From Liolophura sinensis (Eukaryota > Mollusca > Polyplacophora > Chitonida > Chitonidae), in the NCBI RefSeq assembly GCF_032854445.1, contig NC_088295.1, positions 4,590,501 to 4,654,500 on the forward strand: DNA of 64,000 nt, given 5' to 3'. Of this stretch, positions 1 through 64,000 are shown one piece after another. The translations under genes and the position numbers were made by a program. The notes below the pieces were generated by a model, which saw only the letters and a program-made list of their open reading frames with translations, was not told the DNA's origin and ran no database searches. Numbering within the stretch: the first letter of the stretch is position 1; the number at the start of each line of letters is the position of its first letter.

Positions 1-890
1 TTTCGGTATAGATACTAATACTGTTAATAATACAAGTATAACGAATAACCATAGCAACTCTACTTAAAATTCACCATGGAAAAAGAACAGAACCAGAGGT
101 TGCCCTTCCTAGACGTCCTAGTTACCAAAGACAGTGACAATGGTAAACTTCAAACATGCTACACACATCGACCAGTACGTCAACTTCAAACCCAACCATC
201 ACAGTGAAATAAAAACTGATATCATCTCAACACTAGTCCGTAGAGCTAAAAATCTGTCTTCCACCCAGCCAAGCCTCGAAGCGGAGATAACTCACCTCAA
301 ATCTGTCTTCACTGATCGTAACGACTACTCCACAGAACTAAGCAACGAAATCATTTCACAAACCCTAAAATCATCCAGCACACAGCAACGCCCGATCAGA
401 GACCCAGCACCGATCAGAATTACCATTCCCTATACTGGTAAAACCAGTTACCAAGTCAAACGCCTTTTAGAAATGGTTAACATTGATACAGACTTCTCCA
501 GCACCTACCAGCTTCGGGAAACGCCCTCCCTCAACCCCCCGCCCACCAAAAGCCTGCATTTACCAAATTCAGTGCTCCTGCAACCAACACTTTATTGGAG
601 AGACCTCACGACCATTGCCCCGGAGAACCAAAGAACATCATAACTCTTGAGATTTCTTGATTCCAAATCCGCCATCTCCGACCACATCATATCTAATCTC
701 AACACAAAATTGACTGGTCAAATGTCAGAACACTGGAGACGAACATTACCAATACTACAAGGAAGCTAATGAAAGCTTTTCACATTCAAAGATTAAATCC
801 ACAGATCCACCGTGACCGTGGCCTCTCCACCACCTGCTGTGAACTGATCTCAGAAGTGACAGATCGAGCCACTCACTAATCTTCCGCTCG
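1..890 (+). mobile_element. Decayed Penelope-like retroelement, C-terminal part
   Basis: Translated pieces match the C-terminal reverse transcriptase region and linker typical of Penelope-like elements. The frame from about 67 reads KFTMEKE then LPFLDVLVTK. From about 155 another frame reads HATHIDQYVNFK, a degraded form of the usual PTHTDQYLNF motif, followed by a basic spacer and ITIPYTGK. Near 640-880 there are SKSAISDH and NPQIHRDRGL, which resemble the end of the GIY-YIG endonuclease region. The reading frame breaks between DNGK and HATHIDQ (about 141-160), where the TSVYRKP-type segment is missing, and shifts again after about 640. The copy is inactive and its 5' part is outside the window or lost. 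The family assignment is from remembered motifs. Confidence 0.7.
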
Positions 891-1639
891 CTTCTACCTT
901 TGATCTTCAGCCCACATTTATCATTGTTCTTTTTTCTACTGCAATCCTTAATCTTTTGCCTTATATCGAAACGTCGCTTCCAAATAAACAAGTTGTTATC
1001 CATATATCTCGTTATGTTACCCAACTCAACTTCTAAATGCCTCTCAAAGATGTAATTAAGACGCACACTACATGTGATCAATCGAGGTCACCAGCCTTCT
1101 TAATTTGCAATCGTACAGGTCGCAGATGATCAAACAGATCATGTTTCGTAATTTTCGTCTTCTACTATTTAAGATCATTGTTAATCTGAACTGCCAGGCG
1201 CTGCATCAGTAGCTGCTTTACTGAATGGGATGCTGTGGCTCTCTTGGGTTTTTTTTGTCCTTCTTGCGGTTTCTACCTCACCTCTGTACATAACCTCCGT
1301 CCACCAATTACAGATAAACCATAACAGCCGTATCAGATGGTCTACGTTTGTTTATTCCCACACCTTTAAATATGTATAGGCCTACCCCTGATTCACTGAG
1401 AATTAATCCCGGTCTTTATTAATCCAAATAAGTATATGTACCTCGTACATGAGCATTAGCTCGTTTTTGGCTCGGTAGTTTTAAGATTTTGTAGGCCCAA
1501 TGGCCAGAGGCTTTGTGTCAGTGAGGTTGTCAAGACACGATTCCTACATTTCAAATAGCTGTGGTTCTCTGGAATTTGTATCCTGTTTCTTCAAAACTAG
1601 TCCTTCTACACAGATGCCATGGTTTGCTGACAGTCCTCA
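891..1639. other. No gene recognised
   Basis: Unique sequence between the retroelement remnant and the first minisatellite. There is no convincing exon. The minus-strand open frame over 755-1081 lies partly on the retroelement and looks like chance. Confidence 0.5.
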
Positions 1640-2035
1640 TGTTCAACTTGTGCACTAGCTCTGTATGAGGTCATGTTTAGGTTTCTTCATCATCACAGCC
1701 CCATGGAGCGATTTGTGCACTAGCTCTATGCCAGGCTATGTTTATGTTTCTACATCATCACAGCCCCATGGAGCTACTTGTGCACTAGCTCTATGCCAGG
1801 CTATGTTTATGTTTCTACATCATCACAGCCCCATGGAGCTACTTGTGCACTAGCTCTATGCCAGGCTATGTTTATGTTTCTACATCATCACAGCCCCATG
1901 GAACTGTTTGTGCACTAGCTCTATGCCAGGCTATGTTTATACATCATCACAGCCCCATGGAGCTACTTGTGCACTAGCTCTATACAGGGATATGCTTATG
2001 TTTCTACATAATTACAGCCGGACAGAGCTACTTGT
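1640..2035. repeat. Minisatellite, about 65-bp unit, about six copies
   Basis: The unit contains GCACTAGCTCTATGCCAGGC followed by TATGTTTATGTTTCTACATC and CACAGCCCCATGGAGCTA. Central copies are nearly identical and the edge copies are diverged. One copy has lost several bases near 1935. Confidence 0.85.
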
Positions 2036-3215
2036 GAACATGACTACAACGTTCATCTGAATTGATCGGTGATATTTCAATGAAATTGAAAAAACGATGT
2101 TGTCAAAAATAATAGTGCAATTTTACAACAAGAACTGCTAACAATAACACTTTCCAGCGTAAATTTACAGGCTTTAAACATGCATATTCCATATACAAAG
2201 TTGTAACTTCGAACTATGTTTGAAATTATATGCACTTGATGCATCATTTACTGTTATATGTGATCTAGACTAGAAACACTACATCTTGCATACTAATGAT
2301 TGACTTAAAATACATGTGAAATAGTTTTCATTCTAATCTGGAGCTATACTTAATGGCTAACCAGTCTAAACACACATTATACGGATTAATGAGCTGCTAA
2401 CAATATCTTTAATTTGGAATTTTGCATTCAATTTGAACGAATACAAACCTATTCTTCTATTGGAAAAACACACCTTGTGGATATCACTGACATCATACAC
2501 ACGAGGTTAGCCGAACAAGTATATCGTGGACAGCTTTCATTCACTTGGACATAAATAAGAGTCTTAAGCCACCGGTATCTGATACTTGTCCGAATTGTAT
2601 ACAATTATATACTGGTATACTGTCTAACACTGTTTTGGAGTACTTACTAAGATGGTTACAAAGTTACTAAGTTAATCATAGATGAACACCAAACAAGGTA
2701 TCTATACGCATGGTCTCCAGTACGCCTATTGGATGCCACATGAATGAGTGAAATATATAATACATTAAATATGTGCCATGATATGCAGCTCTGTATATGC
2801 ACTCTAGACGAATATGTCACGCTTCCAGTCCTCATCTGAATGGCCTGGGTCCCTTTTACGAAGAATTCGCAAATTTCACCAGACGTCCATGACAACATAG
2901 AGTGAAGAGATATGTCACCATGGAACGTGCGCTTGACTTAAAAATAATTAAGTTAAAATGTTAAAATAATTGTTATTCTTATACACCTTTCCAAAAGTTT
3001 TGCAGCTGCCTTTCTCAGATCAACATCATACAATCACCCGTCACTGAAAGCCAAGTTTAACTCACCTTAAATTATGGCGGCCCAAGCCAGTAATCTAACT
3101 TATACACGTACGCTGTTTTTTTGTGTGTGTGTGTGTGTTGTTTCTACAAAATTAAGAACATAAATGTTTACAGTTTAACAACATCGGAGAAACCCTTTTC
3201 AAAGCGCATACTGGG
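2036..3215. other. AT-rich spacer, no gene recognised
   Basis: Ordinary AT-rich sequence with a short (GT)n run near 3122-3140. No open frame here resembles a known protein or has exon-like flanks. Confidence 0.5.
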
Positions 3216-3219
3216 TTAC

Positions 3220-3715
3220 ACAATGGAAACTACCACGTACAGCGGCCATGTAGCCAGTGACCGCTGTCGTTACGCACAGCAAACTACCACAGCGGCCATG
3301 TAGTGAGTGGGCGCTGCCATTACCTATAGCATACCACCACAGCGGCCATGCAGTTAGTGGGTGCTGCCGTTGTGTACAGCAGACTACCACAGCAGTCATG
3401 TAGTGAGTGGGCGCTGCCGTAACGTATAGCAAACTACCACGGCGGTCATGTAGTTATTGGGCGCTGCCATTACGTATAGCATACCACCACAGCGGCCATG
3501 CAGTTAGTGGGTGCTGCCGTTGTGTACAGCAGGCTACCACAGCTGTCACGTAGTGAGTGGGCGCTGCCGTCACGTATAGCAAACTACCAAAGCGGCCATG
3601 CAGTTAGTGGGCGCTGCAGTTACGTATAGCACACTTACCACAGCGGCCATGCAGCGAGAGGGCGCTGCCGTTACGTACTGCACACTGCCACAGCGACAAC
3701 TTACTGGTTGTGTCC
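3220..3715. repeat. Minisatellite, about 50-bp unit, about ten copies
   Basis: The motif AGCGGCCATG recurs at 3241, 3291 and 3341 with exact 50-bp spacing and continues to about 3650. Units alternate between GCTGCCGTTACGTATAGCA and GCTGCCGTTGTGTACAGCA variants. It is GC-richer than its surroundings. Confidence 0.88.
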
Positions 3716-3739
3716 ATTACCTACAGTAAATACCAATCG

Positions 3740-5040
3740 GTCATCCAGTTATGTACACCTTTTGGAAACTGCCTGATCCTGATTGTTTGACCCACATTCT
3801 GGATCTTTGTTGCTACACCTGACTGTATCAACCTACTCCAGATTGTGTGAGCATCGGGATGCCTAATCCTGATTGTTTGATCCTCATTCTGGACCTCATT
3901 GCTATACCTGACTGTATCATCCTACTTCAGGCTGTGTGACCATAGGGCTGCCTGATTCCAATTGTTTGGTCCTCATTGCTACACCTGACTGTATCAACCT
4001 ACTTCAGATTCTCAGACCAAATGACTGCATGATCCTGATTGTTTGATCCTCATTGCTACACCTGACTGTATCAACCTACTCCAGATTGTGTGAGCATCGG
4101 GATGCCTAATCCTGATTGTTTGATCCTCATTCTGGACCTCATTGCTATACCTGACTGTATCATCCTACTTCAGGCTGTGTGACCATAGGGCTGCCTGATT
4201 CCAATTGTTTGGTCCTCATTGCTACACCTGACTGTATCAACCTACTTCAGATTCTCAGACCAAATGACTGCATGATCCTGATTGTTTGATCCTCATTGCT
4301 ACACCTGACTGTATCAACCTACTTCAGATTCTCAGACCAAATGACTGCATGATCCTGATTGTTTGATCCTCATTGCTACACCTGACTGTATCAACCTATT
4401 CAGATTGTGTGAGCATCGGGATGCCTAATCCTGATTGTTTGATCCTCATTCTGGATTCTCGTTGCTACACCTGACTGTATCATCCTACTTCAGGCTGTGT
4501 GACCATAGGGCTGCCTGATCCTGATTGTTTGGTCCTCATTGCTACACCTGACTGTATCAACCTACTTCAGATTCTCAGACCAAATGACTGCATGATCCTG
4601 ATTGTTTGGTCCTCATTGCTACACCTGACTGTATCAACCTATTCAGATTGTGTGAGCATCGGGATGCCTAATCCTGATTGTTTGATCCTCATTCTGGATT
4701 CTCGTTGCTACACCTGACTGTATCATCCTACTTCAGGCTGTGTGACCATAGGGCTGCCTGATCCTGATTGTTTGGTCCTCATTGCTACACCTGACTGTAT
4801 CAACCTACTTCAGACTGTGTGACCATAGGGCTGCCTGATCCTGATTGTTTGGTCCTCATTGCTACACCTGACTGTATCAACCTACTTCAGATTCTCAGAC
4901 CAAATGACTGCATGATCCTGATTGTTTGGTCTTCATTCTGGATCCTCATTGTGACACCTGACTGTATGAACCAACTTCAGATTCTCCATCCATAGGATTA
5001 CCTGGTCTTGACTGTTTGATCCTCCTTTCTTTTTTTAGAT
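3740..5040. repeat. Minisatellite with higher-order structure, about 77-80 bp units
   Basis: The basic unit contains CCTGATTGTTTGATCCTCAT and CTACACCTGACTGTATCA. Three unit types (starting AGATTGTGTGAGCATCGGG, AGGCTGTGTGACCATAGGG and AGATTCTCAGACCAAATGAC) follow one another in a fixed order, giving a repeat of about 241 bp that is almost identical between 3840 and 4081. Later copies rearrange the order. The right edge decays gradually to about 5040. Confidence 0.85.
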
Positions 5041-5879
5041 CCTGATTTCTACACTCGATTACACGAGCCTACTTCAGATTGTCTGATATTCACCATTCCA
5101 TTACGATTCTGATGACCATGTCTTAATTGGCAGAAGCTGTTTGGCTGTCCATGATACAAAAACCTTGATTTTAATTGGCTTATTATGATTGTCTGATCTT
5201 GGTCCCTCATCCTAATTTTTTCATCCTGAGTTTGATTACCTGATTCTGGTTGTGATACTGAAAGCAACTCAGTCTTAAGAATCACCACTGAACAATCTGT
5301 AATTTTTTAAACAGAACAAACTTTGATGAGCAATAATGGTAAATATATTGATAATTTATTTAAATTCATGAAGTCTTTGAAACAATAGCATATATAGTCA
5401 ACATAAAATATGTACAAAAGAAAAGAACAAGTAACTATTAATATGAATGGAACAAAACACAGTATACTTTATTTTTTACTGCAGTGGATGCACACTCAGT
5501 TATTAACATGTGAACCTAGAAAAGCCACCAATGAACCACACTGAGTAATTTGTAATCATGTCATTTTCAACTGAAATGACAAGACCAGATTATATACCAT
5601 GTGTGGGTTCAATAAAAGGTGTTTTAGTACTTAAAAACTGTGACATCTAATGAACAGTTTGACATCTGCAAATGTCTGCTTAGCTGCTTAAAATGTACAT
5701 CTCTGAATATCCAGTTTATCACAGACAAGAGGTTCAGCTAAGCTTTTGGAATATGAAAACTTGTTGACTGGTCTCCCTGATAGTCAGTAGCATTCACTGT
5801 ACCAAACTGCCACAGAAACTGTGTCACAGCCATAATGAAGGGATTTTAAGGTGAGCTATGGATGAAGGGCTTTGTGTGT
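5041..5879 (-). other. DNAI2 3' untranslated region and downstream flank
   Basis: The sequence just after the DNAI2 stop codon is non-coding. On the minus strand AATAAA occurs at 5473-5468 and 5360-5355, so the transcript probably ends near 5450 or 5335. No other gene is seen down to the minisatellite edge. Confidence 0.5.
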
Positions 5880-8800
5880 TTAATCTGCTTTCTGGGTATC
5901 CTCCTGCAAAAGAGGGAACAGATCACATCAGTAAACTGAAGCAGAAACTGGCAACAGGTTATCTCCATGAAGAAGCCAGAAATCAATGTCGTTAATACAA
6001 TCAAATATTTGACTTTTATCTTTCCTTCAGTATGTGAAGGTGTTTTGTCCAGTAACAGCATGAAAAGCTCCACTCACCGGTGTCCCGTTGCTCTTTTCTC
6101 CCTCAGCCTCTTGATCTCCCTTCTCACCGTTCACAGCATTCTGGGTAAACACAAGTTTATATAAATAATTATTTACAAATGCACAGGCCTTAAAGGTATA
6201 CATAGTCAATTCTGACTGGCTGGTGTGAGGGATAGGCAAGTCCAGGCTATGCCTTGCCTAAGCCTAATTTTAGTTTTAGGTATGGTACATTTAGTCATGC
6301 GTGACCACAGCTGCAAGATTTTTACCCAGAAAACCCTATCTCCACTGTCAGACAATCAGCGTTGATTCTGTATGTCTTTACAACAATTTTTGCATAAATG
6401 ACATGAGTTTTTCAAAGGTCTGAAACTTTTCAATTACCTAACCTTGATGTTACTAAATGGGATTCCCAATACGTACTGAATCACTGTTCATTTTCAGCCC
6501 AAAAATTATACATATCTAAGAAGGATAATTGCTTTTAATAAGGTGCATATTACCAGGTTGCCAAGCTAAATAATATGATACTCCACATGCATAATTGATA
6601 GCATAGAATCCTTCATCAAATCAGAGATCTAATTAGCTGACCTGTCCTTCCAGCTGAGCAAGCTGAGCTGCCTTCTTTTCTCTCTGCGCCTTTTCATTCT
6701 CAATGATATCCCAGAATTCCTTCTCTGCTTTCTCCACCAGATCCTCATCATCAGGGTCAGCCTCTGGCTGCTCTTCCTCTTGCTGTGTAACATGACCATA
6801 TGAACAGTAAGAGGAGAAATTTGTCAATCTATGCTACTGCCAGCAGTATGCTCAGTGTATGTTGCGTGAATAAATATTAGCCACATTCAATCAAAGAGTA
6901 ACTTTAAAACATAGCTCTTCGAATGTCCCACTGATTAACTGTACATAGAGTGCATAGTTATAAAATATAGTGATTAGTTATAAAATATAGAAGCTGTAAA
7001 ACCCTCCATTGCAATTTCCATTTCAAGCATATTTTTAAACCAGTTTCTTGAAAAAAGAATCAAACAACCCAAACTATTAAAACACACTGTGCTGCACGCA
7101 TGCTACCTTTTATCGGAGCTTGCATACTAGGTCATGTTCACTGGGAACTATCTCAACTACCGATGACTCCAAATTTCACTTTACTATTTTTACTAGTCAT
7201 TACATCAAAGTTTATGTATTCCTTGACTCTAGAGCAAATAGAATGAACTGATTTGAAAAAAAAAAAAAATCACTAAAATATTAAATTACCTAAAACTAAG
7301 GTATAATGGTCAACAGCATCAAAGCAAAATCAAAGCAAAAAGCCCAGAAGCCTATCCACGCGCAAAAAACTAAAGGATTACTTTGTACAGCTCAGCTCAA
7401 CTTTCTCATGGTATATCAAAAACTGGTATAACTACATTTATATCAGAAATGTGATATTGTTTTTGTAAGTTTTTAATACCCATATAACCAGTACTCGATA
7501 ACAACATACTTTATGTTTAAATGATTAGTTTTCTATATGATATTAACATGTAAATGTATGTTTTTTTTTATCTACTTGTCAACTATAAAAGCATGTTAAC
7601 AATAATATGTTGTTGAAACTGAACTGCTTTAACAACTGTTTAAATACAAATTCTTGACTGGTAAATCAGATGGCCTGTAAATGAAATATACTGTATTAAA
7701 GTCAGAACAGCATGTTTCCATATTATGCTATCTGAAACAGTTACTACTTCTACTACATGGTAGGCATATCCTTGGCTATGGCACATGGCTACAAGCATTT
7801 CACCTTTCTTGGTCTCGACGGCTTGGGATACTTGGTTGGCTGTAACTACATTAAAGTCAAAAGAATCAATCCATAATAAAACATAGATCTTACATAGGTA
7901 TCACTGTGTTTTAACCCTTTTTACTCACAACATTTTTTTCTCAAAGAGACAAGCTATCAGTCATGATCCTCACCTGGCCTGCTTGCGAGCTCTTCACTCT
8001 CTCTTTCAGTTTCATCTCTCTGTGACGGGCATCAAGAATCTTCTCTCGTCGCGTCTCTCGCTCAAACATCTGCAAAAATTTCAGCACTTTGAATGTGCAT
8101 TTACAGTCTTTAAATGTGGATTTCAATCTTTAAAACATCAATTTTAGAAGTAAAAGAAAAGGCCTAGTAAACAACACCTCGGAGGAAGGTAATGCATTAA
8201 ACATGGAGACTGATAAATGAAATTAAGATTCTTATAGAGTAATGCGTTTTTAACATATGTTTACGCACTGTCAGTTCATCTCATATTAATATTATATTGG
8301 CGTGGATTTCTATGCAATGATGTTTACATCCTGGGTTTCTATAGTGGTCTCTATAGTAGTGAAGTTCATTTCTGATTTTCTTTCAAATGAGGTAGGTACT
8401 TTCTTACTCTTGTTGTGTGCAACTTACAGCTGTGACGAGGGCTTTCTCATTGCGCTGTAGAGTACAGAGACTGTCTGAGAGCTCCAAGAGGGTGGTGGTA
8501 CCCAGTTCTGATCCACAGGCCACTAGTCTGCCCTGTTCCTGGACACGGATACTGTGGAGGGCATCATCACAAACCTGTTGCAAATATATATGTATATACA
8601 TAAATACATTATACAGTAATCTTTTCTGAGGCACTCTTCCAAGTATGAATCAAGCTTTTACCACATAAATAACTTTTGCTCTTCACATCTATTGTATTGA
8701 GCATTGCTTCATGGTGTCTTACTTTGCTGCTGTCCATTACATCATAGACATTCATACTGACCTGTAAACTGAGTGTTGGGTCATTCTGCTTAAAGATGAA

Positions 8801-11754
8801 GTCCCAGATGTCCAGAGTACCATCCATCTTGGTCGTGTAAAATACTGAGGGTCTGATGGGACTCCAGCATCCATCTGTCAGGTAGGAGGTATGGTATCTA
8901 AAAGACAAATACAAAAAACAATCTCACTATCCCTCCTCAAGAACATCTAAGCTAACTGATAGTGGAAGAGGCTAGCAATTCTATTAAGGGGAGATAATTT
9001 AGTCACAATAAGGGGAGATAATTTAGTCACACTAATTGGAGAATCCTATTTTCCTGTGAGAATTCATGCAGCATGACAATAGGTAGCCTTTAAAATGCCA
9101 CCTAATTCAGAATCTCAATACTTGCTGTACTTACTTTGTCCACATGATAGATGATTCCCTGATGTCTTCTGACCAAATCTGTCCATACAAAGAACAAACC
9201 AAGTTAAAAAAAAAGGTTGGCAAGTTTGACTATTTTGATGGGAGATAAGCTGTATAAGACATATTCCTGTTAAACATGCTTTACATACTTGGGATGTTAG
9301 CATGTACATTTTTTTGTTTTGGGTTTAACTATATTTGGTTGTCTACTTTTTAAGATTTACTGTCTTTTTAAAACCAAGAAACAATCAGATTCTGCAGCTT
9401 CAGTAGCAGACATAGTTGGAGATCATGAAGGTCTTTGAAGTTCTTTTCATTACTTACCCTGGCTGTCCAGTCACCAACACTGAGGAAGTTTTTAGGGAAG
9501 AAGGGATTTCTCTGTAATGAGTAAACTGGCCCATGGTGGTTTTTGTAAATGGCTACAATTTTTTCTGCAGGGGTCTTGGCTTTTCTGTTACAGGACATAA
9601 TTCCTCCTTGCTCTAATCCTACCATGAATTTTGTTGGCTGTAAATAAACATATAGCAAAGTAGTGAAATGTAAAAGTACACTTAAACAGTACCAGAGTTT
9701 CTTAAATATGTCTTTGTAACTTTTATTGCAGTGGTGCAAAGATTAGATTCTTATTAAATTCTGATCTATTTCCACAACATTAGTAATAACAGACTTACAA
9801 TGGTTGGTTCATACTCCAAGCACATAGCTCCTTCAGCTTTTGTTATATCCTGTTTCTTTGTGGGGTCAAGAATGAGCTTCTCTGTTGGCTCTCCCATCTT
9901 ACGAATGTCCCACCACAAGACCTGACCATCTGTGGATGCTGAGAAACACTCCGTACCAGTCTTAGATTGGATCCAAATGACCTTGTATGCTGGGTCTCTG
10001 TGACTGTGCTCTATAGGTGACACCTCCACTGGCTGTGAGCCTTTTCTTGTGTCCCAATACGCTGTAGGCATTTAAAAACAGCACCTCATGTTATAAACAG
10101 CTTGTCAAAGCCCTTCAGGGAGGAATACTGATTGTTTGCAAACTTATAAATGGAACATAAATACATTCTTTGTGACCTACCAATTTGTCCGTTATAACAA
10201 CCACCGAGCAAGACATGAGCATCTTTTGGGTTATACTCCAGGCAAACCAAAGGGGAGACAGGCTTCATCACCATTTCAGGCTTGTTGGGATTTTCTGCAA
10301 TAAAAACACCACAACTTCAATCAGACATTGTTATACAATGCCATTTATTTATTGAGGGTTGATAAAATAACTAAATATAGTGTCTTCTCAGTGGCATATA
10401 TGATGACAATCATGCTCAAAAAGGAAAATATGCACCAGGTAACAAAGGATGTATTAATTTGACTTATTTATTTGATTGGTGTTTTATGCTGTACTCAAAA
10501 ATATTTCAGTGAAGAATGTAAAGATAATGAATGACAACAGTGGAAAGATAGTAAACTGCATATTCCTACAAGGAATGTTGCTCAGTAAAACAGTAATTCT
10601 AATCAGTGATCTGACTCCGAGTATCGACATACTTATCTCAGATGTGAACATGTGTTTAAGGTATGTAGCAGTGAGATATGAGGACTAACCGATATCCCAG
10701 ATGTAGGAGTCCATGCTTGTGTCAGGGGAGGAACCCTGGAACTCCAGGTTACAGTAAGCCACAGCCAGTTTGCGGGGACCATCAGGGAACCAGGAGATGT
10801 GTGTTGCTGTCCTCTTGATCTCATTAGGGTCTCTACAACACATTCATCAATGGCAGTTCATAACATGAATAACTTTCTCCTGCACAAAATATGCTCTCAT
10901 AACGTTTATGTGTTGTTTCAGTAACTTAATCTTTTATATAACTCACCTGAAGACATTGATAGTTTTGGCTGAAGGCACTTCATCCACCTGGTCTATTTCT
11001 ACATCCTCAAAATACTCCTCATAGATGTCAATGGCATTGTTCTGTCTGATGCAGTGCTCCATCACCTAAACAGGAAAATTACATACACTTCTGAAGTATC
11101 CATGGAAAATGTAAGTAAATCAATAAAAAATAAATATTAGTAATGGAAATATGCTAGAGGTTATTTGTACAGTTGTGTCATGGTAATTGCCTAAATCTTC
11201 AAAAGTGTTGATGCATGTATTTCTACTAAACTTACTGTGCCCAGCTGCTGAATAGTGTTGATGTACATCTCATCTTTCTCCACCTTCTTCCTGAACCTCA
11301 TCACCTGTTCCACTTCCTGAGGATTGATGTCTTTAGGCCAGCCACCTTCTGTGTGATTTATCCCTCTGGAATCTGTCTCAAATCTCTCGGTGTTCACCTG
11401 TTGTTTGCGAGGGAAAACAAATACATCAAATGGCATTGGATAAACAAAAATTTATAATATTATACATTCAAAATGGTTTCTCATGTTTTTTTTGATTTTT
11501 CAGGCATTTGTTTTCCAGGTGAACAGTACCAATGAAGGACACAAGTAATAAGACTAATTAATGTAGATTACCTCATGTTCTGACATCTCCTGGACACATT
11601 GTATGCCTGTGTCAACTGGGTTCCTCACAATGAAGTTCTCTGCCAGGCTAGGGTCAGGGATAATATCCACATGAAGCTCAGCCTGTCTGTCAGAGAAGTT
11701 ACACTGACGGCCAAACTCTGACCTCTTCTTTGTGTACACGTAGACAATCTCCAT
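5880..11754 (-). CDS. DNAI2: Axonemal dynein intermediate chain 2 (outer arm), complete, 14 coding exons
   Basis: WD40 intermediate chain of the outer dynein arm, which with its DNAI1 partner attaches the motor to ciliary doublet microtubules. Exons in transcript order: 11754-11572, 11397-11236, 11065-10947, 10832-10690, 10294-10181, 10061-9799, 9637-9458, 9178-9135, 8897-8762, 8574-8428, 8069-7974, 6782-6642, 6140-6078, 5903-5880. All introns are GT-AG and the phases join to 1815 nt, 604 aa plus TAA, against 605 aa in human. The N-terminus [15 protein letters not shown] and [10 protein letters not shown] are nearly those of vertebrate DNAI2. WD-type motifs include [30 protein letters not shown] and [11 protein letters not shown] (about residues 200-500). 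A charged tail begins [12 protein letters not shown], and the last exons are acidic and less conserved. The ATG directly follows a CTTTCCAAG acceptor-like sequence, so a non-coding 5' exon is likely. No splice-junction minisatellite lies in this gene. The identification is firm; exon edges come from reading consensus sites and homology. Confidence 0.96.
8975..9030. repeat. Two-copy direct repeat of about 23 bp
   Basis: AAGGGGAGATAATTTAGTCAC occurs twice in succession inside a DNAI2 intron. It is a small recent duplication with no evident role. Confidence 0.7.
10451..10510 (-). mobile_element. MetaSINE-like fragment (tail end)
   Basis: ATTTATTTGATTGGTGTTTT, a diverged CCGTACTC segment and AATATTTCAG match the 3' core of the SINE seen complete at 15473-15738. 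It lies in a DNAI2 intron. Confidence 0.65.
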
Positions 11755-13700
11755 CTTGGAAAGATTTAGGAATCAGTTATTCCAAGATCTATGGCTTGTC
11801 ACTTTTCTTGAGAGTGTGCTCTAATTCTACAAAATCAGATGGATAGGAATGCAGAAACATAAACTATAATAAATACAGTATGCATGATTAAATCATGAAA
11901 TAATCATAAAAATTAATTTCATTACACTTAATTAAGAAACCTTGAGGTGTGATAAAAATATTAAAAACACTATCTTAGGTGACATCAATTTTATGTTGTA
12001 CTTTATGGATGAGCCCACACCAAAAAAAATCCAAGAATGTAATGAAAATAAAATTAAAAATCCAAATTTTTAGTTTGTCTGGCCTTGATGATTTTTTTTA
12101 TCACTTTACTGTTTTAAGGCTTTCCGATCACGTAAATAGGTCTTTAAGAGAAACAATTACTGAGACATTATTAATTTCCCACAAACAGATGTATTTTTTG
12201 GTTGTACTTTTACATCCTCCTCTGACATGAAAAAATATTCATTCTGTCCATAAAACAAAAATTCAAATTGGTGTGGCCTTACGAGAAAAAAAAAAGCAAA
12301 AGAAAAACTTTTGTCATCTGGTAAAGATTTGAGCATCTTTAAGCATTACCCTTTAACTTACAATTCACGTGTGGTTTCTAGTCATTTTATGGCAAAATGT
12401 TTTGTAATTTTGTACCAATGATCTTTATACATGATGTACTTAATACTGTTTTCAAACAGAAAGTTCATAAAGACTTAACATCAGACGGTACATTGAAATC
12501 TCCACATCAGGGTAAATGGTTCGATAAAAGATGGCAGACTTTGTATTTCACTAGTCTGATCTATGTAAAGCAAGACATTTTAAACTGTCATTCTGCTCAT
12601 TTAACCAGATTCAAGAACTTTGTATATACATATTATGATTTTGTTTGCGATAACTCATCTGATTGTTCTTGTGAAAGGGGAATTGTTTAAAGCATGCATT
12701 AATGCAGAGCAGAAAAATGTCCCAATTTTATCGCTTTGGATGGGGATTTTTTGCTGGGGTAGATTCAGGAGTAGAGGTCAATACACAGGCCAAGAAACAC
12801 TGTAACATTTGTGTCGAGGAATCACAAATGCAATTGCACTTAGTTGGATTGCTTCAATCCATGTTTAAAGTTTCAAGAAAAATCAAAACATGGAGATATG
12901 TTTTAATGTCCAAATACAGCGCCACAGATGAATAAATTTACACTAAAAATTTTTAAATTTACAGTTTCTGTTTTAATTTACTTTCAGATGGCAACAATAA
13001 AGTCTCTCACAAACTTGAAGTTTTATGATCTAAACCATTTGTACAAAATAACTGGGATATAAATTATGACAAAGTACAAACTGGTTTAGGTACGAAACGA
13101 CCAGATACCAATCATATTCATATGTGATCTTAATTCGTATATCAAAACTAAATACCGCTACATACATGTACGACATTAGTATTTACATGACCTTAAACTT
13201 GCACAGGATCTCCTCATTGTAAATTCACATCCCTCCAAAATGTTCCATGTAAATTACAACAATGAATTGATTTTCTTTATGGTAGACAGTAATGTTTGCA
13301 CGTTATTTATAATTAAATTATTATCAAATTATAGTCATAATTATAATCGTAATTATAATTTCAATAATAACGACTATAGCCTTGCGATGTGTCAGATCAT
13401 GTGGTGCACACTTTTAGTGTTGACTCGTAACACTGGAACATGTAAAGGCGCTTGCCCTCGTTAGTCACGATGTATGTGATAATGTCCCTAAAAGCAAATC
13501 AACTTACGTAAAGAAACATACAACTTCAGCGGTGCTTTATAAAAAAAAACCCATTAATTACTTCCTTGAGAGGCCAAGGTGGTAGGATGGGGGGATTCTT
13601 AGCCATAATGCCGCTGTTACAATAGCTGATATGAGGAAAACAGAAAGCTAACAGCGAGCGGCGTCTCTCAAAGTACAAGAACATGACGTCTGAACACTTT
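11755..13700 (-). other. Probable first intron of DNAI2
   Basis: AT-rich sequence upstream of the DNAI2 start-codon exon. It contains open frames on the plus strand (for example 12397-12690) with no recognisable similarity or exon-like flanks. An intron is inferred because an acceptor-like CTTTCCAAG abuts the ATG and a donor-like AACAG/GTATGT is seen on the minus strand at 13719/13718. Confidence 0.4.
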
Positions 13701-13958
13701 GCAACCTCCACTACATACCTGTTTGACTTCCAATATTCACAACAAACTGCCAAAATACATAGTGCGGGTCACGTAATGAAGCCTCTAATGTGTGAACGTA
13801 AGAAAACGAGTAACAAAGTAGAAGAATGTTGGATGGTTTGATCTCGTTGAGCAGTGCCCGGTAAACTATGGCTTTCCCGTTGTCAATAGAAACAGCTGTT
13901 TGAGCATGCGCATTTAGAACTTCCTTCCGGTTGTCAACAGCCCAACGAAAGAACAAGC
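13701..13958. promoter_or_regulatory. Divergent promoter region of DNAI2 (-) and AP5Z1 (+)
   Basis: About 240 bp separate the AP5Z1 ATG (13959) from a candidate DNAI2 non-coding exon ending at 13719 on the minus strand. At 13879-13893, GTTGTCAATAGAAAC fits the RFX X-box pattern RYYNYY-N(1-3)-RRNRAC with a 3-bp spacer, which would suit a ciliary gene. No TATA box is obvious. Transcription start sites cannot be read from sequence alone. Confidence 0.4.
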
Positions 13959-16900
13959 ATGGCTTTGTCGACGATTGAGCATTTAATTCTTCAAGCAAGG
14001 TGACTTCAGCACGCTTGGACGTGGTATTACGATTCACTAAGAGTGAGGGACAGAAAGGAATAAACAGAAAATTTGCGAAACCAAAACAATGACATTTGAC
14101 ACTAAAGTTACTCGGCCTATGTTTATCACAATCATTTATAAGTTTACGCCCACTTCCTCCATCCTTATGGTGCTTATGAGGATGAATTTAATTCGGTTTT
14201 ATTTTCAGCGTAAAGAATGCTTATTCCCTCTGTACAGATTTCTTTTTGACAAAGGCGTTCTTTACACATATCGAGTTTAATTCTGACGAGAAATCAGTTC
14301 CGGTACCGGTACATGTTATTGTTAGGGAAGCAGTAATTTGATGTGTATCAAAATGGTTCTTATTAATTCATTCACTAACGACTGAAGTCATACTAAAAAA
14401 ATTTAAACATGACTGAAAGGGCACAAAATATATAGGAAGCTAATTAATATGCCTTGCCTAAAGATCGATGGATGTATTAAAGTTTAAGAGGAAGAAATAA
14501 TGAATAAATGTTATGCATGTATGTGGCGGAATTAATGCAAGATCAACAGTATAACAGTCACAGAGAAACTGAAAGGAAGGAAGTGCATATGTAGGTTTTG
14601 GTAAAATTTATTTATACATTTTAACAATCAGAGATCTGGCCATCTGTGGGAAGGTCTGCTGCAAGCTGCAAATGTTCGTGAGTTTCCCCCGAACTTATCC
14701 CGGTTTCCTCCCTCCACAATCCAGGCCACGGTCATATAAGTGCAATATTCTTGATTACAGCGTGAGACACCAGTCAGATAAGTAACAATCAGAGATGGTT
14801 GAATAGGCAAAAGACTTGATACCTATGAATTACTGTGCATGTAGGCTATATATATATATATATTTTTTTCCAGGTCTATGCCACAAGATGAGATTGACAA
14901 GTTGTGTAATGTTGCCTTTGACACCTTCCATCAGTCTGATAAATCAGCAGATTGTAGCTTTGCACTGAGACAGTTAGTATTTATTCTGCAAGCTTCAACC
15001 ACAGAACCAAGGTCTGTATAGGTGGAGTGCTAGAATATATATGTACATGGCCCAATTAGCTACATATGCTTTTCCCAACTGTAACAACTGTCTCACATAC
15101 TTAAGGCATTTTGCACGCTACAATTTTTGCAGGCTTAAATTTGATTGTGTTAAACATGTTGAAGTAAACAATGAAAAATTGTGTACTATGCCCAAACCTT
15201 AACCTCTCCCAAGACATGCCCAGATTCAGTCTCTTCTCAGATACCTATTTGGTCACAGCACCTGTCTGCTCCCAACACCTTTTTTGTGATCAAAATGTTT
15301 ACTTTCTAGGCCACTCTGTAATGTGAATAAATGTTTTTGTTCTAAGACCAGCACCCTATCATCTACCTGGTAATTGAAAAATCTCATTATGTGCATGGCT
15401 AATGTAAGAACTGAAAATCTACTTTTGTTCAGTTTGGAATGTTAAAAGTCTGTCATAAAGACTGTCTATATGATTTATTTATTTATTTGATTGGTGTTTT
15501 ACACCGTACTCAAGAATATTTCACTTATGCGACGACGGCCATCATTATGGTGGGAGGAAACCAGGCAGAGCCTGGGGGAAACCCACGACCATCCGCAGGT
15601 TGCTGCCAGACCTTCCCACGTACAGCCGGAGAGGAAGCCAGCATGAGCTGGACTTGAACTCACAGCGACCGCATTGGTCTGAGGCTCCTGGGTCATTACG
15701 CTGAGCTAGTGCGCTAACCAACTGAGCCATGGAGGCCCCAACTTTCTATATGAGGTGTAGCACATGTAAGACATACATGATATGGCTAAAATTCAGCCAA
15801 TACTTACATGGTATAGGTGTTTGTTTTGACAGCCTTCCTAAGAAGCTAATTGGCTTAATGCTGCAGTCCCTGGGGTCCGGGAGGTCAGGCGTGAGCAAGA
15901 GGAAGCAGTGTGTGTTGTGTTCTGACCTCCTGCGGGAAGTGCTCCCTTCGGATGAGCTATCTCTACAGGATGGTCAAGCACCTCTCACCCCGAACAAAAG
16001 TGTGGAGTACTTGCCTCTGTATATCATACAGGTAACTGTCACCACACTGTGCATAATACAGGTAACTGTCACAGGTAACAGATGAGCTATCCCTCTCACC
16101 TCGAACAAAAGTGTGGAGTACCTGTCTCTGTATATCGTATAGGTTACTGTCAACACACTGTACACCATACAGGTAACTGTCACAGGTAACAGATGAGCTA
16201 TCCCTCTCACCTCGAACAAAAGTGTGGAGTACCTGTCTCTGTATATCGTATAGGTTACTGTCAACACACTGTAACTGTCAGCACACTCTACATCATACAT
16301 CATACAGGTAACTGTCAACACACTGTACACCATACAGGTAACTGTCAGCACACTCTACATCATACAGGTAACTGTCAGCACACTCTACATCATACAGGTA
16401 ACTGTCAGCACACTCTACATCATACAGGTAACTGTCAGCACACTCTACATCATACAGGTAACTGTCAGCACACTGTACACCATACAGGTAACTGTCAGCA
16501 CACTCTACATCATACATCATACAGGTAACTGTCAGCACACTCTGCATCATACAGGTAACTGTCAGCACACTGTACACCGTACAGGTAACTGTCAGCACAC
16601 TCTACATCATACATCATACAGGTAACTGTCAGCACACTCTGCATCATACAGGTAACAATCACAACATTCTACATCATACAGGTAACTGTCACAGGTAACA
16701 GATGAGCTATCCCTACATGATGCTCAAGCACATCTCACCTTGGACAAAAGTGTGGAGTACCTGTCTCTATATCGTACGGCTTACTGTCACCACACTGTAC
16801 ACCATACACGTAACTGTCACAACACTGTACATCATACAGGTAACTGTCACCACACTGTACATCATACAGGTAACTGTCACAACATTGTACATCATACAGG

Positions 16901-19900
16901 TAACATCCACATCAGTGTACATCATACAGGTAACTGTCACTGTCTCATCAGTGTACATCATACAGGTAACTGTCACTGTTACATCACTTCACATCATACA
17001 GGTAACTGTCACTGTTGCATCACTGTATATCATACAGGTAAGTGTCACTGTCGCATCAGTGTACATCATACAGGTAACTGTCACTGTCACATCAGTGTAT
17101 ATCATACAGGTTACTGTCACTGTCGCATCAGTGTACATCATACAGGTAACTGTCACTGTTGCATCAGTGTACATCATACAGGTAACTGTCACTGTCACAT
17201 CACTGTATATCATACAGGTAAGTGTCACTGTTGCATCAGTGTACATCATACAGGTAACTGTCACTGTTGCATCAGTGTACATCGTACAGGTAACTGTCAC
17301 TGTTGCATCAGTGTTTATGATACAGGTAACTGTCACTGTCGCATCAGTGTACATCATACAGGCATTTGTCACTGTTACATCACTACACATCATACCGGTT
17401 GTTGTCACTGTCACGTAAATTGTACTGATGTTAGCCATTCACATTTACCTGTCTGCAGATGTCATAGAGGATCATGATTAACTGTTGGTTCTCGATACTT
17501 GCACAAAAATCCACCTCAAATCAACGAGTGCAAGCAGAACTAAATTCATAAAATCACAACATGGCATTTACGTAAGATAGAGTGCTGAGTAAGTTTCCAT
17601 GATAATGCTATATGTATTTCTTGTGAGAAGTAGTTTGTTGAACTTACAGTGTGTAACCAGTGTGCCTTGTTGGGTTTACAGGGTCATGCTGAGGGTTGCC
17701 TTGACAAGATAGTTCCTTTTGCTTTACGGTAAGTCAGACAGCCATTCACATGTAGCTCTGAAATATATTTTCCTTTTAAGCAAGAAAAACATGATTTCCA
17801 AAAAATTGCAATTTTGAGAAGATTCAGAAAATAACTTAAACAAATTATTTGATTTTAACTTATTGTTTTCAGAAAACTTTATTCTACTGCTTTAGGACTC
17901 ACAGGGTATCCCATTTACACAAGTAATAATTACTTATCAGTTAATTTTAATTAATAATTTTAGATGGTTGACTGAGGAAAAGCTGGATTGTGATGTACAG
18001 AAAAAATTGTTCACTTTTCTGGTTGGTGTGGAAACTCTACACAGACATATGCTGTCAGAAGGTATGTTTACTTGCACCTCAATTTAACTTTTGAAAAAAG
18101 GTGAGAATCAGATTTATGTATTTACGTATTTCAGTTGGATGTTGATACCTGCATGGTGACATAACCACCTTCCAGGGTTTATCAATCATGAAGAATGTAG
18201 ACTAAGAGAATAAAAACACTTCATTTTTAGTAGGTAAATTAACACAAAATGGTATACATAATAGTTCTCCTTTATTCCAGTTGATGTCACAAGCATCAGT
18301 AAGAAAGCATCTGATTGGTTAATGAATGCTAGTTTGTACCAAGCCCCGAACCCCTACACATATAACCCATTCAAGAAAGATCATAGTCTGCCGGTGAATG
18401 AAATTGATGGTACTCCTTCTAGAAACTTCTTCTCTGTTCTTAACGTCGGTGAGTTGTCAACTAGATATTGTTAAATGATTAGACTAAAAGTAATCTACTG
18501 TAATGATATTTTATGATTATTATAAGTAACGCTTTCTAAAGCTACATCTTAAACTACATATCTACTTGTAGTTACATATAAAGATGGATGGGAGTGGTCT
18601 TGAAATCTCTAGGCTACATATCTACTTGTAGTTACATATAAAGATGGATGGCAGTGGTCTTGAAAGCTCTAGGCTACATATCTACTTGTAGTTACATATA
18701 AAGATGGATGGGAGTGGTCTTGAAACCTCTAGGCTACATATCTACTTGTAGTTACATATAAAGATGGATGGGAGTGGTCTTGAAAGCTCTAGGCTACATA
18801 TCTACTTGTAGTTACATATAAAGATGGATGGGGTTGGTCTTGAAAGCTCTAGGCTACATATCTACTTGTAGTTACATATAAAGATGGATGGGAGTGGTCT
18901 TGAAACCTCTAGGCTACATATCTACTTGTAGTTACATATAAAGATGGATGGGAGTGGTCTTGAAATCTCTAGGCTACATATCTACTTGTAGTTACATATA
19001 AAGATGGATGGGAGTGGTCTTGAAATCTCTAGGCTCGACAATCACATGAATGTTTTGCTTTAGTTTTATTAGCTTACAGTTGAAAACGTTTAGAACTCTT
19101 ATTTCTGTTTAATCATATTTTGACAGGCCAGTATTACACCGAGGATCAAGTATTAAATATCTTCACCTTTTCACTGCTGTACAAGTGGCTAAGTCATCCA
19201 AACACTGGCAAACAGCAGTCCCGGACTGTAACCCCAACAGGGGAGACAACCCACACTTCCACTATCTTCACCACCTTGGTGCCCAAAACAGTGGATTACT
19301 GCTTTCGAATTCTGGACCAGTGTGAAAGGAGTAAGTCACTGAGGATTTTGTCACTTTTGGGCTAAAGGAATTATTTATTCATTTAATTGGTTATTCAGGC
19401 CTATTTAGGCTAAAGTCTGGGGAAACTGCCACTCCTTGTCAGATATCTGACGAAGACAGTGGTTGTGGAAACTATAAATCTAGTTTAACTCTGTGGGTAA
19501 GTTAGTTGATTGTGGAAACTATAAATCTAGTTTAACTGTTAGGGTAATTTAGTTGATTGTGGAAAGTATAAATCTAGTTTAACTCTGTGGGTAAGTTAGT
19601 TGATTGTGGAAACTATAAATCTAGTTTAACTCTGTGGGTAAGTTAGTTGGTTGTGAAAACTATAAATCTAGTTTAACTGTTAGGGTAATTTAGTTGATTG
19701 TGGAAAGTATAAATCTAGTTTAACTCTGTGGGTAAGTTAGTTGGTTGTGAAAACTATAAATCTAGTTTAACTGTTAGGGTAAGTTAGTTGATTGTGGAAA
19801 GTATAAATCTAGTTAAACTCTCTGGGTAAGTTAGTTGGTTGTGAAAACTATAAATCTAGTTTAACTGTTAGGGTAAGTTAGTTGATTGTGGAAAGTATAA

Positions 19901-22900
19901 ATCTAGTTTAACTCTGTGGGTAAGTTAGTTGATTGTGGAAACTATAAATCTAGTTTAACTCTGTGAGTAAGTTAGTTGGTTGTGGAAACTATAAATCTAG
20001 TTTAACTCTGTGGGTAAGTTAGTTGGTTGTGGATACTGTAAATCTAGTTTAACTCTCTGGGTAAGTTAGTTGATTGTGGAAACTATAAATCTAGTTGAAC
20101 TCTGTGAGTAAGTTAGTTGGTGTGGAATAAGAGTAGATTCATATTCCATTTCATAAATAATGATTTGACTTTTGTCTTTTCAGAACCTAAAGTACCACAG
20201 GATTGTGATCTTCAGGATGCAGTAAGTGAAGTTACACACACACAAGTAGTAAAGTAGCACACACACACACACATATAAATCTACCTGTCTTGTGCAAATA
20301 CACAATATAGGGTCACTGCCAAAGCTACACCAAGTATTTTGTACCTGTTCAAATTGTCTAAAGCGTGTAATGTTTTGATTTTGATCTTTGTCTGTAAATC
20401 TGTTGACACTGTGTGTTGAAAGTGGTGAAGATTTTATTCCTTGTCTGAATGTCTGTTGACAATTTGTGTTGGAAGTGGTTAAGAATTTATCCTTGTCTGA
20501 ATGTCTGTTAAAGTGGTGAAGACTGTGACCCTTGTCTGTATATCTGTTGACAGTGTGTGGTGGAAGTGGTGAAGACTTGTTTGTCCTTGTTTGTATGTTT
20601 GTGGACATTATCTCTGGAAGTGTGAATATGTTGATATTTGTTTGTTTTCAGTGTCTATTTCCAGTGGTGAAGATTTTAATCCTTGTCTGTATGTTGTTGA
20701 CAGTGTGTGGTGGAAGTGGTGAACACTTGTCTATCCTTGTTTGTATGTTTGTATGTTTGTGGACATTATCTCTGGAAGTGTGAATATGTTGATATTTGTT
20801 TGTTTTCAGTGTCTATTTCCAGTGGTGAAGATTTTAATCCTTGTCTGTATGTTGTTGACAGTGTGTGGTGGAAGTGGTGAACACTTGTCTATCCTTGTTT
20901 GTATGTTTGTATGTTTGTGGACATTATCTCTGGAAGTGTGAATATGCTGATCCTTGTTTGTTTTCAGTGTCTATTTCCAGTGGTGAAGATTTTGATCCTT
21001 GTCTGTATGTTGTTGACAGTGTCTGTTGGAAGTGGTGAAAATTTTGGACCTTGTCTGTAAGATTGATCATGGACAGCTGTCTAAGGTGTTCCAGGAAATC
21101 AAACGCTTGTTTTCCCGACTGACACAGAAGGACACTCCTCCACGCATACTGCTGCAGATTCTTCAGTTCTTCTTAAACCACAGTAAGTTCTACTTCTGTG
21201 ACAATGTTTTTCCAGAGGGATATCATTTTACCTAGCAAACAAACCTCGTAACATCTTTTTAAGATCATCAAAACTCTAAGAATCAGGCAAGTGTGAAACT
21301 TTGTCATGGACAAAAATTTAAGAATGAAATATGACCTCAAGGCATGGCCATGTCACGATATCACGTAGTCTGCTCAGGACATGTACTTAGCTTTGTATTG
21401 TCTGTCCATGATGACAGTGGTGATATCATGTAGTCTGTTCAGGACATGTAATTAGCTTTGTATGGCCTGTCCTTGATGACACTGGTGATATTGCAGAGTA
21501 TGTTCAGGACATGTTATTGGCTTTGTATGGTCTGTCCATGATGACATTGGTGATATCACAGAGTATCTTCAGGACATGTAGTTAGCTTTGAATGGCCTGT
21601 CCATGATGACATTGGTGATATCACAGAGTCTGTTCATGATGATGTTTATTCTTTCCTCCCTTGTTGCCCCTGTCTTTTACAGGTGAAGAAGTTGTCTATG
21701 ACCCTCAGCAGGCCTATGACATGTACTTCGGTCACCTAATTTCACTACATTGTGGGAACGCGTCTGTGGCCTATGAAACTCTACAGTTTATAACAGATAA
21801 CTTGGAAACTCTGTGTTATAAGACAAATGTCCTTAGCAAATACTTTCCCAATATATTTAAGGTGAGTGTTGCTGCAGAAATCTGTTACTCTCTGGTATTA
21901 TTTATTTCATGCGTCAAATTTTCACGGAAAAGTAGAAAGACAGCTCACATGATTTCTGTATAATCTTGTGTTGTGGTTAGGTATTTCCATGGTGGGTATT
22001 CTTTTGTAATAACATGCCTTACTAGTTGCTATCCCATTGTTTTTGATATGCAGGTAGAAACAAAAAACAGACATCACTCAAGGTGTTAGCACAAAGTCTG
22101 ACATGTGACTTCATGACATTTGATTTAATCTTGCTATTGTTTAGTTATTTATTGTTATTTTCTAGTCTTCTCCTGTCAGTTTTCTTCTTATCCTCTGACC
22201 TTGTCTTGTTAGCCTGTGACCTTGTCTTGTTAACCTGTGACCTTTCTTGTTAGACTGATTTGTCTTGAATACACACTGACCTTGTCTTATTAGCTTGTGA
22301 CCTTTCTTGTTAGACTGACTTGTCTTGGATACACACTGACCTTGTGTTGTTAGCCTGTGACATTTCTTGTAAGACTAACTTGTCTTGGATACACGCTGAC
22401 CTTGTCTTGGATACACACTGACCTTGTCTTGGAAACACACTGACCTTGTCTTGGATGCACACTGACCTTGTCTTGGAAACACACTGACCTTGTCTTGGAT
22501 GCACACTGACCTTGTTTTGGATACACACTGACCTTGTGTTGTTAGCCTGTGACTTGTCTTGGATACACCCTGACCTTGTCTTGGATACACACTGACCTTG
22601 TCTTGGATACACAATGACCTTGTGTTGTTAGCCTGTGACTTGTCTCGGATACACTCTGACCTTGTTTTGGATACACACTGACCTTGTCTAGGATACACAC
22701 TGACCTTGTGTTGTGAGCCTGTGACTTGTCTCAGATACACTCTGACCTTGTCTTGGATACACATTGACCTTGTCTTGGATACACACTGACCTTGTGCTGT
22801 TGGCTTGTTGTTATATATCATGTATATGTATCTTCAAGATCCTAGCTTGGAATCCACGGTCTTTCATCTGTGAGATGATGGAGATTTTACCAGCTGTCAT

Positions 22901-25900
22901 GTCACCGGCATCAACTATTGAGGTAAAGTCTGTATTACAATTATGATAAACTTCAGAAAGTACTTTTCTTTACCATTCAATACTTTTATGCCAAACTGCA
23001 TGTACAGTATGCGCTAAAATACACTGGAGAGTGGCTAAAAGGAACAGATCACCGTCAAATTTGTTCATTTCCAGGTGTTTCATGCTTTGCTGGATCTGCC
23101 ATGTATCTGCGCTGCCTTGGAGGTATCTGAGAGAGCTCTGAAAGGGGAGAGCACTCCAGCTCAGACTCCAGCGCAAGGTGGTGAGCTGACCTCATTGGAA
23201 GCATACAGAGACCCCCTCTACAATTTGATGTTCAAGTTCGTGATGAGGGTGGAAGGTGGTTGTGGGGATACAATCAGCAGGTGGAAACATTATGTTATTA
23301 ATGAACAAAATCTTTGTGCTCAATTGCCATTTATCATCATGACTGTCAATTGGTTTACATACGTTTACAGCCATTGAGTTAACACTAACACCCTACATTC
23401 ATAATATATATCCCTATATTATTTTCCCAGGTTATAATGCCAACTGACTGTTGTGTTTCAATTATTATTGCAGGTTGAAGGACTTACATGACATCCTTCA
23501 TGACATGTGTAACAGCCCACGTGTGGTTGTGTGTGGACAGGTAGTTCCTGTGCTGCTCAGGTGAGGACTTACATGACATCCTGTGTGACAGGTGTAACAG
23601 ACTCTGTGTGGTTGTGTGTGGACAGGTAGTTCCTGTGCTGCTCAGGTGAGGACTTACATGACATCCTGTGTGACAGGTGTAACAGACTCTGTGTGGTTGT
23701 GTGTGGACAGGTAGTTCCTGTGCTGCTCAGGTGAGGACTTACATGACATCCTGTGTGACAGGTGTAACAGACTCTGTGTGGTTGTGTGTGGACAGGTGGT
23801 TCCCGTACTGCTCAGGTGAGGACTTACGTGTACATGACATTCTGTGTGACAGGTGTAACACACTCTGTGTGGTTGTGTGTGGACAGGTGGTTCCCGTACT
23901 GCTCAGGTGAGGACTTACATGTACATGACATCCTGTGTGACAGGTGTAACAGACTCTGTGAGGTTGTGTGTGGACAGGTGGTTCCCGTACTGCTCAGGTG
24001 AGGACTTACATGACATTCTTCATGACAGGTGTAACAGACTCGGTGTGGTTGTGTGTGGACAGGTAGTTCCTGTGCTGCTCAAGTGAGGACTTACATGACA
24101 TTCTTCATGACAGGTGTAACAGACTCTGTGTGATTGTGTGTGGACAGGTGGTTCCCGTACAGCTCAAGTGAGGACTTACATGACATTCTGTGTGACAGGT
24201 GTAACAGCCCACGTGTGGTTGTGTGTGGACAGGTGGTTCCCGTACTGCTCAGGTGAGGACTTACATGTACATGACATCCTGTGTGACAGGTGTAACAGCC
24301 TCTGTGTGGTTGTGTGTGGACAGGTAGTTCCTGTACTGCTCAAGTGAGGACTTACATGTACATGACATCCTGTGTGACAGGTGTAACAGCCTCTGTGTGG
24401 TTGTGTGTGGACAGGTGGTTCTTGTACTGCTCAGGTGAGGACTTACATGTACATGACATCCTGTGTGACAGGTGTAACAGCCTCTGTGTGGTTGTGTGTG
24501 GACAGGTGGTTCCCGTACTGCTCAGGTGAGGACTTACATGTACATGACATCCTGTGTGACAGGTGTAACAGACTCTGTGTGGTTGTGTGTGGACAGGTGG
24601 TTCCTGTGCTGCTCAGGTGAGGACTTACATGACATCCTGTGTGACAGGTGTAACAGACTCTGCATGATTGTGTGTGGACAGGTAGTTCCCGTACTGCTCA
24701 GGTGAGGACTTACATGACATTCTTCATGACAGGTGTAACAGAATCTGTGTGGTTGTGTGTGGACAAGTAGTTCCTGTGCTGCTCAAGTGAGGACTTACAT
24801 GACATTCTTCATGACAGGTGTAACAGACTCTGTGTGGTTGTGTGTGGACAGGTGGTTCCCGTACAGCTCAAGTGAGGACTTACATGACATTCTTCATGAC
24901 AGGTGTAACAGACTCTGTGTGGTTGTGTGTGGACAGGTGGTTCCTGTACTGCTCAAGTGAGGACTTACATGACATTCTTCATGACAGGTGTAACACACTC
25001 TGTGTGGTTGTGTGTGGACAGGTAGTTCCTGTGCTGCTCAAGTGAGGACTTACATGACATTCTTCATGACAGGTGTAACAGACTCTGTGTGATTGTGTGT
25101 GGACAGGTGGTTCCCGTACTGCTCAGGTGAGGACTTACATGACATTCTTCATGACAGGTGTAACAGACTCTGTGTGGTTGTGTGTGGACAGGTGGTTCCC
25201 GTACTGCTCAAGTGAGGACTTACATGACATTCTTCATGACAAGTGTAACAGACTCTGTGTGGTTGTGTGTGGACAGGTGGTTCCCGTACTGCTCAGGTGA
25301 GGACTAACATGACATTCTTCATGACAGGTGTAACAGACTCTGTGTGGTTGTGTGTGGACAGGTAGTTCCTGTGCTGCTCAAGTGAGGACTTACATGACAT
25401 TCTTCATGACAAGTGTAACAGACTCTGTGTGGTTGTGTGTGGACAGGTGGTTCCCGTACTGCTCATGGTGAGGACTAACATGACATTCTTCATGACAGGT
25501 GTAACAGACTCTGTGTGGTTGTGTGTGGACAGGTGGTTCCCGTACTGCTCAAGTGAGGACTTACATGACATTCTTCATGACAGGTGTAACAGACTCTGTG
25601 TGGTTGTGTGTGGACAGGTAGTTCCCGTACTGCTCAGGTGAGGACTTACATGTACATGACATCCTGTGTGACAGGTGTAACAGACTCTGTGTAGTTGTGT
25701 GTGGACAGGTAGTTCCTGTGCTGCTCAGGTGAGGACTTATGTGTACATGACATCCTGTGTGACAGGTGTAACAGCCTCTGTGTGGTTATGTATGAACAGG
25801 TAGTTCCTGTACTGCTCAGGTGAGGACTTATGTGTACATGACATTCTTTATGACAGGTGTAACAGCCTCTGTGTGGTTTTGACAGGACCTGTAGTTCCTG

Positions 25901-28900
25901 AACTGCTCAGGTGACTACTTACATGACATCCTGTGTGACAGGTGTAACAGCCCACGTGTGGTTGTTTGTGGACAGGTGGTTCTTGTATTGCTAAGGTGTG
26001 AACTTACATGACATCCTGTGTGACAGGTGTAACAGCCCACGTGTGGTTGTTTGTGGACAGGTGGTTCTTGTATTGCTAAGGTGTGAACTTACATGACATC
26101 CTGTGTGACAGGTGTTGCAGCCCTCTTGTGGTTTTGTGTTTACATCCAGAAAAGATATCTCAACTTCAGATTTAATACTCTTTGCTTATTCTAATCTGTT
26201 CATGGTTTGCTCACTGCTTATGATGTTTTTGCTGTTTGTTCTTGTTTTCACCAGGGTATTTTTCACAGTTATTGGTGAGGAGGGGGATGAGAAATTAGCC
26301 AATCAGATGTTCCCTGTGATACTGGAGAGAACAGGACTGTTGTACGAGATTCCAGAGTACCAGATAGATGTCAGAAGGTAAAACTGCACTGTCTTCCATC
26401 TCCACTTATCTGCCATGCATTATCTTGAACAAGACTATATTGAACACTTGTGCTTCTGTAAAATACATTAAAGAGAAGGTATCATATTTAGTGTCAGTTT
26501 CAAAGTGATATACTGTATGCATAGTAAAACATGTATATTGCAGAGTATAAACTTGTTTGTACAGACAGGTAAAAGTATGTTTTGTTCCTGATATACATTA
26601 CTGTTTCGGTAGGAATAGGAGTACCGTATACATTGTGGGTACACAGCAATATGAGCCAACCTCTTTTGGTGTATATACATGTAAGAATATGTATAATGAC
26701 GTCTTACTTTGTTTGCAAATGCAGTGTGGATTTCGGATTGATGTCAGATTTCTGATTCAAACTCTGTTTTTGTTGGTGTGGTTTTCAGACTCTTGGCTGA
26801 AAGTGTGTATCAACTGTTCAGAGCCTACCCTAGTCTGGTGGTTGACCAGTACACCGAGATCATGGAGTATATCATGTCTACGAGGAACATCACACACAAG
26901 GAGCGTCTCTTCTCTCACCTGGTAAATACATGACTCGGCACAGGTAGAATTACAAACACCCACACACAAGAGTACAGAGATCATGGAGTACAAGGAACAT
27001 CACACACAAGGAGCGTCTCTTCTCTCACCTGGTAAATACATGACTCAGCACAGGTAGAATTACACACACCCACTCACAAGAGGGGTATGCCATGATAAGA
27101 GATGTTCCCCTGAGATGATCTCTATATACCTGTGTCAATGGTTTACACCTGTGTATGCCTCTCTGTTTGGACAGGTGTGGGGTATAGGTGAATACTGCTC
27201 CAACAGCCATGATAAGAGATGTGACCCTGAGATGATCTGTACATACCTGTGTCAATGGTTTACACCTGTGTTTGCCTCTCTGTTTGGACAGGTGTGAGGT
27301 ATAGGTGAATACTGCTCTAACAGCCATGATAAGAGATGTACCCCTGAGATGATCTGTATATACCTGTGTCAGTGGTTTACACCTGTGTATGCCTCTCTGT
27401 TTGGACATGTGTGGGGTATAGGTGAATACTGTTCTAACAGCCATGATAAGAGATGTACCTCTGAGATGATCTGTATATACCTGTGTTTGGACAGGTGTGG
27501 GGTATAGGTGAATACTGCTCCAACAGCCATGATAAGAGATGTGACCCTGAGATGATCTGTACATACCTGTGTCAATGGTTTACACCTGTGTTTGCCTCTC
27601 TGTTTGGACAGGTGTGGGGTATAGGTGAATACTGCTCTAACAGCCATAATAAGAGATGTTCCCCTGAGATGATCTGTATATACCTGTGTCAGTGGTTTAC
27701 ACCTGTGTATGCCTCTCTGTTTGGACATGTGTGGGGTATAGGTGAATACTGTTCTAACAGCCATGATAAGAGATGTACCTCTGAGATGATCTGTATATAC
27801 CTGTGTCAATGGTTTACACCTGTGTATGCCTCTCTGTTTGGACAGATGTGGGGTATAGGTGAATACTGCTCTAACAGCCATGATAAGAGATGTGACCCTG
27901 AGATGATCTGTATATACCTGTGTCAGTGGTTTACACCTGTGTATGCCTCTCTGTTTGGACAGGTGTGGGGTATAGGTGAATACTGATCCAACATCCATGA
28001 TGCGAGATGTATCCCTGAGATGATCTGTATATACCTGTGTTTGGACATGTGTGGGGTATAGGTGAATACTGTTCTAACAGTCACAATAAGAGATATACCC
28101 CTGAGATGATCTGTATATACCTGTGTCAATGGTTTACACCTGTGTATGCCTCTCTGTTTGGACAGGTGTGGGGTATAGGTGAATACAGCTCTAACAGCCA
28201 TGATAAGAGATGTACCCCTGAGATGATCTGTTACACCCGAGTCAATGGTTTACACCTGTGCATGCCTCTCTGTTTGGACAGGTGTGGGGTATAGGTGAAT
28301 ACTGCTCTAACAGCCATGATAAGAGATGTACCCCTGAGATGATTTGCAAGTATTACGAGGCTCTGGAGGCACTGACATACGAGATTTCAGGGATGGTTCA
28401 GTCAGCACCCAGCGAGGAGCTCAGCTCTTTCTCACCCAGACTCGTCACCATCTTGTTATCAGCACTGGCTAAGGTATGTATATAATGTTATTTTTGAACA
28501 GCTCAACTTTAAATTTCTGGACAAAGTTATTGGAATTAAATTCTCTAATGATTTGCATTACTCATTAGTCAGGCTTCTGCAGTGCATGTGTAATTTCGCT
28601 GAACTAAGTATATGTAACAATTAATCTGTGTAAAGCCTTTATGTCTTCCCAGCCAGCTACACAATCTTATGATTCCATTGAATGTAAAGCCACCGATTTT
28701 TCCCCAGATGGTCATTTGATATCTTGAGGCATGATAACAAACATTATAAAGCTTCCATAATTTCTCAGTTGTTGTTTTAGTGCTTCCATCATTTACCAGC
28801 AACCTGCAAAAAATCACTGTACACAGAGATGACAGTCTGGAATCCAGTTCTTGCTGGTTCAGCTGTGGCTTTAAGTCAGGAGGCTCAGGGCAGTGGTGTA

Positions 28901-30158
28901 CTCCGAGCACTCTGGTTTCCTCCATCCATAATGACTTGCACTGTACACAGAGATGACAGTCTGGAATTCAGTTCTTGCTGGTTCAGCTATGGCTGTAAGT
29001 CAGGAGGCCAAATGGCAGTGGTGTACTCCAGACACTCTGGTTACCTCCATCCATAATGACATGCACTGTGCACGTGAAAGTAAAATGAATTGTTTTGTAG
29101 CTGGCCACAAGATGTCAGGACTTGATTCCCCGGGTCATCCTCTGTCTGACAAAGGTCAGCCAACAACAACTGAACAGTAACCTGGAGCCTGAAACCAAGG
29201 AGAGCCTGGTGGACAGAGCCCAGGAGCTCATCAACCTGCTCAAACTTCCCAAGTAAGTCTGGTCGACCTGCTCAAACTTCCCAAGTAAGTCTGGTCGACC
29301 TGCTCAAACTTCCCAAGTAAGTCTGGTCGACCTGCGCAAACTTCCCAAGTAAGTATGGACAACCTGCTAAATCCTCTCAAGAAAGTCTGGACAACCTGCT
29401 TAAACTTCCCAAGTATGTCTGGTCAACCTGCGCAAACTTCCCAAGTAAGTATGGACAACCTGCTAAATCCTCTCAAGAAAGTCTGGACTACCTGCTTAAA
29501 CTTCCCAAGTATGTCTGGTCAACCTGCTCAAACTTCTGAGGTTGGGAAAACCTGCTAAAACTTCTCGATAAGGTCTGGACAACCTGATAAATCTTCTCAA
29601 GAAAGTCTAGACAACCTGCTAAAACTTCCCAAGTTGGGAAAGCTGCTAAAACTTGCCAAGTCAGTCTGGAAAACCTGCTAAAACTTCTCAAATAGGTCTG
29701 AACAGCCTGATCAGACTTCCCAATTAATGGACAACCTACTAAAGCTTTATAGGTTAGTCTGAGTACATTTTGAAACTTGCAAAGTCTGGTTTTCTATTTA
29801 TAAAAATAATATGAAACCAAGGATGAACTACTTAAATCTGTTTTCTTACTTTCCAGCTTTGCATCGGTAATACTGAATCCCTCGGCAGACATTGAATCTG
29901 GCAGGTTAGTAACATGCTTTACCAGAATAACCAAATTCCACAAACACTTTTTGGTCATTGTTTTGCAATGTGTACATGTATTAACACCCAAAAAGTTTCA
30001 AATGCTGCAAATATTGTTGTGTTGTAGTGATTAAAGATCAATATTATCCAAACAAGTTAAGAAATGGGTTTTTTTCTGTTGACAGTTCACATAAAGATCA
30101 CACCTCTGAGGCTGTCATTTTGAGGACCACCCACAGGATTCTCAGACCAGATCTGTGA
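13959..30158 (+). CDS. AP5Z1: AP-5 complex subunit zeta-1, complete, 19 coding exons
   Basis: Zeta subunit of the AP-5 adaptor, which with SPG11 and SPG15 acts in late endosome to Golgi retrieval. Exons: 13959-13999, 14874-15011, 15833-16031, 17682-17728, 17964-18061, 18281-18448, 19127-19330, 20184-20221, 21020-21182, 21683-21861, 22839-22922, 23075-23280, 23474-23560, 26255-26377, 26789-26921, 28282-28473, 29101-29252, 29857-29904, 30086-30158. They join in phase to 2373 nt, 790 aa (human 807). Collinear matches to human AP5Z1 include MALSTIEHLILQAR at the start, NEIDGTPSRNFFSVLN, FKILAWNPRSF, VFHALLDLPCICAALE, VWGIGEYCSNSHDKRC with YYEALEALTYEI, LATRCQDLIPR and INLLKLPNFASVILNPS. The protein is alpha-solenoid-like with no catalytic motif. 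At least six exon ends are multiplied into tandem arrays; the exon copy used here is the one that keeps the frame and carries the unique exon body or acceptor. Confidence 0.94.
14630..14795 (+). mobile_element. MetaSINE-like fragment, diverged
   Basis: Reads GTGGGAAGGTCTGCTGCAAG, then GGTTTCCTCC and CATATAAGTGCAATATTCTT, the reverse orientation of the SINE core at 15473-15738. The tRNA-like head and the tail are lost. It lies in AP5Z1 intron 1. Confidence 0.65.
15473..15738 (-). mobile_element. tRNA-derived SINE with Meta-domain-like core, near full length
   Basis: On the minus strand it starts with a tRNA-like head containing ATGGCTCAGTTGGTTAGCGC (A box) and GTGAGTTCAAGTCCAGC (B box). The core follows (GGAGAGG, GGTCTGGCAGCAACCTGCGG, GGTTTCCTCCCACCATAATG) and it ends in an (AAAT)n tail, seen on the plus strand as ATTTATTTATTTGATTGG. 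The layout and core resemble molluscan MetaSINEs (inference from memory). It lies in AP5Z1 intron 2. Confidence 0.85.
16032..16701 (+). repeat. Donor-seeded minisatellite at AP5Z1 exon 3, 30-bp unit
   Basis: The end of exon 3, TATATCATACAG/GTAACTGTCA, is repeated. The common 30-bp unit is GTAACTGTCAGCACACTCTA plus CATCATACAG, so nearly every unit has CATACAG/GTAACT, a strong donor-like sequence. Larger units at about 16083-16143 and 16192-16257 also copy the preceding 60 bp of exon 3 coding sequence in degraded form (GATGAGCTATCC, GAACAAAAGTGTGGAGTACC). Confidence 0.9.
16702..17410 (+). repeat. Second block of exon 3-derived minisatellite, 36-bp unit
   Basis: It begins with another degraded copy of the exon 3 end (16702-16790), then short 33-bp units, then a 36-bp form: GTAACTGTCACTGTTGCATC plus AGTGTACATCATACAG. 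Units are multiples of 3, so several frames stay open on both strands; these open frames are by-products of the repeat. Confidence 0.88.
18556..19036. repeat. 60-bp minisatellite, eight near-identical copies
   Basis: The unit contains GGCTACATATCTACTTGTAG, TTACATATAAAGATGGATGG and GAGTGGTCTTGAAATCTCTA in AP5Z1 intron 6, about 100 bp after the exon 6 donor. Copies differ at one to three positions (AATCT, AAGCT, AACCT, and GGGTTGG in one), which implies recent expansion. It does not overlap the splice site. Confidence 0.95.
19455..20125. repeat. Minisatellite, about 46-bp unit, intron 7 of AP5Z1
   Basis: Repeats of GGGTAAGTTAGTTGATTGTG followed by GAAACTATAAATCTAGTTTA with alternating CTCTGTGG and CTGTTAGG linkers. 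Each unit carries GGGTAAGT, a donor-like string, but the array starts over 100 bp beyond the exon 7 donor and is not a copy of it. Confidence 0.9.
20375..21019 (+). repeat. Acceptor-seeded minisatellite before AP5Z1 exon 9, 158-bp unit
   Basis: The true acceptor is GTTGACAG/TGTCTGTTGGAAGTGG at 21019/21020. Upstream, TTTTCAG/TGTCTATTTCCAGTGG recurs at 20651, 20809 and 20967 (158-bp period), and shorter variants TTGACAGTGTGTGGTGGAAG fill the rest back to about 20380. Each copy looks like an intron end plus the start of exon 9 (C-L-[LF]-x-V-V-K-I-L). Confidence 0.88.
21340..21645. repeat. Minisatellite, about 65-bp unit, intron 9 of AP5Z1
   Basis: Four to five copies containing TCTGTTCAGGACATGTA, TTAGCTTTGTATGGCCTGTC and ATGATGACATTGGTGATATC. 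The array ends shortly before the exon 10 acceptor at 21682. Confidence 0.85.
22195..22805. repeat. Minisatellite, about 22-bp core unit, intron 10 of AP5Z1
   Basis: The core GACCTTGTCTTGGATACACACT is repeated many times, interleaved with longer variants carrying GTTGTTAGCCTGTGACTTG. The array ends about 35 bp upstream of the exon 11 acceptor at 22838. Confidence 0.88.
23561..26115 (+). repeat. Exon 13-derived tandem array of AP5Z1, 85/91-bp unit, about 30 copies
   Basis: Exon 13 (23474-23560) ends in GTGCTGCTCAG/GTGAGG. The next 2.5 kb repeats almost the whole exon with its donor: GTGAGGACTTACATGACATC, then GGTGTAACAGACTCTGTGTG and GGTTGTGTGTGGACAGGT, ending CTGCTCAG. Units are 85 bp, or 91 bp when a TGTACA insert is present. 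Neither length is a multiple of 3, so chained units shift frame. Three AG/GT steps per unit look like splice sites. Homology to human AP5Z1 needs only one copy, and only the first has the TTATTGCAG acceptor. Confidence 0.93.
26853..27080 (+). repeat. Two-copy duplication of the end of AP5Z1 exon 15 and its donor
   Basis: The exon 15 end (GGAACATCACACACAAGGAG, then TTCTCTCACCTG/GTAAATACATGA) is followed by about 30 bp of intron and then a second, slightly shortened copy at about 26972-27078. The second copy has lost about ten bases after GAGTA. It provides a second donor at 27034. Confidence 0.85.
27081..28281 (+). repeat. Acceptor-seeded array before AP5Z1 exon 16, 117-bp unit
   Basis: The unit runs GTGTGGGGTATAGGTGAATA through GAGATGATCTGTATATACCT to CTCTGTTTGGACAG, 117 bp or 39 codons. 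It copies the intron end and the first 64 nt of exon 16 (VWGIGEYCSNSHDKRC...EMIC). About nine to ten copies precede the true exon 16 at 28282. Because 117 is a multiple of 3, the copies stay open and in frame with exon 16 over long stretches. A TGA at about 27984 and shorter units at about 27480, 28030 and 28230 break the pattern. Confidence 0.92.
28813..29065. repeat. Two-copy 124-bp tandem duplication, intron 16 of AP5Z1
   Basis: TGTACACAGAGATGACAGTC to TCCATCCATAATGAC is present twice with few differences. Each copy ends in CTCTGGTTTCCTCCATCCAT, which recalls part of the SINE core, so an old SINE piece may be included. Confidence 0.8.
29253..29735 (+). repeat. Donor-seeded minisatellite at AP5Z1 exon 17, 32-36 bp unit
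   Basis: The exon 17 end AACCTGCTCAAACTTCCCAA/GTAAGTCTGG is repeated at once: the first copies are exact (GTAAGTCTGGTCGACCTGCT plus CAAACTTCCCAA), then copies drift (GTATGGACAACCTGC, TCTCAAGAAAGTCTGGAC) to about 29735. The first several units each offer a consensus GTAAGT donor. Confidence 0.92.
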
Positions 30159-31100
30159 CACCTGATCTTTCTGAGTGACATTGACAGAGATCTGCCATCT
30201 GATCTTTCTGAGTCTAACATTTGACAGAGACATCTCTGACTTTTGACAGAGATCACACTTCTGATTGTGTGATCATAATGCTTGATAACACACAGGATTT
30301 TCTGACATCTAATGGAGATCACACACCTCCGAGTCAGTAAGCTTGAGGACTGCAGAGGATTCTTGGATCAGAGCTCCGACATGTTATCTGTGGTTGGGAT
30401 CCACAAGGGAGGACTTCATATTCCGCGGTATGGAAAGAGAACATCATCTGCTCCTGATCATGCTCAAATACAGCATAGATAACGAAACAGGAGATATTTC
30501 TTTCATGTAGAACACACATCCAGCTTGTTTCATGAACCTTTGTGTTCTGACCTAGCGCTGTCAGATTTCCAGCTAAATGTATTCAATTCAGTGTATTCTG
30601 AAAATGGTGCTATTTATGGTATTTGTAAGAAAGTGTGGCCTTCAAGATACCAGACGCATTAGTTTTTAATGTACATATGCCAATCTGGTCTCCCAAAATG
30701 CAGTTTGTAAATTCACCTCTCAGAGACTGTTCTCCAGTTTTACTGTTACATCCCATTTATCTATACGACTTCCCTAATGGATAGGATATGATTGGGGGAG
30801 TCGGTGCCATATCGTTTAAGACATGTTAAATCTGTGCTGCCTTTCTGTCCTAAGGCTATCACTGTTAGTTAGCGCAAGCGGAAATTGTTTTTATGGAAGC
30901 AACAAGTTGAACGGCTAAGCTGATTGTAACTACCACGACAGCAAGTCTTCAACCATAGTGGTTACAATAAATAGACATTCCTTTGTGGAACAATGTCATA
31001 TAGAGCTCAACCTATGTATGTTCCTTGATTTGTGACGCATTTGTATCAAGGTATTTAATTTAAGTATGACTATCAGGAATTTAACAGAATGAATAGTACA
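30159..31100 (+). other. AP5Z1 3' untranslated region
   Basis: Non-coding sequence after the TGA at 30156-30158. It starts with a short irregular repeat (TCTGAGTGACATTGACAGAG-like, 30160-30260). The first AATAAA is at 30966-30971, which would give a UTR of about 0.8 kb. Confidence 0.55.
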
Positions 31101-33235
31101 CAATACAGTATTTACATCAACATTTATTACCAATCAGAACAGCACTACTGTACCTTTAATAACATTAGATTCTGTCAGTTATACATCCCTGTATATTTAC
31201 AGCTACGTACACAGATCATCAAGAATTATGACTACTTTCAACTTCTCTCTAATCAGGTATAAATACCTATTTTACAGTAGAACTGTACAGAAGAAGACTT
31301 TATCACTGTCTCAGTTTATTATTTAAGTATACTGTGTGACAAGAATGTGGAGCAGTATGACATTTCTCCTTTCAGCAAATGAGTATCATAGAATCATACG
31401 GGGGAAGGAAACCTCTGGGCAATACATAGTACACATACTGAAATACAGGTACATGTGGGATAGGATTTCAGGCCTCCAGATTACAGGCCGTTCCCTGGAC
31501 AAGTCTGATATCTACGCTAAGGTAGTCGTCTTCATGGCCCGAAGGTCACATAGTTGTGGGTAAATGCAGCAGGAGAGATGGTGGTCTTACATGTACTTGT
31601 AGCTCCATGCATTACATGTGTCAGCGTACATCTGAGACACTGAGAACCATGGAGGTACATGTACTGTCGTCACCTGATGGACAAGGTGTGACAAATACAC
31701 TGAATGATCAGTGACCGGTATGGAGGTACATGTACTGTCGTCACCTGATGGACAAGGTGTGACAAATACACTGAATGATCAGTGACCGGTATGGAGGTAC
31801 ATGTACTGTCGTCACCTGACGGACAGGTGTGACAAATACACTGAATGATCAGTGACCAGTATGGAGGTACATGTACTGTCGTCACCTGAAGGACAGGTGT
31901 GACAAATACACTAAATGATCAGTGACCAGTATGGAAGTACACGTACTGTCGTCACCCGACGGACAGGGGTGACAAATTCACTGAATGATCAGTGAGTAGT
32001 TACGGAGGTACCGTGGATGTAGATATACTGTCGTCACCCGATGGACAGGTGTAACAAATACATTAAATGATCAATGACCAGTTACCCAGAGGTACAGATA
32101 TACACATATAATCGTGTCACTAACAGAGATTCGCCGAATGTGTATAAATACAGGGCTATTTACCACAGGCACAAAATTAGGTGTTTGTTAAACATTGACA
32201 GTATATGGCAATATTAGGGGTCAGTAAGCAGACAAAGCTTTCCAAGTGACCGGGTGAGGAATTTATCCCACTGAAGAACATAACTACATATTGTCAGCAT
32301 GCCTCTGAATGTTATCAGATTGTACACCACACAGCTCCTTTTCACCATCCCTCCACATTCACGGCTTCATCAAGCATCCTGTTCCACTTTGAGTATTGAT
32401 TGTGCCAAAAATTAGCCCCACTGTGCCAAAACCAAGCCAACAAATAACTCCCATAACAACTGGTCAGGAGCTATCACTTAGAGCATTTTCTAATTCATTT
32501 GGTTTAAATAGATTAGTGGAAGAAAATAATGGGAGAACAAAAAAAATGCCCCACACTCACAAAGCAACGAGGCAACATCCATACTGTATCAATCTCTCTT
32601 ACACTCGTATAAAAAGAATTGACAGCTAGCTTATTACATCTCACACAAGCACTAGAATATGCCCACAGTCCATGATAAGTTCAAACCTTGTTCTCCCATG
32701 TTTCCACAATGTATTCACGTTCACAAACCATGGTCTCCGAGCGTGAAACAAACTATTTGTCATTGTTCAAACATTCTAAAATCTTATGTTTGCTCAGCAA
32801 GGTCTTGTCACTGTATACACATCATGCTGATGTTTGTACAAAAAAGCCTTTCAATCACACATCATTGCCATCATGTTCCCATTACAAATACTTGTAATTG
32901 TACAGACCATATGTTCACAGTTTTTGTCCTTGTTCAAAGATTCCAAACGTAACATTCACCCAGTATGGTTCATACAATGAAGTCTTATCATTCACACATT
33001 GTGGTGATGAAATGATGTTAATACCAGAAAACCTTGCCGTTCATACATCACAGCAATGACAACGATGTTTGTCCCCTTCCCACATGAAACAAGAAAGTAT
33101 TGTCCCTGTTCACACATGAAACAAAAAGGTCTTGTCACTGTTCACATATCACGTTGATGAGATGAGTAATCCATCAAGCTCAGGCCTTCCATCAAGCTCA
33201 GGCCTTCCATCACAGATGCTCTAGTAAATATCTGT
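31101..33235 (-). other. GGA 3' untranslated region
   Basis: Non-coding sequence downstream of the GGA stop. The first minus-strand AATAAA signals after the stop are at 31320-31315 and 31128-31123, so the UTR would be about 1.9-2.1 kb and include a 71-bp minisatellite. The GGA and AP5Z1 transcripts would then end only a few hundred bases apart, tail to tail. Confidence 0.45.
31640..32095. repeat. 71-bp minisatellite, about six copies
   Basis: The unit contains ATGGAGGTACATGTACTGTC, GTCACCTGATGGACAAGGTG and AATACACTGAATGATCAGTG. It is regular from 31650 and increasingly diverged after about 31990. It probably lies in the GGA 3' UTR. Confidence 0.88.
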
Positions 33236-36200
33236 TCACAGAGTTGGGAAATTTTCTACATCACCTATATCTGATAGATTCTCATCATTCTGAGAATAGG
33301 TCAGCTTGAATTTTAATCGCACTTTTTCCTGTTAACAATAAAACAAGAAGCAAGTTGTTAGGGTAAAAATAAAGGCTGTCAAATTTCTAACTAGTTCTTA
33401 AACTTTGAGTTTACTAACATTCAGCTGTTTGTTTGCGGTTGGGCATTGTCTTCAACATTTTTACAGCCACATCAAGATGGTGATGTCTTGTAGCAGGTTC
33501 AAAGGCAAATACATTTCCATGTACACGTATAGTGCTGTCTTCCTGAAATGTCATGTGAAAAACACCAGAAAAACAGCAGTCACAGTTACAATGTTGCACA
33601 ATCCTGCCAATCACATACTGAGAGACAACAAACAATTTTACCTTAATTATTTCAGAGGATGGGCTTAAACAGATGCAATGGCCACGTTTTTGTTTTCTGA
33701 TGTGCGTGGTTACTGTATGAATCAACTTTTAATGGGGAATTCTTACAAATTCTAACATTGCATTGCGTGTACACCCCCCATACCCCCCCACCCCCGAGTC
33801 ATATTGTTAGAGGGGCCATGTCAGTATAAACAGCTTCCATCTCGGGTTATTGAAATATCTCAAGCCTGATTGGTTAAGTAACATGGCAGCACTTTCAATT
33901 TCCTAGATGTGGACAATGGTCTTATTATCTTGATTACGCAACATCATGAAAATAAACAATAAAAAAAGAGTTGGATTTTAAACTTCATGTTTAATACTTT
34001 ATCGATGCATGTATACATTTGGTCTGGTGTTGTCTTTTCTTTTAAATACAGCTGCACAATATGCATTCGCACAATGGAGACTGAGGAATTTCTATGCAGG
34101 TTTTTCTTACCAGTATTTTTAATCATCCAGTTTTGTACTTGTAACAATGAATATTAAGGCTTTATAATAAATGTGAGTATAGGTACATGCACCTTGTGGG
34201 AGACCTTACCTTTTGTGGGTTGGCTAACAGCATGACTTGTGTGATGGCTGCAGGCGGGAGAATGGGGTTGTATGCTGGGAGGTCCGTGGCTGAGGGGGGC
34301 TGCAGCTTCACCTTCATCGTCTGTAACAACAAATCATGCCACTACATTTTCTTTGTTTGCTTGAGGTAAATGTCGCTTCAAAGTTACTAGCATTAGATTA
34401 GAATCAATACATTTACTTATTTATTTGATTGGTGTTTTACGCCATACTCAAGAAAATTTCACTTATATGACGGCGACCAACATTACTGTGGAAAGAAACC
34501 AGGCCGAGTCCGGAGGGAAACCCACTACCATATGCAGGTTGCTGCCAGACCTTCCCATGTATATCTTGAGAGGAAGCCAGCATGAGCTAGACTTAAACTC
34601 ACAACGACCACATTGGTGGGAGTCAATTTTGATGGGGCTTGCTGTCTTACCTTGGGCACAACTGCCTGGAAGGTTTCAGTTTTGATGGGGCTTGCTGTCT
34701 TACCTTGGGTGCAGCTGCCTGGAATGCCAATGTTTTGATGGGGCTTGCTGTCTTACCTTTGGTACAGCTACCTGGAAGGTCAATGTTTTGATGGGGCTTG
34801 CTGTCTAGCTGTCTGGAAGGTTAGAAGTCATATTTGGCTTGCTGTCTTATTTTTTGGCACACCTGCCTCCAAGGCCAATGTTTTTATGGGGCTTGCTGCC
34901 TTACCTTGGGGACAGTTGCCTGGAAGGTCAATGTTTTGATAGGACTTGCTGTCTTACCTTAGGCACAGCTGCCTGGAAGGTCAATGTTTTGATGGGGCTT
35001 GCTGCCGTGCTCATGACAGACACAACTACAACAGTCACATCCTCACGCGGACGACCTTTTGCAAAGTGAAACACTATTTTTATGCCATTTTTATCATATG
35101 CATTTAGAGAGGGGACCTCACCTGAAAATAAAATGGATATACATGTAGAAAACAAATACAATATTGCAATCGTTTCACTGTTATAACCAAGTTCTTGAAT
35201 AACAAAAAAAAAAGAAAGAAAAATAGAACAATTTCCTACCAGAAACAAATGAAAATATTTAAGTTTAAGAATTTCATAGTTTACAACTGAAGACAGTTTA
35301 ATCTCATCTGTCTCTATGAACATTACCAGATTAAAACCCACGAGTGTATCACATTCACAATACTTAACATTTCAACACAATTTAACATCAATCTAAATAA
35401 CCTTTATACCCAAAACAAAACAAACAACTTAAAACAAGATCTCACTTTGCCTGTCTTCACTTAACAAATGACAATAGTTGACTCGTGCTAAACAGTGTAT
35501 ACAACCCACATACAAAGCTGTAGCTGATCAGTGTGAACTCACTTGGTTGTATGGTTTCTAGAGGCACCATGATGTCGGTTAATGGAGCCACCTCTGGTCT
35601 TGAGTTTACTGTGTGACTAGGACTGCCTGATGTGGCGTTTGTTTGCTGGAATGGTAAAGGGGCTGGGGCTGGGGCAGAAGGGTTGTGACCCATGGGGTTT
35701 GTCGGCTGAGCAGCTAATGGCACTCCCCATGGTGATGCCTGCTGGGGCTGCCCCTGAGATTTTGCTTGGATCTGATTTAGTGTTAACTTCTGCGGGGCGG
35801 GGCTGAAACAAGGGTAAAACTTATTGTTGTGGAGCACCCACATACAGTCAGTTGAAAAGGTTCCTAACTGACAGATGTATTCGTATCGAATTTTATGAAT
35901 TATTCAATTTAGACCACATGACACACTATAACAAATCCCAAATCAAAAGACACGAGCCTAACATTTAAACACCAGAAAATCTGACATGCACAGGTATTTC
36001 TAAGTTTCAAATCAATCAGCTCTTACCGATTTAAAGGACTTCAGTTAGTCTACTAACTATATATAACCATATATACTCCATTTCAAAACTCCATTAAATC
36101 ATTTCAAATCTTGTAAACCGTGGGAGTAATAATTACCAAGAGATTATGGGTGGTTCTTTGGGAAGGTTCTGCTGCAAGAGAGCCTGCCCTAAAACATCCA

Positions 36201-39200
36201 GGTCTTCCATGGGTCTCCTCTGCAGAGGAGCTGCTGCTGCAGCCCCCAGGGTGGAACCAGGCTGGGGTAATACTGAGGGAACAGCTGCCTGGCTGAACAA
36301 GCCTAGAACAGAGAACAACTGGTGTGAGTACTAGGGGAATAGTACAATGAGATAATACTCATACTCTACTCTAGTCATACAAGTTGGCATAGTACTGCCT
36401 CACTGAACATGACATCCAACCGCATCACCCGAGACATGACATCCTGCCCAGTCACAGCACCATGACAACACACTGATCCATCTGGGTTCCAAGCTGTACG
36501 AGCTGAGCATTAAGCAACATGTTTGGTGGGGTCTATGGCATACCTCATTTGTGAACTAAAGAAAATTGATCTACCATATACATGTATGTCACAAAAGGTG
36601 TCCCCTGTCTCAGTATGGCATCTACATGTACAGACTAGACATGAAGCTAGTAGTGATGAAAACAATATTGTTTTATAAGAAAAATATTGCTGGGGGTAAC
36701 CTGTCACACATACCAGCACTGATCTGCGGATGGTGGGAGAATGGACCAGGAACCTGAGGTGCCATACCTCCTTGGGCCATAGACTGGCTCTGTAACAACA
36801 ACAACATGCTGGCTCAAATCATTAGTCCACTCTTATAAACGATGCGGTTCAAAAATCAGTGAATACACAGAGGGAATGTTCTTGTGCATATTTGTCTCAA
36901 TATTTATGATGAACTTTGTCTGAACTCATTTAGGATTCAGAGGAACATAACAAAATTTTCTCATATATGTACATATATATATTAAAATAATTTTTCATGC
37001 CTGAAAGATTATCCCATTTTTAAGAACACTTGTGAAACCACACATACAATATATTCAAGACAACAATGTCTTCCACTATAAGTTACATCATACAAAATAC
37101 ATCAAATATTGCACATGAAAGGTTTTTTAATACTTTTAGTTTATTTCATGTATCTTTTTATTTACTTGGGTCTACTGACAAATATCTTGTCATTCATACA
37201 AGTATAATTTAACTGACTCTATCATCTATGTTATACGTACACCTTGTGCTGGGCCGGGCATTCCTCCCCCGAACAAATCTGACAACTCTGTCAGAGTGTT
37301 TTTCTGGTTGTTCGTTGTTACTGGTGCACTAGCAGAGGCCCCAGAGGTACTATCTAAACCTGCAACATCAAACACAGTACACTATCATGTACACTTACAA
37401 ATATCAGACATGTAAGAAAGGAGATCTGGAGATCAGGTAACATTTATATCTGATAGAAGAGTTACAATCTGACATTTTATCAACAATATTCTGACAAACA
37501 AAACACATGATAACTGTTAAAATAATTGTAAAATTTTTAAAAATTCAATTTTTACAAGTGGAATGAGGAATATTAGTGTTTTCTTTGCCTATAAACATAC
37601 ATGCAGTAGTGTCTGTCAGCAGTGCTGATACATGTATCAGTGGAAAGGTTACACACACAACTGATATGAACTCGTCAGGTTATCAGTATTAATATGTGAG
37701 TATAAACTGGAGTAGCATACAGTTAACAGTTTGGACACAAAAGTGATTTCAAACTTTTCCACTAACATACATTACGATATTTCATGGTAAGGAAAATCGG
37801 ATGGTTCCACTTCTGATGGGCAAATGGTAGAGATTTTGGGGGACCAGGAAAACACATGAAATCATAATAAAAGGGATATAAAGGACAGTAAAGGGCAGAA
37901 ATTTGAGGCTGTATTTGTTCGGAAAGAAACAAAACTGCTACAGTACGCACATATTCAACACTGATCATGTTAATACTGTAGGCAGAAAGGAAAGATGAAA
38001 ACATACCAAGAGTGAGTGCAACAACAACATGCAATTTGCAGGTGCCCATTCCAACACAACGGCAGCCATTACCCCATTACCACGTGCGGAAAGAAAATGT
38101 ATACATGTAAATCTTCAGGACATAAAACAATGTAGATGGATTAGTACATAACAGAGCAAATTAGCACAAAACAGAGCAATGATAGTCAAACAGTTGATTG
38201 GTGTACAGAACATGTATGATTCCCCAGCAGTGTATGGTGCTAAGGGGCTGGGGGACCTACCCATTGCAGTCAGCTGTTGACTCAAGATGGCACTACTAGT
38301 ATCACTCATGTTACCTTCTGATTGGTTAGATTTTCTGGGAGATGAGGGGTCAAAGGTAAGGTCCAGCAAAGTGTCAGCTGCTGAATCTGCTCAGATTAAA
38401 ATCACCATTACAAAACAAATTACTAAAATGCAGAATTGTTCATTACAGCCATGTATATACCTTTCAGCTGACAAACTATAGGTGCTCTTTAGCAGGCTTT
38501 AGCATATGACAGTAACCTTGCCATACTAAAAGAACACCAATACCACACCACTGATCTCAGAAAAGGTTGACATGTCCATTTGCAGGGATGATCTAAGAAA
38601 CTAAACCAAATCAAACTTCACTGTGACAATGCTGGCTTCAGAGGCTCCGAGATATTTTATGTTTACATGTATTAAAGTGTTTAGAAGCTTAGAGTCTGAG
38701 TATGGCAGATGTAACATGTTACATGGAAAGTTCCCATAGACAAACCATAATTAGCTGCTAGCAGACCTGCATGTGGAGAGAACATGTGGACGTGCCTCAT
38801 ACCATTAGCTCCATTCTCAGCGGGAAGTCCTTCAACCTGACGCTTGTACTGGCCCATCACCTTCATCACATTGTCATTAGACTTCAATATATCACCTGAA
38901 CAAATGCAAAATTTATTTTTGTATTTCAGTAATAAACAAGAATTAAAAAAAAAAACATATATCTTTGAAATAAAAATCTAATTTGATAGACAGAACAAAA
39001 TGGCCACAGTGAAGGCTCCTTGTGAAGAAATGACAAGGTAAGCAATGTATTTTTACCATATATAGTGTACTATATCATTTATAGTGTACATCATACATTG
39101 GCTTATTTCATTTGTAAAACACTTAGTGGGCGAATCTTATGGAAACTACAGCTCTCATACAAAAAGTGTTTCATTGAAAAGTGATAATTCATTATTTTGT

Positions 39201-42200
39201 GCATTGTAACATAAGAAATCCATTTTCAGTTTATTAATTTTAATAAACTCTACTCCGACCAGATATACTTGTAAGTTTTTATGTTAACTGGGAGACAACA
39301 TACTGAAATGATGGCTTCAAACTCCATTCACCTGAGCTATTTTCTCATCATTTCCAGATTTCCAGAATGTAAAGGTCTTGTAAATATTTTTGTGTTTAGT
39401 TGTGAGCTTTATTTTTGTTTGTATATTATTTATTGTAATGAAAGTCTGTGTGTCGCTTATCATGATACCATTGAAGTTTTTGACACGCAACACATTTTGA
39501 CAAGAAGAGCACGGGTGATGCATAATTCATCTCTAAATTTTCCTGTCCAAGAATCACACAACTTAAATTGTCATGAAGAAATAATGAGCCCTACAAAATG
39601 GTACATTTATGTAGAATCATGTGGTCACATTAAATACAGCTGTAATTTGGCTTATCAGCTAATCTGGATTGAAATAAACTGAACATGTTGTTGTTGTTTG
39701 CGTAGTAAACTCACTGTGAAGCAATCTGTGTTATCTGTAGACCCCTGTACATATGCATATGGGTAACAAGACTTTTTAGAACTGTGTTGTTTGTCATATC
39801 AGAAGTCTTTTTTGTGTAAGTTTTACAGCTATAAGGCTCGTTCTATCATACACATAGGTATTAAGAGTGCAATTGCATTCGCTCATATGTATGTAATGCA
39901 TGTACATCGAGAACAACATTCCAGGAAGAGTTGTGTCCCTTTAAACGTATACCGACTAATGCATATGATTTGGTTTCTGATTTTGTTTGTTTTAATCTTG
40001 CAGTCAGTCTTCCATTCCTATCACCAAGATAATTTCCAGCCAGATAGTTGTCACAAGTAAAGTACCGACATCATGTCTCAAACCGCTCACACCCAGTTGT
40101 ACAATAAAAGAGGATATAAATAGACCCTGATTATGATAGGAGAACATCTTAATATGATGTCTGTTAAAAGGAAATAATAAAAGACGAATAATGACTTAAA
40201 ACAAACGGACTTTGTCTTATTGAATTAAAACTCCAAGAAGGCACACAAAATGAAAGTAGCTAAATACTTGAACATAATTAGAGGTTCTGTGTAACACAAC
40301 AATTTTTAAAATTAAATGTTTTTGTTGTAAAAGAAAATGGAAAGCTCTTGACTTTGTCCAAATGTACGAGAATAACAGCACTATTCAGCTTAAGATCTGG
40401 CTGAAGATCTACTTACTGATTCCACCACTAATTCAGCTTAAGATCTGGCTGAAGATCTACTTACTGATTCCACCACTAATTCAGCTTAAGATCTGGCTGA
40501 AGATTTATTTACTGATTCCACCACTAATTCAGCTTAAGATCTGGCTGAAGATTTATTTACTGATTCCACCACTAATTCAGCTTAAGATCTGGCTGAAGAT
40601 CTACTTACTGATTCCACCACTAATTCAGCTTAAGATCTGGCTGAAGATTTATTTACTGATTCCACCACTAATTCAGCTTAAGATCTGGCTGAAGATCTAC
40701 TTACTGATTCCACCACTATCCTTTTCATCTGCATCACTCGCCAAACGAAATAAATTTGGTCTGTGTTTCTCCAGAGTATCGTAAAGTTCCTGACAAAAAG
40801 AATAAGATAAAGAAAATGAGAAGAATCCTCCGCAAAATATCTGAGATGGTAACTTCCATCAAGGTCAGAGGACAAATATCTGAGATGGTAACTTTCATCA
40901 AGGTCAGAGGACAAATATCTGAGATGGTAACTTCCATCAAAGTAAGAGGACAAATATCTGAGATGGCAACTTCCATCAAGGTCAGAGAACAAATATCTGA
41001 GATGGTAACTTCGATCAAGGTCAGAGGACAAATATCTGAGACGGCAACTTCCATCAAGGTCAGAGAACAAATATCTGAGATGGTAACTTCCATCAAAGTA
41101 AGAGGACAAATATCTGAGACGGCAACTTCCATCAAGGTCAGAGAACAAATATCTGAGATGGTAGCTTCCATCAAAGTAAGAGGACAAATATCTGAGATGG
41201 CAACTTCGATCAAGGTCAGAGAACAAATATCTGAGATGGCAACTTCCATCAAGGTCAGAGGACAAATACCTCAGATGGCAATTTCCATCAAGGCCATTTC
41301 TTGGATGGGAACTTCTATCAATTTGAGGTCAGAAGTGTGCAGGTGAACTGTACATGGCATAGAACTGGCATCAAACGCTTTAGATCTAATGTCGGCAGAA
41401 CACCAACTTGTGGTGCCTACAACAACCATGGGTACAGACATTGTTGTTAGAACAACTCACTAGCTATGCACCTGTTGGTTTTTACTATAATCAACATTTT
41501 GGCAGCCTTGTGCTCTTGTGAACATCCCCTCAGTTTGATAATACATACTTTAGTCAACATCTGGTAGCCTACCAGATACCAACCTTCATCATATCCTTGT
41601 CTGATTGAGATGTCTCAGCATTATACACCTTCAGCATGTCTTCTAACACCTTCACGTTGTTATTTATTGTTTCTAACTCGTTGATTCTCTTTGCGGCTTT
41701 TTCCATTTTCTCTGCATCCTGAAAAGGAAAAGAACCCTGGTCAGCTTAACATGTCACACATTCACAGGACCAACATTCCCAAAGTGAACAACAGTGGTCT
41801 GATTCATACAGCCCACATTCCCAAGTGAACAACACCGGTCAGAAAAACGTGTCACACATTCACACAACCAACATTTCCAATGTGAACAACCCTGCTCTGA
41901 TTATCATGTCACACATTCATACGACCAACATTCCCAAGATGAAAACACTGTTCTGATTCATACAGCCCACATTCCCAAGATGAACAACACTGGTCAGATA
42001 AACATGTCACATATTCATACAACCAACATTTCCAAGATGAAAAACCCTGCTCTGATTATCATGTCACACATTCATACGACCAACATTTCCAAGGTGAACA
42101 ACAGTGGTCTGACTCATACAGCCCACATTCCCAAGATGAACAACAATGGTCAGATAAACAAGTCACACATTCACATAACCAACATTCAGTGGTCTGATTC

Positions 42201-45200
42201 ATACAGCTCACATTCCCAAGTGAACAACACTGGTCAGACAAACATGTCACACATTCACACAACCAACATTTCCAATGTGAACAACCCTGCTCTGATTATC
42301 ATGTCACACATTCATACGACCAACATTCCCAAGATGAAAACACTGATCTGATTCATACAGCCCACATTCCCAAGATGAACAACACTGGTCAGATAAACAT
42401 GTCACATATTCATACAACCAACATTTCCAAGATGAAAAACCCTGCTCTGATTATCATGTCACACATTCATACGACCAACATTTCCAAGGTGAACAACAGT
42501 GGTCTGACTCATACAGCCCACATTCCCAAAGTGAACAGCACTGGTCAGATAAACAAGTCACACATTCACATAACCAACATTCAGTGGTCTGATTCATACA
42601 GCTCACATTCCCAAGTGAACAACACTGGTCAGATAAACATGTCACACATTCATACCACCCACATTCCCAAAGTGAACAATCTCCTGGTCTGATTACCATG
42701 TCCCACATTCATACAACCAACATTCCCAAGGTGAACAACTGGTCTGATTCATACAACCCACATTCCCAAGGTGAACAACACTGAATAAAATAAACATGTC
42801 ACACATTCATACAGCCCACATTCTCAAGGTGAACAACCCTGGTCTGATTAACATGTCGCACATTCATACAACCTACATTCATACAACCTACATTCATACA
42901 ACGCACATTCCCAAGGTGAACAACACTGGTCTGATTCATGCAACCCACATTCCCAAGGTGAACAATACTGGTCAGATAAACATGTCACACATTCATACAA
43001 CCCACATTCCCAAGGTAAACAACAATGGTCTGATTCATACAACCCACACTCCCAAGGTGAACAACACTGGTCGGATAAACATGTCACACATTTATACAGA
43101 CAACATTCCCAAGGTGACAACATCGGTCAGATTAACATGTCCCACATTTATACAACCAACATTCCCAAGGTGAATAACCCTGATCTGATTATCAAATCAC
43201 ACATTCACACGACTAACAATCCCAAAGTGAACAACACTGATCAGATTAACAAGTCACACATTTATACAACCAACACTCCCAACATGAACAACCCTGATGT
43301 GATTAACATGTCACACATTCATACAACCAACATTCCCAAGGTGAACAACACTGGTCTGATTAACATGTCACACTTTCATACAACCAACATATCCTAGACC
43401 AGAACCTCTTTGAACAGCCTGTAATAAAATGCTATATTTGTAGAACGGAGGTGTGTACATGTATCAGAGTTTCTGTTTAATGTGCAGAGATGTATTCATC
43501 AGATCAAATCACAGCTGACCATCACAGGAAGTTCTACACCAATACATATATGCACTAAGGGAATGGAAATGGGGGGTACAGTTACCTGTTTCACCATGTT
43601 TTTTATTAGCCTGTTTGCTGCTTGCAAGTCTTCAGGGTGCTTACTCTTCAACAGCCTGGCCAGCAACTGCCAACAAGTCAAAAACAATCTGGGTTAATAT
43701 CAACAAACACAAAATGCAGTGAAGAAGAAATGCACTGCCCCAGTTGGAATATATCTGACATATACATTTTACCAAGTTAAATATAGTCACCTATAACCAG
43801 ATTTCCTCACACATGAGGTCTGTATTCCCTTTCATAACATTGCAAAACACACAGATCTCATGACCTTGACACGACACTGGTCGCCCCAAATGTGTCACTT
43901 CTGCAGGAGTAAACCTAAAAGCTTTATACTAAAAGATTTATTTACTTATTTGATTGGTGTTTTACACCGATCTCAAGAATATTTCACATATACGACGGCA
44001 GCCAGCATCATGGTGGGACGAAACCCACAACCATTCACAGGTTGCTGCCAGACCTGAAGGCAGCATGAGTTGGACTTGAACTCACAGCGACCGCATTGGT
44101 CAGAGGCTTCTGGGTTATTACGTTGCACAAGCGTTAACCAACTGAGCCACGGAGGCCATTACAGTAAAAGAGCGCACTTGTTTGGGGGGGGGGGGGGGGT
44201 GCTATATCTTCATTAATATTCATGAGTAACACAGAAGCTAGGTGCCAATGAAAACATATCTGCACGAAAGCTCACATTTTAGTTGAGAAATTTAGTGCGA
44301 TATTCAGGATCAGACAGATCTACACATATTAAAGACTACATGTTTACATCACATTCTTCATAGATGAGATACTTTTGTGTGCCCAAAATCAAAGAAATGA
44401 GTGTACTAGCAGGCACTGGCACAGCTGATAAAACAACAATCTCTTATCGCCTACTGCCAATAGATTGTGCGGTCATTTCCACTGGCCAATCAAGATCTCA
44501 GCTATCTCTATATCACTGTATCTGGAAGGAACTTGTAGATCCAATTCCAATTGTAGATCCAGTGTAAGTGAGTGTCTTGCATAAACAGTCAGTGGAACAG
44601 GAAGAGTTGTCTCACCTTTGATTTTTCCTCATCCTCAAAAAGAGCATTCCTGGGCCTTGGGGGTGGAGGTGGATCTATTGTCTGAAACAGCCAACACTGT
44701 AATACTTACACATGGGAATATTCTGTTTATTTGTTGACTTCCAATGAGAGTATATCCAACAGAAAAAATCATGAGAGTATATCCAACCGAAAAAAATCAT
44801 GAGAGTATATCCAACAGAAAAAATCAAGAAAAGCTCAACTGGACAACAGTACTTTTAAATTTGAAGATCAGGGTTGCAGAGATATAATAATGCAGGTCTA
44901 GGACAAACATTCCTTAATGTTAGTTTTGGAATTGTCACATGTGCATCTAAACATTTCAACACACATAGCAGAGACAGGGTGGAACAGATTACATGTACCC
45001 TCTCCTTAATTGCTTCCAAAACAGATAGAATACACTATACATACATGCTGCTATTCTTCAACCAGGGTTCATACAGGTATATGAAATGAAATTCAATGAG
45101 TTTCAAGGAGTTTTCCAGGAGTTTTTTGTGATTTTCAAGGCTAGTTTAAACATACCAAGGTGCAAATTATAGACTATATTTTAAGTCTGAATTATAGATG

Positions 45201-48200
45201 CTTTAATTTGCATGCATGTATATTGAATAGTACGCTTGCTTTTGCAAGAGATATCTGCCCTTCACTTCTGTAATGCGACACCTTCTCTGCCTTGGCTCAG
45301 TCAAAAAATGAACACCATATATCATTATGCAGGACTTCCTCTGGGTGAGTATTTTTTTAGCCAGTCACTTTAGCCACTCATCAGATTTTGTAGTAAACAC
45401 TAATTTTCTTTAGCCATACTTCCTTAGCGGCCATGACTTTTGTAGGTCTCCTTCTGTAATTTGTTTTTATCTGCCTTGGTGTAGCTGCTAGAATCAGTTT
45501 GGTCTCTTCCAGCTATACCTGGAGTTTATGAAACGTTACATTTAGAACAACTGCCCTCAAAATAATAGACCAATGCTTGGCAGCATGTTTTTATTTAAAA
45601 AAAAAAAAATCAATCCTTTTTTTCAACCTATTTGTAAGATCCTAGTAAAATGTAATTTCCTCTATCAGAAAAATTTGTTAAAAAATTTGTAAATTCAGAT
45701 ATTTAAATGCAACAATATGATCAATACATTGGAGTAACACAGTCTGACAGGAGAAAACCAGGCAGCATACACATTTATATGACGGCACATATTCTGGAAC
45801 ATTTAATTTACTTCGGATCCAAAAAAAATAGTTTATTGAGTGGAAAAGTTTAAATTTTTCATGGGAGGTAACTTCATTTACAGGTGTAACTTTACCCTGA
45901 TTTATTTCCATTGAATTTTTTTTTTTTTTTTTTTTACAATTGGCGCTGAAAGGCATCCCCCAAAATGCCATGATTCTCATTCGTTATATAACAAAAATGA
46001 TTTCAAGTGTTATTTAATGTAAGTCAACTTGCAACAATGCTGAACCCCCTTTGTAGATTTCTGTCAAGTAATCGCTATATGACTGTGTTGTTGTTGTTTT
46101 GCTGAGATGAGGCCGTTTGAAATGAAAGTAAGTGGATTATTTTAATTAGAAAAATTGCGAAATCTGCTATAAACCCCAGAAAACTCCCATGGTAGATTTT
46201 GTAAAATTTTTGCATTTTTTCTTGAGTAAATAAATTTGTCGCCACAAACATTCGCATTTTTTCAAATTTTATCTCCATTTCAAAAAATTGTTCTAAATTT
46301 GCGACAATGGCAAGTGCCAGCGGAAGCCCTGATTATGGGAAAATTATCTGCGAGCCCCCAATATACAGACTGGGTGGTCTGCAGACAATATTTAAGTTCA
46401 GGACAAACTACAATTTTCAAGGAGTTTCCAGGAGTATTTGTCTTTCTTAAGGACTTTCAAGTATTTGTAAATGAAATTGTATTTTTCAAGCACTTTCAAG
46501 GAATTTCATGGACTGTTTGCACCCTGTCAACCTGTTTGCATGTTTGCAAGGTGTTTATTCAAGCATATTCTGAAAGCATTATTCTGTGTACACTGATAAA
46601 ACTATACTTTCTGTGAAACCCTGAAACTGGCAACTCCACCCAATGTAATTTAATGCATCAATTGAACAGAAAAGATGCTCTTTCATATGTGAAAAGGTTG
46701 AGAAGTTAGAGTAGTACATTTGTACATGGCATGCAAAATGAGATTTTTACCATTCCATACATAAAACATGTTTGTACTGGCTTAAATTACATGTAACATT
46801 TATTTATTTATTTATTTATTTATTTATTTGATTGGTGTTTTACGCCGTACTTGAGAATATTTCACTTATACGACGGCGTATATAGTGGGTGGAAACCGGG
46901 CAGAGCCCGGGGGAAACCCACAACCGTCCGTAGGTTGCTGCCAGACCTTCCTACTTACGGCTGGAGAGGAAGCCAGCATGAGCTGGACTTGAACTCACAG
47001 CGACCGACATGTAACATAAAACAACAGACAATGAAACACATTCACACCCATAAACATCAGTCACACCCATAAACATCAGTCACATCCATAAACATCAGTC
47101 ACATCCATAATTCAATTAAACTGCAGAATGAGGTGAATGATAACAAATCATCAGGAAGAAGTTTACGATCATTGTTGTGAAAGTACATGTGCATGCATTT
47201 TACTCTAAGAACATGTAAACAGACAGAGCAGTATTAACCTAGATTCCAAGTTCATGCCAGATTTAGGTGACCCAGCACATTGCTACCTTTGTAAGACAGA
47301 TCTTCTCTATAAAAGTACTAAAACATTCCATTTACTACAAATGTAGCTAGTGCAAAGACAAACCCTCCCCAGTGTTGACATATGGTAGTACACTTTTACT
47401 CGGGTAAGACAAATCTTCTCTACAACTGTTGACAACATGTAAAACCTGGTGAGACAAATTTTCCCTATAAGCATTGACAAATCTCTGGTATTATAGGCAT
47501 ATTTCCTATAAAAGTGTAGACACACTAAACATGTACTACCGAGTACAGCAAACCTTCTCTATAAAAGTGTTGACACACTAGACATGTACACGTACTGCCT
47601 TGTATGTCAAATATTCACTATAAAAGTGATGACAGTAGACATGTACAAGCAGGAAAGAACAAGTGCTCAAAACAATAAGTTAATGAACATAACAGCATGC
47701 AAAACCAATAAAGATATATCCATTTATGCAAAGCTTTACCTGGAAGTACTGTGGCCCAAAGTGCAGAAAAGGGAACAAAAATAGTGCAAATGAAATTTAA
47801 CGTTCTCAACAATCAATGCACTGACCTATAGTATCACACAACTACCATATTTTCATTCGGCACAATATATTAGCTTAATATTTCAATACTTGTTAACAGC
47901 CCATTTACTTTCAAGTACAACTATGTACCTTATCAAGAACTGGTAATCATACAACCACGTGACTTTTAACAAATTTTGTTGAGGTAGTAAATGAACTTAA
48001 CATCTCAGACAGAGAGAGGCTTTGTTTCCTCAAGTGACAATCACATGTACCAACACCCAACTTTCCTGCACAGACTCACTTCAAGCCCCTCCCATTCTCA
48101 CACCTACCCTGCGAGCCGCCATACCTTGTCTACATGTGTAGGGTCCACCTTGACAATTCCCTGGTTCTTCAACATCTGGTATGCCTCCAGTATCTTGGTT

Positions 48201-50796
48201 TCATGCGGCAAACCTTTTGTCCAGCTGTAAATTAATTCTATGCATCTCTTCTTCACCTTTTCTGTTGTTCGGTCAGCTAAATACTAAACATAGACAAATG
48301 ATGTCAACTCTGTAAATGGTATAAAAGTATACATATCTTATCATAGTAAACATTTTCCAACACCATCATGTTTTATGTATTTCTTTATTTTTTGTGGGGT
48401 TGTAGGCCATTTATACAACAGTCATCTGTTTATAGTTTAAGAGTGAAGGAAATCAGGCGGAGGCTGCAGAAAAGCACTGCCCTTTGCCAAGAACCTTACC
48501 AACCAGCTGATTTAAAACAGCTGCTTACATACAGATATGTATAAACATTAACTTACCTTTGGTGATACAACTTTGATCATTTCATTTAGAAATCTGAACT
48601 TCCCAACTTCCTGATGAAATCTACGACCACAATTCTTCACACATGATTCTACTGTCTAAAACAGACACAGAAAAACTGTGAAAGCATGGGCAAAAATCTA
48701 GTCACTCACAGCACATCAAAGTTTGTAAAACAATGGACAACACCTACATAAAGAATATCAAAGGCTGAGCAGAAGCAGAAAACTGTCAAAAACCTGTTTA
48801 AAGTACATCATATCTAGCAATTCAGAACTGAAATAGGGAATCTTCTGATTGTTGCTATTTAAACAAGACAATTGAAGGATGTCTTTAGCTATGGCCATGT
48901 TTCATACTCAGATTATTTTCAGATATTTACATGAATGGACTGGAAGATCTTCGAGACCTTTCCTCTTCCCAGCCTATACACCCAGTCTTCACAAATAATC
49001 TACGAACACAGCAGTCCTGGATGCCCAGTACTCCCTGGCCAATGTTCCCTAGTGCAGATCACTCAGCTAGTGAGCGTGGCCTATTCTTACATTAGCTGGC
49101 CGATGCTCTACAGAACATATATGCTGTAAATGACCTAAATTGTCATTCACCACTAAGTTCCTCATTTGGTCTGATGAGGAGAGTTCTATTCAATTCACAG
49201 TTTGGGGTTTTCTGGAGGTAATGTAGAATGATATTCTACTGGAAATATGTTCAATTTTGCTGCAGAAATTTACATCATTAAACTCAAGTTAAAGGAGACT
49301 CACTGATAGGGCATACAGAGCCTCTCGCTCCTGAGGGGACTGGATTTTGTGAGCCAGTAAACGGATGGCTATCTGTGGTCCTTCCAGCTCTTTGTTGACC
49401 TGGTCACAGAAACTGATGATGAACTCCCAGTCTTCCTCCCGATTGGCAGGGTTTGTGGCTTTATCTGTCCCACAGAAAACAACAAACAGATAATCAACTA
49501 TCACCCAGCTATTTCTACTCTACTAATGAATAGCTCACATATATGATGAAGGTCTGTGGCTGGAGGAAATACAATGGAGGCTGGTAAGGGGATATCAGCA
49601 CCCTTCACCATGTGGAGTTAACTTATTGGTATCCCTTACAAAATACATGTACATCACTTGATCGCTATCTCATGTGTACTGCTCACCATTTGACCAGTAG
49701 GTTTAATACAGAATATTGAATACTATATATGTGTAGATCCATGTCTCTAGATACAAGTACCTGTAGCAGTGTAGATGTGCAGATCAAGTACATTTATAAT
49801 GACCTGTTTGCCTTGATGGAGAACAAACATGTAGCCCAATGAATATTTTCTGGTCCCACCATTTACACTACTATTTTACAGTGCAATTGGCTGACCGAAA
49901 GCAAGTGCTTTAATAATATATGTGAGATATATTACCATTTTAAAGTGCAAATTCACAAAATGATGTGCGCATGCAACTATCAATTGCAAATGCATCACTG
50001 CGAATCTATGGGAGAAGCCCTGGAATACATGTATCTATTCTGGTTATTAAAAAGTTACATTACATTTGCTTCTGACAGTCAGTCTACTACTTCTGCAAGC
50101 TTAATGTCTATTATTTTAAACCGAATGCATTCCATCAGTTTTGTAATAAATTTGTAGTTCTCTACATTAAATGACTCTCCTCAAAATGAGTTATCCCTCA
50201 CTTAGTCTATTGTCATATAATATGCATATTCTTCAGAAATCTTCGGTGTTACACCTGACTACTTTACTTTAATAGATACTTTTAGCAATCAGAACATAAA
50301 AATAGGTGGTAACTTTAAAGAGGGCAACGCAGATGTACTCCAGGTTGAAACTCATTCACTCTGACTCTGGTGTGCGAATTTTTCGGGTAGGGTGTTTTTA
50401 AAAAAAAAGCCGTTTATTTCATAAATGCGTTAATCGTATTAATTATTGCACATGATACGCATTTAACAAACTCATAGAGGCATACGACCACAAATTTTAC
50501 AAGGGTTGAAACCAGTTAACCGGCTTTTGAAATGATACAGCTTCAGTTGAGATGAAGAATTGATCAGATCACTGATTGTCATGAAGTGTGGCGTGAAACC
50601 GGCAGCAAGTGTCAGTGATAGCGAAGTAAGATGTTTCTAAACTAGTCCATAACACATGGCGAACGGCATAGCCTTTGTTATGTCTTAGCTGTTATTTTAA
50701 CGATGAATGATGAGTCAGCTACATACATACGGGAAGATATGAGTATTTTTACATACTTAGCAGAGATTCCAGGCTCTCCTCCCCAACGTCCGCCAT
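33236..50796 (-). CDS. GGA: GGA-type ARF-binding clathrin adaptor, complete, 17 coding exons
   Basis: Golgi-localised, gamma-ear-containing ARF-binding protein, sorting mannose 6-phosphate receptor-type cargo from trans-Golgi to endosomes. Exons in transcript order: 50796-50757, 49464-49304, 48655-48557, 48283-48125, 44681-44616, 43666-43586, 41718-41584, 40789-40705, 38895-38803, 38386-38261, 37359-37241, 36789-36714, 36302-36137, 35802-35543, 35121-34958, 34320-34210, 33328-33236. Joined: 2034 nt, 677 aa. The VHS domain covers about residues 8-153 (NKATNPANREEDWEFI, LLAHKIQSPQEREAL, KFRFLNEMIKVVSPKYL, AYQMLKNQGIVKVDP). GAT covers about 180-300 (LARLLKSKHPEDLQAANRLI, KRINELETINNNVKVLEDML). 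The hinge (about 300-555) has a clathrin-box-like LLDLTF at 313-318 and DVLGQALLQQNLP. The gamma-adaptin ear (about 556-677) contains AYDKNGIKIVFHFAKGRP, TFQAAVPKTMKVKLQPPS and ITQVMLLANPQKEKVRLKFKL. Vertebrates have three GGAs; I cannot say which one this matches best. The exon 7 donor GTTGGT is weak, and the exon 11 donor GTACGT was chosen to keep frame. Confidence 0.94.
33414..33542 (-). other. Candidate alternative exon in the last GGA intron
   Basis: On the minus strand, CATTTCAG/GAAGACAGCACTATACG opens a frame of 42 codons (EDSTIRVHGNVFAFEPATRH... ending KQTAEC then TAG at 33414). A donor-like GTTAGT follows position 33419, making a 124-nt cassette. As a cassette it would shift frame; as a terminal exon it would replace the final ear strands. 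I do not recognise the peptide. Confidence 0.3.
34408..34625 (-). mobile_element. MetaSINE-like copy, 5' truncated
   Basis: The plus strand reads TTATTTATTTGATTGGTGTT, then GGTTGCTGCCAGACCTTCCC and GAGAGGAAGCCAGCATGAGC, the same element as at 15473-15738. The tRNA-like head is cut off at about 34615, just where the exon 15 donor array starts. It lies in GGA intron 15. Confidence 0.82.
34626..34957 (-). repeat. Donor-seeded minisatellite at GGA exon 15, about 53-bp unit
   Basis: On the minus strand exon 15 ends TTCCAGGCAGCTGTGCCTAAG/GTAAGACAGCAAGC. The plus-strand unit GATGGGGCTTGCTGTCTTAC plus CTTGGGCACAGCTGCCTGGA plus AGGTCAATGTTTT copies the last 30 or so coding bases and the donor. About six copies run from 34630 to the exon; at least four keep the GTAAGA donor. 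Confidence 0.92.
40374..40704 (-). repeat. Donor-seeded minisatellite at GGA exon 8, 48-bp unit, seven copies
   Basis: On the minus strand exon 8 ends GATAGTGGTGGAATCA/GTAAGTAGATCTTC. The 48-bp unit repeats the last 14 exon bases (TAGTGGTGGAATCA) with the donor and 34 intron bases. Copies are almost identical; the variable bases turn GTAAGTAGA into GTAAATAAA in some, so donor strength alternates. The unit is 16 codons long, so a plus-strand frame stays open by repetition only. Confidence 0.93.
40838..41275. repeat. 39-bp minisatellite, eleven copies, GGA intron 7
   Basis: The unit contains AAATATCTGAGATGGTAACT and TCCATCAAGGTCAGAGGAC. It is 13 codons long and open on both strands throughout. 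It ends about 50 bp before the exon 8 acceptor at 40790, without including the exon. Confidence 0.92.
41745..43395. repeat. Large minisatellite, about 57-bp unit with 395-bp higher-order repeat, GGA intron 6
   Basis: The units contain CAGATAAACATGTCACACAT, TCATACAACCAACATTCCCA and AGGTGAACAACACTGGT. The block from about 41975 reappears almost unchanged at about 42370, a period of about 395 bp. The array starts about 30 bp upstream of exon 7 (41718) and covers about 1.65 kb. Confidence 0.9.
43934..44158 (-). mobile_element. MetaSINE-like copy, near complete
   Basis: On the plus strand, ATTTATTTACTTATTTGATT starts the tail and GCGTTAACCAACTGAGCCAC ends the tRNA-like head. An internal piece of the core (the CCGGGCAGAGCC region) is shortened. 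A run of about 17 G follows at 44182-44198. It lies in GGA intron 5. Confidence 0.83.
44735..44830. repeat. Three-copy repeat of about 34 bp
   Basis: ATGAGAGTATATCCAACAGA followed by AAAAATC occurs three times in GGA intron 4, about 50 bp upstream of the exon 5 acceptor. Confidence 0.85.
45063..46526. mobile_element. Possible non-autonomous hAT-like DNA element
   Basis: The left end reads CAGGGTTCATACAGG and the right end GACTGTTTGCACCCTG, giving short imperfect inverted ends CAGGGT/ACCCTG. The subterminal regions are mirrored: TTTCAAGGAGTTTTCCAGGAG on the left, CAAGGAGTTTCCAGGAG and TTTCAAGGAATTTCATGG on the right. The flanks share TCAACC. No transposase frame is present. It lies in GGA intron 4. 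Confidence 0.42.
46795..47007 (-). mobile_element. MetaSINE-like copy, 5' truncated, long (TTTA)n tail
   Basis: The plus strand shows seven ATTT repeats followed by GATTGGTGTTTTACGCCGTA and AGCCCGGGGGAAACCCACAA. It stops in the B-box region (ACTTGAACTCACAGCGACCG). It lies in GGA intron 4. Confidence 0.85.
47030..47110. repeat. Short tandem repeat, about 18-bp unit
   Basis: CCATAAACATCAGTCACA repeats about four times directly after the SINE. Confidence 0.8.
47280..47640. repeat. Degenerate repeat, roughly 60-bp period
   Basis: Variants of GACAAATCTTCTCTATAAAAGTGTTGACA recur about six times with considerable drift in GGA intron 4. Its age appears greater than that of the exact arrays. Confidence 0.6.
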
Positions 50797-50799
50797 TTT
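50787..50799 (-). promoter_or_regulatory. YY1-like motif over the GGA start codon
   Basis: The minus strand reads CCAAAATGGCGGACG, with ATG as the start codon. AAnATGGCGGC is the usual YY1 motif of TATA-less housekeeping promoters, where it often lies at the start of the coding region. The match is by eye. Confidence 0.4.
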
Positions 50800-52835
50800 G
50801 GACACATATCACGAGATCAGACGAGCTCCGCACAGCGCTGTCAATCACGCTTCTTTAGGACTCAGCCATACCTGCGACGAAGAATAGGGAAATGTATTAT
50901 AGTCTGTGTCAAATTCAAAATACACGATATTAATTATACTCTTTCAACAGTATTGAACGGCATGGGTGCAGTTATTATAAACATTGGCTAGTTTTATCTT
51001 AAGGAAAAAGTAAATAAATAGAATAAACCCCCCAAAAAATAAAATAAAAAGGCAAAACAAAAAAATTACAAGAGAAAGGGAAGACAAATAATTAAAATTA
51101 AAAAAAGCAAAATAAAATAAAGACAAAACCCGAATTCAAATAAATTGAAATGACAATTACAATACCCCCAATAGTAATACATGTAATATTAAAAATAAAT
51201 TACAATATTTTAACAACTGCTTCTTTGTTGTTTCATAACGTCCTCTTCAGCAGCACAGGTACATGTATTTCCATTATGTGGTGACTATACTTGCAGCAGA
51301 ACAGTCCTAGCGCTGTCAAGTGTCGAGTCGATCAGTTAGGCCTATTTACCAACCCCTACCCTTCACGTTCTGGAGCAAAAAAATTACATTAAGTTTCAAG
51401 CCTTATCCAGACATGGGCATTCAGGAACGCAGATCAGACTCCTGTCTATTATTGCTGACTGACGATGATCTGTAGGCCTATTTAGGCTGCATATAATTTC
51501 AGTCAAATATCATTATTTACCGGCATTTGTTTATTGTAGTTATTTGATTGAGGTATTACATATTCATAGTTTTGAAGTGATGCCATAACTGAGCCAATCA
51601 TCAGCACACTTTAGTCACGTGACTAAACACACCGAAGTTAACGCAGGCGAGATGGGTCTTGAACAAGATTTTAGCATTAATAATGAAAAATATAGCTTTA
51701 GGTCAGAATTTTTTTCTGGAAAGGTACCGGTAATCTGAGTGTGCCTAGCCTACAGACATGGTAGTTCCATTGTTCTGTAACTCTTTAAACTGTAGAAATC
51801 GATAAAAATCAGTATTTCGCCCATTTAGCTCCATGTTACTTTGTCCTTGCGAGGAACCTGGATGCTTACATATTCACGGTAGAATTTACACTGGGTTTTT
51901 TTTTTTTTCAAATTCTGGTAGGCCCTAATTAAAATTGCATATTTGTTTGATTACGTTGTACCGGTATGCAGTAACTAACGTTCGTTTGTCTCTAGTCGAT
52001 AAGATATTTCTAGTGGGCCCTATATCATGCATACAATGTATGCAAGCTATCACAGGTGCATGTAGGTTAAGTATTCGGACATAAATATTTTAGTATATAT
52101 GTTTACTGATGTACAGGATAGAGAAAATTAATCATAAAAAATAGGATATGATCCTTGAATTTTAGTCTTCCGATCATTATATAATCTGCTTATATAAGAT
52201 CTATAGGCCTAGGCCTAGTGCGTGGTCCGTCAAAGGTATCTTAACATCGTTTCATGTTCCACGTAATACAATACTGTTTTTGTTAGTGAAGAAATCGCGC
52301 AACAAGGGAAGAAAATGAAATCTTCTGGTATAAATCCCAAATATGAGTGTATGTGTCATTTATGATAATCTGATCTCGAACCCACACAGCTTGTATGTTA
52401 TTAGTACACAGACAATGACATCAACGTCTACTGACCGAGTTGTTTTCCCTGATTCCTACTCTGAGTTGTCATCCCAGAAAGGAGCACTAAGACTACTCTT
52501 TCCATTACAGACAATACTAACCTACCGCGGTTGTACAACTACAAACCGTCTGCATAAGGAGGGTACACTGAGCCGAACATATGAGTATGGAGGCCTGGAA
52601 GTGCCATTCGAAATTTGTAACATATCCTACCGTGCGGATTTACACTAAAGACAATCGAATTTCGTCTACTACCTTCAGAGCGTCCGACAACGAATGTTTA
52701 TGAGATATATGATGAAATGAAGTGAAATTGGAACGGATTTGTACTCTGAGGATCAGTCTGTAGTTTCAGTCTAACGCTTCAGTGAACGTACGCTAATTAC
52801 TACGTTGAAGAAACAAACTGATTACAGTAAGACCA
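50800..52835. other. GGA promoter side and intergenic sequence, no gene recognised
   Basis: Just upstream of GGA there is an A-rich low-complexity tract (about 50995-51200). The rest is AT-rich unique DNA. A plus-strand frame of 101 codons at 52343-52648 has no recognisable motif or flanking evidence and is not called. Confidence 0.5.
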
Positions 52836-52839
52836 CAGA

Positions 52840-53315
52840 ATTTGTAACTCCAGTCGTAGGTGGGCTAGACACATGTAACTTCAAATGTATAGGTAGTTTA
52901 GACACATTGTAACATGTTTCCGACGAGGATAGGCGGAATGGACACATTGTAACTTCAATGGTACAGATGGATTAGACACATTGTAACTTTAGTCGCGTAC
53001 AGTTGGATTAAGCACATTATAACTTAAATCGTACAGGTGGATTAGACAAACTGTTACTTCAATGGTATAGGTGCATTAGATACATTGTAACTTCAGTCGT
53101 ACAAGTGGATTAGACACATTTTAACTTCAATCGTACAGTTGGATTAAACACATTGTAACGTCAATCGTACAGGTGCATTAGCCACATTGTGACTTCAATC
53201 GCACAAGTGGATTAGACACATTGTAACTTGAATGGTATAGGTGAGTTAGACACATTGTAACTGCAATGGTATTGGTGAGTTAGTCACATTGTAAGTTCAA
53301 TCACACAGGTGAATT
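52840..53315. repeat. Minisatellite, about 38-bp unit, diverged
   Basis: Units resemble TTCAATCGTACAGGTGGATT followed by AGACACATTGTAAC, about a dozen copies with many substitutions. It is older than most arrays in the window. Confidence 0.82.
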
Positions 53316-53980
53316 ATTAATGATTGGTCTGAATTCAATTCAGGCCATTGAAGGAGATTTTGTGACCCTTTCGCTTACTGCTCGCCACTGTTTCGTGCCC
53401 TTGCTGAAAGTAATCAGTCGACAACGCTCGTGCATGTCATTACGGCACGCAGTCTAACGTTCGTTGAAGACCACTTGCCTTCCATCAATATATATATATA
53501 TATATTTGTACATTACACTACACATACATGTGGGGAAGCAGGCCTATACATGTATATTGCTTGCCTGAAGTTGGTGGCTTTACCCGGTTTATATCACTCC
53601 GGTTGGTGGTTTTACCCGGTGCCACGTAAAGTGGAAAATTCTTGAGTGTGGTGTGACACAACAGTCAAGTACGTTACACTGTATTGGAGAGAAAATCTGT
53701 GCATGAACTAGTACAGGTGTCCCTTCTCCTCACTATACACATACAAGCATAGGTTATTCGCTATACTGCTCTTAAATAACCCATGGATCTGTATGTTGTA
53801 GCTTACCTAAAGGCTGGACTCTGTTTCCTCCCACCACAATTAACATTCAGGTCGCTGTCATATATGTGAAATATTCTTGCATAAACACCATTCAAATAAA
53901 TTATATTAATAAACATGTCGTTAACTATTTTTAGGCACACTTAAGCTTTTCCTCAATCCGACATATGTCGATACCTGACG
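53316..53980. other. Intergenic, no gene recognised
   Basis: Contains a short (AT)n run near 53488-53505 and a SINE fragment. No exon is supported. Confidence 0.5.
53805..53905 (+). mobile_element. MetaSINE-like fragment (3' half)
   Basis: CTGTTTCCTCCCACCACAAT, then GTCGCTGTCATATATGTGAA and ATATTCTTGCATAAACACCA match the core and tail of the SINE in plus orientation, ending CAAATAAAT. Confidence 0.72.
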
Positions 53981-53989
53981 ACGGATCCC

Positions 53990-54490
53990 ATGAATTTGAA
54001 TCGGGACGTGGACGTAAAACAAAAGTCAAAATCGGGACCTGTGATGTAAAAAAAAAGTCCAAATCGGGACCTGTGATGTAAAAAAGAAAGTCCAAATCGG
54101 GACCTGTGATGTAAAAAAGAAATTCCAAATCGGGACGTGGATGTAAAAAAGAAAGTCCAAATCGGGACCTGTGATGTAAAAAAGAAAGTCCAAATCGGGA
54201 CGTGGATGTAAAAAAGAAAGTCCAAATCGGGACGTGGATATAAAAAAGAAAGTCCAAATCGGGACGTGGATGTAAAAAAGAAAGTCCAAATCGGGACCTG
54301 TGATGTAAAAAAGAAAGTCCAAATCGGGACGTGGATGTAAAAAAGAAAGTCCAAATCGGGACCTGTGATGTAAAAAAGAAAGTCCAAATCGGGACGTGGA
54401 TGTAAAAAAGAAAGTCCAAATCGGGACCTGTGATGTAAAAAAAAAGTCCAAATCGGGACCTGTGATGTAAAAAAAAAGTCCAAATCGAAA
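53990..54490. repeat. 33-bp minisatellite, about fifteen copies
   Basis: Two unit types, GGGACCTGTGATGTAAAAAAGAAAGTCC and GGGACGTGGATGTAAAAAAGAAAGTCC, each followed by AAATC, alternate irregularly. Units of 32-33 bp keep all three minus frames open for 140-200 codons rich in F, L, H and P (a repeated LSFLHPRPDLDF peptide). These frames have no start context, splice partner or known homologue. Confidence 0.93.
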
Positions 54491-55370
54491 GCTGGTAAGG
54501 TACAGTTACATCTTCTACAGCGTGTCGCCTTCTTAACATTATATGCGAGGGGTTTTAGGACATATATTTTATAATCCTTCACCGGATATGTACATATAGG
54601 CCTATGTATGAGGACAAGTCGAGATGAGCTGGGATTTATGGTGTCTTCTCTACTTTATAAGGCACGTGTCGGTCCCGTTCTCATCATGTGTGGATATTTA
54701 GAGGCCTATGTATGAATCCCAAACAGCATGTGCACACATAAGCTTTTAGCCTTAGTTGTCTCCTTTAAGGAATGCAAGAAGGAATGGAATAAAGAATGTG
54801 AATTATGCGCTGGCAATTTATAACGTTCCCTCACGCATGTATAGACAATTAGCTTTCTACAAATCAACTTTAATAGTTACACACGGATCTGATGGCGACA
54901 CCGATCGAAGTATGCATTTGTTCAGTTTTGTTCAGTATATATTGTTCAGTGCAATCAGCCATCCAACTGAAGTCAGTTCCTGTTGGCCTCTGCTGAAGGA
55001 AATATTAAGTAAGGAATGAACTTGATAGATGCCAGGCTGTATAGGGCTACACAGTCACGTCGACAGACCTGTCACCTGTACAAGGAGTCAGTTTCGTGAT
55101 CATATTCTCGTCAGCAATGGTCAGTGGTGGTTTACCCCGCGGCACTCTGATTTCAGTCTGGTGTTTAACAACAATCAAAATAAATAAATAAATAAATAAA
55201 AGCGAGAACATTATAGCAGAAGCTCGACATGTGTCAAGTGCGGATCGGGAAGAAATAAGATAACAACGTTAATAAGCTACTGCTGGGCTTTAAAAGTGTA
55301 TAGTTTAATATAAACCCAGTGCATCTGGTCCATTACCAGACTCTCATATACAAGCATGGTATCGAATAGT
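54491..55370. other. Intergenic, no gene recognised
   Basis: Unique sequence. The plus-strand frame at 54756-55019 (87 codons) is not recognised and lacks supporting flanks. Confidence 0.5.
55120..55201 (+). mobile_element. MetaSINE-like fragment (3' end)
   Basis: GTGGTTTACCCCGCGGCACT, then CTGGTGTTTAACAACAATCA and a final (AAAT)n tail. It is heavily diverged with an internal deletion. Confidence 0.6.
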
Positions 55371-55372
55371 CA

Positions 55373-55620
55373 CATAGTACATTAGTGTCGGCCTAATCAC
55401 AAGTCAGAAGTGTACATAGTACATTAGTGTCAGCCTAATCAAAAGTCAGAAGTGTACATAGTACATTAGCGTCGGCCTAATCACAAGTCAGAAGTGTACA
55501 TAGTACATTAGCGTCGGCCTAATCACAAGTCAGGAGTGTACATACTACATTAGTGTCAGCCTAACCACAAGTCAGAAGTGTACATACTACATTAGTGTCG
55601 ACCTAATCAAAAGTCAGAAA
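55373..55620. repeat. 42-bp minisatellite, about six copies
   Basis: The unit contains CATAGTACATTAGTGTCGGC and CTAATCACAAGTCAGAAGTG. Copies differ by a few substitutions. Confidence 0.92.
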
Positions 55621-57530
55621 AGTACAAAAAACACAGAAGCCATTGGGGTTTAAAGGATACATGAAAATCAGCTTTTAATATGATTATTATGATTTAAAGT
55701 GAAATTAAAAAAGCAATGCCAATAAATGATGAAAACTATGTCCTAACCTGTGTGAACAAAACCAGGTCACTTTCCCCACCTAAAGATAATTCTAAAAGAG
55801 ATCATAACAACACCACAAGTGTTGGTTGAACATGAGTAAGAGTCATGTTGATCTTTTAAAGGTATTTTCAGATATGGAATGAATGTATGAATGCTTGGGG
55901 TTTTACGTCATACTTAACCATATTACATGTCATATCACGATGGAAAATCATTACGTGTGTGTACATATAAAGTGTTTTCTTGTGGCAGGGCAAGTCGATG
56001 CCAAATGCTGCTGCCACTGAAGTATCATGCTGAAGACACTGATCTTTACAAGGAAATGAGACTTACTAAATTCCTCTCTTCTACAAATGCATGGAAATAC
56101 AACTAACACTACTACTGCGTCATGCAGAGTCTAACAGAACAAATCACTTTCCATAATAAAGCCAACAAATAACCTTAAGATCATTGCCTATATACAAAAC
56201 TAAAGAAAAAAATGAACAGGCAAAATTATGACTGGTAAATAAGTACGTAAAGGTAGCCATATAATTCCATCTCTAACACAAAAATATTTGAAAAACAATA
56301 ATTACACAATAAAACATGATTACATACTAATAGTGACGTCATACATAACTAAACATTAACTAACAAAAGAATTTAAAACCTTAAGAATGAATTCCATAAA
56401 TATGCCCTTTTACTGATTGCTTTGGTGTGTATCTCTAAGCATGCATATGTTGCCCAACTGGTATAATCTGGAAATGTCCCACAAGAAGCATCAAACCGCT
56501 CCGTGAAATGCTGTAGTTTAGACAGATTACTAACCATATACTTCAATCTATTCCTTTTTAAGTGCTGGCATATCTATTGCCTAACTTAACAGGATGCTAA
56601 AATAACGCCAGTCTCTGGAGTGTGAGTTGAACTCACAATCCATCTGTTCGTGGATTCTTCCACTGCCCCTGTCTACCATTGCTCCTCATCATACTCAATA
56701 AATAATTTATATCCAAGTCAAAGGGAAATATCCCTTTATCAACCACCCATTTAAGAATGAAAATTTTATAAATAAATCGCCCATATGACTACAATGGATG
56801 AAGAATATACAGACAATGGAATCCATCTGGCATCTTTGGGACATTTTGCTAAATAATAAATGGACAATTCACATATCAGATGATCAACATCAGATAAAAA
56901 ATATAAATTCAACAAAAATAACTACCATCCACTTTATATTAATAGTCTCCAACATGATCAGATACATTTATCAGATACATGTACGTTTATCAATAGGCAT
57001 CAGTGATCACAGACCAATTGTTGGTACATGAATCTGTATAATATATATGTATGATATATCTGTATAATGATACTGCCATTATCACTTAACATCTGCCATT
57101 CTGATGTCTTCAGTTGAGGCAGGTGGGTCATTCCTGATCATCTGTACTGTATATGTGCTGTAAAGTCCACTGGTCAGCTTTCCCCTGTGTTTGTGGGAGG
57201 CCAGTTTATTGATTAGTCTAGATTGTTGATATTTATTACTGGTGATTAAATGCCACATGCCTGAGGTTGCTGGTTCAAAACCCCGAGTGGTTTTCCATAA
57301 TTAGAATCTGTGACATATCCAGAAATATAATCCCTAATAACACTAACACTCTGGTTTAGCTTATGGCCCTCAGCTTTTAAATTGTGATAAATCTTCCTTG
57401 TGATAAAATCTTAGTTTAATGAAATCAGTGGCCAAATCACATTTAAAGTCTGACTTCAGTTAAATCTGGCTTTGTAGAATTGATGCCTAATCTTTTTGTG
57501 ACACCCTCACACAGGATTCTGAATTTTTGA
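55621..57530. other. Intergenic or distal 3' flank of the CCDC82-like gene
   Basis: AT-rich. Near 55875-55990 GAATGCTTGGGGTTTTACGT recalls the start of another common molluscan repeat, but I cannot fix its ends. GGTTCAAAACCCCGAG at about 57271 resembles a tRNA B box, perhaps from an old SINE. No coding exon is supported. Confidence 0.4.
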
Positions 57531-57534
57531 CACT

Positions 57535-59255
57535 TTCACACAGAATTCTGGATCTGTGACACTGTCACACAGGATACACATGTTGTAGTGACACTGTCAC
57601 ACAGAATACACATGTGCTAGTCACACAGGATACACATCTTGTAGTGACACTACCACACAGAACAAACATGTGGTAATGACACAGTCACACAGGATACACA
57701 TGTTGTAGTGACACTGTCACACGGAATACACATGTGCTAGTCACACAGTCACACAGGATACACATATTGTAGTGGCACTACCACACAGAACAAACGTGGT
57801 AGTGACACAGTCACACAGGATACACACGTGGTAGTGACATTGTCACACAGGATACGCATGCTGTAGTGACACTGTCACACATAGATACGCATGTGGTAGT
57901 GACATAGTCACACAGGATACACATGTTGTAGTGACACTGTCACACATGATACATGTGGTAGTGACACTGTCACGCAGGATACACAGGTGGTAATGACACT
58001 GTCACACAGGATACACATGTGGTAGTGACACTGTCAGACAGGATACATGTTGCAGTGATACTGTCACACAGGATACACATGGTAGTGACACTGTCACGCA
58101 GGGTTCACATGGGATAATGACAGTCACACAGGATACACATGTAGTGACACTGTCACACAGGATACACATGTCATATTGACACTGTCAGACAGGATACATA
58201 TGTGGTAGGGACACTTTCACACAGGATACACAAGTGGTAGTGACACAATCACACATGATACACATGTAGTGACACTGTCACACAGGATACACATGTCATA
58301 GTGACACTGTCAGACGGAATAGACATGTGGTAGTGACACAGCCACACAGGATACACATGTAGTAGTGACACTGTCACACAGGATGCATGTGGTAGTGACA
58401 TTTTCACACAGGATACACATGTGGTAGTGACACTGTCACACAGGATACACATGTGGTAGTGACACTGTCACACATGATACACGTGGTAGTGACACTGTCA
58501 CGCAGGATACACAGGTGGTAATGACACTGTCACACAGGATACACATGTGGTAGTGACACTGTCAGACAGGATACATGTTGCAGTGATACTGTCACACAGG
58601 ATACACATGGTAGTGACACTGTCACGCAGGGTTCACATGGGATAATGACAGTCACACAGGATACACATGTAGTGACACTGTCACACAGGATACACATGTC
58701 ATATTGACACTGTCAGACAGGATACATATGTGGTAGAGACAATTTCACACAGGATACACAAGTGGTAGTGACACAATCACACATGATACACATGTAGTGA
58801 CACTGTCACACAGGATACACATGTCATAGTGACACTGTCAGACGGAATAGACATGTGGTAGTGACACTGTCACACAGGATACACATGTAGTAGTGACATA
58901 GTCACACAGAACAAACATGTGGTAGTGACATTTTCACACAGGATACACATGTGGTAATGACATTGTCACACAGGATACACATGTGGTAGTGACACTGTCA
59001 CACAGGATACACATGTGGTAGTGACACTGCCACACAGGATACACATGTGGTAGTGACACTGCTACACAGGATACACACTTAGTGACACTGTCACACAGGA
59101 TGCATGTGGTAGTGACACTGTCACACAGGATGCATGTGGTAGTGACACTGTCACACAGGATACATGTGGTAGTGACACTGCCACACAGGATACACACGTA
59201 GTGACACTGTCACACAGGATACACACGTAGTGACACTGTCACACAGGATATACAT
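57535..59255. repeat. Large minisatellite, about 32-36 bp unit, 1.7 kb
   Basis: The unit is close to CACACAGGATACACATGTGG plus TAGTGACACTGT, with many copies. A block of about 0.4 kb starting near 57950 reappears near 58478 with the same private variants (CACGCAGGATACACAGGTGG, ATGTTGCAGTGATACTGTC, GGTTCACATGGGATAATGAC), showing a segmental duplication inside the array. It lies downstream of the CCDC82-like stop codon, so it may be in its 3' UTR. Confidence 0.92.
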
Positions 59256-59379
59256 GTTGTAAAACCGCATACTATAACTGCCATGTAAGTACTCCATTTA
59301 CCATTATTCTATCTGCCAGAAATAGAGAGCATGCACTATGACTTGAATGAATCATGAGTTTGTGACATCCTGAATGAAC

Positions 59380-59705
59380 TCACACAAATGATACATGTAC
59401 ATGTGATAATGTAAAACATCTGGTGTAATGCTAAGGTGTCCTATGTGTAAAACTACAAGTGCATGTGCACTGCAAACAATCTAATTACACAAATGATACA
59501 TGTACATGTGATAATGTAAAACATCTGGTGTAATGCTAAGGTTTCATATGTGTAAAACTAACAAGTGCATGTATGCACTGCAAACAATCTAATTACACAA
59601 ATGATACATGTACATGTGATAATGTAAAACATCTGGTGTAATGCTAAGGTTTCCTATGTGTAAAACTACAAGTGCATGTATGCACTGCAAACAATCTAAT
59701 TTGTA
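59380..59705. repeat. Three-copy tandem repeat of about 105 bp
   Basis: CACAAATGATACATGTACAT to GCACTGCAAACAATCTAATT occurs three times with few differences. It ends less than 20 bp from the CCDC82-like stop codon (59718-59720), so it starts the 3' UTR. Confidence 0.92.
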
Positions 59706-59717
59706 TTTAATTCTGAG

Positions 59718-62700
59718 TCATTTCCAATGGTCCTTCTCATCAACGTATGAATCTGCGTTCTTCAGAAGATCTTCCAACTCTTCCCTCAGCTGTATAAACA
59801 AATAAAGTATAATCAAAACTTTTTACATCTGAAGCAAACAGTTTTCAAGTATACACATTATGTTTTATTTTCCAGATAACATTTTCACAAAAACAGAAAG
59901 AGCACTATTAACAAGCCGTCCGTTACCTTTGTTTTCCATTGGGAATTGCTCATACACTGATCAAAGATATCCTTATCATCTTTGTTAAGCTTGCATTCCT
60001 TCACCTGGTTTACCTGTCAAATATTAATAGACAGAGCATGAAGGTAGTTATAATCAGAGCCATGCAGAGCATTCAGAAAATACTGAGATACAGAAAATTC
60101 AGATTCACCAATTCGGCAGTCAGTAAAATCAAAGGTTTTTTCAACTTATTAAAGAATTTATTAATATCTAGAACAAAGAGCTTATCAGAACTTGGAAACT
60201 AATAGTACCGTCCAGACATACATTTTCGTGGTGCTCACATTTTCACATCAATGAAAATAAACGAACATTTTGAACGAGATGAATTGGATTATGTGAATCA
60301 AAAGTAATTTAAATTGGTAAATTTATGCTGTAGAATGTAGTATGTTCAGCAGTAATTTTTACTTTGAAGGCTCCGCTTCTTCTGGTTTTGTGCTCAAAGT
60401 GTTAATGAAACGAAAACCAATGAGGCAATGCTAACAGATAAGTGTGGTTTTCGCGTGAGATGACAGGCCTTTGACCACTCTGACTAAATAATTCTACATT
60501 CAAAACTTGAATTCAAGACAAACATACCTTCATTTTACACTTCTGTAGAATTTGGTATCTGTAATGGTTCAGTTGATGGTGATATGAACTTCTCTTGGCA
60601 CAGAACCTTCCCAGTTTAAATACCTCAGGGATATCTCCAATCACCTTGACAGACAGACAGACAGACAGACAGAAAGGTTAACATGCATGTTGACAGTCCA
60701 AATTCTACACACTCCCTCCAATTCTAGGTGGACAGATAAGCAGTAAACCTGACAACCATTCATTTTAATGATCTTGTTCTCCTCACATTCTCGTTTGCTT
60801 TTACACTGGTGCAATGCCCCTTTCATTCTATTTTCACGCCCCTGTAATGTGAGCTCACATGTAATTTTCATTTTACACTTCTCTAACCCATCTCTGTGTT
60901 ACTGTACTTTTACCCTTCTCTAACCCACCTCTGTGTTACTGTGGTCCTACCCTTCCCTCACCCACCTCTGTGTTACTGTGGTCTTACTCTTCTCTAACCC
61001 ACCTCTGTGTTACTGTGGTCCTACCCTTCTCTCACCCACCTCTGTGTTACTGTGGTCTTACTCTTCTCTCACCCACGTCTGTGTTACTGTGGTCCTACCC
61101 TTCTCTCACCCACGTCTGTGTTACTGTGGTTTTACTCTTCTCTGACCCACCTCTGTGTTACTGTGGTCTTACCTTTCTCTGACTCACCTCTGTGTAACTG
61201 TGGTTTTACCCTTCTCAGACCCACCTCTGTTTTACTGTGGTCCTACCATTATCTGACGCAAATCTCTGTTATGTGGTCTTACCTTCCCTGACCCACCTCG
61301 ATGTTACTGTGGTCTAACCCTTCTCTGACGCACCTCTGTGTTACTGTGGTCTTACCCTTCTGTCACCCACCTCTGCACTACTACACTTTTATCATTCTCT
61401 AGCCCACCTCTGAACTACTGTAGTTTTATCATCCTCTAGCCCACCTCTACACTACTGTAGTTTTATCATCCTCTCGCCCACCTCAGTGCTACTGTAGTTT
61501 TATCATTCTCTACCTCACCTCTGTACTACTGTAGTTTTATCATCTTATAGCCCACCTCTGTACTACTGTAGTTTTATCATCCTCTAGCCCACCTCAGTGC
61601 TACTGTAGTTTAATCATTCTCTACCTCACCTCTGTACTACTGTGGTTTTATCATCTTATAGCCCACCTCAGTGCTACTGTAGTTTTATCATTCTCTACCT
61701 CACCTCTGTACTACTGTAGTTCTATCATCCTGTAGCCCACCTCAGAACACCTGTAGTTTTATCACCCTCTAGCTCACCTCAGTACTACTGTAGTTTTATC
61801 ATCCTTTAGCCCACCTCAGTACTACTGTAGTTTTGTCACCCTCTAGCTCAACTCAGTACAACTGTAGTTTTATCACCCTCCAACCCACATCAGTACTACT
61901 GTAGTTTAATCATCCTCTTGCCCACCTCTGTATTACTGTAGTTTTATCATCCTCTAGCCCACCTCTGTACTACTATAGTTTTCCTATCTAATAGCCCACC
62001 TCAGTACTACTGTAGTTTTATCATCCTCTAGCCCACCTCAGTACTACTGTAGTTTTATCATTCTATACCTCACCTCTGTACTACTGTAGTTTTATCATCC
62101 TCTTGCCCACCTCTGTATTACCGTAGTTTTATCATCCTCTTGCCCACCTCTGTATTACTGTAGTTTTATCATTCTATACCTCACCTCTGTACTACTGTAG
62201 TTTTATCATCCTCTCGCCCACCTTTGTACTACTGTAGTTTTATCATCTTCTAGCCCACCTCAGTACTACTGTAGTTTTATCATCCTCTAGCCCACCTCTA
62301 TACTACTGTAGTTTTCTCATGTTATAGCCCACCTCAGTACTACTGTAGTTTTATCATTCTCTACCTCACCTCTGTACTACTGTAGTTTTATCATCCTCAA
62401 GCTCACCTCAGTACTACTGTAGTTTTATCACCCTGTAGCTCACCTCAGTACTACTGTAGTTTTATCATCCTCTAGCCCACCTCAGTACTACTGTAGTTTT
62501 GTCACCCTCTAGCTCACCTCAGTACAACTGTAGTTTTATCATCCTCTAGCTCACCTATGTACTACTGTAGTTTTATCATTCTCTACCTCACCTCTGTACT
62601 ACTGTAGTTTTATCATCCTCCAGCTCACATCTGTACTACTGTAATTTTATCATCCTCTAGCTCACCTCAGTACTACTGTAGTTTTATCATCCTCTAGCCC

Positions 62701-63665
62701 ACCTCAGTACTACTGTAGTTTTATCATCCTCTAGCCCACCTCAGTACTACTGTAATTTTATCATCCTCTAGCTCACCTCTACACTACACTAGTTTTATCA
62801 TCCTCTAGCCCACCTCAGTACTACTGTAGTTTTATCACCCTCTACCTCACCTCAGTACTACTGTAGTTTTATCACCCTCTAGCTCACCTTAGTACTACTG
62901 TAGTTTCATCACCCTCTACCTCACCTCTGTACTACTGTAGTTTTATCATCCTCTACCTCACCTCTGTACTACTGTAGTTTTATCACCCTCTAGCTCACCT
63001 CAGTACTACTGTAGTTTTATCACCCTCTAGCTCACCTCAGTACTACTGTAGTTTTATCATCCTCTAGCCCACCTCTACACTACTGTAGTTTTATCATCCT
63101 CTAGCCCACCTCTGTACTACTATAGTTTTATCATCCTCTAGTTCACCTCTACACTACACTAGTTTTATCATCCTCTAGCCCACCTCAGTACTACTGTAGT
63201 TTTATCATCCTCTAGCCCATCTCTACACTACTGTAGTTTTATCATCCTCTAGCTCACCTCTACACTACTGTAGTTTTATCATCCTCTGGCCCACCTCAGT
63301 GCTACTGTAGTTTTTTCATCCTCTAGCCCACCTCAGTACTACTGTAGTTTTATCATCCTCTAGCTCACCTCTGTACTACTGTAGTTTTATCATCCTCCAG
63401 CCCACCTCAGTATTACTGTAGCTTTACCATCCTCTAACCCACCTCTGTACTACTGTACTTCTACTCTAACCTACTGTACCTCTTTATACACATGCATAAC
63501 TTTTCGGACAATGATGTTAGAACTGACCATAGGCCTTTCCTGTGAGCTGTCATCTTCATTGCTGTTGTCATCTTCATTGTTCACCTCTGCCAGAGTCTCA
63601 GGGTCATACCACTGCCCGGTAAAGGTGCACTTTTTTGAGTAAGGATGATCTTGCAGCTTACACGC
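59718..63665 (-). CDS. CCDC82-like protein with DUF4211 domain, C-terminal four exons (partial)
   Basis: Exons in transcript order: 63665-63480, 60644-60528, 60013-59927, 59789-59718, all phase 0, giving 153 residues and a TGA stop. The first exon reads ACKLQDHPYSKKCTFTGQWY, with an acidic NEDDNSNEDDSS stretch. The second reads VFKLGRFCAKRSSYHHQLNH then YRYQILQKCKMK. The last two are VKECKLNKDDKDIFDQC and LREELEDLLKNADSYVDEK. This matches the C-terminal DUF4211 region of vertebrate CCDC82 in order ([53 protein letters not shown]). The Cys pair and a GR(I/F)CA motif are kept. The function of this family is poorly known. The 5' part lies beyond the window. The first exon could instead end at 63501 (donor GTTATG, 55 codons); GAG/GTACAG at 63480 is the better site. 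The second exon's acceptor follows a CTGT microsatellite. Confidence 0.85.
60645..60673 (-). repeat. (CTGT)n microsatellite acting as polypyrimidine tract
   Basis: The minus strand reads CTGTCTGTCTGTCTGTCAAG/GTGATTGG. The tetranucleotide run occupies the place of the polypyrimidine tract before the exon at 60644. Confidence 0.75.
60870..63479. repeat. Very large minisatellite, about 38-bp unit, 2.6 kb, abutting a splice donor
   Basis: The plus-strand unit is CCTCAGTACTACTGTAGTTT plus TATCATCCTCTAGCCCAC, about 65-70 copies. From 60870 to about 61370 a sister unit CTCTGTGTTACTGTGGTC plus TTACCCTTCTCTCACCCAC dominates. On the minus strand the array begins at the donor of the exon 63665-63480 (AAAGAG/GTACAGTAGG), and the GTACAGTAG string is part of every unit. 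It fills most of the intron between the first two visible CCDC82-like exons. Confidence 0.93.
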
Positions 63666-64000
63666 CTGTAGCAAAAGTAATGTTTTCATAAACCTGTGCT
63701 TGACTGGTCTTTTATATTGAATAAAAAAAACCCTAAAAATAGACCCAACGAACCAACAGGAGAGACTTAGTCATCAGGTCAGGGACTAGTCTTTGATAGA
63801 TTTCATGACTGATTGATCGATTGACTGATCAGTAGCTGCTGAATGTTACACTTAAGAATAGTTAACTTATGTCTGTTGGCAGCCAGTTCACCTGTGGAAG
63901 GAAATGGAGAGCCGGGATTAAACCGGCAGTCTTTGGGACATATGTGAAAAAGCCAGTGGCGAGTGAAGGAAAAGACAACTCAACCATATTGCCTATTTAT
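63666..64000 (-). other. Intron of the CCDC82-like gene, running off the window
   Basis: The minus-strand acceptor TTTTGCTACAG ends at 63666. No further upstream exon was found before the window edge. Confidence 0.5.

Follow-up and report, generated by a model that had tools for sequence, protein, structure and literature searches.

Tandem arrays on exon-intron junctions recur in genes of the chiton Liolophura sinensis, with a probable modest excess at splice donors

Eight tandem arrays in the AP5Z1 and GGA genes of Liolophura sinensis were found to have a repeat unit that includes a real exon-intron junction, as revealed by comparing TRF calls with exon models. Six of the junctions are donors and two are acceptors. 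The arrays are best explained as "mirage"-type minisatellites of an ordinary kind that arose locally, a reading to which we give a probability of roughly 0.75. Their number on junctions would follow from the density of arrays multiplied by that of junctions, together with tolerance of the arrays once formed, plus an excess at donors. The kind is known from amphioxus and from single human cases, and its recurrent occurrence in a mollusc is new. This extends the amphioxus phenomenon to a distant phylum and suggests that tandem-repeat birth is biased towards donors, a proposal open to testing.

Window and gene models

The window, by which we mean the whole stretch of DNA analysed, comprises 64,000 nucleotides of scaffold 1 (NC_088295.1, positions 4,590,501 to 4,654,500) and lies 4.6 Mb from its own scaffold end. 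TRF reported 90 rows, which merged to give 35 arrays that together occupy 32% of the window. AP5Z1 was rebuilt by hand as 17 joined exons with GT-AG ends, which share a single frame without a stop. The exons are numbered 2-18, and the model stops short of the first and last exons. Seven of the ten open reading frames scanned matched AP5Z1 Pfam models, and the frame stayed open when the exon-attached junction copies were used. The identity of GGA was backed by matches to the VHS and adaptin C-terminal (GAE) domains. A WD-repeat gene on the minus strand, which we take to be the dynein intermediate chain gene DNAI2, gave weak beta-propeller Pfam matches. The assignment of a further exon as CCDC82-like is tentative, being suggested by a weak DUF4211 match below the cut-off.

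All exons outside AP5Z1 are predicted. The first exon predictor called too many exons (1,197), and a stricter one was substituted. Even the stricter predictor, at the setting used, placed 51 exons in the AP5Z1 stretch, many of them within arrays; unanchored calls were therefore removed if at least half of their length lay in arrays or their score was below 7. It recovered 15 of the 17 AP5Z1 exons exactly, which is no independent score, since AP5Z1 had gone into its codon table and its initial splice matrices.

Table 1. Gene bodies and tandem arrays in the window (window coordinates)
Feature	Position	Strand	Repeat unit	Junction	Exonic bp	Basis
AP5Z1 gene body	14874..29904	+				open frame over joined exons; Pfam TPR_AP5Z1, SPG48, TPR_AP5Z1_C
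AP5Z1 exon 3 donor array	15981..17412	+		exon end 16031	51	TRF, split into 15981-16273 and 16296-17412
AP5Z1 exon 9 acceptor array	20377..21059	+	158 bp and subunits	exon start 21020	40	TRF
AP5Z1 exon 13 donor array	23479..26139	+	85 bp x 31	donor 23506	28	TRF
AP5Z1 exon 15 donor duplication	26879..27082	+	110 bp, two copies	exon end 26921	43	TRF
AP5Z1 exon 16 acceptor array	27089..28343	+	117 bp (and 86 bp)	exon start 28282	62	TRF
AP5Z1 exon 17 donor array	29232..29747	+	32 bp x 16	exon end 29252	21	TRF
GGA gene body	33265..49464	-				16 annotated exons; gene prediction; Pfam VHS and Alpha_adaptinC2
GGA donor array, exon 34958-35121 (exon 15 of the original prediction)	34627..35004	-	53 bp x 7		47	TRF
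GGA donor array, exon 40705-40789 (exon 8 of the original prediction)	40379..40718	-	48 bp x 7		14	TRF
CCDC82-like array	60881..63457	-	37 bp x 70	adjoins exon without containing the donor		TRF

Junction-containing arrays in AP5Z1 and GGA

The original prediction had named seven junction arrays and a two-copy case at AP5Z1 exon 15, and all eight were confirmed by the overlap of TRF calls with the exon models and by the printed units (Table 1). Between 14 and 62 exonic bases lie within each array. The genuine junction was also correctly said to occupy the edge unit, which was true in all eight. This position is forced by geometry, because the original stays on its exon when further copies arise on the intron side. 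In the exon 3 array, 111-bp copies of the exon end and donor are followed by 30- and 36-bp units of CATACAG/GTAACTGTC (here and below, a slash marks the junction), and GT is kept in 29 of the 31 decoy copies at 16296-17299. In the exon 17 array, GT is kept in 8 of 14 decoys and missing in 6.

The 85-bp unit of the exon 13 array takes in most of that exon (33 nt, 23474-23506, in frame). Its edge copy carries a poor donor, ACAT/GTGTAA, and all 30 scored decoys keep the GT and outscore it. We took the edge copy for the true donor on the ground that it preserves the frame; with a decoy in use, the exon would gain 85 bp for each copy and the frame would shift. The 70-copy array in the CCDC82-like gene had been described as abutting a donor. 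It does adjoin one, starting about 22 bp beyond the inferred donor at 63480/63479, and the donor itself is not included.

It had further been suggested that the arrays bear on the gain or sliding of introns through AGGT duplication, and this link did not hold. AG/GT is present in several units, and the available text of the papers concerned raises such an idea for amphioxus mirages (PMC3087553) and for intron gain generally (PMC3443670). The chiton arrays resemble the tandem genomic duplication model of the latter in that a segment with a splice signal is duplicated in tandem. In that model, however, two copies of one segment give both donor and acceptor, whereas the chiton arrays hold one junction per intron. 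The partner splice site lay outside the array in all eight window cases, which means that the intron did not arise from the array, and we regard intron gain or sliding as highly improbable here. An assembly artefact is also unlikely as the source of the window arrays, because the HiFi reads of the Liolophura japonica assembly average 8,347 bp (PMC11068029), against 2.7 kb for the largest array in the window, and because the copies are imperfect.

Blind sampling of other gene regions

The blind set comprised 41 other gene regions (298 kb) with 98 arrays and 589 predicted junctions, 295 donors and 294 acceptors. The regions were hand-picked from Pfam matches to myosin, kinesin, dynein heavy chain and adaptin domains, with the repeats not viewed; one of them, L010, was retained partly for its nearness to the window.

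The first sample consisted of 36 regions (266,700 bases, 543 predicted junctions, 81 arrays). Twelve arrays were flagged as spanning a junction, and each was read. An 18-bp array of 2.2 copies in L006 was dropped as mostly exonic and weak, which left 80 arrays, 8 of them spanning a donor and 3 an acceptor. One exon end, in L021, was shifted from 226 to 187 on reading, and the array spans the junction in both versions. Several cases leave no doubt; in L004, for instance, a myosin-gene donor bears nine near-identical 121-bp copies, and a donor in L006 bears eighteen of 31 bp. The donor case in L041 is weak, as the donor is not kept in the other copies.

The second sample was taken near scaffold ends because arrays are dense there. 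It consisted of five regions (31,600 bases) with kinesin matches that lay at most 1.5 Mb from a scaffold end and had not been used in the first. Its 18 arrays gave one donor and one acceptor case at an 8-bp overlap, and two of each at 4 bp. Over both samples, 13 of the 98 arrays spanned a junction, nine at donors and four at acceptors. The pattern thus recurs, as had been noticed, and it does so outside the window as well. About 2% of the predicted junctions in the sampled genes (13/589) and 9% of those in the three window genes (8/90) lie inside an array.

Comparison with chance placement

In the chance model, each array was reduced to a single founder unit that was placed at random in its own region, and placements entirely within an exon or engulfing an exon were barred. 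The main founder rule took the smallest period whose score was at least 60% of the best. Under this rule the 98 blind arrays spanned nine donors against 3.20 expected (P 0.0036), four acceptors against 3.28 (P 0.42), and 13 junctions of either kind against 6.48 (P 0.009), an expectation that varied from 5.5 to 8.3 across founder rules. At the 8-bp overlap, the expectation for the nine donors was 2.7 with the shortest period (P 0.001) and 4.1 with the best-scoring period (P 0.02). Leave-one-out aside, the combined blind donor P ranged from 0.001 to 0.06 under all the founder rules, overlaps and copy settings that were applied.

The window test covered 20 of the 35 arrays, those within the three annotated gene spans, and 90 junctions. 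The exon 3 array was entered as two, one of them spanning, and the GGA exon at 36404-36502 was left out (score 1.2). Eight arrays spanned a junction against about 4.0 expected (P 0.017). Donors again carried the excess, with six against 2.09 (P 0.0085), and acceptors stood at two against 1.94. The original prediction had stated that chance placement of intronic repeats would not give such a pattern. The departure from chance was indeed present in the window genes and in the blind set, but the claim was overstated: the excess was modest and limited to donors, with acceptors at chance.

Two controls addressed the local background. When the junctions were replaced by shifted pseudo-junctions, 13 array edges at real junctions compared with a mean of 14.1, and 199 of 300 shifts gave at least 13. 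This result speaks against strong nucleation at junctions. The control was poorly matched, as a unit need not reach the point, and a matched one was therefore made from intron points 60-500 bp away from junctions. Arrays spanned 3.05% of donors (n=295) and 1.36% of acceptors (n=294), against 0.96-1.87% of the nearby intron points.

The donor excess varied with the sample. The second blind sample by itself showed none (2 against 1.7-2.1). When regions were left out one at a time under the longest-unit rule, the worst donor P was 0.09, or 0.28 when the arrays were limited to units of 15 bp or more and 2.9 copies or more; at the latter setting, the first sample gave a worst value of 0.11. Enrichment at exon edges was present, yet its donor component was modest and weakened under leave-one-out. 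There is a modest donor excess over a high background, which is probably real and at the same time insecure. Donors were hit about two to three times as often as by random founders, and acceptors at the chance rate. The excess suggests one of two things: mutation may favour 5' splice sites, or, over a raised background, selection may act less strongly on duplicated donors than on duplicated acceptors.

Pure chance with tolerance, in which junctions are met in proportion to their share of the sequence and none is preferred, agrees with the acceptor count. With the longest-unit rule the overall excess also fell, to 13 against 8.3 (P 0.06), and the local control gave 13 against 10.9. The concentration of arrays near scaffold ends described below points the same way. 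The combined donor P, which never exceeded 0.06, and the separate donor excess in the window genes argue against it, and we consider chance with tolerance a possible account, though one that we lean away from.

A further proposal is a mutational hotspot at 5' splice sites, at which U1 binding, R-loops or polymerase pausing would promote tandem duplication. The ratio of donor to acceptor cases prior to the second sample, 14 to 5, was in its favour (two-sided P 0.064); the ratio in the second sample, 1:1 or 2:2, was not. Base composition was weighed as a driver of the donor-only excess and rejected. Around donors and acceptors, GC content was 0.416 and 0.402 and GC skew 0.103 and 0.104, near-equal values which indicate that the excess did not arise from composition, and this leaves room for a hotspot. 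On the other hand, the 42 non-spanning arrays showed no excess of donor motifs on the sense strand (the sense count was the larger in 12, the antisense count in 15), which shows that arrays are not drawn by the motif on its own. We therefore hold a hotspot at 5' splice sites to be rather unlikely, and the broader proposal, that donors are hotspots for minisatellite birth genome-wide through transcription- or splicing-linked duplication, is likewise doubtful.

Array density and local origin

The further a sequence lay from its scaffold end, the lower its array coverage tended to be (Spearman -0.69, P 2.7e-6; 37 sequences, namely 36 regions and the window). Mean coverage, with the second blind set taken in, was 27.5% for the 20 sequences within 6 Mb of an end and 4.7% for the 22 deeper ones. 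L010, some 20-30 kb from the window, was 68% array. Since arrays are so dense near scaffold ends, many overlaps with junctions follow from density and tolerance. GC content was 0.44 in spanning arrays, 0.40 in non-spanning arrays and 0.36 in introns.

The exon 3 unit, the only one searched for in the genome (609,464,459 bases, 632 contigs), gave 15 matches with at most three mismatches, all 15 at its own AP5Z1 locus. Its absence elsewhere indicates that the array was born from local sequence. A dispersed satellite was also considered as the nature of the arrays and was rejected.

On the reading that we prefer, that of locally born minisatellites, an array would begin as a short tandem duplication. 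If the duplication straddled a splice junction, every extra copy would come to lie on the intron side. The exon-attached copy would be held in place by coding and splicing selection, and the other copies would be left to drift and to expand as decoys. The splicing machinery would presumably keep using the exon-attached copy, so that the arrays would be tolerated rather than removed. The recurrence in AP5Z1 and GGA would then be attributable chiefly to the product of array density and junction density in the distal, repeat-rich part of scaffold 1.

Relation to known systems

The closest known parallel is the amphioxus "mirages", tandem repeats across the exon-intron boundaries of the Adh3 and globin genes that showed normal splicing by RT-PCR (PMC3087553, PMC3902484). 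The globin genes are BflGb6 and BflGb9, and further mirages occur in TnC (troponin C) and PGBD5 (PMC3087553, PMC3902484). As far as the available text of these papers goes, the chiton arrays are alike in that the unit spans the boundary, that both donor and acceptor kinds occur, and that many decoys carry splice signals. The unit includes the authentic boundary in 8 of 8 window arrays and, judged by predicted exons, in 11 of 80 and 2 of 18 blind arrays. Both 5' and 3' boundaries are duplicated, with six donors and two acceptors in the window and nine and four in the blind set. Amphioxus mirages are also characterised by lengths that vary among alleles or in somatic cells; the chiton sequence represents a single haplotype. 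The chiton case differs in its host, a mollusc, in its maximum of about 30 copies, and in having six junctions affected in one gene. Unlike the amphioxus work, it was also sampled over 41 other gene regions against a chance model.

Two human loci are comparable in part. A 31-bp VNTR in CBS is listed at the exon 13-intron 13 boundary (PMC1395315); it is likewise a tandem repeat at an exon-intron boundary, but at a single polymorphic locus. The minisatellite of IFI6 (6-16) supplies several splice donors (PMC4526556, citing Turri 1995). It shares the multiple donors with the chiton arrays, and it too is a single locus, at which use of downstream units gives rise to isoforms. Among molluscs, intron 3 of a TSSK1-like gene of abalone carries a 27-bp minisatellite of variable length which, in the text available, was not placed on a junction (PMC6905558). 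A search of the open-licence literature, with subscription papers mostly outside its scope, found neither junction-spanning arrays in molluscs nor a genome-scale count.

Decoy copies

Decoys were scored in 19 junction arrays, eight from the window and 11 from the first sample, with matrices built from the same genes. The splice dinucleotide, GT or AG, was kept in 209 of 254 decoys. A total of 140 decoys equalled or outscored the true site. Of these, 79 matched it in every scored letter and 61 scored higher; the latter included 30 at AP5Z1 exon 13 and 17 at L010. The true splice site thus stands beside a row of near-copies, which makes these arrays a natural experiment on splice-site choice.

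The abundance of intact decoys might indicate that extra donors were selected as spare or alternative splice sites, as the downstream units of IFI6 are used in human. Of the 15 arrays with at least five copies, 12 had a splice dinucleotide that was a little better conserved than the remainder of the unit; the difference was small, at 0.027 (P 0.073). This gain is too slight to argue firmly that spare sites are selected for. The acceptor array of L014 lacked the AG in 24 of 25 decoys, the losses of GT at AP5Z1 exon 17 tell the same way, and the unit length was a multiple of three in just 4 of the 19 arrays. Selection for spare sites is accordingly an improbable explanation.

The exon-attached copies tended to differ from those of amphioxus. 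For BflGb6, the boundary units are reported to escape homogenisation, although this is not strictly a defining feature. The chiton exon-attached copies were on average closer to the consensus, not further from it. In 11 of the 15 arrays with at least five copies they were at or above the interior mean, and in four they were below it, with a mean difference of +0.041 (P 0.048). Such closeness is as expected if the exon edge was the founder of the array.

Tandem arrays in AP5Z1 and a kinesin gene

By eye, units of the AP5Z1 exon 13 array also carried CTCAG ahead of their exon-like part and a donor behind it. Because of this, the array resembles a row of about 30 copies of a pseudo-exon of ~31 nt. 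An intron of the same gene contained an array with a 47-bp unit; read in the sense direction, this unit includes GTGG|GTAAGT, which resembles a donor. No exon was found at this intronic array, which may be a relic. In the kinesin gene L010, ~20-30 kb from the window, tandem array made up 68% of the region, and a 44-bp x 28 array overlaid an exon acceptor.

Dispersed repeat and myosin-head matches

A dispersed repeat of ~285 bp looked SINE-like. Most of the 41 sampled gene regions outside the window carried full or partial copies, with 6 matches in one of them (L003). Two myosin-head matches, on contigs C3 and C8, lay in very long open frames and are possibly intron-poor copies.

Locations of the features described
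Feature	Position	Open frame (aa)
AP5Z1 exon 13 array units	window 23474-26139	
AP5Z1 intronic 47-bp array	window 19463-20127	
Kinesin gene L010	G000:C1:4561000-4570999	
~285-bp repeat	window 15466-15750	
Further copy	window 34411-34617	
Further copy	window 43929-44157	
Further copy	window 46814-47010	
Myosin-head match	C3:10775981-10779943	1,339
Myosin-head match	C8:10565775-10571210	1,870
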